64,000 nt of DNA from Sinohyriopsis cumingii. Lineage: Eukaryota; Mollusca; Bivalvia; Unionida; Unionidae. Below are positions 1 through 64,000 of the stretch, in pieces; the stretch's first letter is position 1, and every line of letters begins with the position of its first letter. The DNA lies in contig JAPYKE020000516.1 in NCBI GenBank assembly GCA_028554795.2, forward strand, positions 186,001-250,000, given 5' to 3'. Both the position numbers and the translations under genes were made by a program. Below the pieces are notes generated by a model. The model saw only the letters and a program-made list of their open reading frames with translations, was not told where the DNA came from and made no database searches.

Positions 1-149
1 CAATGTCGATAACTACAAAAGGTGACAATGGGATAGGAAAATAGTTTCTAGGGAGGCTCTACCTTACTAAAAAATGGTGCTGATCTCTCTCGTGAAGACC
101 TAAGCCAAGTCTCTGAGGTGCTATATATCAGTGTGGTGATATAAACTAG

Positions 150-300
150 TCTTGGCCACTTATGGCAGTACACTGCACATGCCCTTATAAAACCTTGCTA
201 TCACCGCCGGACTATTGGAGAGCTTAAAGCTGTTCCAACTCTAACACACTGTTCCAGATACCAGACTAAACCGGAAAAGATACAATATGTTTCACTTAAT
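150..300 (+). other. CpG- and GC-richer segment with a TATA-like motif (recurs in each unit)
   Basis: TATAAAA lies at 186-192, followed by a locally GC-richer stretch with CCGCCGG (about 204-210) and ACCGG near 270. These hold three of the roughly 17 CpGs in the unit. An ATTGG (inverted CCAAT) sits at 214-218, on the wrong side of the TATA motif for a standard plus-strand promoter. The arrangement could be a weak promoter, but in AT-rich DNA a TATA word is expected by chance. It repeats at the same offset in all units. Confidence 0.2.
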
Positions 301-625
301 TCTAGAAAACAGTAAGATCTAGGTAAATGAAGTTAAAATGTGTTAGATATGGTGATTTCAAGATAACATTAAGGTTGCAAGCATGGGGGAAAATATTAAA
401 CTTGACAGAGTGACACTCAGAAATGTGAAGCAATGGCCATGCATTAAAGTGATAAATTCATCCTAAAAATATATCAGGTTTCTAGAAGCATATTTAACCA
501 TTTACAGCTTAAATAACTAATCAGGTAGACTATGTATCATAAAGTTTAAGGCAATGTTGAGGCAGTGAGGTTTGATCATTGGTGCAAACATTAGTACATA
601 CCAGTATACAGGAAAGTCAAGTGAC

Positions 626-926
626 AATGTACTAAATTAGAATATATTACTATAAGCAATCTTATTCATGAGGGAAATAACAATTTTGCATATTGCAAGT
701 GAATACAGCCAAATGTGGTCACACAGATCAACTATAGGTACCAATAAATCCTATATCATCAACTAAATGTGAAAATCTGATCCCCAAAACTTGTAAACAA
801 GGATGGAAAATTGCATATGTGGGACATATACAATGTACTTGTTAAGATCAAATGTGCAAACATAATTCAAATGATCTGTTTGAACATTTATAGTGTATTT
901 TTAAGAGTGTTGGTTACCAATTATTA
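626..926 (+). repeat. Internal diverged direct repeat, copy A (present in every unit)
   Basis: This stretch aligns end to end with 984-1283 at an offset of about 358 bp. Shared anchors in order include tattcatga/gattcatga, acagcca, cactatagg/aactataggtac, aatgtgaa, gatccc, catatgtggga/catgtggga, gttaagatca, aatctgtttgaa and ccaattatta/acaaatatta. Identity looks like roughly 65-75% by eye with small indels. That is far below the >99% identity between units, so the duplication is much older than the current array. The same pair recurs in all 20 units. Confidence 0.9.
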
Positions 927-983
927 AGCTCATCGATTCAGTGGAATCAGATATCAGCTGATGCTTCAATACCGCACTCTCTC

Positions 984-1283
984 AAAGTACCAAATTGAAA
1001 TATGTTACCATACATAGGCAGATTCATGATGAAAATAACATTTTGGGATATTTTCAGTGCACACAGCCAGAAATGTGCCTTACAGATTCACTATAGGTAC
1101 AATTGTCAGCCTATATAATGTACTGAATGTGAACTTTTGATCCCAAACATTCTAAAATGTATTGATATTTGTTCATGTGGGATATGTAACCATGTTAAGA
1201 TCACTTATACAAAGTTAAGTACAAATAATCTGTTTGAATATTTCTTATGTAATCTTTAAAGTGTCAGTTAACAAATATTATTA
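984..1283 (+). repeat. Internal diverged direct repeat, copy B (present in every unit)
   Basis: This is the second member of the internal duplication, separated from copy A by about 57 bp. Both copies keep the order of all anchor words, so they arose by duplication and not by chance AT-richness. Neither copy has an open frame. The ancestral sequence is unrecognised. It could be a fragment of an old interspersed repeat or an earlier, shorter satellite unit on which the 3.2-kb unit was built. Confidence 0.9.
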
Positions 1284-1855
1284 GTAATTAATAATGCATA
1301 ATAAAGCAAGATGGATCATTAGAATTCCCATAACATCATATTGGCCACAATGACACACTACGCCAATCAATATCTTAACCAAACTGAACAATAAAATAGA
1401 ATTCATTCTGTGTTCAACTTAACATCATTTTGCTCTTTTCTTACATCCAAGGGTAAATATACCTGGGGAAAGCATATTTTATCCCTTGGACCTGTATTTC
1501 ATTCACAGACAGTGTAAAATGATTAAGTAGAGAACTTGAGTAGGTTCTATTATAAAGTTTTCATCACAGTCCTCTAACTAAATACCTTATAACTATGTTT
1601 ATAAACAATTACTAAAGGCTATACAAGCAGATATGTGTTACTCAGGAAGTGACCTCATCATAAACACATAAATTAACTGCTTGGAGCCGTAATAAATAGT
1701 CTGAATGGCCAATACAAAATATAATTTTGTCTTCATGTATTTAAAATGAAGGTCTCATTTTGACTTACAAAAATATTTTCTCTGACAAAATGTGACAAAT
1801 ATCCAACATTGGAGCTTGTATATGGTGTAGGAATATATACCTACTGATAACATTT

Positions 1856-1950
1856 AATATCATTCCAAAAAATATTATATATGTGCATTTTGGGAGGAAA
1901 CTTTATTAAAATTTTTAAATAAAAATTAATTTTTTACTTTTAATTTCATT
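1856..1950. other. Extremely A/T-rich patch (recurs in each unit)
   Basis: This stretch is almost pure A/T with runs such as aaattttt, aaataaaaatt and attttttac, broken by one short island (tgcattttgggagg). Such DNA unwinds readily and resembles matrix-attachment or replication-origin DNA, but no specific motif proves either. It is strongly conserved between units, like the rest of the repeat. Confidence 0.5.
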
Positions 1951-2176
1951 CTTATATTTTCACAGTCAATATACCTAACATATTCAAATTTCATGTGTCT
2001 ATCATTACTAATAAAGATTTTATACCAATTTAACTTTACTCCAATACTGCACTGACAGGATATAGAACATAATTAATTTTACTATATGTTCTCTACATTT
2101 GTTTCTCAGTACTGACCTTTCCACTGTGTGACAATCAATGCAAATCATATTTTAATCTAAAATACCTTCAAAGATG

Positions 2177-2191
2177 ACTTCACGGTGAAGT
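2177..2191. repeat. Short hyphenated inverted repeat ACTTCAC-G-GTGAAGT (recurs in each unit)
   Basis: Two perfect 7-bp arms flank one central base. In every unit I checked both arms are intact. The one change seen inside it is the central base in unit 9 (27949), where the CpG becomes CpA. It could be a dimeric protein-binding site, and the arm length is just enough to be noticed in 3.2 kb. No factor is assigned. Confidence 0.6.
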
Positions 2192-2796
2192 TGTTGTCAA
2201 AGGTTGACCTGCTCTTTTTTGAGATACTGGACTGTCAACATAGCAGCATGTAAACAGAACACAGATTTCACTTCCGAATCATCACCAAGGCCTTATTACT
2301 CACTGAGCGCTGTCGCCAAAATACACACAGACAACAACACCCTGAGCTCATATTATCAAGAATAAATGGTTACCTTTAAATCCCTACCAAAATGCATAAA
2401 TAAAACTCTTCTATCTCCACCAAAATAAGAGAGGAACACATATTCTAAAAATAGACTAGAAATACATTCGTGGGTACTGAACTGGAAGTATTAATTGTGA
2501 TGTAATTCCAGACAGGCTCCATGTTTTAAGCCAATTTTAGTCAAACTTTTATATTTGCATGCTATACCTATTTCAACTTTATACATGAAGTCTTTTTGAA
2601 ATTCCTTGCAAACAAAACATGTGACACCTGTCAGAAAGTATGTAGTGCTGGTGTTCCACAGGGTGCAAGGTCTAGTCCAAGTGCTCTTGAGAAGCCAAAA
2701 CTAAATTTGCTATATCTTCCTTAATTATAGAAATTTTTCAATGCAGTAAAAACCAAATTGTAATACAAGACAAGCCCTGTCTGAAAATATGTTTGA

Positions 2797-2818
2797 AATT
2801 TATCAATATTGATAAATT
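2797..2818. repeat. Perfect 22-bp AT-rich palindrome (recurs in each unit)
   Basis: The sequence centred on atcaatattgat reads identically on both strands over 22 bp. Pairing stops at the flanking A residues at 2796 and 2819. It sits at the left edge of the A/T-rich block at about 2790-2910, which also contains two ATTTAAAT 8-mers. The palindrome could extrude as a cruciform or bind a dimeric AT-preferring protein. It is intact in the units inspected. Confidence 0.9.
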
Positions 2819-2879
2819 AAATTTTAATCGCAATTTAAATAAACATTTAAATTTTAAAAAGTAAATCGTTATTGAAAAC

Positions 2880-2887
2880 TTAAATTT
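2880..2887. repeat. 8-bp indel site that defines long and short unit classes
   Basis: Long units read acttaaatttttatac and short units read acttatac. The missing 8 bp are bounded by two TTA direct repeats at 2880-2882 and 2888-2890, one of which remains after deletion. This is the usual trace of replication slippage. The segment is present in units 1-5, 8 and 12, and absent in 6, 7, 9-11 and 13-19. Unit 20 ends before it. Confidence 0.95.
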
Positions 2888-3223
2888 TTATACAAGTTTT
2901 AAAACACAGATTGACAAATTTTAGACAGAAAAGTTGACTAATGAATGGTATTTAAAACAAATGGTAGTCTGGGTTTGTACAACTGATAACATTTTTCCCA
3001 GGGATAGTGGAGCAACATAGCTCATAGTGATTTTGGCAGTAAACCGCTATATGCCTGTCCAGATACATATTGGTGTACACACTAAAGAAACAATGCCAGG
3101 TGCTATGTTCCACATTTATTGTGTCAGGTACTTAGGCAGTTGTTTCCATAACTAATAGCACATTCAGATTTAAAGTTCTGATGGGATCACTACCATGTTT
3201 TATAGCAAAAATGCATTCCATTT

Positions 3224-6200
3224 CAATGTCGATAACTACAAAAGGTGACAATGGGATAGGAAAATAGTTTCTAGGGAGGCTCTACCTTACTAAAAAATGG
3301 TGCTGATCTCTCTCGTGAAGACCTAAGCCAAGTCTCTGAGGTGCTATATATCAGTGTGGTGATATAAACTAGTCTTGGCCACTTATGGCAGTACACTGCA
3401 CATGCCCTTATAAAACCTTGCTATCACCGCCGGACTATTGGAGAGCTTAAAGCTGTTCCAACTCTAACACACTGTTCCAGATACCAGACTAAACCGGAAA
3501 AGATACAATATGTTTCACTTAATTCTAGAAAACAGTAAGATCTAGGTAAATGAAGTTAAAATGTGTTAGATATGGTGATTTCAAGATAACATTAAGGTTG
3601 CAAGCATGGGGGAAAATATTAAACTTGACAGAGTGACACTCAGAAATGTGAAGCAATGGCCATGCATTAAAGTGATAAATTCATCCTAAAAATATATCAG
3701 GTTTCTAGAAGCATATTTAACCATTTACAGCTTAAATAACTAATCAGGTAGACTATGTATCATAAAGTTTAAGGCAATGTTGAGGCAGTGAGGTTTGATC
3801 ATTGGTGCAAACATTAGTACATACCAGTATACAGGAAAGTCAAGTGACAATGTACTAAATTAGAATATATTACTATAAGCAATCTTATTCATGAGGGAAA
3901 TAACAATTTTGCATATTGCAAGTGAATACAGCCAAATGTGGTCACACAGATCAACTATAGGTACCAATAAATCCTATATCATCAACTAAATGTGAAAATC
4001 TGATCCCCAAAACTTGTAAACAAGGATGGAAAATTGCATATGTGGGACATATACAATGTACTTGTTAAGATCAAATGTGCAAACATAATTCAAATGATCT
4101 GTTTGAACATTTATAGTGTATTTTTAAGAGTGTTGGTTACCAATTATTAAGCTCATCGATTCAGTGGAATCAGATATCAGCTGATGCTTCAATACCGCAC
4201 TCTCTCAAAGTACCAAATTGAAATATGTTACCATACATAGGCAGATTCATGATGAAAATAACATTTTGGGATATTTTCAGTGCACACAGCCAGAAATGTG
4301 CCTTACAGATTCACTATAGGTACAATTGTCAGCCTATATAATGTACTGAATGTGAACTTTTGATCCCAAACATTCTAAAATGTATTGATATTTGTTCATG
4401 TGGGATATGTAACCATGTTAAGATCACTTATACAAAGTTAAGTACAAATAATCTGTTTGAATATTTCTTATGTAATCTTTAAAGTGTCAGTTAACAAATA
4501 TTATTAGTAATTAATAATGCATAATAAAGCAAGATGGATCATTAGAATTCCCATAACATCATATTGGCCACAATGACACACTACGCCAATCAATATCTTA
4601 ACCAAACTGAACAATAAAATAGAATTCATTCTGTGTTCAACTTAACATCATTTTGCTCTTTTCTTACATCCAAGGGTAAATATACCTGGGGAAAGCATAT
4701 TTTATCCCTTGGACCTGTATTTCATTCACAGACAGTGTAAAATGATTAAGTAGAGAACTTGAGTAGGTTCTATTATAAAGTTTTCATCACAGTCCTCTAA
4801 CTAAATACCTTATAACTATGTTTATAAACAATTACTAAAGGCTATACAAGCAGATATGTGTTACTCAGGAAGTGACCTCATCATAAACACATAAATTAAC
4901 TGCTTGGAGCCGTAATAAATAGTCTGAATGGCCAATACAAAATATAATTTTGTCTTCATGTATTTAAAATGAAGGTCTCATTTTGACTTACAAAAATATT
5001 TTCTCTGACAAAATGTGACAAATATCCAACATTGGAGCTTGTATATGGTGTAGGAATATATACCTACTGATAACATTTAATATCATTCCAAAAAATATTA
5101 TATATGTGCATTTTGGGAGGAAACTTTATTAAAATTTTTAAATAAAAATTAATTTTTTACTTTTAATTTCATTCTTATATTTTCACAGTCAATATACCTA
5201 ACATATTCAAATTTCATGTGTCTATCATTACTAATAAAGATTTTATACCAATTTAACTTTACTCCAATACTGCACTGACAGGATATAGAACATAATTAAT
5301 TTTACTATATGTTCTCTACATTTGTTTCTCAGTACTGACCTTTCCACTGTGTGACAATCAATGCAAATCATATGTTAATCTAAAATACCTTCAAAGATGA
5401 CTTCACGGTGAAGTTGTTGTCAAAGGTTGACCTGCTCTTTTTTGAGATACTGGACTGTCAACATAGCAGCATGTAAACAGAACACAGATTTCACTTCCGA
5501 ATCATCACCAAGGCCTTATTACTCACTGAGCGCTGTCGCCAAAATACACACAGACAACAACACCCTGAGCTCATATTATCAAGAATAAATGGTTACCTTT
5601 AAATCCCTACCAAAATGCATAAATAAAACTCTTCTATCTCCACCAAAATAAGAGAGGAACACATATTCTAAAAATAGACTAGAAATACATTCGTGGGTAC
5701 TGAACTGGAAGTATTAATTGTGATGTAATTCCAGACAGGCTCCATGTTTTAAGCCAATTTTAGTCAAACTTTTATATTTGCATGCTATACCTATTTCAAC
5801 TTTATACATGAAGTCTTTTTGAAATTCCTTGCAAACAAAACATGTGACACCTGTCAGAAAGTATGTAGTGCTGGTGTTCCACAGGGTGCAAGGTCTAGTC
5901 CAAGTGCTCTTGAGAAGCCAAAACTAAATTTGCTATATCTTCCTTAATTATAGAAATTTTTCAATGCAGTAAAAACCAAATTGTAATACAAGACAAGCCC
6001 TGTCTGAAAATATGTTTGAAATTTATCAATATTGATAAATTAAATTTTAATCGCAATTTAAATAAACATTTAAATTTTAAAAAGTAAATCGTTATTGAAA
6101 ACTTAAATTTTTATACAAGTTTTAAAACACAGATTGACAAATTTTAGACAGAAAAGTTGACTAATGAATGGTATTTAAAACAAATGGTAGTCTGGGTTTG

Positions 6201-6446
6201 TACAACTGATAACATTTTTCCCAGGGATAGTGGAGCAACATAGCTCATAGTGATTTTGGCAGTAAACCGCTATATGCCTGTCCAGATACATATTGGTGTA
6301 CACACTAAAGAAACAATGCCAGGTGCTATGTTCCACATTTATTGTGTCAGGTACTTAGGCAGTTGTTTCCATAACTAATAGCACATTCAGATTTAAAGTT
6401 CTGATGGGATCACTACCATGTTTTATAGCAAAAATGCATTCCATTT
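3224..6446 (+). repeat. Repeat unit 2 (long class, 3223 bp), near-twin of unit 1
   Basis: By eye it differs from unit 1 at a single base: G at 5374 where unit 1 has T at 2151. It keeps the whole unit-1 haplotype, including the CpG at site 934, AATC at 945-948, G at 1021 and T at 3187. Such near-identity between neighbours fits a very recent single-unit duplication or conversion. Confidence 0.97.
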
Positions 6447-9400
6447 CAATGTCGATAACTACAAAAGGTGACAATGGGATAGGAAAATAGTTTCTAGGGA
6501 GGCTCTACCTTACTAAAAAATGGTGCTGATCTCTCTCGTGAAGACCTAAGCCAAGTCTCTGAGGTGCTATATATCAGTGTGGTGATATAAACTAGTCTTG
6601 GCCACTTATGGCAGTACACTGCACATGCCCTTATAAAACCTTGCTATCACCGCCGGACTATTGGAGAGCTTAAAGCTGTTCCAACTCTAACACACTGTTC
6701 CAGATTCCAGACTAAACCGGAAAAGATACAATATGTTTCACTTAATTCTAGAAAACAGTAAGATCTAGGTAAATGAAGTTAAAATGTGTTAGATATGGTG
6801 ATTTCAAGATAACATTAAGGTTGCAAGCATGGGGGAAAATATTAAACTTGACAGAGTGACACTCAGAAATGTGAAGCAATGGCCATGCATTAAAGTGATA
6901 AATTCATCCTAAAAATATATCAGGTTTCTAGAAGCATATTTAACCATTTACAGCTTAAATAACTAATCAGGTAGACTATGTATCATAAAGTTTAAGGCAA
7001 TGTTGAGGCAGTGAGGTTTGATCATTGGTGCAAACATTAGTACATACCAGTATACAGGGAAGTCAAGTGACAATGTACTAAATTAGAATATATTACTATA
7101 AGCAATCTTATTCATGAGGGAAATAACAATTTTGCATATTGCAAGTGAATACAGCCAAATGTGGTCACACAGATCAACTATAGGTACCAATAAATCCTAT
7201 ATCATCAACTAAATGTGAAAATCTGATCCCAAAACTTGTAAACAAGGATGGAAAATTGCATATGTGGGACATATACAATGTACTTGTTAAGATCAAATGT
7301 GCAAACATAATTCAAATGATCTGTTTGAACATTTATAGTGTATTTTTAAGAGTGTTGGTTACCAATTATTAAGCTCATTGATTCAGTGGGAGCAGATATC
7401 AGCTGATGCTTCAATACCGCACTCTCTCAAAGTACCAAATTGAAATATGTTACCATACATAGGCATATTCATGATGAAAATAACATTTTGGGATATTTTC
7501 AGTGCACACAGCCAGAAATGTGCCTTACAGATTCACTATAGGTACAATTGTCAGCCTATATGATGTACTGAATGTGAACTTTTGATCCCAAACATTCTAA
7601 AATGTATTGATATTTGTTCATGTGGGATATGTAACCATGTTAAGATCACTTATACAAAGTTAAGTACAAATAATCTGTTTGAATATTTCTTATGTAATCT
7701 TTAAAGTGTCAGTTAACAAATATTATTAGTAATTAATAATGCATGATAAAGCAAGATGGATCATTAGAATTCCCATAACATCATATTGGCCACAATGACA
7801 CACTACGCCAATCAATATCTTAACCAAACTGAACAATAAAATAGAATTCATTCTGTGTTCAACTTAACATCATTTTGCTCTTTTCTTACATCCAAGGGTA
7901 AATATACCTGGGGAAAGCATATTTTATCCCTTGGACCTGTATTTCATTCACAGACAGTGTAAAATGATTAAGTAGAGAACTTGAGTAGGTTCTATTATAA
8001 AGTTTTCATCACAGTCCTCTAACTAAATACCTTATAACTATGTTTATAAACAATTACTAAAGGCTATACAAGCAGATATGTGTTACTCAGGAAGTGACCT
8101 CATCATAAACACATAAATTAACTGCTTGGAGCCGTAATAAATAGTCTGAATGGCCAATACAAAATATAATTTTGTCTTCATGTATTTAAAATGAAGGTCT
8201 CATTTTGACTTACAAAAATATTTTCTCTGACAAAATGTGACAAATATCCAACATTGGAGCTTGTATATGGTGTAGGAATATATACCTACTGATAACATTT
8301 AATATCATTCCAAAAAATATTATATATGTGCATTTTGGGAGGAAACTTTATTAAAATTTTTAAATAAAAATTAATTTTTTACTTTTAATTTCATTCTTAT
8401 ATTTTCACAGTCAATATACCTAACATATTCAAATTTCATGTGTCTATCATTACTAATAAAGATTTTATACCAATTTAACTTTACTCCAATACTGCACTGA
8501 CAGGATATAGAACATAATTAATTTTACTATATGTTCTCTACATTTGTTTCTCAGTACTGACCTTTCCACTGTGTGACAATCAATGCAAATCATATGTTAA
8601 TCTAAAATACCTTCAAAGATGACTTCACGGTGAAGTTCTTGTCAAAGGTTGACCTGCTCTTTTTTGAGATACTGGACTGTCAACATAGCAGCATGTAAAC
8701 AGAACACAGATTTCACTTCCGAATCATCACCAAGGCCTTATTACTCACTGAGCGCTGTCGCCAAAATACACACAGACAACAACACCCTGAGCTCATATTA
8801 TCAAGAATAAATGGTTACCTTTATATCCCTACCAAAATGCATAAATAAAACTCTTCTATCTCCACCAAAATAAGAGAGGAACAAATATTCTAAAAATAGA
8901 CTAGAAATACATTCGTGGGAACTGAACTGGAAGTATTAATTGTGATGTAATTCCTGACAGGCTCCATGTTTTAAGCCAATTTTAGTCAAACTTTTATATT
9001 TGCATGCTATACCTATTTCAACTTTATACATGAAGTCTTTTTGAAATTCCTTGCAAACAAAACATGTGACACCTGTCAGAAAGTATGTAGTGCTGGTGTT
9101 CCACAGGGTGCAAGGTCTAGTCCAAGTGCTCTTGAGAAGCCAAAACTAAATTTGCTATATCTTCCTTAATTATAGAAATTTTTCAATGCAGTAAAAACCA
9201 AATTGTAATACAAGACAAGCCCTGTCTGAAAATATGTTTGAAATTTATCAATATTGATAAATTAAATTTTAATCGCAATTTAAATAAACATTTAAATTTT
9301 AAAAAGTAAATCGTTATTGAAAACTTAAATTTTTATACAAGTTTTAAAACACAGATTGACAAATTTTAGACAGAAAAGTTGACTAATGAATGGTATTTAA

Positions 9401-9668
9401 AACAAATGGTAGTCTGGGTTTGTACAACTGATAACATTTTTCCCAGGGATAGTGGAGCAACATAGCTCATAGTGATTTTGGCAGTAAACCGCTATATGCC
9501 TGTCCAGATACATATTGGTGTACACACTAAAGAAACAATGCCAGGTGCTATGTTCCACATTTATTGTGTCAGGTACTTAGGCAGTTGTTTCCATAACTAA
9601 TAGCACATTCAGATTTAAAGTTCTGATGGGACCACTACCATGTTTTATAGCAAAAATGCATTCCATTT
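6447..9668 (+). repeat. Repeat unit 3 (long class, 3222 bp), near-twin of unit 5
   Basis: It shares with unit 5 alone T at site 260 and G at site 613. With units 5 and 7 it shares one missing C in the run at 782-785. It has the GAGC form at 945-948, C at 2193, T at 2379 and A at 2475. This set defines one of two main 3'-half haplotypes in the array, seen also in units 5, 7 and 8. Confidence 0.97.
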
Positions 9669-12600
9669 CAATGTCGATAACTACAAAAGGTGACAATGGG
9701 ATAGGAAAATAGTTTCTAGGGAGGCTCTACCTTACTAAAAAATGGTGCTGATCTCTCTCGTGAAGACCTAAGCCAAGTCTCTGAGGTGCTATATATCAGT
9801 GTGGTGATATAAACTAGTCTTGGCCACTTATGGCAGTACACTGCACATGCCCTTATAAAACCTTGCTATCACCGCCGGACTATTGGAGAGCTTAAAGCTG
9901 TTCCAACTCTAACACACTGTTCCAGATACCAGGCTAAACCGGAAAAGATACAATATGTTTCACTTAATTCTAGAAAACAGTAAGATCTAGGTAAATGAAG
10001 TTAAAATGTGTTAGATATGGTGATTTCAAGATAACATTAAGGTTGCAAGCATGGGGGAAAATATTAAACTTGACAGAGTGACACTCAGAAATGTGAAGCA
10101 ATGGCCATGCATTAAAGTGATAAATTCATCCTAAAAATATATCAGGTTTCTAGAAGCATATTTAACCATTTACAGCTTAAATAACTAATCAGGTAGACTA
10201 TGTATCATAAAGTTTAAGGCAATGTTGAGGCAGTGAGGTTTGATCATTGGTGCAAACATTAGTACATACCAGTATACAGGAAAGTCAAGTGACAATGTAC
10301 TAAATTAGAATATATTACTATAAGCAATCTTATTCATGAGGGAAATAACAATTTTGCATATTGCAAGTGAATACAGCCAAATGTGGTCACACAGATCAAC
10401 TATAGGTACCAATAAATCCTATATCATCAACTAAATGTGAAAATCTGATCCCCAAAACTTGTAAACAAGGATGGAAAATTGCATATGTGGGACATATACA
10501 ATGTACTTGTTAAGATCAAATGTGCAAACATAATTCAAATGATCTGTTTGAACATTTATAGTGTATTTTTAAGAGTGTTGGTTACCAATTATTAAGCTCA
10601 TTGATTCAGTGGGAGCAGATATCAGCTGATGCTTCAATACCGCACTCTCTCAAAGTACCAAATTGAAATATGTTACCATACATAGGCATATTCATGATGA
10701 AAATAACATTTTGGGATATTTTCAGTGCACACAGCCAGAAATGTGCCTTACAGATTCACTATAGGTACAATTGTCAGCCTATATGATGTACTGAATGTGA
10801 ACTTTTGATCCCAAACATTCTAAAATGTATTGATATTTGTTCATGTGGGATATGTAACCATGTTAAGATCACTTATACAAAGTTAAGTACAAATAATCTG
10901 TTTGAATATTTCTTATGTAATCTTTAAAGTGTCAGTTAACAAATATTATTAGTAATTAATAATGCATGATAAAGCAAGATGGATCATTAGAATTCCCATA
11001 ACATCATATTGGCCACAATGACACACTACGCCAATCAATATCTTAACCAAACTGAACAATAAAATAGAATTCATTCTGTGTTCAACTTAACATCATTTTG
11101 CTCTTTTCTTACATCCAAGGGTAAATATACCTGGGGAAAGCATATTTTATCCCTTGGACCTGTATTTCATTCACAGACAGTGTAAAATGATTAAGTAGAG
11201 AACTTGGGTAGGTTCTATTATAAAGTTTTCATCACAGTCCTCTAACTAAATACCTTATAACTATGTTTATAAACAATTACTAAAGGCTATACAAGCAGAT
11301 ATGTGTTACTCAGGAAGTGACCTCATCATAAACACATAAATTAACTGCTTGGAGCCGTAATAAATAGTCTGAATGGCCAATACAAAATATAATTTTGTCT
11401 TCATGTATTTAAAATGAAGGTCTCATTTTGACTTACAAAAATATTTTCTCTGACAAAATGTGACAAATATCCAACATTGGAGCTTGTATATGGTGTAGGA
11501 ATATATACCTACTGATAACATTTAATATCATTCCAAAAAATATTATATATGTGCATTTTGGGAGGAAACTTTATTAAAATTTTTAAATAAAAATTAATTT
11601 TTTACTTTTAATTTCATTCTTATATTTTCACAGTCAATATACCTAACATATTCAAATTTCATGTGTCTATCATTACTAATAAAGATTTTATACCAATTTA
11701 ACTTTACTCCAATACTGCACTGACAGGATATAGAACATAATTAATTTTACTATATGTTCTCTACATTTGTTTCTCAGTACTGACCTTTCCACTGTGTGAC
11801 AATCAATGCAAATCATATTTTAATCTAAAATACCTTCAAAGATGACTTCACGGTGAAGTTGTTGTCAAAGGTTGACCTGCTCTTTTTTGAGATACTGGAC
11901 TGTCAACATAGCAGCATGTAAACAGAACACAGATTTCACTTCCGAATCATCACCAAGGCCTTATTACTCACTGAGCGCTGTCGCCAAAATACACACAGAC
12001 AACAACACCCTGAGCTCATATTATCAAGAATAAATGGTTACCTTTAAATCCCTACCAAAATGCATAAATAAAACTCTTCTATCTCCACCAAAATAAGAGA
12101 GGAACACATATTCTAAAAATAGACTAGAAATACATTCGTGGGTACTGAACTGGAAGTATTAATTGTGATGTAATTCCAGACAGGCTCCATGTTTTAAGCC
12201 AATTTTAGTCAAACTTTTATATTTGCATGCTATACCTATTTCAACTTTATACATGAAGTCTTTTTGAAATTCCTTGCAAACAAAACATGTGACACCTGTC
12301 AGAAAGTATGTAGTGCTGGTGTTCCACAGGGTGCAAGGTCTAGTCCAAGTGCTCTTGAGAAGCCAAAACTAAATTTGCTATATCTTCCTTAATTATAGAA
12401 ATTTTTCAATGCAGTAAAAACCAAATTGTAATACAAGACAAGCCCTGTCTGAAAATATGTTTGAAATTTATCAATATTGATAAATTAAATTTTAATCGCA
12501 ATTTAAATAAACATTTAAATTTTAAAAAGTAAATCGTTATTGAAAACTTAAATTTTTATACAAGTTTTAAAACACAGATTGACAAATTTTAGACAGAAAA

Positions 12601-12891
12601 GTTGACTAATGAATGGTATTTAAAACAAATGGTAGTCTGGGTTTGTACAACTGATAACATTTTTCCCAGGGATAGTGGAGCAACATAGCTCATAGTGATT
12701 TTGGCAGTAAACCGCTATATGCCTGTCCAGATACATATTGGTGTACACACTAAAGAAACAATGCCAGGTGCTATGTTCCACATTTATTGTGTCAGGTACT
12801 TAGGCAGTTGTTTCCATAACTAATAGCACATTCAGATTTAAAGTTCTGATGGGATCACTACCATGTTTTATAGCAAAAATGCATTCCATTT
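9669..12891 (+). repeat. Repeat unit 4 (long class, 3223 bp), apparent chimera
   Basis: Its 5' part matches the majority type: G at site 265, T at 934, GAGC at 945-948, and G at 1539 (base 11207) as in units 6, 9 and 11. Its 3' part matches unit 1: T at site 2151 (base 11819, otherwise seen only in unit 1), C at 2439, A at 2510 and T at 3187. The switch lies between 11207 and 11819. A conversion tract or crossover with a unit-1-like donor explains it best. Confidence 0.96.
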
Positions 12892-15800
12892 CAATGTCGA
12901 TAACTACAAAAGGTGACAATGGGATAGGAAAATAGTTTCTAGGGAGGCTCTACCTTACTAAAAAATGGTGCTGATCTCTCTCGTGAAGACCTAAGCCAAG
13001 TCTCTGAGGTGCTATATATCAGTGTGGTGATATAAACTAGTCTTGGCCACTTATGGCAGTACACTGCACATGCCCTTATAAAACCTTGCTATCACCGCCG
13101 GACTATTGGAGAGCTTAAAGCTGTTCCAACTCTAACACACTGTTCCAGATTCCAGACTAAACCGGAAAAGATACAATATGTTTCACTTAATTCTAGAAAA
13201 CAGTAAGATCTAGGTAAATGAAGTTAAAATGTGTTAGATATGGTGATTTCAAGATAACATTAAGGTTGCAAGCATGGGGGAAAATATTAAACTTGACAGA
13301 GTGACACTCAGAAATGTGAAGCAATGGCCATGCATTAAAGTGATAAATTCATCCTAAAAATATATCAGGTTTCTAGAAGCATATTTAACCATTTACAGCT
13401 TAAATAACTAATCAGGTAGACTATGTATCATAAAGTTTAAGGCAATGTTGAGGCAGTGAGGTTTGATCATTGGTGCAAACATTAGTACATACCAGTATAC
13501 AGGGAAGTCAAGTGACAATGTACTAAATTAGAATATATTACTATAAGCAATCTTATTCATGAGGGAAATAACAATTTTGCATATTGCAAGTGAATACAGC
13601 CAAATGTGGTCACACAGATCAACTATAGGTACCAATAAATCCTATATCATCAACTAAATGTGAAAATCTGATCCCAAAACTTGTAAACAAGGATGGAAAA
13701 TTGCATATGTGGGACATATACAATGTACTTGTTAAGATCAAATGTGCAAACATAATTCAAATGATCTGTTTGAACATTTATAGTGTATTTTTAAGAGTGT
13801 TGGTTACCAATTATTAAGCTCATTGATTCAGTGGGAGCAGATATCAGCTGATGCTTCAATACCGCACTCTCTCAAAGTACCAAATTGAAATATGTTACCA
13901 TACATAGGCATATTCATGATGAAAATAACATTTTGGGATATTTTCAGTGCACACAGCCAGAAATGTGCCTTACAGATTCACTATAGGTACAATTGTCAGC
14001 CTATATGATGTACTGAATGTGAACTTTTGATCCCAAACATTCTAAAATGTATTGATATTTGTTCATGTGGGATATGTAACCATGTTAAGATCACTTATAC
14101 AAAGTTAAGTACAAATAATCTGTTTGAATATTTCTTATGTAATCTTTAAAGTGTCAGTTAACAAATATTATTAGTAATTAATAATGCATGATAAAGCAAG
14201 ATGGATCATTAGAATTCCCATAACATCATATTGGCCACAATGACACACTACGCCAATCAATATCTTAACCAAACTGAACAATAAAATAGAATTCATTCTG
14301 TGTTCAACTTAACATCATTTTGCTCTTTTCTTACATCCAAGGGTAAATATACCTGGGGAAAGCATATTTTATCCCTTGGACCTGTATTTCATTCACAGAC
14401 AGTGTAAAATGATTAAGTAGAGAACTTGAGTAGGTTCTATTATAAAGTTTTCATCACAGTCCTCTAACTAAATACCTTATAACTATGTTTATAAACAATT
14501 ACTAAAGGCTATACAAGCAGATATGTGTTACTCAGGAAGTGACCTCATCATAAACACATAAATTAACTGCTTGGAGCCGTAATAAATAGTCTGAATGGCC
14601 AATACAAAATATAATTTTGTCTTCATGTATTTAAAATGAAGGTCTCATTTTGACTTACAAAAATATTTTCTCTGACAAAATGTGACAAATATCCAACATT
14701 GGAGCTTGTATATGGTGTAGGAATATATACCTACTGATAACATTTAATATCATTCCAAAAAATATTATATATGTGCATTTTGGGAGGAAACTTTATTAAA
14801 ATTTTTAAATAAAAATTAATTTTTTACTTTTAATTTCATTCTTATATTTTCACAGTCAATATACCTAACATATTCAAATTTCATGTGTCTATCATTACTA
14901 ATAAAGATTTTATACCAATTTAACTTTACTCCAATACTGCACTGACAGGATATAGAACATAATTAATTTTACTATATGTTCTCTACATTTGTTTCTCAGT
15001 ACTGACCTTTCCACTGTGTGACAATCAATGCAAATCATATGTTAATCTAAAATACCTTCAAAGATGACTTCACGGTGAAGTTCTTGTCAAAGGTTGACCT
15101 GCTCTTTTTTGAGATACTGGACTGTCAACATAGCAGCATGTAAACAGAACACAGATTTCACTTCCGAATCATCACCAAGGCCTTATTACTCACTGAGCGC
15201 TGTCGCCAAAATACACACAGACAACAACACCCTGAGCTCATATTATCAAGAATAAATGGTTACCTTTATATCCCTACCAAAATGCATAAATAAAACTCTT
15301 CTATCTCCACCAAAATAAGAGAGGAACAAATATTCTAAAAATAGACTAGAAATACATTCGTGGGAACTGAACTGGAAGTATTAATTGTGATGTAATTCCT
15401 GACAGGCTCCATGTTTTAAGCCAATTTTAGTCAAACTTTTATATTTGCATGCTATACCTATTTCAACTTTATACATGAAGTCTTTTTGAAATTCCTTGCA
15501 AACAAAACATGTGACACCTGTCAGAAAGTATGTAGTGCTGGTGTTCCACAGGGTGCAAGGTCTAGTCCAAGTGCTCTTGAGAAGCCAAAACTAAATTTGC
15601 TATATCTTCCTTAATTATAGAAATTTTTCAATGCAGTAAAAACCAAATTGTAATACAAGACAAGCCCTGTCTGAAAATATGTTTGAAATTTATCAATATT
15701 GATAAATTAAATTTTAATCGCAATTTAAATAAACATTTAAATTTTAAAAAGTAAATCGTTATTGAAAACTTAAATTTTTATACAAGTTTTAAAACACAGA

Positions 15801-16113
15801 TTGACAAATTTTAGACAGAAAAGTTGACTAATGAATGGTATTTAAAACAAATGGTAGTCTGGGTTTGTACAACTGATAACATTTTTCCCAGGGATAGTGG
15901 AGCAACATAGCTCATAGTTATTTTGGCAGTAAACCGCTATATGCCTGTCCAGATACATATTGGTGTACACACTAAAGAAACAATGCCAGGTGCTATGTTC
16001 CACATTTATTGTGTCAGGTACTTAGGCAGTTGTTTCCATAACTAATAGCACATTCAGATTTAAAGTTCTGATGGGACCACTACCATGTTTTATAGCAAAA
16101 ATGCATTCCATTT
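12892..16113 (+). repeat. Repeat unit 5 (long class, 3222 bp), near-twin of unit 3
   Basis: It carries the full unit-3 haplotype, including the private T at site 260 and G at site 613, and the shortened C-run near site 782. The one extra difference I noticed is T for G at 15919. Its twin is two units away rather than adjacent, which points to a duplication step of two units (about 6.4 kb). Confidence 0.97.
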
Positions 16114-19100
16114 CAATGTCGATAACTACAAAAGGTGACAATGGGATAGGAAAATAGTTTCTAGGGAGGCTCTACCTTACTAAAAAATGGTGCTGATCTC
16201 TCTCGTGAAGACCTAAGCCAAGTCTCTGAGGTGCTATATATCAGTGTGGTGATATAAACTAGTCTTGGCCACTTATGGCAGTACACTGCACATGCCCTTA
16301 TAAAACCTTGCTATCACCGCCGGACTATTGGAGAGCTTAAAGCTGTTCCAACTCTAACACACTGTTCCAGATACCAGGCTAAACCGGAAAAGATACAATA
16401 TGTTTCACTTAATTCTAGAAAACAGTAAGATCTAGGTAAATGAAGTTAAAATGTGTTAGATATGGTGATTTCAAGATAACATTAAGGTTGCAAGCATGGG
16501 GGAAAATATTAAACTTGACAGAGTGACACTCAGAAATGTGAAGCAATGGCCATGCATTAAAGTGATAAATTCATCCTAAAAATATATCAGGTTTCTAGAA
16601 GCATATTTAACCATTTACAGCTTAAATAACTAATCAGGTAGACTATGTATCATAAAGTTTAAGGCAATGTTGAGGCAGTGAGGTTTGATCATTGGTGCAA
16701 ACATTAGTACATACCAGTATACAGGAAAGTCAAGTGACAATGTACTAAATTAGAATATATTACTATAAGCAATCTTATTCATGAGGGAAATAACAATTTT
16801 GCATATTGCAAGTGAATACAGCCAAATGTGGTCACACAGATCAACTATAGGTACCAATAAATCCTATATCATCAACTAAATGTGAAAATCTGATCCCCAA
16901 AACTTGTAAACAAGGATGGAAAATTGCATATGTGGGACATATACAATGTACTTGTTAAGATCAAATGTGCAAACATAATTCAAATGATCTGTTTGAACAT
17001 TTATAGTGTATTTTTAAGAGTGTTGGTTACCAATTATTAAGCTCATTGATTCAGTGGGAGCAGATATCAGCTGATGCTTCAATACCGCACTCTCTCAAAG
17101 TACCAAATTGAAATATGTTACCATACATAGGCATATTCATGATGAAAATAACATTTTGGGATATTTTCAGTGCACACAGCCAGAAATGTGCCTTACAGAT
17201 TCACTATAGGTACAATTGTCAGCCTATATGATGTACTGAATGTGAACTTTTGATCCCAAACATTCTAAAATGTATTGATATTTGTTCATGTGGGATATGT
17301 AACCATGTTAAGATCACTTATACAAAGTTAAGTACAAATAATCTGTTTGAATATTTCTTATGTAATCTTTAAAGTGTCAGTTAACAAATATTATTAGTAA
17401 TTAATAATGCATGATAAAGCAAGATGGATCATTAGAATTCCCATAACATCATATTGGCCACAATGACACACTACGCCAATCAATATCTTAACCAAACTGA
17501 ACAATAAAATAGAATTCATTCTGTGTTCAACTTAACATCATTTTGCTCTTTTCTTACATCCAAGGGTAAATATACCTGGGGAAAGCATATTTTATCCCTT
17601 GGACCTGTATTTCATTCACAGACAGTGTAAAATGATTAAGTAGAGAACTTGGGTAGGTTCTATTATAAAGTTTTCATCACAGTCCTCTAACTAAATACCT
17701 TATAACTATGTTTATAAACAATTACTAAAGGCTATACAAGCAGATATGTGTTACTCAGGAAGTGACCTCATCATAAACACATAAATTAACTGCTTGGAGC
17801 CGTAATAAATAGTCTGAATGGCCAATACAAAATATAATTTTGTCTTCATGTATTTAAAATGAAGGTCTCATTTTGACTTACAAAAATATTTTCTCTGACA
17901 AAATGTGACAAATATCCAACATTGGAGCTTGTATATGGTGTAGGAATATATACCTACTGATAACATTTAATATCATTCCAAAAAATATTATATATGTGCA
18001 TTTTGGGAGGAAACTTTATTAAAATTTTTAAATAAAAATTAATTTTTTACTTTTAATTTCATTCTTATATTTTCACAGTCAATATACCTAACATATTCAA
18101 ATTTCATGTGTCTATCATTACTAATAAAGATTTTATACCAATTTAACTTTACTCCAATACTGCACTGACAGGATATAGAACATAATTAATTTTACTATAT
18201 GTTCTCTACATTTGTTTCTCAGTACTGACCTTTCCACTGTGTGACAATCAATGCAAATCATATGTTAATCTAAAATACCTTCAAAGATGACTTCACGGTG
18301 AAGTTGTTGTCAAAGGTTGACCTGCTCTTTTTTGAGATACTGGACTGTCAACATAGCAGCATGTAAACAGAACACAGATTTCACTTCCGAATCATCAACA
18401 AGGCCTTATTACTCACTGAGCGCTGTCGCCAAAATACACACAGACAACAACACCCTGAGCTCATATTATCAAGAATAAATGGTTACCTTTAAATCCCTAC
18501 CAAAATGCATAAATAAAACTCTTCTATCTCCACCAAAATAAGAGAGGAACAAATATTCTAAAAATAGACTAGAAATACATTCGTGGGTACTGAACTGGAA
18601 GTATTAATTGTGATGTAATTCCTGACAGGCTCCATGTTTTAAGCCAATTTTAGTCAAACTTTTATATTTGCATGCTATACCTATTTCAACTTTATACATG
18701 AAGTCTTTTTGAAATTCCTTGCAAACAAAACATGTGACACCTGTCAGAAAGTATGTAGTGCTGGTGTTCCACAGGGTGCAAGGTCTAGTCCAAGTGCTCT
18801 TGAGAAGCCAAAACTAAATTTGCTATATCTTCCTTAATTATAGAAATTTTTCAATGCAGTAAAAACCAAATTGTAATACAAGACAAGCCCTGTCTGAAAA
18901 TATGTTTGAAATTTATCAATATTGATAAATTAAATTTTAATCGCAATTTAAATAAACATTTAAATTTTAAAAAGTAAATCGTTATTGAAAACTTATACAA
19001 GTTTTAAAACACAGATTGACAAATTTTAGACAGAAAAGTTGACTAATGAATGGTATTTAAAACAAATGGTAGTCTGGGTTTGTACAACTGATAACATTTT

Positions 19101-19328
19101 TCCCAGGGATAGTGGAGCAACATAGCTCATAGTGATTTTGGCAGTAAACCGCTATATGCCTGTCCAGATACATATTGGTGTACACACTAAAGAAACAATG
19201 CCAGGTGCTATGTTCCACATTTATTGTGTCAGGTACTTAGGCAGTTGTTTCCATAACTAATAGCACATTCAGATTTAAAGTTCTGATGGGACCACTACCA
19301 TGTTTTATAGCAAAAATGCATTCCATTT
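16114..19328 (+). repeat. Repeat unit 6 (short class, 3215 bp), first unit lacking the 8-bp segment
   Basis: It is the first unit from the left with the 8-bp deletion at sites 2880-2887. It has G at 265, GAGC at 945-948, G at 1539 and G at 2193. It has A at 2285 (atcaacaagg form), A at 2439 and C at 3187. Its 5' half resembles unit 4, but its 3' half is of the type common further right in the array. Confidence 0.96.
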
Positions 19329-22300
19329 CAATGTCGATAACTACAAAAGGTGACAATGGGATAGGAAAATAGTTTCTAGGGAGGCTCTACCTTACTAAAA
19401 AATGGTGCTGATCTCTCTCGTGAAGACCTAAGCCAAGTCTCTGAGGTGCTATATATCAGTGTGGTGATATAAACTAGTCTTGGCCACTTATGGCAGTACA
19501 CTGCACATGCCCTTATAAAACCTTGCTATCACCGCCGGACTATTGGAGAGCTTAAAGCTGTTCCAACTCTAACACACTGTTCCAGATACCAGGCTAAACC
19601 GGAAAAGATACAATATGTTTCACTTAATTCTAGAAAACAGTAAGATCTAGGTAAATGAAGTTAAAATGTGTTAGATATGGTGATTTCAAGATAACATTAA
19701 GGTTGCAAGCATGGGGGAAAATATTAAACTTGACAGAGTGACACTCAGAAATGTGAAGCAATGGCCATGCATTAAAGTGATAAATTCATCCTAAAAATAT
19801 ATCAGGTTTCTAGAAGCATATTTAACCATTTACAGCTTAAATAACTAATCAGGTAGACTATGTATCATAAAGTTTAAGGCAATGTTGAGGCAGTGAGGTT
19901 TGATCATTGGTGCAAACATTAGTACATACCAGTATACAGGAAAGTCAAGTGACAATGTACTAAATTAGAATATATTACTATAAGCAATCTTATTCATGAG
20001 GGAAATAACAATTTTGCATATTGCAAGTGAATACAGCCAAATGTGGTCACACAGATCAACTATAGGTACCAATAAATCCTATATCATCAACTAAATGTGA
20101 AAATCTGATCCCAAAACTTGTAAACAAGGATGGAAAATTGCATATGTGGGACATATACAATGTACTTGTTAAGATCAAATGTGCAAACATAATTCAAATG
20201 ATCTGTTTGAACATTTATAGTGTATTTTTAAGAGTGTTGGTTACCAATTATTAAGCTCATTGATTCAGTGGGAGCAGATATCAGCTGATGCTTCAATACC
20301 GCACTCTCTCAAAGTACCAAATTGAAATATGTTACCATACATAGGCATATTCATGATGAAAATAACATTTTGGGATATTTTCAGTGCACACAGCCAGAAA
20401 TGTGCCTTACAGATTCACTATAGGTACAATTGTCAGCCTATATGATGTACTGAATGTGAACTTTTGATCCCAAACATTCTAAAATGTATTGATATTTGTT
20501 CATGTGGGATATGTAACCATGTTAAGATCACTTATACAAAGTTAAGTACAAATAATCTGTTTGAATATTTCTTATGTAATCTTTAAAGTGTCAGTTAACA
20601 AATATTATTAGTAATTAATAATGCATGATAAAGCAAGATGGATCATTAGAATTCCCATAACATCATATTGGCCACAATGACACACTACGCCAATCAATAT
20701 CTTAACCAAACTGAACAATAAAATAGAATTCATTCTGTGTTCAACTTAACATCATTTTGCTCTTTTCTTACATCCAAGGGTAAATATACCTGGGGAAAGC
20801 ATATTTTATCCCTTGGACCTGTATTTCATTCACAGACAGTGTAAAATGATTAAGTAGAGAACTTGAGTAGGTTCTATTATAAAGTTTTCATCACAGTCCT
20901 CTAACTAAATACCTTATAACTATGTTTATAAACAATTACTAAAGGCTATACAAGCAGATATGTGTTACTCAGGAAGTGACCTCATCATAAACACATAAAT
21001 TAACTGCTTGGAGCCGTAATAAATAGTCTGAATGGCCAATACAAAATATAATTTTGTCTTCATGTATTTAAAATGAAGGTCTCATTTTGACTTACAAAAA
21101 TATTTTCTCTGACAAAATGTGACAAATATCCAACATTGGAGCTTGTATATGGTGTAGGAATATATACCTACTGATAACATTTAATATCATTCCAAAAAAT
21201 ATTATATATGTGCATTTTGGGAGGAAACTTTATTAAAATTTTTAAATAAAAATTAATTTTTTACTTTTAATTTCATTCTTATATTTTCACAGTCAATATA
21301 CCTAACATATTCAAATTTCATGTGTCTATCATTACTAATAAAGATTTTATACCAATTTAACTTTACTCCAATACTGCACTGACAGGATATAGAACATAAT
21401 TAATTTTACTATATGTTCTCTACATTTGTTTCTCAGTACTGACCTTTCCACTGTGTGACAATCAATGCAAATCATATGTTAATCTAAAATACCTTCAAAG
21501 ATGACTTCACGGTGAAGTTCTTGTCAAAGGTTGACCTGCTCTTTTTTGAGATACTGGACTGTCAACATAGCAGCATGTAAACAGAACACAGATTTCACTT
21601 CCGAATCATCACCAAGGCCTTATTACTCACTGAGCGCTGTCGCCAAAATACACACAGACAACAACACCCTGAGCTCATATTATCAAGAATAAATGGTTAC
21701 CTTTATATCCCTACCAAAATGCATAAATAAAACTCTTCTATCTCCACCAAAATAAGAGAGGAACAAATATTCTAAAAATAGACTAGAAATACATTCGTGG
21801 GAACTGAACTGGAAGTATTAATTGTGATGTAATTCCTGACAGGCTCCATGTTTTAAGCCAATTTTAGTCAAACTTTTATATTTGCATGCTATACCTATTT
21901 CAACTTTATACATGAAGTCTTTTTGAAATTCCTTGCAAACAAAACATGTGACACCTGTCAGAAAGTATGTAGTGCTGGTGTTCCACAGGGTGCAAGGTCT
22001 AGTCCAAGTGCTCTTGAGAAGCCAAAACTAAATTTGCTATATCTTCCTTAATTATAGAAATTTTTCAATGCAGTAAAAACCAAATTGTAATACAAGACAA
22101 GCCCTGTCTGAAAATATGTTTGAAATTTATCAATATTGATAAATTAAATTTTAATCGCAATTTAAATAAACATTTAAATTTTAAAAAGTAAATCGTTATT
22201 GAAAACTTATACAAGTTTTAAAACACAGATTGACAAATTTTAGACAGAAAAGTTGACTAATGAATGGTATTTAAAACAAATGGTAGTCTGGGTTTGTACA

Positions 22301-22542
22301 ACTGATAACATTTTTCCCAGGGATAGTGGAGCAACATAGCTCATAGTGATTTTGGCAGTAAACCGCTATATGCCTGTCCAGATACATATTGGTGTACACA
22401 CTAAAGAAACAATGCCAGGTGCTATGTTCCACATTTATTGTGTCAGGTACTTAGGCAGTTGTTTCCATAACTAATAGCACATTCAGATTTAAAGTTCTGA
22501 TGGGACCACTACCATGTTTTATAGCAAAAATGCATTCCATTT
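19329..22542 (+). repeat. Repeat unit 7 (short class, 3214 bp), mosaic of unit-3-type and short-type features
   Basis: It combines the shortened C-run at 782-785 and the 2193 C, 2379 T, 2475 A haplotype of units 3 and 5 with the 8-bp deletion typical of unit 6. It also has G at 265. The mixture makes it the shortest unit in the window and is one of the clearer signs of exchange between unit lineages. Confidence 0.96.
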
Positions 22543-25500
22543 CAATGTCGATAACTACAAAAGGTGACAATGGGATAGGAAAATAGTTTCTAGGGAGGCT
22601 CTACCTTACTAAAAAATGGTGCTGATCTCTCTCGTGAAGACCTAAGCCAAGTCTCTGAGGTGCTATATATCAGTGTGGTGATATAAACTAGTCTTGGCCA
22701 CTTATGGCAGTACACTGCACATGCCCTTATAAAACCTTGCTATCACCGCCGGACTATTGGAGAGCTTAAAGCTGTTCCAACTCTAACACACTGTTCCAGA
22801 TACCAGGCTAAACCGGAAAAGATACAATATGTTTCACTTAATTCTAGAAAACAGTAAGATCTAGGTAAATGAAGTTAAAATGTGTTAGATATGGTGATTT
22901 CAAGATAACATTAAGGTTGCAAGCATGGGGGAAAATATTAAACTTGACAGAGTGACACTCAGAAATGTGAAGCAATGGCCATGCATTAAAGTGATAAATT
23001 CATCCTAAAAATATATCAGGTTTCTAGAAGCATATTTAACCATTTACAGCTTAAATAACTAATCAGGTAGACTATGTATCATAAAGTTTAAGGCAATGTT
23101 GAGGCAGTGAGGTTTGATCATTGGTGCAAACATTAGTACATACCAGTATACAGGAAAGTCAAGTGACAATGTACTAAATTAGAATATATTACTATAAGCA
23201 ATCTTATTCATGAGGGAAATAACAATTTTGCATATTGCAAGTGAATACAGCCAAATGTGGTCACACAGATCAACTATAGGTACCAATAAATCCTATATCA
23301 TCAACTAAATGTGAAAATCTGATCCCCAAAACTTGTAAACAAGGATGGAAAATTGCATATGTGGGACATATACAATGTACTTGTTAAGATCAAATGTGCA
23401 AACATAATTCAAATGATCTGTTTGAACATTTATAGTGTATTTTTAAGAGTGTTGGTTACCAATTATTAAGCTCATTGATTCAGTGGGAGCAGATATCAGC
23501 TGATGCTTCAATACCGCACTCTCTCAAAGTACCAAATTGAAATATGTTACCATACATAGGCATATTCATGATGAAAATAACATTTTGGGATATTTTCAGT
23601 GCACACAGCCAGAAATGTGCCTTACAGATTCACTATAGGTACAATTGTCAGCCTATATGATGTACTGAATGTGAACTTTTGATCCCAAACATTCTAAAAT
23701 GTATTGATATTTGTTCATGTGGGATATGTAACCATGTTAAGATCACTTATACAAAGTTAAGTACAAATAATCTGTTTGAATATTTCTTATGTAATCTTTA
23801 AAGTGTCAGTTAACAAATATTATTAGTAATTAATAATGCATGATAAAGCAAGATGGATCATTAAAATTCCCATAACATCATATTGGCCACAATGACACAC
23901 TACGCCAATCAATATCTTAACCAAACTGAACAATAAAATAGAATTCATTCTGTGTTCAACTTAACATCATTTTGCTCTTTTCTTACATCCAAGGGTAAAT
24001 ATACCTGGGGAAAGCATATTTTATCCCTTGGACCTGTATTTCATTCACAGACAGTGTAAAATGATTAAGTAGAGAACTTGAGTAGGTTCTATTATAAAGT
24101 TTTCATCACAGTCCTCTAACTAAATACCTTATAACTATGTTTATAAACAATTACTAAAGGCTATACAAGCAGATATGTGTTACTCAGGAAGTGACCTCAT
24201 CATAAACACATAAATTAACTGCTTGGAGCCGTAATAAATAGTCTGAATGGCCAATACAAAATATAATTTTGTCTTCATGTATTTAAAATGAAGGTCTCAT
24301 TTTGACTTACAAAAATATTTTCTCTGACAAAATGTGACAAATATCCAACATTGGAGCTTGTATATGGTGTAGGAATATATACCTACTGATAACATTTAAT
24401 ATCATTCCAAAAAATATTATATATGTGCATTTTGGGAGGAAACTTTATTAAAATTTTTAAATAAAAATTAATTTTTTACTTTTAATTTCATTCTTATATT
24501 TTCACAGTCAATATACCTAACATATTCAAATTTCATGTGTCTATCATTACTAATAAAGATTTTATACCAATTTAACTTTACTCCAATACTGCACTGACAG
24601 GATATAGAACATAATTAATTTTACTATATGTTCTCTACATTTGTTTCTCAGTACTGACCTTTCCACTGTGTGACAATCAATGCAAATCATATGTTAATCT
24701 AAAATACCTTCAAAGATGACTTCACGGTGAAGTTCTTGTCAAAGGTTGACCTGCTCTTTTTTGAGATACTGGACTGTCAACATAGCAGCATGTAAACAGA
24801 ACACAGATTTCACTTCCGAATCATCACCAAGGCCTTATTACTCACTGAGCGCTGTCGCCAAAATACACACAGACAACAACACCCTGAGCTCATATTATCA
24901 AGAATAAATGGTTACCTTTATATCCCTACCAAAATGCATAAATAAAACTCTTCTATCTCCACCAAAATAAGAGAGGAACAAATATTCTAAAAATAGACTA
25001 GAAATACATTCGTGGGAACTGAACTGGAAGTATTAATTGTGATGTAATTCCTGACAGGCTCCATGTTTTAAGCCAATTTTAGTCAAACTTTTATATTTGC
25101 ATGCTATACCTATTTCAACTTTATACATGAAGTCTTTTTGAAATTCCTTGCAAACAAAACATGTGACACCTGTCAGAAAGTATGTAGTGCTGGTGTTCCA
25201 CAGGGTGCAAGGTCTAGTCCAAGTGCTCTTGAGAAGCCAAAACTAAATTTGCTATATCTTCCTTAATTATAGAAATTTTTCAATGCAGTAAAAACCAAAT
25301 TGTAATACAAGACAAGCCCTGTCTGAAAATATGTTTGAAATTTATCAATATTGATAAATTAAATTTAAATCGCAATTTAAATAAACATTTAAATTTTAAA
25401 AAGTAAATCGTTATTGAAAACTTAAATTTTTATACAAGTTTTAAAACACAGATTGACAAATTTTAGACAGAAAAGTTGACTAATGAATGGTATTTAAAAC

Positions 25501-25765
25501 AAATGGTAGTCTGGGTTTGTACAACTGATAACATTTTTCCCAGGGATAGTGGAGCAACATAGCTCATAGTGATTTTGGCAGTAAACCGCTATATGCCTGT
25601 CCAGATACATATTGGTGTACACACTAAAGAAACAATGCCAGGTGCTATGTTCCACATTTATTGTGTCAGGTACTTAGGCAGTTGTTTCCATAACTAATAG
25701 CACATTCAGATTTAAAGTTCTGATGGGACCACTACCATGTTTTATAGCAAAAATGCATTCCATTT
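22543..25765 (+). repeat. Repeat unit 8 (long class, 3223 bp) among short neighbours
   Basis: It has the unit-3-type 3' haplotype (2193 C, 2379 T, 2475 A), the full four-C run near site 782, and the 8-bp segment intact. Both neighbours (7 and 9) lack that segment. Private changes seen are A for G at 23864 and A for T at 25367. Confidence 0.96.
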
Positions 25766-28700
25766 CAATGTCGATAACTACAAAAGGTGACAATGGGATA
25801 GGAAAATAGTTTCTAGGGAGGCTCTACCTTACTAAAAAATGGTGCTGATCTCTCTCGTGAAGACCTAAGCCAAGTCTCTGAGGTGCTATATATCAGTGTG
25901 GTGATATAAACTAGTCTTGGCCACTTATGGCAGTACACTGCACATGCCCTTATAAAACCTTGCTATCACCGCCGGACTATTGGAGAGCTTAAAGCTGTTC
26001 CAACTCTAACACACTGTTCCAGATACCAGGCTAAACCGGAAAAGATACAATATGTTTCACTTAATTCTAGAAAACAGTAAGATCTAGGTAAATGAAGTTA
26101 AAATGTGTTAGATATGGTGATTTCAAGATAACATTAAGGTTGCAAGCATGGGGGAAAATATTAAACTTGACAGAGTGACACTCAGAAATGTGAAGCAATG
26201 GCCATGCATTAAAGTGATAAATTCATCCTAAAAATATATCAGGTTTCTAGAAGCATATTTAACCATTTACAGCTTAAATAACTAATCAGGTAGACTATGT
26301 ATCATAAAGTTTAAGGCAATGTTGAGGCAGTGAGGTTTGATCATTGGTGCAAACATTAGTACATACCAGTATACAGGAAAGTCAAGTGACAATGTACTAA
26401 ATTAGAATATATTACTATAAGCAATCTTATTCATGAGGGAAATAACAATTTTGCATATTGCAAGTGAATACAGCCAAATGTGGTCACACAGATCAACTAT
26501 AGGTACCAATAAATCCTATATCATCAACTAAATGTGAAAATCTGATCCCCAAAACTTGTAAACAAGGATGGAAAATTGCATATGTGGGACATATACAATG
26601 TACTTGTTAAGATCAAATGTGCAAACATAATTCAAATGATCTGTTTGAACATTTATAGTGTATTTTTAAGAGTGTTGGTTACCAATTATTAAGCTCATTG
26701 ATTCAGTGGAATCAGATATCAGCTGATGCTTCAATACCGCACTCTCTCAAAGTACCAAATTGAAATATGTTACCATACATAGGCATATTCATGATGAAAA
26801 TAACATTTTGGGATATTTTCAGTGCACACAGCCAGAAATGTGCCTTACAGATTCACTATAGGTACAATTGTCAGCCTATATGATGTACTGAATGTGAACT
26901 TTTGATCCCAAACATTCTAAAATGTATTGATATTTGTTCAGGTGGGATATGTAACCATGTTAAGATCACTTATACAAAGTTAAGTACAAATAATCTGTTT
27001 GAATATTTCTTATGTAATCTTTAAAGTGTCAGTTAACAAATATTATTAGTAATTAATAATGCATGATAAAGCAAGATGGATCATTAGAATTCCCATAACA
27101 TCATATTGGCCACAATGACACACTACGCCAATCAATATCTTAACCAAACTGAACAATAAAATAGAATTCATTCTGTGTTCAACTTAACATCATTTTGCTC
27201 TTTTCTTACATCCAAGGGTAAATATACCTGGGGAAAGCATATTTTATCCCTTGGACCTGTATTTCATTCACAGACAGTGTAAAATGATTAAGTAGAGAAC
27301 TTGGGTAGGTTCTATTATAAAGTTTTCATCACAGTCCTCTAACTAAATACCTTATAACTATGTTTATAAACAATTACTAAAGGCTATACAAGCAGATATG
27401 TGTTACTCAGGAAGTGACCTCATCATAAACACATAAATTAACTGCTTGGAGCCGTAATAAATAGTCTGAATGGCCAATACAAAATATAATTTTGTCTTCA
27501 TGTATTTAAAATGAAGGTCTCATTTTGACTTACAAAAATATTTTCTCTGACAAAATGTGACAAATATCCAACATTGGAGCTTGTATATGGTGTAGGAATA
27601 TATACCTACTGATAACATTTAATATCATTCCAAAAAATATTATATATGTGCATTTTGGGAGGAAACTTTATTAAAATTTTTAAATAAAAATTAATTTTTT
27701 ACTTTTAATTTCATTCTTATATTTTCACAGTCAATATACCTAACATATTCAAATTTCATGTGTCTATCATTACTAATAAAGATTTTATACCAATTTAACT
27801 TTACTCCAATACTGCACTGACAGGATATAGAACATAATTAATTTTACTATATGTTCTCTACATTTGTTTCTCAGTACTGACCTTTCCACTGTGTGACAAT
27901 CAATGCAAATCATATGTTAATCTAAAATACCTTCAAAGATGACTTCACAGTGAAGTTGTTGTCAAAGGTTGACCTGCTCTTTTTTGAGATACTGGACTGT
28001 CAACATAGCAGCATGTAAACAGAACACAGATTTCACTTCCGAATCATCAACAAGGCCTTATTACTCACTGAGCGCTGTCGCCAAAATACACACAGACAAC
28101 AACACCCTGAGCTCATATTATCAAGAATAAATGGTTACCTTTAAATCCCTACCAAAATGCATAAATAAAACTCTTCTATCTCCACCAAAATAAGAGAGGA
28201 ACAAATATTCTAAAAATAGACTAGAAATACATTCGTGGGTACTGAACTGGAAGTATTAATTGTGATGTAATTCCTGACAGGCTCCATGTTTTAAGCCAAT
28301 TTTAGTCAAACTTTTATATTTGCATGCTATACCTATTTCAACTTTATACATGAAGTCTTTTTGAAATTCCTTGCAAACAAAACATGTGACACCTGTCAGA
28401 AAGTATGTAGTGCTGGTGTTCCACAGGGTGCAAGGTCTAGTCCAAGTGCTCTTGAGAAGCCAAAACTAAATTTGCTATATCTTCCTTAATTATAGAAATT
28501 TTTCAATGCAGTAAAAACCAAATTGTAATACAAGACAAGCCCTGTCTGAAAATATGTTTGAAATTTATCAATATTGATAAATTAAATTTTAATCGCAATT
28601 TAAATAAACATTTAAATTTTAAAAAGTAAATCGTTATTGAAAACTTATACAAGTTTTAAAACACAGATTGACAAATTTTAGACAGAAAAGTTGACTAATG

Positions 28701-28980
28701 AATGGTATTTAAAACAAATGGTAGTCTGGGTTTGTACAACTGATAACATTTTTCCCAGGGATAGTGGAGCAACATAGCTCATAGTGATTTTGGCAGTAAA
28801 CCGCTATATGCCTGTCCAGATACATATTGGTGTACACACTAAAGAAACAATGCCAGGTGCTATGTTCCACATTTATTGTGTCAGGTACTTAGGCAGTTGT
28901 TTCCATAACTAATAGCACATTCAGATTTAAAGTTCTGATGGGACCACTACCATGTTTTATAGCAAAAATGCATTCCATTT
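25766..28980 (+). repeat. Repeat unit 9 (short class, 3215 bp)
   Basis: It has AATC at sites 945-948, G at 1539 and G at 1176 (shared with units 11 and 13). It has A at 2285 and the 8-bp deletion. A for G at 27949 converts the CpG at the centre of the short inverted repeat into CpA and leaves both arms intact, as expected from decay of a methylated CpG. Confidence 0.96.
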
Positions 28981-31900
28981 CAATGTCGATAACTACAAAA
29001 GGTGACAATGGGATAGGAAAATAGTTTCTAGGGAGGCTCTACCTTACTAAAAAATGGTGCTGATCTCTCTCGTGAAGACCTAAGCCAAGTCTCTGAGGTG
29101 CTATATATCAGTGTGGTGATATAAACTAGTCTTGGCCACTTATGGCAGTACACTGCACATGCCCTTATAAAACCTTGCTATCACCGCCGGACTATTGGAG
29201 AGCTTAAAGCTGTTCCAACTCTAACACACTGTTCCAGATACCAGGCTAAACCGGAAAAGATACAATATGTTTCACTTAATTCTAGAAAACAGTAAGATCT
29301 AGGTAAATGAAGTTAAAATGTGTTAGATATGGTGATTTCAAGATAACATTAAGGTTGCAAGCATGGGGGAAAATATTAAACTTGACAGAGTGACACTCAG
29401 AAATGTGAAGCAATGGCCATGCATTAAAGTGATAAATTCATCCTAAAAATATATCAGGTTTCTAGAAGCATATTTAACCATTTACAGCTTAAATAACTAA
29501 TCAGGTAGACTATGTATCATAAAGTTTAAGGCAATGTTGAGGCAGTGAGGTTTGATCATTGGTGCAAACATTAGTACATACCAGTATACAGGAAAGTCAA
29601 GTGACAATGTACTAAATTAGAATATATTACTATAAGCAATCTTATTCATGAGGGAAATAACAATTTTGCATATTGCAAGTGAATACAGCCAAATGTGGTC
29701 ACACAGATCAACTATAGGTACCAATAAATCCTATATCATCAACTAAATGTGAAAATCTGATCCCCAAAACTTGTAAACAAGGATGGAAAATTGCATATGT
29801 GGGACATATACAATGTACTTGTTAAGATCAAATGTGCAAACATAATTCAAATGATCTGTTTGAACATTTATAGTGTATTTTTAAGAGTGTTGGTTACCAA
29901 TTATTAAGCTCATTGATTCAGTGGAATCAGATATCAGCTGATGCTTCAATACCGCACTCTCTCAAAGTACCAAATTGAAATATGTTACCATACATAGGCA
30001 TATTCATGATGAAAATAACATTTTGGGATATTTTCAGTGCACACAGCCAGAAATGTGCCTTACAGATTCACTATAGGTACAATTGTCAGCCTATATGATG
30101 TACTGAATCTGAACTTTTGATCCCAAACATTCTAAAATGTATTGATATTTGTTCATGTGGGATATGTAACCATGTTAAGATCACTTATACAAAGTTAAGT
30201 ACAAATAATCTGTTTGAATATTTCTTATGTAATCTTTAAAGTGTCAGTTAACAAATATTATTAGTAATTAATAATGCATGATAAAGCAAGATGGATCATT
30301 AGAATTCCCATAACATCATATTGGCCACAATGACACACTACGCCAATCAATATCTTAACCAAACAGAACAATAAAATAGAATTCATTCTGTGTTCAACTT
30401 AACATCATTTTGCTCTTTTCTTACATCCAAGGGTAAATATACCTGGGGAAAGCATATTTTATCCCTTGGACATGTATTTCATTCACAGACAGTGTAAAAT
30501 GATTAAGTAGAGAACTTGAGTAGGTTCTATTATAAAGTTTTCATCACAGTCCTCTAACTAAATACCTTATAACTATGTTTATAAACAATTACTAAAGGCT
30601 ATACAAGCAGATATGTGTTACTCAGGAAGTGACCTCATCATAAACACATAAATTAACTGCTTGGAGCCGTAATAAATAGTCTGAATGACCAATACAAAAT
30701 ATAATTTTGTCTTCATGTATTTAAAATGAAGGTCTCATTTTGACTTACAAAAATATTTTCTCTGACAAAATGTGACAAATATCCAACATTGGAGCTTGTA
30801 TATGGTGTAGGAATATATACATACTGATAACATTTAATATCATTCCAAAAAATATTATATATGTGCATTTTGGGAGGAAACTTTATTAAAATTTTTAAAT
30901 AAAAATTAATTTTTTACTTTTAATTTCATTCTTATATTTTCAAAGTCAATATACCTAACATATTCAAATTTCATGTGTCTATCATTACTAATAAAGATTT
31001 TATACCAATTTAACTTTACTCCAATACTGCACTGACAGGATATAGAACACAATTAATTTTACTATATGTTCTCTACATTTGTTTCTCAGTACTGACCTTT
31101 CCACTGTGTGACAATCAATGCAAATCATATGTTAATCTAAAATACCTTCAAAGATGACTTCACGGTGAAGTTCTTGTCAAAGGTTGACCTGCTCTTTTTT
31201 GAGATACTGGACTGTCAACATAGCAGCATGTAAACAGAACACAGATTTCACTTCCGAATCATCACCAAGGCCTTATTACTCACTGAGCGCTGTCGCCAAA
31301 ATACACACAGACAACAACACCCTGAGCTCATATTATCAAGAATAAATGGTTACCTTTAAATCCCTACCAAAAATGCATAAATAAAACTCTTCTATCTCCA
31401 CCAAAATAAGAGAGGAACAAATATTCTAAAAATAGACTAGAAATACATTCGTGGGTACTGAACTGGAAGTATTAATTGTGATGTAATTCCTGACAGGCTC
31501 CATGTTTTAAGCCAATTTTAGTCAAACTTTTATATTTGCATGCTATACCTATTTCAACTTTATACATGAAGTCTTTTTGAAATTCCTTGCAAACAAAACA
31601 TGTGACACCTGTCAGAAAGTATGTAGTGCTGGTGTTCCACAGGGTGCAAGGTCTAGTCCAAGTGCTCTTGAGAAGCCAAAACTAAATTTGCTATATCTTC
31701 CTTAATTATAGAAATTTTTCAATGCAGTAAAAACCAAATTGTAATACAAGACAAGCCCTGTCTGAAAATATGTTTGAAATTTATCAATATTGATAAATTA
31801 AATTTTAATCGCAATTTAAATAAACATTTAAATTTTAAAAAGTAAATCGTTATTGAAAACTTATACAAGTTTTAAAACACAGATTGACAAATTTTAGACA

Positions 31901-32196
31901 GAAAAGTTGACTAATGAATGGTATTTAAAACAAATGGTAGTCTGGGTTTGTACAACTGATAACATTTTTCCCAGGGATAGTGGAGCAACATAGCTCATAG
32001 TGATTTTGGCAGTAAACCGTTATATGCCTGTCCAGATACATATTGGTGTACACACTAAAGAAACAATGCCAGGTGCTATGTTCCACATTTATTGTGTCAG
32101 GTACTTAGGCAGTTGTTTCCATAACTAATAGCACATTCAGATTTAAAGTTCTGATGGGACCACTACCATGTTTTATAGCAAAAATGCATTCCATTT
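28981..32196 (+). repeat. Repeat unit 10 (short class, 3216 bp), many private changes
   Basis: It has the 8-bp deletion plus one extra A in the A-run near 31370, which gives its unusual length. Private changes noticed are at 30109, 30365, 30472, 30688, 30943, 31050 and 32020, the highest private count of any unit here. It shares A at site 1841 (base 30821) with unit 12 only. It may have escaped recent homogenisation longer than its neighbours, or it may have lower base quality. Confidence 0.95.
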
Positions 32197-35100
32197 CAAT
32201 GTCGATAACTACAAAAGGTGACAATGGGATAGGAAAATAGTTTCTAGGGAGGCTCTATCTTACTAAAAAATGGTGCTGATTTCTCTCGTGAAGACCTAAG
32301 CCAAGTCTCTGAGGTGCTATATATCAGTGTGGTGATATAAACTAGTCTTGGCCACTTATGGCAGTACACTGCACATGCCCTTATAAAACCTTGCTATCAC
32401 CGCCGGACTATTGGAGAGCTTAAAGCTGTTCCAACTCTAACACACTGTTCCAGATACCAGGCTAAACCGGAAAAGATACAATATGTTTCACTTAATTCTA
32501 GAAAACAGTAAGATCTAGGTAAATGAAGTTAAAATGTGTTAGATATGGTGATTTCAAGATAACATTAAGGTTGCAAGCATGGGGGAAAATATTAAACTTG
32601 ACAGAGTGACACTCAGAAATGTGAAGCAATGGCCATGCATTAAAGTGATAAATTCATCCTAAAAATATATCAGGTTTCTAGAAGCATATTTAACCATTTA
32701 CAGCTTAAATAACTAATCAGGTAGACTATGTATCATAAAGTTTAAGGCAATGTTGAGGCAGTGAGGTTTGATCATTGGTGCAAACATTAGTACATACCAG
32801 TATACAGGAAAGTCAAGTGACAATGTACTAAATTAGAATATATTACTATAAGCAATCTTATTCATGAGGGAAATAACAATTTTGCATATTGCAAGTGAAT
32901 ACAGCCAAATGTGGTCACACAGATCAACTATAGGTACCAATAAATCCTATATCATCAACTAAATGTGAAAATCTGATCCCCAAAACTTGTAAACAAGGAT
33001 GGAAAATTGCATATGTGGGACATATACAATGTACTTGTTAAGATCAAATGTGCAAACATAATTCAAATGATCTGTTTGAACATTTATAGTGTATTTTTAA
33101 GAGTGTTGGTTACCAATTATTAAGCTCATTGATTCAGTGGGAGCAGATATCAGCTGATGCTTCAATACCGCACTCTCTCAAAGTACCAAATTGAAATATG
33201 TTACCATACATAGGCATATTCATGATGAAAATAACATTTTGGGATATTTTCAGTGCACACAGCCAGAAATGTGCCTTACAGATTCACTATAGGTACAATT
33301 GTCAGCCTATATGATGTACTGAATGTGAACTTTTGATCCCAAACATTCTAAAATGTATTGATATTTGTTCAGGTGGGATATGTAACCATGTTAAGATCAC
33401 TTATACAAAGTTAAGTACAAATAATCTGTTTGAATATTTCTTATGTAATCTTTAAAGTGTCAGTTAACAAATATTATTAGTAATTAATAATGCATGATAA
33501 AGCAAGATGGATCATTAGAATTCCCATAACATCATATTGGCCACAATGACACACTACACCAATCAATATCTTAACCAAACTGAACAATAAAATAGAATTC
33601 ATTCTGTGTTCAACTTAACATCATTTTGCTCTTTTCTTACATCCAAGGGTAAATATACCTGGGGAAAGCATATTTTATCCCTTGGACCTGTATTTCATTC
33701 ACAGACAGTGTAAAATGATTAAGTAGAGAACTTGGGTAGGTTCTATTATAAAGTTTTCATCACAGTCCTCTAACTAAATACCTTATAACTATGTTTATAA
33801 ACAATTACTAAAGGCTATACAAGCAGATATGTGTTACTCAGGAAGTGACCTCATCATAAACACATAAATTAACTGCTTGGAGCCGTAATAAATAGTCTGA
33901 ATGGCCAATACAAAATATAATTTTGTCTTCATGTATTTAAAATGAAGGTCTCATTTTGACTTACAAAAATATTTTCTCAGACAAAATGTGACAAATATCC
34001 AACATTGGAGCTTGTATATGGTGTAGGAATATATACCTACTGATAACATTTAATATCATTCCAAAAAATATTATATATGTGCATTTTGGGAGGAAACTTT
34101 ATTAAAATTTTTAAATAAAAATTAATTTTTTACTTTTAATTTCATTCTTATATTTTCACAGTCAATATACCTAACATATTCAAATTTCATGTGTCTATCA
34201 TTACTAATAAAGATTTTATACCAATTTAACTTTACTCCAATACTGCACTGACAGGATATAGAACATAATTAATTTTACTATATGTTCTCTACATTTGTTT
34301 CTCAGTACTGACCTTTCCACTGTGTGACAATCAATGCAAATCATATGTTAATCTAAAATACCTTCAAAGATGACTTCACGGTGAAGTTCTTGTCAAAGGT
34401 TGACCTGCTCTTTTTTGAGATACTGGACTGTCAACATAGCAGCATGTAAACAGAACACAGATTTCACTTCCGAATCATCAACAAGGCCTTATTACTCACT
34501 GAGCGCTGTCGCCAAAATACACACAGACAACAACACCCTGAGCTCATATTATCAAGAATAAATGGTTACCTTTAAATCCCTACCAAAATGCATAAATAAA
34601 ACTCTTCTATCTCCACCAAAATAAGAGAGGAACAAATATTCTAAAAATAGACTAGAAATACATTCGTGGGTACTGAACTGGAAGTATTAATTGTGATGTA
34701 ATTCCTGACAGGCTCCATGTTTTAAGCCAATTTTAGTCAAACTTTTATATTTGCATGCTATACCTATTTCAACTTTATACATGAAGTCTTTTTGAAATTC
34801 CTTGCAAACAAAACATGTGACACCTGTCAGAAAGTATGTAGTGCTGGTGTTCCACAGGGTGCAAGGTCTAGTCCAAGTGCTCTTGAGAAGCCAAAACTAA
34901 ATTTGCTATATCTTCCTTAATTATAGAAATTTTTCAATGCAGTAAAAACCAAATTGTAATACAAGACAAGCCCTGTCTGAAAATATGTTTGAAATTTATC
35001 AATATTGATAAATTAAATTTTAATCGCAATTTAAATAAACATTTAAATTTTAAAAAGTAAATCGTTATTGAAAACTTATACAAGTTTTAAAACACAGATT

Positions 35101-35411
35101 GACAAATTTTAGACAGAAAAGTTGACTAATGAATGGTATTTAAAACAAATGGTAGTCTGGGTTTGTACAACTGATAACATTTTTCCCAGGGATAGTGGAG
35201 CAACATAGCTCATAGTGATTTTGGCAGTAAACCGCTATATGCCTGTCCAGATACATATTGGTGTACACACTAAAGAAACAATGCCAGGTGCTATGTTCCA
35301 CATTTATTGTGTCAGGTACTTAGGCAGTTGTTTCCATAACTAATAGCACATTCAGATTTAAAGTTCTGATGGGACCACTACCATGTTTTATAGCAAAAAT
35401 GCATTCCATTT
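32197..35411 (+). repeat. Repeat unit 11 (short class, 3215 bp)
   Basis: It carries G at 1539, G at 1176, C at 2193, A at 2285 and the 8-bp deletion. A at site 1783 (base 33979) is shared with units 18 and 20. Private transitions are T for C at 32258 and 32281, and A for G at 33558. The last destroys a CpG. Confidence 0.96.
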
Positions 35412-38400
35412 CAATGTCGATAACTACAAAAGGTGACAATGGGATAGGAAAATAGTTTCTAGGGAGGCTCTACCTTACTAAAAAATGGTGCTGATCTCTC
35501 TCGTGAAGACCTAAGCCAAGTCTCTGAGGTGCTATATATCAGTGTGGTGATATAAACTAGTCTTGGCCACTTATGGCAGTACACTGCACATGCCCTTATA
35601 AAACCTTGCTATCACCGCCGGACTATTGGAGAGCTTAAAGCTGTTCCAACTCTAACACACTGTTCCAGATACCAGGCTAAACCGGAAAAGATACAATATG
35701 TTTCACTTAATTCTAGAAAACAGTAAGATCTAGGTAAATGAAGTTAAAATGTGTTAGATATGGTGATTTCAAGATAACATTAAGGTTGCAAGCATGGGGG
35801 AAAATATTAAACTTGACAGAGTGACACTCAGAAATGTGAAGCAATGGCCATGCATTAAAGTGATAAATTCATCCTAAAAATATATCAGGTTTCTAGAAGC
35901 ATATTTAACCATTTACAGCTTAAATAACTAATCAGGTAGACTATGTATCATAAAGTTTAAGGCAATGTTGAGGCAGTGAGGTTTGATCATTGGTGCAAAC
36001 ATTAGTACATACCAGTATACAGGAAAGTCAAGTGACAATGTACTAAATTAGAATATATTACTATAAGCAATCTTATTCATGAGGGAAATAACAATTTTGC
36101 ATATTGCAAGTGAATACAGCCAAATGTGGTCACACAGATCAACTATAGGTACCAATAAATCCTATATCATCAACTAAATGTGAAAATCTGATCCCCAAAA
36201 CTTGTAAACAAGGATGGAAAATTGCATATGTGGGACATATACAATGTACTTGTTAAGATCAAATGTGCAAACATAATTCAAATGATCTGTTTGAACATTT
36301 ATAGTGTATTTTTAAGAGTGTTGGTTACCAATTATTAAGCTCATTGATTCAGTGGGAGCAGATATCAGCTGATGCTTCAATACCGCACTCTCTCAAAGTA
36401 CCAAATTGAAATATGTTACCATACATAGGCATATTCATGATGAAAATAACATTTTGGGATATTTTCAGTGCACACAGCCAGAAATGTGCCTTACAGATTC
36501 ACTATAGGTACAATTGTCAGCCTATATGATGTACTGAATGTGAACTTTTGATCCCAAACATTCTAAAATGTATTGATATTTGTTCATGTGGGATATGTAA
36601 CCATGTTAAGATCACTTATACAAAGTTAAGTACAAATAATCTGTTTGAATATTTCTTATGTAATCTTTAAAGTGTCAGTTAACAAATATTATTAGTAATT
36701 AATAATGCATGATAAAGCAAGATGGATCATTAGAATTCCCATAACATCATATTGGCCACAATGACACACTACGCCAATCAATATCTTAACCAAACTGAAC
36801 AATAAAATAGAATTCATTCTGTGTTCAACTTAACATCATTTTGCTCTTTTCTTACATCCAAGGGTAAATATACCTGGGGAAAGCATATTTTATCCCTTGG
36901 ACCTGTATTTCATTCACAGACAGTGTAAAATGATTAAGTAGAGAACTTGAGTAGGTTCTATTATAAAGTTTTCATCACAGTCCTCTAACTAAATACCTTA
37001 TAACTATGTTTATAAACAATTACTAAAGGCTATACAAGCAGATATGTGTTACTCAGGAAGTGACCTCATCATAAACACATAAATTAACTGCTTGGAGCCG
37101 TAATAAATAGTCTGAATGGCCAATACAAAATATAATTTTGTCTTCATGTATTTAAAATGAAGGTCTCATTTTGACTTACAAAAATATTTTCTCTGACAAA
37201 ATGTGACAAATATCCAACATTGGAGCTTGTATATGGTGTAGGAATATATACATACTGATAACATTTAATATCATTCCAAAAAATATTATATATGTGCATT
37301 TTGGGAGGAAACTTTATTAAAATTTTTAAATAAAAATTAATTTTTTACTTTTAATTTCATTCTTATATTTTCACAGTCAATATACCTAACATATTCAAAT
37401 TTCATGTGTCTATCATTACTAATAAAGATTTTATACCAATTTAACTTTACTCCAATACTGCACTGACAGGATATAGAACATAATTAATTTTACTATATGT
37501 TCTCTACATTTGTTTCTCAGTACTGACCTTTCCACTGTGTGACAATCAATGCAAATCATATGTTAATCTAAAATACCTTCAAAGATGACTTCACGGTGAA
37601 GTTCTTGTCAAAGGTTGACCTGCTCTTTTTTGAGATACTGGACTGTCAACATAGCAGCATGTAAACAGAACACAGATTTCACTTCCGAATCATCACCAAG
37701 GCCTTATTACTCACTGAGCGCTGTCGCCAAAATACACACAGACAACAACACCCTGAGCTCATATTATCAAGAATAAATGGTTACCTTTATATCCCTACCA
37801 AAATGCATAAATAAAACTCTTCTATCTCCACCAAAATAAGAGAGGAACAAATATTCTAAAAATAGACTAGAAATACATTCGTGGGTACTGAACTGGAAGT
37901 ATTAATTGTGATGTAATTCCTGACAGGCTCCATGTTTTAAGCCAATTTTAGTCAAACTTTTATATTTGCATGCTATACCTATTTCAACTTTATACATGAA
38001 GTCTTTTTGAAATTCCTTGCAAACAAAACATGTGACACCTGTCAGAAAGTATGTAGTGCTGGTGTTCCACAGGGTGCAAGGTCTAGTCCAAGTGCTCTTG
38101 AGAAGCCAAAACTAAATTTGCTATATCTTCCTTAATTATAGAAATTTTTCAATGCAGTAAAAACCAAATTGTAATACAAGACAAGCCCTGTCTGAAAATA
38201 TGTTTGAAATTTATCAATATTGATAAATTAAATCTTAATCGCAATTTAAATAAACATTTAAATTTTAAAAAGTAAATCGTTATTGAAAACTTAAATTTTT
38301 ATACAAGTTTTAAAACACAGATTGACAAATTTTAGACAGAAAAGTTGACTAATGAATGGTATTTAAAACAAATGGTAGTCTGGGTTTGTACAACTGATAA

Positions 38401-38634
38401 CATTTTTCCCAGGGATAGTGGAGCAACATAGCTCATAGTGATTTTGGCAGTAAACCGCTATATGCCTGTCCAGATACATATTGGTGTACACACTAAAGAA
38501 ACAATGCCAGGTGCTATGTTACACATTTATTGTGTCAGGTACTTAGGCAGTTGTTTCCATAACTAATAGCACATTCAGATTTAAAGTTCTGATGGGACCA
38601 CTACCATGTTTTATAGCAAAAATGCATTCCATTT
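35412..38634 (+). repeat. Repeat unit 12 (long class, 3223 bp), rightmost unit seen with the 8-bp segment
   Basis: It keeps the 8-bp segment and T at site 2379 (tatatccc form) but has T at 2475, so it carries only part of the unit-3-type 3' haplotype. It shares A at site 1841 with unit 10 and A at site 3110 with unit 13. The private change seen is C for T at 38234. Confidence 0.96.
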
Positions 38635-41600
38635 CAATGTCGATAACTACAAAAGGTGACAATGGGATAGGAAAATAGTTTCTAGGGAGGCTCTACCTTA
38701 CTAAAAAATGGTGCTGATCTCTCTCGTGAAGACCTAAGCCAAGTCTCTGAGGTGCTATATATCAGTGTGGTGATATAAACTAGTCTTGGCCACTTATGGC
38801 AGTACACTGCACATGCCCTTATAAAACCTTGCTATCACCGCCGGACTATTGGAGAGCTTAAAGCTGTTCCAACTCTAACACACTGTTCCAGATACCAGGC
38901 TAAACCGGAAAAGATACAATATGTTTCACTTAATTCTAGAAAACAGTAAGATCTAGGTAAATGAAGTTAAAATGTGTTAGATATGGTGATTTCAAGATAA
39001 CATTAAGGTTGCAAGCATGGGGGAAAATATTAAACTTGACAGAGTGACACTCAGAAATGTGAAGCAATGGCCATGCATTAAAGTGATAAATTCATCCTAA
39101 AAATACATCAGGTTTCTAGAAGCATATTTAACCATTTACAGCTTAAATAACTAATCAGGTAGACTATGTATCATAAAGTTTAAGGCAATGTTGAGGCAGT
39201 GAGGTTTGATCATTGGTGCAAACATTAGTACATACCAGTATACAGGAAAGTCAAGTGACAATGTACTAAATTAGAATATATTACTATAAGCAATCTTATT
39301 CATGAGGGAAATAACAATTTTGCATATTGCAAGTGAATACAGCCAAATGTGGTCACACAGATCAACTATAGGTACCAATAAATCCTATATCATCAACTAA
39401 ATGTGAAAATCTGATCCCCAAAACTTGTAAACAAGGATGGAAAATTGCATATGTGGGACATATACAATGTACTTGTTAAGATCAAATGTGCAAACATAAT
39501 TCAAATGATCTGTTTGAACATTTATAGTGTATTTTTAAGAGTGTTGGTTACCAATTATTAAGCTCATTGATTCAGTGGGAGCAGATATCAACTGATGCTT
39601 CAATACCGCACTCTCTCAAAGTACCAAATTGAAATATGTTACCATACATAGGCATATTCATGATGAAAATAACATTTTGGGATATTTTCAGTGCACACAG
39701 CCAGAAATGTGCCTTACAGATTCACTATAGGTACAATTGTCAGCCTATATGATGTACTGAATGTGAACTTTTGATCCCAAACATTCTAAAATGTATTGAT
39801 ATTTGTTCAGGTGGGATATGTAACCATGTTAAGATCACTTATACAAAGTTAAGTACAAATAATCTGTTTGAATATTTCTTATGTAATCTTTAAAGTGTCA
39901 GTTAACAAATATTATTAGTAATTAATAATGCATGATAAAGCAAGATGGATCATTAGAATTCCCATAACATCATATTGGCCACAATGACACACTACGCCAA
40001 TCAATATCTTAACCAAACTGAACAATAAAATAGAATTCATTCTGTGTTCAACTTAACATCATTTTGCTCTTTTCTTACATCCAAGGGTAAATATACCTGG
40101 GGAAAGCATATTTTATCCCTTGGACCTGTATTTCATTCACAGACAGTGTAAAATGATTAAGTAGAGAACTTGAGTAGGTTCTATTATAAAGTTTTCATCA
40201 CAGTCCTCTAACTAAATACCTTATAACTATGTTTATAAACAATTACTAAAGGCTATACAAGCAGATATGTGTTACTCAGGAAGTGACCTCATCATAAACA
40301 CATAAATTAACTGCTTGGAGCCGTAATAAATAGTCTGAATGGCCAATACAAAATATAATTTTGTCTTCATGTATTTAAAATGAAGGTCTCATTTTGACTT
40401 ACAAAAATATTTTCTCTGACAAAATGTGACAAATATCCAACATTGGAGCTTGTATATGGTGTAGGAATATATACCTACTGATAACATTTAATATCATTCC
40501 AAAAAATATTATATATGTGCATTTTGGGAGGAAACTTTATTAAAATTTTTAAATAAAAATTAATTTTTTACTTTTAATTTCATTCTTATATTTTCACAGT
40601 CAATATACCTAACATATTCAAATTTCATGTGTCTATCATTACTAATAAAGATTTTATACCAATTTAACTTTACTCCAATACTGCACTGACAGGATATAGA
40701 ACATAATTAATTTTACTATATGTTCTCTACATTTGTTTCTCAGTACTGACCTTTCCACTGTGTGACAATCAATGCAAATCATATGTTAATCTAAAATACC
40801 TTCAAAGATGACTTCACGGTGAAGTTGTTGTCAAAGGTTGACCTGCTCTTTTTTGAGATACTGGACTGTCAACATAGCAGCATGTAAACAGAACACAGAT
40901 TTCACTTCCGAATCATCAACAAGGCCTTATTACTCACTGAGCGCTGTCGCCAAAATACACACAGACAACAACACCCTGAGCTCATATTATCAAGAATAAA
41001 TGGTTACCTTTAAATCCCTACCAAAATGCATAAATAAAACTCTTCTATCTCCACCAAAATAAGAGAGGAACAAATATTCTAAAAATAGACTAGAAATACA
41101 TTCGTGGGTACTGAACTGGAAGTATTAATTGTGATGTAATTCCTGACAGGCTCCATGTTTTAAGCCAATTTTAGTCAAACTTTTATATTTGCATGCTATA
41201 CCTATTTCAACTTTATACATGAAGTCTTTTTGAAATTCCTTGCAAACAAAACATGTGACACCTGTCAGAAAGTATGTAGTGCTGGTGTTCCACAGGGTGC
41301 AAGGTCTAGTCCAAGTGCTCTTGAGAAGCCAAAACTAAATTTGCTATATCTTCCTTAATTATAGAAATTTTTCAATGCAGTAAAAACCAAATTGTAATAC
41401 AAGACAAGCCCTGTCTGAAAATATGTTTGAAATTTATCAATATTGATAAATTAAATTTTAATCGCAATTTAAATAAACATTTAAATTTTAAAAAGTAAAT
41501 CGTTATTGAAAACTTATACAAGTTTTAAAACACAGATTGACAAATTTTAGACAGAAAAGTTGACTAATGAATGGTATTTAAAACAAATGGTAGTCTGGGT

Positions 41601-41849
41601 TTGTACAACTGATAACATTTTTCCCAGGGATAGTGGAGCAACATAGCTCATAGTGATTTTGGCAGTAAACCGCTATATGCCTGTCCAGATACATATTGGT
41701 GTACACACTAAAGAAACAATGCCAGGTGCTATGTTACACATTTATTGTGTCAGGTACTTAGGCAGTTGTTTCCATAACTAATAGCACATTCAGATTTAAA
41801 GTTCTGATGGGACCACTACCATGTTTTATAGCAAAAATGCATTCCATTT
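38635..41849 (+). repeat. Repeat unit 13 (short class, 3215 bp), shares variants with both neighbours
   Basis: C at site 472 and A at site 957 are shared only with unit 14. A at site 3110 is shared only with unit 12. G at site 1176 is shared with units 9 and 11. Its 5' part therefore groups with the right neighbour and its 3' end with the left neighbour, the pattern left by out-of-register exchange. Confidence 0.96.
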
Positions 41850-44800
41850 CAATGTCGATAACTACAAAAGGTGACAATGGGATAGGAAAATAGTTTCTAG
41901 GGAGGCTCTACCTTACTAAAAAATGGTGCTGATCTCTCTCGTGAAGACCTAAGCCAAGTCTCTGAGGTGCTATATATCAGTGTGGTGATATAAACTAGTC
42001 TTGGCCACTTATGGCAGTACACTGCACATGCCCTTATAAAACCTTGCTATCACCGCCGGACTATTGGAGAGCTTAAAGCTGTTCCAACTCTAACACACTG
42101 TTCCAGATACCAGGCTAAACCGGAAAAGATACAATATGTTTCACTTAATTCTAGAAAACAGTAAGATCTAGGTAAATGAAGTTAAAATGTGTTAGATATG
42201 GTGATTTCAAGATAACATTAAGGTTGCAAGCATGGGGGAAAATATTAAACTTGACAGAGTGACACTCAGAAATGTGAAGCAATGGCCATGCATTAAAGTG
42301 ATAAATTCATCCTAAAAATACATCAGGTTTCTAGAAGCATATTTAACCATTTACAGCTTAAATAACTAATCAGGTAGACTATGTATCATAAAGTTTAAGG
42401 CAATGTTGAGGCAGTGAGGTTTGATCATTGGTGCAAACATTAGTACATACCAGTATACAGGAAAGTCAAGTGACAATGTACTAAATTAGAATATATTACT
42501 ATAAGCAATCTTATTCATGAGGGAAATAACAATTTTGCATATTGCAAGTGAATACAGCCAAATGTGGTCACACAGATCAACTATAGGTACCAATAAATCC
42601 TATATCATCAACTAAATGTGAAAATCTGATCCCCAAAACTTGTAAACAAGGATGGAAAATTGCATATGTGGGACATATACAATGTACTTGTTAAGATCAA
42701 ATGTGCAAACATAATTCAAATGATCTGTTTGAACATTTATAGTGTATTTTTAAGAGTGTTGGTTACCAATTATTAAGCTCATTGATTCAGTGGGAGCAGA
42801 TATCAACTGATGCTTCAATACCGCACTCTCTCAAAGTACCAAATTGAAATATGTTACCATACATAGGCATATTCATGATGAAAATAACATTTTGGGATAT
42901 TTTCAGTGCACACAGCCAGAAATGTGCCTTACAGATTCACTATAGGTACAATTGTCAGCCTATATGATGTACTGAATGTGAACTTTTGATCCCAAACATT
43001 CTAAAATGTATTGATATTTGTTCATGTGGGATATGTAACCATGTTAAGATCACTTATACAAAGTTAAGTACAAATAATCTGTTTGAATATTTCTTATGTA
43101 ATCTTTAAAGTGTCAGTTAACAAATATTATTAGTAATTAATAATGCATGATAAAGCAAGATGGATCATTAGAATTCCCATAACATCATATTGGCCACAAT
43201 GACACACTACGCCAATCAATATCTTAACCAAACTGAACAATAAAATAGAATTCATTCTGTGTTCAACTTAACATCATTTTGCTCTTTTCTTACATCCAAG
43301 GGTAAATATACCTGGGGAAAGCATATTTTATCCCTTGGACCTGTATTTCATTCACAGACAGTGTAAAATGATTAAGTAGAGAACTTGAGTAGGTTCTATT
43401 ATAAAGTTTTCATCACAGTCCTCTAACTAAATACCTTATAACTATGTTTATAAACAATTACTAAAGGCTATACAAGCAGATATGTGTTACTCAGGAAGTG
43501 ACCTCATCATAAACACATAAATTAACTGCTTGGAGCCGTAATAAATAGTCTGAATGGCCAATACAAAATATAATTTTGTCTTCATGTATTTAAAATGAAG
43601 GTCTCATTTTGACTTACAAAAATATTTTCTCTGACAAAATGTGACAAATATCCAACATTGGAGCTTGTATATGGTGTAGGAATATATACCTACTGATAAC
43701 ATTTAATATCATTCCAAAAAATATTATATATGTGCATTTTGGGAGGAAACTTTATTAAAATTTTTAAATAAAAATTAATTTTTTACTTTTAATTTCATTC
43801 TTATATTTTCACAGTCAATATACCTAACATATTCAAATTTCATGTGTCTATCATTACTAATAAAGATTTTATACCAATTTAACTTTACTCCAATACTGCA
43901 CTGACAGGATATAGAACATAATTAATTTTACTATATGTTCTCTACATTTGTTTCTCAGTACTGACCTTTCCACTGTGTGACAATCAATGCAAATCATATG
44001 TTAATCTAAAATACCTTCAAAGATGACTTCACGGTGAAGTTGTTGTCAAAGGTTGACCTGCTCTTTTTTGAGATACTGGACTGTCAACATAGCAGCATGT
44101 AAACAGAACACAGATTTCACTTCCGAATCATCAACAAGGCCTTATTACTCACTGAGCGCTGTCGCCAAAATACACACAGACAACAACACCCTGAGCTCAT
44201 ATTATCAAGAATAAATGGTTACCTTTAAATCCCTACCAAAATGCATAAATAAAACTCTTCTATCTCCACCAAAATAAGAGAGGAACAAATATTCTAAAAA
44301 TAGACTAGAAATACATTCGTGGGTACTGAACTGGAAGTATTAATTGTGATGTAATTCCTGACAGGCTCCATGTTTTAAGCCAATTTTAGTCAAACTTTTA
44401 TATTTGCATGCTATACCTATTTCAACTTTATACATGAAGTCTTTTTGAAATTCCTTGCAAACAAAACATGTGACACCTGTCAGAAAGTATGTAGTGCTGG
44501 TGTTCCACAGGGTGCAAGGTCTAGTCCAAGTGCTCTTGAGAAGCCAAAACTAAATTTGCTATATCTTCCTTAATTATAGAAATTTTTCAATGCAGTAAAA
44601 ACCAAATTGTAATACAAGACAAGCCCTGTCTGAAAATATGTTTGAAATTTATCAATATTGATAAATTAAATTTTAATCGCAATTTAAATAAACATTTAAA
44701 TTTTAAAAAGTAAATCGTTATTGAAAACTTATACAAGTTTTAAAACACAGATTGACAAATTTTAGACAGAAAAGTTGACTAATGAATGGTATTTAAAACA

Positions 44801-45064
44801 AATGGTAGTCTGGGTTTGTACAACTGATAACATTTTTCCCAGGGATAGTGGAGCAACATAGCTCATAGTGATTTTGGCAGTAAACCGCTATATGCCTGTC
44901 CAGATACATATTGGTGTACACACTAAAGAAACAATGCCAGGTGCTATGTTCCACATTTATTGTGTCAGGTACTTAGGCAGTTGTTTCCATAACTAATAGC
45001 ACATTCAGATTTAAAGTTCTGATGGGACCACTACCATGTTTTATAGCAAAAATGCATTCCATTT
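41850..45064 (+). repeat. Repeat unit 14 (short class, 3215 bp)
   Basis: It shares C at 472 and A at 957 with unit 13 but has T at 1176 and C at 3110. It has G at 2193, A at 2285, T at 2510 and the 8-bp deletion. I noticed no private changes. Confidence 0.96.
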
Positions 45065-48000
45065 CAATGTCGATAACTACAAAAGGTGACAATGGGATAG
45101 GAAAATAGTTTCTAGGGAGGCTCTACCTTACTAAAAAATGGTGCTGATCTCTCTCGTGAAGACCTAAGCCAAGTCTCTGAGGTGCTATATATCAGTGTGG
45201 TGATATAAACTAGTCTTGGCCACTTATGGCAGTACACTGCACATGCCCTTATAAAACCTTGCTATCACCGCCGGACTATTGGAGAGCTTAAAGCTGTTCC
45301 AACTCTAACACACTGTTCCAGATACCAGGCTAAACCGGAAAAGATACAATATGTTTCACTTAATTCTAGAAAACAGTAAGATCTAGGTAAATGAAGTTAA
45401 AATGTGTTAGATATGGTGATTTCAAAATAACATTAAGGTTGCAAGCATGGGGGAAAATATTAAACTTGACAGAGTGACACTCAGAAATGTGAAGCAATGG
45501 CCATGCATTAAAGTGATAAATTCATCCTAAAAATATATCAGGTTTCTAGAAGCATATTTAACCATGTACAGCTTAAATAACTAATCAGGTAGACTATGTA
45601 TCATAAAGTTTAAGGCAATGTTGAGGCAGTGAGGTTTGATCATTGGTGCAAACATTAGTACATACCAGTATACAGGAAAGTCAAGTGACAATGTACTAAA
45701 TTAGAATATATTACTATAAGCAATCTTATTCATGAGGGAAATAACAATTTTGCATATTGCAAGTGAATACAGCCAAATGTGGTCACACAGATCAACTATA
45801 GGTACCAATAAATCCTATATCATCAACTAAATGTGAAAATCTGATCCCCAAAACTTGTAAACAAGGATGGAAAATTGCATATGTGGGACATATACAATGT
45901 ACTTGTTAAGATCAAATGTGCAAACATAATTCAAATGATCTGTTTGAACATTTATAGTGTATTTTTAAGAGTGTTGGTTACCAATTATTAAGCTCATTGA
46001 TTCAGTGGGAGCAGATATCAGCTGATGCTTCAATACCGCACTCTCTCAAAGTACCAAATTGAAATATGTTACCATACATAGGCATATTCATGATGAAAAT
46101 AACATTTTGGGATATTTTCAGTGCACACAGCCAGAAATGTGCCTTACAGATTCACTATAGGTACAATTGTCAGCCTATATGATGTACTGAATGTGAACTT
46201 TTGATCCCAAACATTCTAAAATGTATTGATATTTGTTCATGTGGGATATGTAACCATGTTAAGATCACTTATACAAAGTTAAGTACAAATAATCTGTTTG
46301 AATATTTCTTATGTAATCTTTAAAGTGTCAGTTAACAAATATTATTAGTAATTAATAATGCATGATAAAGCAAGATGGATCATTAGAATTCCCATAACAT
46401 CATATTGGCCACAATGACACACTACGCCAATCAATATCTTAACCAAACTGAACAATAAAATAGAATTCATTCTGTGTTCAACTTAACATCATTTTGCTCT
46501 TTTCTTACATCCAAGGGTAAATATACCTGGGGAAAGCATATTTTATCCCTTGGACCTGTATTTCATTCACAGACAGTGTAAAATGATTAAGTAGAGAACT
46601 TGAGTAGGTTCTATTATAAAGTTTTCATCACAGTCCTCTAACTAAATACCTTATAACTATGTTTATAAACAATTACTAAAGGCTATACAAGCAGATATGT
46701 GTTACTCAGGAAGTGACCTCATCATAAACACATAAATTAACTGCTTGGAGCCGTAATAAATAGTCTGAATGGCCAATACAAAATATAATTTTGTCTTCAT
46801 GTATTTAAAATGAAGGTCTCATTTTGACTTACAAAAATATTTTCTCTGACAAAATGTGACAAATATCCAACATTGGAGCTTGTATATGGTGTAGGAATAT
46901 ATACCTACTGATAACATTTAATATCATTCCAAAAAATATTATATATGTGCATTTTGGGAGGAAACTTTATTAAAATTTTTAAATAAAAATTAATTTTTTA
47001 CTTTTAATTTCATTCTTATATTTTCACAGTCAATATACCTAACATATTCAAATTTCATGTGTCTATCATTACTAATAAAGATTTTATACCAATTTAACTT
47101 TACTCCAATACTGCACTGACAGGATATAGAACATAATTAATTTTACTCTATGTTCTCTACATTTGTTTCTCAGTACTGACCTTTCCACTGTGTGACAATC
47201 AATGCAAATCATATGTTAATCTAAAATACCTTCAAAGATGACTTCACGGTGAAGTTCTTGTCAAAGGTTGACCTGCTCTTTTTTGAGATACTGGACTGTC
47301 AACATAGCAGCATGTAAACAGAACACAGATTTCACTTCCGAATCATCAACAAGGCCTTATTACTCACTGAGCGCTGTCGCCAAAATACACACAGACAACA
47401 ACACCCTGAGCTCATATTATCAAGAATAAATGGTTACCTTTAAATCCCTACCAAAATGCATAAATAAAACTCTTCTATCTCCACCAAAATAAGAGAGGAA
47501 CAAATATTCTAAAAATAGACTAGAAATACATTCGTGGGTACTGAACTGGAAGTATTAATTGTGATGTAATTCCAGACAGGCTCCATGTTTTAAGCCAATT
47601 TTAGTCAAACTTTTATATTTGCATGCTATACCTATTTCAACTTTATACATGAAGTCTTTTTGAAATTCCTTGCAAACAAAACATGTGACACCTGTCAGAA
47701 AGTATGTAGTGCTGGTGTTCCACAGGGTGCAAGGTCTAGTCCAAGTGCTCTTGAGAAGCCAAAACTAAATTTGCTATATCTTCCTTAATTATAGAAATTT
47801 TTCAATGCAGTAAAAACCAAATTGTAACACAAGACAAGCCCTGTCTGAAAATATGTTTGAAATTTATCAATATTGATAAATTAAATTTTAATCGCAATTT
47901 AAATAAACATTTAAATTTTAAAAAGTAAATCGTTATTGAAAACTTATACAAGTTTTAAAACACAGATTGACAAATTTTAGACAGAAAAGTTGACTAATGA

Positions 48001-48279
48001 ATGGTATTTAAAACAAATGGTAGTCTGGGTTTGTACAACTGATAACATTTTTCCCAGGGATAGTGGAGCAACATAGCTCATAGTGATTTTGGCAGTAAAC
48101 CGCTATATGCCTGTCCAGATACATATTGGTGTACACACTAAAGAAACAATGCCAGGTGCTATGTTCCACATTTATTGTGTCAGGTACTTAGGCAGTTGTT
48201 TCCATAACTAATAGCACATTCAGATTTAAAGTTCTGATGGGACCACTACCATGTTTTATAGCAAAAATGCATTCCATTT
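45065..48279 (+). repeat. Repeat unit 15 (short class, 3215 bp)
   Basis: A at site 362 and C at site 2764 are shared only with unit 16. C at site 2084 is shared with units 16 and 17. A at 2510 is an otherwise left-end state (units 1, 2 and 4) that reappears in units 15 and 16. It has C at 2193, unlike unit 16. The private change is G for T at 45566. Confidence 0.96.
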
Positions 48280-51200
48280 CAATGTCGATAACTACAAAAG
48301 GTGACAATGGGATAGGAAAATAGTTTCTAGGGAGGCTCTACCTTACTAAAAAATGGTGCTGATCTCTCTCGTGAAGACCTAAGCCAAGTCTCTGAGGTGC
48401 TATATATCAGTGTGGTGATATAAACTAGTCTTGGCCACTTATGGCAGTACACTGCACATGCCCTTATAAAACCTTGCTATCACCGCCGGACTATTGGAGA
48501 GCTTAAAGCTGTTCCAACTCTAACACACTGTTCCAGATACCAGGCTAAACCGGAAAAGATACAATATGTTTCACTTAATTCTAGAAAACAGTAAGATCTA
48601 GGTAAATGAAGTTAAAATGTGTTAGATATGGTGATTTCAAAATAACATTAAGGTTGCAAGCATGGGGGAAAATATTAAACTTGACAGAGTGACACTCAGA
48701 AATGTGAAGCAATGGCCATGCATTAAAGTGATAAATTCATCCTAAAAATATATCAGGTTTCTAGAAGCATATTTAACCATTTACAGCTTAAATAACTAAT
48801 CAGGTAGACTATGTATCATAAAGTTTAAGGCAATGTTGAGGCAGTGAGGTTTGATCATTGGTGCAAACATTAGTACATACCAGTATACAGGAAAGTCAAG
48901 TGACAATGTACTAAATTAGAATATATTACTATAAGCAATCTTATTCATGAGGGAAATAACAATTTTGCATATTGCAAGTGAATACAGCCAAATGTGGTCA
49001 CACAGATCAACTATAGGTACCAATAAATCCTATATCATCAACTAAATGTGAAAATCTGATCCCCAAAACTTGTAAACAAGGATGGAAAATTGCATATGTG
49101 GGACATATACAATGTACTTGTTAAGATCAAATGTGCAAACATAATTCAAATGATCTGTTTGAACATTTATAGTGTATTTTTAAGAGTGTTGGTTACCAAT
49201 TATTAAGCTCATTGATTCAGTGGGAGCAGATATCAGCTGATGCTTCAATACCGCACTCTCTCAAAGTACCAAATTGAAATATGTTACCATACATAGGCAT
49301 ATTCATGATGAAAATAACATTTTGGGATATTTTCAGTGCACACAGCCAGAAATGTGCCTTACAGATTCACTATAGGTACAATTGTCAGCCTATATGATGT
49401 ACTGAATGTGAACTTTTGATCCCAAACATTCTAAAATGTATTGATATTTGTTCATGTGGGATATGTAACCATGTTAAGATCACTTATACAAAGTTAAGTA
49501 CAAATAATCTGTTTGAATATTTCTTATGTAATCTTTAAAGTGTCAGTTAACAAATATTATTAGTAATTAATAATGCATGATAAAGCAAGATGGATCATTA
49601 GAATTCCCATAACATCATATTGGCCACAATGACACACTACGCCAATCAATATCTTAACCAAACTGAACAATAAAATAGAATTCATTCTGTGTTCAACTTA
49701 ACATCATTTTGCTCTTTTCTTACATCCAAGGGTAAATATACCTGGGGAAAGCATATTTTATCCCTTGGACCTGTATTTCATTCACAGACAGTGTAAAATG
49801 ATTAAGTAGAGAACTTGAGTAGGTTCTATTATAAAGTTTTCATCACAGTCCTCTAACTAAATACCTTATAACTATGTTTATAAACAATTACTAAAGGCTA
49901 TACAAGCAGATATGTGTTACTCAGGAAGTGACCTCATCATAAACACATAAATTAACTGCTTGGAGCCGTAATAAATAGTCTGAATGGCCAATACAAAATA
50001 TAATTTTGTCTTCATGTATTTAAAATGAAGGTCTCATTTTGACTTACAAAAATATTTTCTCTGACAAAATGTGACAAATATCCAACATTGGAGCTTGTAT
50101 ATGGTGTAGGAATATATACCTACTGATAACATTTAATATCATTCCAAAAAATATTATATATGTGCATTTTGGGAGGAAACTTTATTAAAATTTTTAAATA
50201 AAAATTAATTTTTTACTTTTAATTTCATTCTTATATTTTCACAGTCAATATACCTAACATATTCAAATTTCATGTGTCTATCATTACTAATAAAGATTTT
50301 ATACCAATTTAACTTTACTCCAATACTGCACTGACAGGATATAGAACATAATTAATTTTACTCTATGTTCTCTACATTTGTTTCTCAGTACTGACCTTTC
50401 CACTGTGTGACAATCAATGCAAATCATATGTTAATCTAAAATACCTTCAAAGATGACTTCACGGTGAAGTTGTTGTCAAAGGTTGACCTGCTCTTTTTTG
50501 AGATACTGGACTGTCAACATAGCAGCATGTAAACAGAACACAGATTTCACTTCCGAATCATCAACAAGGCCTTATTACTCACTGAGCGCTGTCGCCAAAA
50601 TACACACAGACAACAACACCCTGAGCTCATATTATCAAGAATAAATGGTTACCTTTAAATCCCTACCAAAATGCATAAATAAAACTCTTCTATCTCCACC
50701 AAAATAAGAGAGGAACAAATATTCTAAAAATAGACTAGAAATACATTCGTGGGTACTGAACTGGAAGTATTAATTGTGATGTAATTCCAGACAGGCTCCA
50801 TGTTTTAAGCCAATTTTAGTCAAACTTTTATATTTGCATGCTATACCTATTTCAACTTTATACATGAAGTCTTTTTGAAATTCCTTGCAAACAAAACATG
50901 TGACACCTGTCAGAAAGTATGTAGTGCTGGTGTTCCACAGGGTGCAAGGTCTAGTCCAAGTGCTCTTGAGAAGCCAAAACTAAATTTGCTATATCTTCCT
51001 TAATTATAGAAATTTTTCAATGCAGTAAAAACCAAATTGTAACACAAGACAAGCCCTGTCTGAAAATATGTTTGAAATTTATCAATATTGATAAATTAAA
51101 TTTTAATCGCAATTTAAATAAACATTTAAATTTTAAAAAGTAAATCGTTATTGAAAACTTATACAAGTTTTAAAACACAGATTGACAAATTTTAGACAGA

Positions 51201-51494
51201 AAAGTTGACTAATGAATGGTATTTAAAACAAATGGTAGTCTGGGTTTGTACAACTGATAACATTTTTCCCAGGGATAGTGGAGCAACATAGCTCATAGTG
51301 ATTTTGGCAGTAAACCGCTATATGCCTGTCCAGATACATATTGGTGTACACACTAAAGAAACAATGCCAGGTGCTATGTTCCACATTTATTGTGTCAGGT
51401 ACTTAGGCAGTTGTTTCCATAACTAATAGCACATTCAGATTTAAAGTTCTGATGGGACCACTACCATGTTTTATAGCAAAAATGCATTCCATTT
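48280..51494 (+). repeat. Repeat unit 16 (short class, 3215 bp), near-twin of unit 15
   Basis: It shares A at 362, C at 2084, A at 2510 and C at 2764 with unit 15. It differs at 2193 (G instead of C) and lacks the private G of unit 15. No private change was noticed. It looks like a recent adjacent duplication of the unit-15 type. Confidence 0.96.
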
Positions 51495-54400
51495 CAATGT
51501 CGATAACTACAAAAGGTGACAATGGGATAGGAAAATAGTTTCTAGGGAGGCTCTACCTTACTAAAAAATGGTGCTGATCTCTCTCGTGAAGACCTAAGCC
51601 AAGTCTCTGAGGTGCTATATATCAGTGTGGTGATATAAACTAGTCTTGGCCACTTATGGCAGTACACTGCACATGCCCTTATAAAACCTTGCTATCACCG
51701 CCGGACTATTGGAGAGCTTAAAGCTGTTCCAACTCTAACACACTGTTCCAGATACCAGGCTAAACCGGAAAAGATACAATATGTTTCACTTAATTCTAGA
51801 AAACAGTAAGATCTAGGTAAATGAAGTTAAAATGTGTTAGATATGGTGATTTCAAGATAACATTAAGGTTGCAAGCATGGGGGAAAATATTAAACTTGAC
51901 AGAGTGACACTCAGAAATGTGAAGCAATGGCCATGCATTAAAGTGATAAATTCATCCTAAAAATATATCAGGTTTCTAGAAGCATATTTAACCATTTACA
52001 GCTTAAATAACTAATCAGGTAGACTATGTATCATAAAGTTTAAGGCAATGTTGAGGCAGTGAGGTTTGATCATTGGTGCAAACATTAGTACATACCAGTA
52101 TACAGGAAAGTCAAGTGACAATGTACTAAATTAGAATATATTACTATAAGCAATCTTATTCATGAGGGAAATAACAATTTTGCATATTGCAAGTGAATAC
52201 AGCCAAATGTGGTCACACAGATCAACTATAGGTACCAATAAATCCTATATCATCAACTAAATGTGAAAATCTGATCCCCAAAACTTGTAAACAAGGATGG
52301 AAAATTGCATATGTGGGACATATACAATGTACTTGTTAAGATCAAATGTGCAAACATAATTCAAATGATCTGTTTGAACATTTATAGTGTATTTTTAAGA
52401 GTGTTGGTTACCAATTATTAAGCTCATTGATTCAGTGGGAGCAGATATCAGCTGATGCTTCAATACCGCACTCTCTCAAAGTACCAAATTGAAATATGTT
52501 ACCATACATAGGCATATTCATGATGAAAATAACATTTTGGGATATTTTCAGTGCACACAGCCAGAAATGTGCCTTACAGATTCACTATAGGTACAATTGT
52601 CAGCCTATATGATGTACTGAATGTGAACTTTTGATCCCAAACATTCTAAAATGTATTGATATTTGTTCATGTGGGATATGTAACCATGTTAAGATCACTT
52701 ATACAAAGTTAAGTACAAATAATCTGTTTGAATATTTCTTATGTAATCTTTAAAGTGTCAGTTAACAAATATTATTAGTAATTAATAATGCATGATAAAG
52801 CAAGATGGATCATTAGAATTCCCATAACATCATATTGGCCACAATGACACACTACGCCAATCAATATCTTAACCAAACTGAACAATAAAATAGAATTCAT
52901 TCTGTGTTCAACTTAACATCATTTTGCTCTTTTCTTACATCCAAGGGTAAATATACCTGGGGAAAGCATATTTTATCCCTTGGACCTGTATTTCATTCAC
53001 AGACAGTGTAAAATGATTAAGTAGAGAACTTGAGTAGGTTCTATTATAAAGTTTTCATCACAGTCCTCTAACTAAATACCTTATAACTATGTTTATAAAC
53101 AATTACTAAAGGCTATACAAGCAGATATGTGTTACTCAGGAAGTGACCTCATCATAAACACATAAATTAACTGCTTGGAGCCGTAATAAATAGTCTGAAT
53201 GGCCAATACAAAATATAATTTTGTCTTCATGTATTTAAAATGAAGGTCTCATTTTGACTTACAAAAATATTTTCTCTGACAAAATGTGACAAATATCCAA
53301 CATTGGAGCTTGTATATGGTGTAGGAATATATACCTACTGATAACATTTAATATCATTCCAAAAAATATTATATATGTGCATTTTGGGAGGAAACTTTAT
53401 TAAAATTTTTAAATAAAAATTAATTTTTTACTTTTAATTTCATTCTTATATTTTCACAGTCAATATACCTAACATATTCAAATTTCATGTGTCTATCATT
53501 ACTAATAAAGATTTTATACCAATTTAACTTTACTCCAATACTGCACTGACAGGATATAGAACATAATTAATTTTACTCTATGTTCTCTACATTTGTTTCT
53601 CAGTACTGACCTTTCCACTGTGTGACAATCAATGCAAATCATATGTTAATCTAAAATACCTTCAAAGATGACTTCACGGTGAAGTTGTTGTCAAAGGTTG
53701 ACCTGCTCTTTTTTGAGATACTGGACTGTCAACATAGCAGCATGTAAACAGAACACAGATTTCACTTCCGAATCATCAACAAGGCCTTATTACTCACTGA
53801 GCGCTGTCGCCAAAATACACACAGACAACAACACCCTGAGCTCATATTATCAAGAATAAATGGTTACCTTTAAATCCCTACCAAAATGCATAAATAAAAC
53901 TCTTCTATCTCCACCAAAATAAGAGAGGAACAAATATTCTAAAAATAGACTAGAAATACATTCGTGGGTACTGAACTGGAAGTATTAATTGTGATGTAAT
54001 TCCTGACAGGCTCCATGTTTTAAGCCAATTTTAGTCAAACTTTTATATTTGCATGCTATACCTATTTCAACTTTATACATGAAGTCTTTTTGAAATTCCT
54101 TGCAAACAAAACATGTGACACCTGTCAGAAAGTATGTAGTGCTGGTGTTCCACAGGGTGCAAGGTCTAGTCCAAGTGCTCTTGAGAAGCCAAAACTAAAT
54201 TTGCTATATCTTCCTTAATTATAGAAATTTTTCAATGCAGTAAAAACCAAATTGTAATACAAGACAAGCCCTGTCTGAAAATATGTTTGAAATTTATCAA
54301 TATTGATAAATTAAATTTTAATCGCAATTTAAATAAACATTTAAATTTTAAAAAGTAAATCGTTATTGAAAACTTATACAAGTTTTAAAACACAGATTGA

Positions 54401-54709
54401 CAAATTTTAGACAGAAAAGTTGACTAATGAATGGTATTTAAAACAAATGGTAGTCTGGGTTTGTACAACTGATAACATTTTTCCCAGGGATAGTGGAGCA
54501 ACATAGCTCATAGTGATTTTGGCAGTAAACCGCTATATGCCTGTCCAGATACATATTGGTGTACACACTAAAGAAACAATGCCAGGTGCTATGTTCCACA
54601 TTTATTGTGTCAGGTACTTAGGCAGTTGTTTCCATAACTAATAGCACATTCAGATTTAAAGTTCTGATGGGACCACTACCATGTTTTATAGCAAAAATGC
54701 ATTCCATTT
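51495..54709 (+). repeat. Repeat unit 17 (short class, 3215 bp)
   Basis: It shares C at site 2084 with units 15 and 16 but has the common states at 362, 2510 and 2764, so it groups with them over only part of its length. It has GAGC at 945-948, G at 2193, A at 2285 and the 8-bp deletion. No private change was noticed. Confidence 0.96.
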
Positions 54710-57700
54710 CAATGTCGATAACTACAAAAGGTGACAATGGGATAGGAAAATAGTTTCTAGGGAGGCTCTACCTTACTAAAAAATGGTGCTGATCTCTCTC
54801 GTGAAGACCTAAGCCAAGTCTCTGAGGTGCTATATATCAGTGTGGTGATATAAACTAGTCTTGGCCACTTATGGCAGTACACTGCACATGCCCTTATAAA
54901 ACCTTGCTATCACCGCCGGACTATTGGAGAGCTTAAAGCTGTTCCAACTCTAACACACTGTTCCAGATACCAGGCTAAACCGGAAAAGATACAATATGTT
55001 TCACTTAATTCTAGAAAACAGTAAGATCTAGGTAAATGAAGTTAAAATGTGTTAGATATGGTGATTTCAAGATAACATTAAGGTTGCAAGCATGGGGGAA
55101 AATATTAAACTTGACAGAGTGACACTCAGAAATGTGAAGCAATGGCCATGCATTAAAGTGATAAATTCATCCTAAAAATATATCATTTTTCTAGAAGCAT
55201 ATTTAACCATTTACAGCTTAAATAACTAATCAGGTAGACTATGTATCATAAAGTTTAAGGCAATGTTGAGGCAGTGAGGTTTGATCATTGGTGCAAACAT
55301 TAGTACATACCAGTATACAGGAAAGTCAAGTGACAATGTACTAAATTAGAATATATTACTATAAGCAATCTTATTCATGAGGGAAATAACAATTTTGCAT
55401 ATTGCAAGTGAATACAGCCAAATGTGGTCACACAGATCAACTATAGGTACCAATAAATCCTATATCATCAACTAAATGTGAAAATCTGATCCCCAAAACT
55501 TGTAAACAAGGATGGAAAATTGCATATGTGGGACATATACAATGTACTTGTTAAGATCAAATGTGCAAACATAATTCAAATGATCTGTTTGAACATTTAT
55601 AGTGTATTTGTAAGAGTGTTGGTTACCAATTATTAAGCTCATTGATTCAGTGGAATCAGATATCAGCTGATGCTTCAATACCGCACTCTCTCAAAGTACC
55701 AAATTGAAATATGTTACCATACATAGGCATATTCATGATGAAAATAACATTTTGGGATATTTTCAGTGCACACAGCCAGAAATGTGCCTTACAGATTCAC
55801 TATAGGTACAATTGTCAGCCTATATGATGTACTGAATGTGAACTTTTGATCCCAAACATTCTAAAATGTATTGATATTTGTTCATGTGGGATATGTAACC
55901 ATGTTAAGATCACTTATACAAAGTTAAGTACAAATAATCTGTTTGAATATTTCTTATGTAATCTTTAAAGTGTCAGTTAACAAATATTATTAGTAATTAA
56001 TAATGCATGATAAAGCAAGATGGATCATTAGAATTCCCATAACATCATATTGGCCACAATGACACACTACGCCAATCAATATCTTAACCAAACTGAACAA
56101 TAAAATAGAATTCATTCTGTGTTCAACTTAACATCATTTTGCTCTTTTCTTACATCCAAGGGTAAATATACCTGGGGAAAGCATATTTTATCCCTTGGAC
56201 CTGTATTTCATTCACAGACAGTGTAAAATGATTAAGTAGAGAACTTGAGTAGGTTCTATTATAAAGTTTTCATCACAGTCCTCTAACTAAATACCTTATA
56301 ACTATGTTTATAAACAATTACTAAAGGCTATACAAGCAGATATGTGTTACTCAGGAAGTGACCTCATCATAAACACATAAATTAACTGCTTGGAGCCGTA
56401 ATAAATAGTCTGAATGGCCAATACAAAATATAATTTTGTCTTCATGTATTTAAAATGAAGGTCTCATTTTGACTTACAAAAATATTTTCTCAGACAAAAT
56501 GTGACAAATATCCAACATTGGAGCTTGTATATGGTGTAGGAATATATACCTACTGATAACATTTAATATCATTCCAAAAAATATTATATATGTGCATTTT
56601 GGGAGGAAACTTTATTAAAATTTTTAAATAAAAATTAATTTTTTACTTTTAATTTCATTCTTATATTTTCACAGTCAATATACCTAACATATTCAAATTT
56701 CATGTGTCTATCATTACTAATAAAGATTTTATACCAATTTAACTTTACTCCAATACTGCACTGACAGGATATAGAACATAATTAATTTTACTATATGTTC
56801 TCTACATTTGTTTCTCAGTACTGACCTTTCCACTGTGTGACAATCAATGCAAATCATATGTTAATCTAAAATACCTTCAAAGATGACTTCACGGTGAAGT
56901 TGTTGTCAAAGGTTGACCTGCTCTTTTTTGAGATACTGGACTGTCAACATAGCAGCATGTAAACAGAACACAGATTTCACTTCCGAATCATCAGCAAGGC
57001 CTTATTACTCACTGAGCGCTGTCGCCAAAATACACACAGACAACAACACCCTGAGCTCATATTATCAAGAATAAATGGTTACCTTTAAATCCCTACCAAA
57101 ATGCATAAATAAAACTCTTCTATCTCCACCAAAATAAGAGTGGAACAAATATTCTAAAAATAGACTAGAAATACATTCGTGGGTACTGAACTGGAAGTAT
57201 TAATTGTGATGTAATTCCTGACAGGCTCCATGTTTTAAGCCAATTTTAGTCAAACTTTTATATTTGCATGCTATACCTATTTCAACTTTATACATGAAGT
57301 CTTTTTGAAATTCCTTGCAAACAAAACATGTGACACCTGTCAGAAAGTATGTAGTGCTGGTGTTCCACAGGGTGCAAGGTCTAGTCCAAGTGCTCTTGAG
57401 AAGCCAAAACTAAATTTGCTATATCTTCCTTAATTATAGAAATTTTTCAATGCAGTAAAAACCAAATTGTAATACAAGACAAGCCCTGTCTGAAAATATG
57501 TTTGAAATTTATCAATATTGATAAATTAAATTTTAATCGCAATTTAAATAAACATTTAAATTTTAAAAAGTAAATCGTTATTGAAAACTTATACAAGTTT
57601 TAAAACACAGATTGACAAATTTTAGACAGAAAAGTTGACTAATGAATGGTCTTTAAAACCAATGGTAGTCTGTGTTTGTACAACTGATAACATTTTTCCC

Positions 57701-57924
57701 AGGGATAGTGGAGCAACATAGCTCATAGTGATTTTGGCAGTAAACCGCTATATGCCTGTCCAGATACATATTGGTGTACACACTAAAGAAACAATGCCAG
57801 GTGCTATGTTCCACATTTATTGTGTCAGGTACTTAGGCAGTTGTTTCCATAACTAATAGCACATTCCGATTTAAAGTTCTGATGGGACCACTACCATGTT
57901 TTATAGCAAAAATGCATTCCATTT
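54710..57924 (+). repeat. Repeat unit 18 (short class, 3215 bp), carrying a set of private transversions
   Basis: Private differences noticed are TT for GG at 55186-55187, G for T at 55610, C for A at 57651 and 57660, T for G at 57673, and C for A at 57867. All of these are G/T or A/C transversions. Site 2285 is G here (base 56994), a third state. It has AATC at 945-948, A at 1783 (shared with units 11 and 20) and T at 2432 (shared with unit 20). The change at 55610 removes a minus-strand stop and creates a chance 68-codon frame. Confidence 0.95.
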
Positions 57925-60900
57925 CAATGTCGATAACTACAAAAGGTGACAATGGGATAGGAAAATAGTTTCTAGGGAGGCTCTACCTTACTAAAAAATG
58001 GTGCTGATCTCTCTCGTGAAGACCTAAGCCAAGTCTCTGAGGTGCTATATATCAGTGTGGTGATATAAACTAGTCTTGGCCACTTATGGCAGTACACTGC
58101 ACATGCCCTTATAAAACCTTGCTATCACCGCCGGACTATTGGAGAGCTTAAAGCTGTTCCAACTCTAACACACTGTTCCAGATACCAGGCTAAACCGGAA
58201 AAGATACAATATGTTTCACTTAATTCTAGAAAACAGTAAGATCTAGGTAAATGAAGTTAAAATGTGTTAGATATGGTGATTTCAAGATAACATTAAGGTT
58301 GCAAGCATGGGGGAAAATATTAAACTTGACAGAGTGACACTCAGAAATGTGAAGCAATGGCCATGCATTAAAGTGATAAATTCATCCTAAAAATATATCA
58401 GGTTTCTAGAAGCATATTTAACCATTTACAGCTTAAATAACTAATCAGGTAGACTATGTATCATAAAGTTTAAGGCAATGTTGAGGCAGTGAGGTTTGAT
58501 CATTGGTGCAAACATTAGTACATACCAGTATACAGGAAAGTCAAGTGACAATGTACTAAATTAGAATATATTACTATAAGCAATCTTATTCATGAGGGAA
58601 ATAACAATTTTGCATATTGCAAGTGAATACAGCCAAATGTGGTCACACAGATCAACTATAGGTACCAATAAATCCTATATCATCAACTAAATGTGAAAAT
58701 CTGATCCCCAAAACTTGTAAACAAGGATGGAAAATTGCATATGTGGGACATATACAATGTACTTGTTAAGATCAAATGTGCAAACATAATTCAAATGATC
58801 TGTTTGAACATTTATAGTGTATTTTTAAGAGTGTTGGTTACCAATTATTAAGCTCATTGATTCAGTGGAATCAGATATCAGCTGATGCTTCAATACCGCA
58901 CTCTCTCAAAGTACCAAATTGAAATATGTTACCATACATAGGCATATTCATGATGAAAATAACATTTTGGGATATTTTCAGTGCACACAGCCAGAAATGT
59001 GCCTTACAGATTCACTATAGGTACAATTGTCAGCCTATATGATGTACTGAATGTGAACTTTTGATCCCAAACATTCTAAAATGTATTGATATTTGTTCAT
59101 GTGGGATATGTAACCATGTTAAGATCACTTATACAAAGTTAAGTACAAATAATCTGTTTGAATATTTCTTATGTAATCTTTAAAGTGTCAGTTAACAAAT
59201 ATTATTAGTAATTAATAATGCATGATAAAGCAAGATGGATCATTAGAATTCCCATAACATCATATTGGCCACAATGACACACTACGCCAATCAATATCTT
59301 AACCAAACTGAACAATAAAATAGAATTCATTCTGTGTTCAACTTAACATCATTTTGCTCTTTTCTTACATCCAAGGGTAAATATACCTGGGGAAAGCATA
59401 TTTTATCCCTTGGACCTGTATTTCATTCACAGACAGTGTAAAATGATTAAGTAGAGAACTTGAGTAGGTTCTATTATAAAGTTTTCATCACAGTCCTCTA
59501 ACTAAATACCTTATAACTATGTTTATAAACAATTACTAAAGGCTATACAAGCAGATATGTGTTACTCAGGAAGTGACCTCATCATAAACACATAAATTAA
59601 CTGCTTGGAGCCGTAATAAATAGTCTGAATGGCCAATACAAAATATAATTTTGTCTTCATGTATTTAAAATGAAGGTCTCATTTTGACTTACAAAAATAT
59701 TTTCTCTGACAAAATGTGACAAATATCCAACATTGGAGCTTGTATATGGTGTAGGAATATATACCTACTGATAACATTTAATATCATTCCAAAAAATATT
59801 ATATATGTGCATTTTGGGAGGAAACTTTATTAAAATTTTTAAATAAAAATTAATTTTTTACTTTTAATTTCATTCTTATATTTTCACAGTCAATATACCT
59901 AACATATTCAAATTTCATGTGTCTATCATTACTAATAAAGATTTTATACCAATTTAACTTTACTCCAATACTGCACTGACAGGATATAGAACATAATTAA
60001 TTTTACTATATGTTCTCTACATTTGTTTCTCAGTACTGACCTTTCCACTGTGTGACAATCAATGCAAATCATATGTTAATCTAAAATACCTTCAAAGATG
60101 ACTTCACGGTGAAGTTGTTGTCAAAGGTTGACCTGCTCTTTTTTGAGATACTGGACTGTCAACATAGCAGCATGTAAACAGAACACAGATTTCACTTCCG
60201 AATCATCACCAAGGCCTTATTACTCACTGAGCGCTGTCGCCAAAATACACACAGACAACAACACCCTGAGCTCATATTATCAAGAATAAATGGTTACCTT
60301 TAAATCCCTACCAAAATGCATAAATAAAACTCTTCTATCTCCACCAAAATAAGAGAGGAACAAATATTCTAAAAATAGACTAGAAATACATTCGTGGGTA
60401 CTGAACTGGAAGTATTAATTGTGATGTAATTCCTGACAGGCTCCATGTTTTAAGCCAATTTTAGTCAAACTTTTATATTTGCATGCTATACCTATTTCAA
60501 CTTTATACATGAAGTCTTTTTGAAATTCCTTGCAAACAAAACATGTGACACCTGTCAGAAAGTATGTAGTGCTGGTGTTCCACAGGGTGCAAGGTCTAGT
60601 CCAAGTGCTCTTGAGAAGCCAAAACTAAATTTGCTATATCTTCCTTAATTATAGAAATTTTTCAATGCAGTAAAAACCAAATTGTAATACAAGACAAGCC
60701 CTGTCTGAAAATATGTTTGAAATTTATCAATATTGATAAATTAAATTTTAATCGCAATTTAAATAAACATTTAAATTTTAAAAAGTAAATCGTTATTGAA
60801 AACTTATACAAGTTTTAAAACACAGATTGACAAATTTTAGACAGAAAAGTTGACTAATGAATGGTATTTAAAACAAATGGTAGTCTGGGTTTGTACAACT

Positions 60901-61139
60901 GATAACATTTTTCCCAGGGATAGTGGAGCAACATAGCTCATAGTGATTTTGGCAGTAAACCGCTATATGCCTGTCCAGATACATATTGGTGTACACACTA
61001 AAGAAACAATGCCAGGTGCTATGTTCCACATTTATTGTGTCAGGTACTTAGGCAGTTGTTTCCATAACTAATAGCACATTCAGATTTAAAGTTCTGATGG
61101 GACCACTACCATGTTTTATAGCAAAAATGCATTCCATTT
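57925..61139 (+). repeat. Repeat unit 19 (short class, 3215 bp)
   Basis: It has G at 265, AATC at 945-948, T at 1783, G at 2193, C at 2285, A at 2439, T at 2510 and the 8-bp deletion. No private change was noticed. Among the units seen, it and unit 17 are the closest to a plain consensus of the right half of the array. Confidence 0.96.
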
Positions 61140-64000
61140 CAATGTCGATAACTACAAAAGGTGACAATGGGATAGGAAAATAGTTTCTAGGGAGGCTCTA
61201 CCTTACTAAAAAATGGTGCTGATCTCTCTCGTGAAGACCTAAGCCAAGTCTCTGAGGTGCTATATATCAGTGTGGTGATATAAACTAGTCTTGGCCACTT
61301 ATGGCAGTACACTGCACATGCCCTTATAAAACCTTGCTATCACCGCCGGACTATTGGAGAGCTTAAAGCTGTTCCAACTCTAACACACTGTTCCAGATAC
61401 CAGACTAAACCGGAAAAGATACAATATGTTTCACTTAATTCTAGAAAACAGTAAGATCTAGGTAAATGAAGTTAAAATGTGTTAGATATGGTGATTTCAA
61501 GATAACATTAAGGTTGCAAGCATGGGGGAAAATATTAAACTTGACAGAGTGACACTCAGAAATGTGAAGCAATGGCCATGCATTAAAGTGATAAATTCAT
61601 CCTAAAAATATATCAGGTTTCTAGAAGCATATTTAACCATTTACAGCTTAAATAACTAATCAGGTAGACTATGTATCATAAAGTTTAAGGCAATGTTGAG
61701 GCAGTGAGGTTTGATCATTGGTGCAAACATTAGTACATACCAGTATACAGGAAAGTCAAGTGACAATGTACTAAATTAGAATATATTACTATAAGCAATC
61801 TTATTCATGAGGGAAATAACAATTTTGCATATTGCAAGTGAATACAGCCAAATGTGGTCACACAGATCAACTATAGGTACCAATAAATCCTATATCATCA
61901 ACTAAATGTGAAAATCTGATCCCCAAAACTTGTAAACAAGGATGGAAAATTGCATATGTGGGACATATACAATGTACTTGTTAAGATCAAATGTGCAAAC
62001 ATAATTCAAATGATCTGTTTGAACATTTATAGTGTATTTTTAAGAGTGTTGGTTACCAATTATTAAGCTCATTGATTCAGTGGAATCAGATATCAGCTGA
62101 TGCTTCAATACCGCACTCTCTCAAAGTACCAAATTGAAATATGTTACCATACATAGGCATATTCATGATGAAAATAACATTTTGGGATATTTTCAGTGCA
62201 CACAGCCAGAAATGTGCCTTACAGATTCACTATAGGTACAATTGTCAGCCTATATGATGTACTGAATGTGAACTTTTGATCCCAAACATTCTAAAATGTA
62301 TTGATATTTGTTCATGTGGGATATGTAACCATGTTAAGATCACTTATACAAAGTTAAGTACAAATAATCTGTTTGAATATTTCTTATGTAATCTTTAAAG
62401 TGTCAGTTAACAAATATTATTAGTAATTAATAATGCATGATAAAGCAAGATGGATCATTAGAATTCCCATAACATCATATTGGCCACAATGACACACTAC
62501 GCCAATCAATATCTTAACCAAACTGAACAATAAAATAGAATTCATTCTGTGTTCAACTTAACATCATTTTGCTCTTTTCTTACATCCAAGGGTAAATATA
62601 CCTGGGGAAAGCATATTTTATCCCTTGGACCTGTATTTCATTCACAGACAGTGTAAAATGATTAAGTAGAGAACTTGAGTAGGTTCTATTATAAAGTTTT
62701 CATCACAGTCCTCTAACTAAATACCTTATAACTATGTTTATAAACAATTACTAAAGGCTATACAAGCAGATATGTGTTACTCAGGAAGTGACCTCATCAT
62801 AAACACATAAATTAACTGCTTGGAGCCGTAATACATAGTCTGAATGGCCAATACAAAATATAATTTTGTCTTCATGTATTTAAAATGAAGGTCTCATTTT
62901 GACTTACAAAAATATTTTCTCAGACAAAATGTGACAAATATCCAACATTGGAGCTTGTATATGGTGTAGGAATATATACCTACTGATAACATTTAATATC
63001 ATTCCAAAAAATATTATATATGTGCATTTTGGGAGGAAACTTTATTAAAATTTTTAAATAAAAATTAATTTTTTACTTTTAATTTCATTCTTATATTTTC
63101 ACAGTCAATATACCTAACATATTCAAATTTCATGTGTCTATCATTACTAATAAAGATTTTATACCAATTTAACTTTACTCCAATACTGCACTGACAGGAT
63201 ATAGAACATAATTAATTTTACTATATGTTCTCTACATTTGTTTCTCAGTACTGACCTTTCCACTGTGTGACAATCAATGCAAATCATATGTTAATCTAAA
63301 ATACCTTCAAAGATGACTTCACGGTGAAGTTCTTGTCAAAGGTTGACCTGCTCTTTTTTGAGATACTGGACTGTCAACATAGCAGCATGTAAACAGAACA
63401 CAGATTTCACTTCCGAATCATCACCAAGGCCTTATTACTCACTGAGCGCTGTCGCCAAAATACACACAGACAACAACACCCTGAGCTCATATTATCAAGA
63501 ATAAATGGTTACCTTTAAATCCCTACCAAAATGCATAAATAAAACTCTTCTATCTCCACCAAAATAAGAGTGGAACAAATATTCAAAAAATAGACTAGAA
63601 ATACATTCGTGGGTACTGAACTGGAAGTATTAATTGTGATGTAATTCCTGACAGGCTCCATGTTTTAAGCCAATTTTAGTCAAACTTTTATATTTGCATG
63701 CTATACCTATTTCAACTTTATACATGAAGTCTTTTTGAAATTCCTTGCAAACAAAACATGTGACACCTGTCAGAAAGTATGTAGTGCTGGTGTTCCACAG
63801 GGTGCAAGGTCTAGTCCAAGTGCTCTTGAGAAGCCAAAACTAAATTTGCTATATCTTCCTTAATTATAGAAATTTTTCAATGCAGTAAAAACCAAATTGT
63901 AATACAAGACAAGCCCTGTCTGAAAATATGTTTGAAATTTATCAATATTGATAAATTAAATTTTAATCGCAATTTAAATAAACATTTAAATTTTAAAAAG
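61140..64000 (+). repeat. Repeat unit 20, partial (2861 bp), cut by the window end
   Basis: The unit is truncated by the window just before the 8-bp indel, so its length class is unknown. It has A at site 265, a left-end state shared with units 1, 2, 3 and 5. It also has AATC at 945-948, A at 1783, C at 2193 and T at 2432. Private changes are C for A at 62834 and A for T at 63585. The array evidently continues beyond 64000. Confidence 0.96.

What the first reader, a model, noticed from the sequence alone, without database searches (positions are those of the whole stretch)
1..64000. A ≥64-kb array of a 3.2-kb non-coding macrosatellite unit that I cannot match to a named family
Twenty head-to-tail units fill the window with no spacer, inversion or coding frame. 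Known macrosatellites such as D4Z4, DXZ4 and RS447 are GC-rich or carry an ORF, while this unit is AT-rich, CpG-poor and frame-free. It could be a structural or chromatin-organising array, or the template of a repetitive long non-coding RNA. The function is inference.
Basis: partly seen in the sequence, partly recalled or inferred. Interest (0 to 1): 0.7.

Follow-up and report, generated by a model that had tools for sequence, protein, structure and literature searches.

The report
Jumping-gene-derived giant tandem array, freshwater mussel
In what looks like a freshwater-mussel genome, a 3.2-kb stretch repeated head to tail across the window appears to be a non-coding LTR-type jumping gene that was amplified into a giant tandem block; this process is known from plants and clams, but here it is unusually large.

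Summary
The array is real. Nineteen complete units and one cut unit (3,214-3,223 bp, 99.15-99.97% identical to unit 1) fill the window, with no ORF of 110 aa or more. It belongs to a 365-kb contig: 3.2-kb units to 292,380, then an in-phase array of 7.71-kb units sharing 1.38 kb with them. The genome is probably not a vertebrate: two mitochondrial genomes, one with a long male-type cox2 extension, point to a freshwater mussel (Unionida). The unit is not an orphan. Two probes from one 0.27-0.52 kb segment hit 3,862 and 2,975 places; four from the rest hit 804-1,371. At some dispersed sites that segment lies on both sides of one internal copy, 3.07-3.24 kb apart, like an LTR; an array on C2 has four such segments and three internals. 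Best reading: a non-autonomous LTR-retrotransposon-like element with solo LTRs, amplified by LTR-LTR exchange. Plant Cassandra and bivalve biv-TRIM arrays are precedents, reported shorter in what I read. Element ends, target-site duplications and primer site could not be read. A centromeric role is possible but untested.

The parts
1..64000 (+). Part of a head-to-tail array of 3.2-kb units (window = C516:186001-250000); 19 complete units and one cut at the window end
1..3223 (+). Reference unit (U), 3223 bp; 3215 bp is the commonest length (35 of 78 units of the contig)
2052..2397 (.). Terminal-repeat (LTR-like) segment of unit 1. Left edge bracketed to about 2035-2098 and right edge to about 2365-2557 by probe counts and positions; the exact ends given here are a guess from the B|S junction of the 7.71-kb unit and a TG...CA pair
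   Evidence: exact ends inferred
2398..3223 (.). Internal region shared with the 7.71-kb unit (S, first part); probes 2557 and 3121 lie here
3224..3436 (.). End of the shared segment S (unit positions 1-213, here in the second unit)
214..2051 (.). Internal region A, only in the 3.2-kb unit; replaced by 6.33-kb B in the 7.71-kb unit. Probes 1629 and 1995 lie here
625..926 (+). First copy of an old internal duplication in A (71% identical to 983-1280)
983..1280 (+). Second copy of the internal duplication in A

Best explanation
The unit is one LTR plus the internal region of a non-coding, non-autonomous LTR-retrotransposon-like element of a freshwater mussel. Dispersed copies have the form LTR-internal-LTR or a lone LTR. 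At a few sites LTR-to-LTR recombination (or integration of concatenated cDNA) made LTR-(internal-LTR)n tandem blocks. At one locus, partly placed at the middle of scaffold C8, the block grew to about 1.2 Mb as seen by probes, up to 1.85 Mb if the unseen stretches of the array contigs are array too, by unequal exchange that also homogenised it and made local dimeric repeats. A second version with the same LTR and adjoining internal part but a 6.3-kb region B (7.71-kb unit) is fused in phase to the 3.2-kb array. Shown: tandem array, dispersed copies, direct terminal repeats around a single internal copy at several sites, excess of terminal repeats, in-phase 7.71-kb array. Inferred: the retrotransposition mechanism, the recombination route, one single locus. 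No host function is needed; it most likely behaves as heterochromatic selfish DNA.
For: Probe counts at up to 3 mismatches: positions 2098 and 2325, 3,862 and 2,975; positions 2557, 3121, 1629, 1995: 1,371, 1,164, 804, 1,013. Exact matches only: of 9 listed non-tandem 3121-sites on C1-C2, 4 have 2098-probes on both sides (-1023 and +2214, 3237 bp apart), 2 on one side, 3 on neither. Of 36 listed non-tandem 3121-sites on C1-C8 (counted), 3 have 2325-probes on both sides (C1:173.69, C6:164.12, C8:11.11 Mb; 3220, 3215, 3071 bp apart), 4 on one side, 29 on neither. C2:143.96 Mb has 4 terminal probes and 3 internals. On C8 the array's left end is at a 2325-probe with no exact 2557- or 3121-probe listed beyond it. 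The 7.71-kb unit shares unit 2058-3223 (98.1%) and 1-213 (93.5%) and joins in phase. Dimeric repeats: mean differences at lag 1 and lag 2 are 27.4 and 6.5 at C516:0-20 kb, 22.0 and 4.5 at 66-86 kb (six units each). Precedents with solo repeats and tandem arrays: PMC6934838, PMC7215508.
Against: By eye no clear polypurine tract stands upstream of the LTR in the + orientation. No convincing gag-pol relic: 6 pieces of the 7.71-kb unit gave only two sub-threshold Pfam matches, and four rough motif patterns found no RT, protease or integrase match and one zinc-knuckle-like match with stops close on both sides. Listings show exact matches first and stop at 100 rows, so bracketing is tested on few sites, and 3 of 9 and 29 of 36 sites were not bracketed by an exact probe. 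Only one exact copy of region A outside the array contigs was listed (C2:133208066), and none with probe 1995.
Confidence: 0.8

Rival explanations
1. Another class of mobile element with direct terminal repeats (Penelope-like with pseudo-LTRs, DIRS-like, or a rolling-circle element) gave rise to the array.
For: In the Pacific oyster satellite-like repeats are carried by Helentron elements (PMC7492417, title and start of abstract in the listing). No LTR hallmarks were read here.
Against: Excess of lone terminal repeats and the same 3237-bp spacing at several separate sites fit LTR elements best. No Rfam family reached its gathering score in the window.
Confidence: 0.12
2. A true satellite arose first and fragments were dispersed later by recombination or extrachromosomal circles.
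For: The array is large and homogeneous, and short tandem runs exist on C1, C2 and C6.
Against: Random fragments would not give two to five times more of one 0.27-0.52 kb segment than of the rest, nor that segment on both sides of one internal copy at separate sites.
Confidence: 0.07
3. The C8 array is a centromere or pericentromere of that chromosome and is kept for that reason (compatible with an LTR origin).
For: It lies at 63.07-63.26 Mb of a 127.58-Mb scaffold (49.5%), at a 100-N gap. LTR-derived arrays expand mainly in primary constrictions in Lathyrus (PMC7004042 abstract).
Against: Among the rows listed, C8 is the only chromosome-sized scaffold with the long array; C1-C7 show short runs or single copies. 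Scaffold placement of repeat contigs is unreliable, and no centromere position is known here.
Confidence: 0.18
4. The tandem structure is an assembly artefact.
For: Four of the five contigs seen with it are small and all or largely array, and C516 starts with an inverted fragment.
Against: Units differ along the contig, with subfamilies and local dimers. Five contigs carry the family, with different unit lengths.
Confidence: 0.03

Closest known systems
biv-TRIM of bivalves (PMC6934838; abstract, part 1 of 2 of the Results, and Discussion read)
   Same: Bivalve host; non-coding element with two terminal direct repeats; solo terminal repeats; tandem arrays of the form TDRx_I(x-1); no autonomous partner found
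   Different: biv-TRIM has 202-218 bp repeats and a 77-80 bp internal domain; the longest locus in R. philippinarum is TDR58_I57, insertion loci reach 16,618 bp. Here the period is 3.2 kb, the block reaches hundreds of kilobases, and a Unionida host is inferred. Sequences were not compared
Cassandra TRIM tandem arrays in plants (PMC7215508; abstract and passages read)
   Same: Non-coding LTR element in long tandem arrays with LTRs separated by the internal domain; recombination proposed
   Different: Plant; LTR holds a 5S RNA sequence; clusters of 13 LTRs and 12 internals detected by PCR
LTR-retrotransposon-derived satellites of Lathyrus sativus (PMC7004042; abstract and list of sections read)
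   Same: Dispersed LTR elements whose derivatives expand into long arrays, mainly at primary constrictions
   Different: There short tandem arrays inside the element expand; here the whole LTR-internal unit is the repeat
LARD (large retrotransposon derivatives; recalled)
   Same: Kilobase-long non-coding internal region between LTRs
   Different: Defining termini not verified here
D4Z4, DXZ4, RS447 macrosatellites
   Same: Kilobase-scale tandem unit

Membership tests
Non-autonomous LTR retrotransposon (TRIM/LARD-like) | Two direct terminal repeats around one internal region at dispersed sites | tested here: met
   exact matches: 4 of 9 listed non-tandem 3121-sites on C1-C2 bracketed by 2098-probes (2 one-sided, 3 none); 3 of 36 on C1-C8 bracketed by 2325-probes (4 one-sided, 29 none; n)
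Non-autonomous LTR retrotransposon (TRIM/LARD-like) | Solo terminal repeats in excess | tested here: met
   Counts against 29, 32, 37, 40; 69 of 95 exact 2098-probes on C1-C2 have no exact 3121- or 2557-probe within 4.5 kb (upper bound for solo copies, since diverged internals are not counted)
Non-autonomous LTR retrotransposon (TRIM/LARD-like) | No coding capacity | tested here: met
   For the array units only; dispersed copies were not read
Non-autonomous LTR retrotransposon (TRIM/LARD-like) | TG...CA ends and target-site duplication | not tested
Non-autonomous LTR retrotransposon (TRIM/LARD-like) | Primer-binding site and polypurine tract | tested here: inconclusive
   By eye in the output: no convincing site in the + orientation, a purine-rich stretch in the - orientation near unit 2401-2425; no tRNA comparison was run
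TRIM proper | Miniature size | tested here: not met
   Terminal-repeat spacing 3.07-3.24 kb at the bracketed sites; biv-TRIM repeats are 202-218 bp with 77-80 bp inside (PMC6934838)
Satellite / macrosatellite | Long homogeneous head-to-tail array | tested here: met
Freshwater mussel (Unionida) host | Divergent M-type mtDNA with long cox2 extension | tested here: met
   After the COX2 domain the C1106 cox2 frame goes on for 193 aa, the C807 one for 11 aa; published unionid M extension usually 531-576 bp (PMC5222514 passages). No reference mitochondrial genome was compared

The most novel reading that the evidence does not exclude
A whole-element LTR-retrotransposon array, fused from two versions of the element (3.2 and 7.7 kb), forms a chromosome-specific centromeric or pericentromeric block of 1.2 to 1.85 Mb in a bivalve, so that a recently mobile retroelement has become the DNA of one centromere.
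Probability: 0.15. Interest if true: 0.65.

Novelty: new member of a known kind. Interest (0 to 1): 0.38.

Why it matters
One assembly seems to hold the steps from single LTR elements and lone LTRs, through short arrays (3 to 12 internals), to an array of hundreds of kilobases. That would make the retrotransposon-to-satellite route testable in an animal, and two sister arrays with a shared segment let exchange and homogenisation be measured.

Tried and rejected
Named macrosatellite of a vertebrate: set aside because the mitochondrial genomes are of freshwater-mussel type.

Structured RNA in the unit: no Rfam family at gathering score in the window. Coding relics: six stop-to-stop pieces of the 7.71-kb unit gave two sub-threshold Pfam matches (14.2 bits each, cut-off 27); shorter pieces were listed but not searched. 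Plasmid collection: no match, as expected and uninformative.

An ancestral A-S-B locus with two overlapping tandem duplications was my first model for the fused arrays. It was dropped when S turned out to be dispersed with terminal repeats. B is also dispersed: probe 3780 hits 147 and probe 249 hits 198 places at up to 3 mismatches, array copies included, and among the listed rows four chromosomal loci have both in order, 2.85-3.52 kb apart (3.53 in the unit). Whether those B copies carry the same LTR was not tested.

Whole-unit DNA search of the genome was not scored by the tool, so 40-base probes were used.

Full report
Observation. The window is filled by 20 plus-strand copies of a 3.2-kb unit (19 complete, one cut), 99.15-99.97% identical to the first, 3,214-3,223 bp long. 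GC is 32.3% and CpG observed/expected 0.19; there is no ORF of 110 aa or more and no Rfam match at gathering score.

Host. The genome has 2,904,868,851 bases in 1,138 contigs. A COX1 search found three places: two on C807, 15,961 bp apart, and one on C1106. C807 has the order cox2-cox1-cox3-atp6 (translations; Pfam for cox2, cox3 and atp6); C1106 has cox2 (Pfam) and cox1 in the same order, its cox3 and atp6 recognised only by likeness. After the COX2 domain the C1106 frame goes on for 193 aa (to 410), the C807 one for 11. Published unionid male-type mitochondrial genomes carry a 3' cox2 extension of usually 531-576 bp (PMC5222514, passages). I conclude a freshwater mussel, Unionida, probably a male. 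A published unionid genome has 2.80 Gb and 19 chromosomes (PMC12048480, passages); among the rows, coordinates of tens of Mb occur only on contigs C1-C19. The species is not identified and no reference mitochondrial genome was compared. Other bivalves with doubly uniparental inheritance exist, so the order is an inference.

Surroundings. The window is C516:186001-250000. In the 329 of 365 kb of this contig that I held, 3.2-kb units run from 246 to 292,380, then a 7,711-bp unit runs to the contig end. The two units share unit positions 2058-3223 (98.1%) and 1-213 (93.5%); the rest shows no similarity, A (1.85 kb) in one and B (6.33 kb) in the other. The switch is in phase. B holds a tRNA-Pro-like stretch, probably the head of a SINE (L007:4145-4219). 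The first 20 kb and the stretch 66-86 kb are dimeric higher-order repeats (six units each); the window itself is not. The mean difference between the 78 units aligned is 22.3 bases, the maximum 45.

Genome-wide. The exact A probe (unit 1995-2034) hits 344 places, 106 forward and 238 reverse; the 100 listed lie on C8 (58), C54 (15) and C242 (27). C516 has 80 in the part fetched. The exact B probe (3780) hits 59 places, all listed: C54 6, C242 23, C442 20, C516 10. Contig lengths are C8 127.58 Mb, C54 203 kb, C242 940 kb, C442 153 kb. On C8 the array lies at 63.07-63.26 Mb, 49.5% along, and ends in a 100-N gap followed by 719 bases read that do not match either unit. In unit orientation C54 and C242 have B probes before A probes, C516 A before B. 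In C242 the listed A probes end at 199 kb and the B probes begin at 746 kb; the 153 unlisted reverse hits would fill that stretch (inference). C54:51-148 kb has no listed A or B probe. The five contigs give about 1.2 Mb covered by probes as listed, and 1.85 Mb if all of the four small contigs is array (sum). That they are one locus is an inference; haplotypes may be mixed.

Dispersal and terminal repeats. The 3121 probe hit single sites on C1-C8 on both strands, as well as short runs at 3237-3241 bp, some at 2779, on C1 (12), C2 (3) and C6 (6) (listing ends within the C8 array). At up to 3 mismatches the 2098 probe hit 3,862 places and the 2325 probe 2,975, while 2557, 3121, 1629 and 1995 hit 1,371, 1,164, 804 and 1,013; the reversed-pattern control was 0 in each of the ten probe searches. 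One search compares exact hits. Of 9 listed non-tandem 3121-sites on C1-C2, 4 have 2098-probes at -1023 and +2214, 2 have one, 3 have none. Of 36 on C1-C8, 3 have 2325-probes on both sides, at 3220, 3215 and 3071 bp, 4 on one side, 29 on neither; the site on C1 among the 3 is one of the one-sided sites of the first test. The long C1 run has no exact 2325-probe, so this probe evidently differs in that subfamily, which may explain part of the 29. The C2 run has four 2098-probes and three 3121-probes. On C1-C2, 69 of 95 exact 2098-probes have no exact internal probe within 4.5 kb. These are the marks of LTR-internal-LTR elements, solo LTRs and LTR-(internal-LTR)n arrays. The terminal repeat lies between about 2035-2098 and 2365-2557, so 0.27-0.52 kb.

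Limits. Listings put exact matches first and stop at 100 rows, so positions were compared for exact copies only. I could not read any dispersed copy, so element ends, target-site duplications and primer sites remain unverified. Region A in dispersed copies is supported by counts (804 and 1,013 hits, of which I estimate about 400 in the arrays from contig lengths) and by one exact site, C2:133208066, 2,750 bp after a 2098-probe (2,754 expected); the second A probe has no exact site listed outside the array contigs.

Known kinds. Bivalve biv-TRIM shows solo terminal repeats and tandem arrays up to TDR58_I57 (PMC6934838: abstract, part 1 of 2 of the Results, Discussion). Plant Cassandra shows at least 12 tandem copies (PMC7215508: abstract and passages). 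In Lathyrus, LTR-derived arrays expanded mainly in primary constrictions (PMC7004042: abstract). In a survey of molluscs LTR elements average 1.52% of the genome, with 6.66% in the unionid Megalonaias nervosa (PMC10294476: passages). I saw no report of this array or element in the listings of my searches of open papers, which do not cover subscription journals or repeat databases. The case is a new and very large member of a known kind.

Noticed in passing
G000:C807 and G000:C1106 (L028-L030): Two divergent mitochondrial genomes, one on a contig with two COX1 copies 15,961 bp apart, the other with a long cox2 extension: doubly uniparental inheritance in the sequenced animal is likely.
   Followed up: partly
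G000:C2:139.538-139.752 Mb: Six exact 2098-probes on the same strand spaced 40.5-44.0 kb apart: perhaps a roughly 43-kb tandem segmental duplication that carries one LTR.
   Followed up: no
G000:C54:1-203417: 7.7-kb units inverted at 1-51 kb and direct at 149-152 kb, 3.2-kb units at 158-203 kb; 51-148 kb has no listed A or B probe.
   Followed up: no
G000:C1:97.197-97.205 Mb: Two bracketed elements in opposite orientation, their facing terminal probes about 0.8 kb apart.
   Followed up: partly
L007:4145-4219: tRNA-Pro-like stretch, probably the head of a SINE, inside region B, minus strand.
   Followed up: partly
L001:1-251 (C516 start): Inverted fragment (unit 413-654) fused to plus-strand unit position 905: a true inversion junction or a contig-end artefact.
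   Followed up: no
window 1138-1147: The unit holds TGATCCCAAA, the first ten letters of a segment that PMC6934838 reports as conserved inside biv-TRIM; may well be chance.
   Followed up: no
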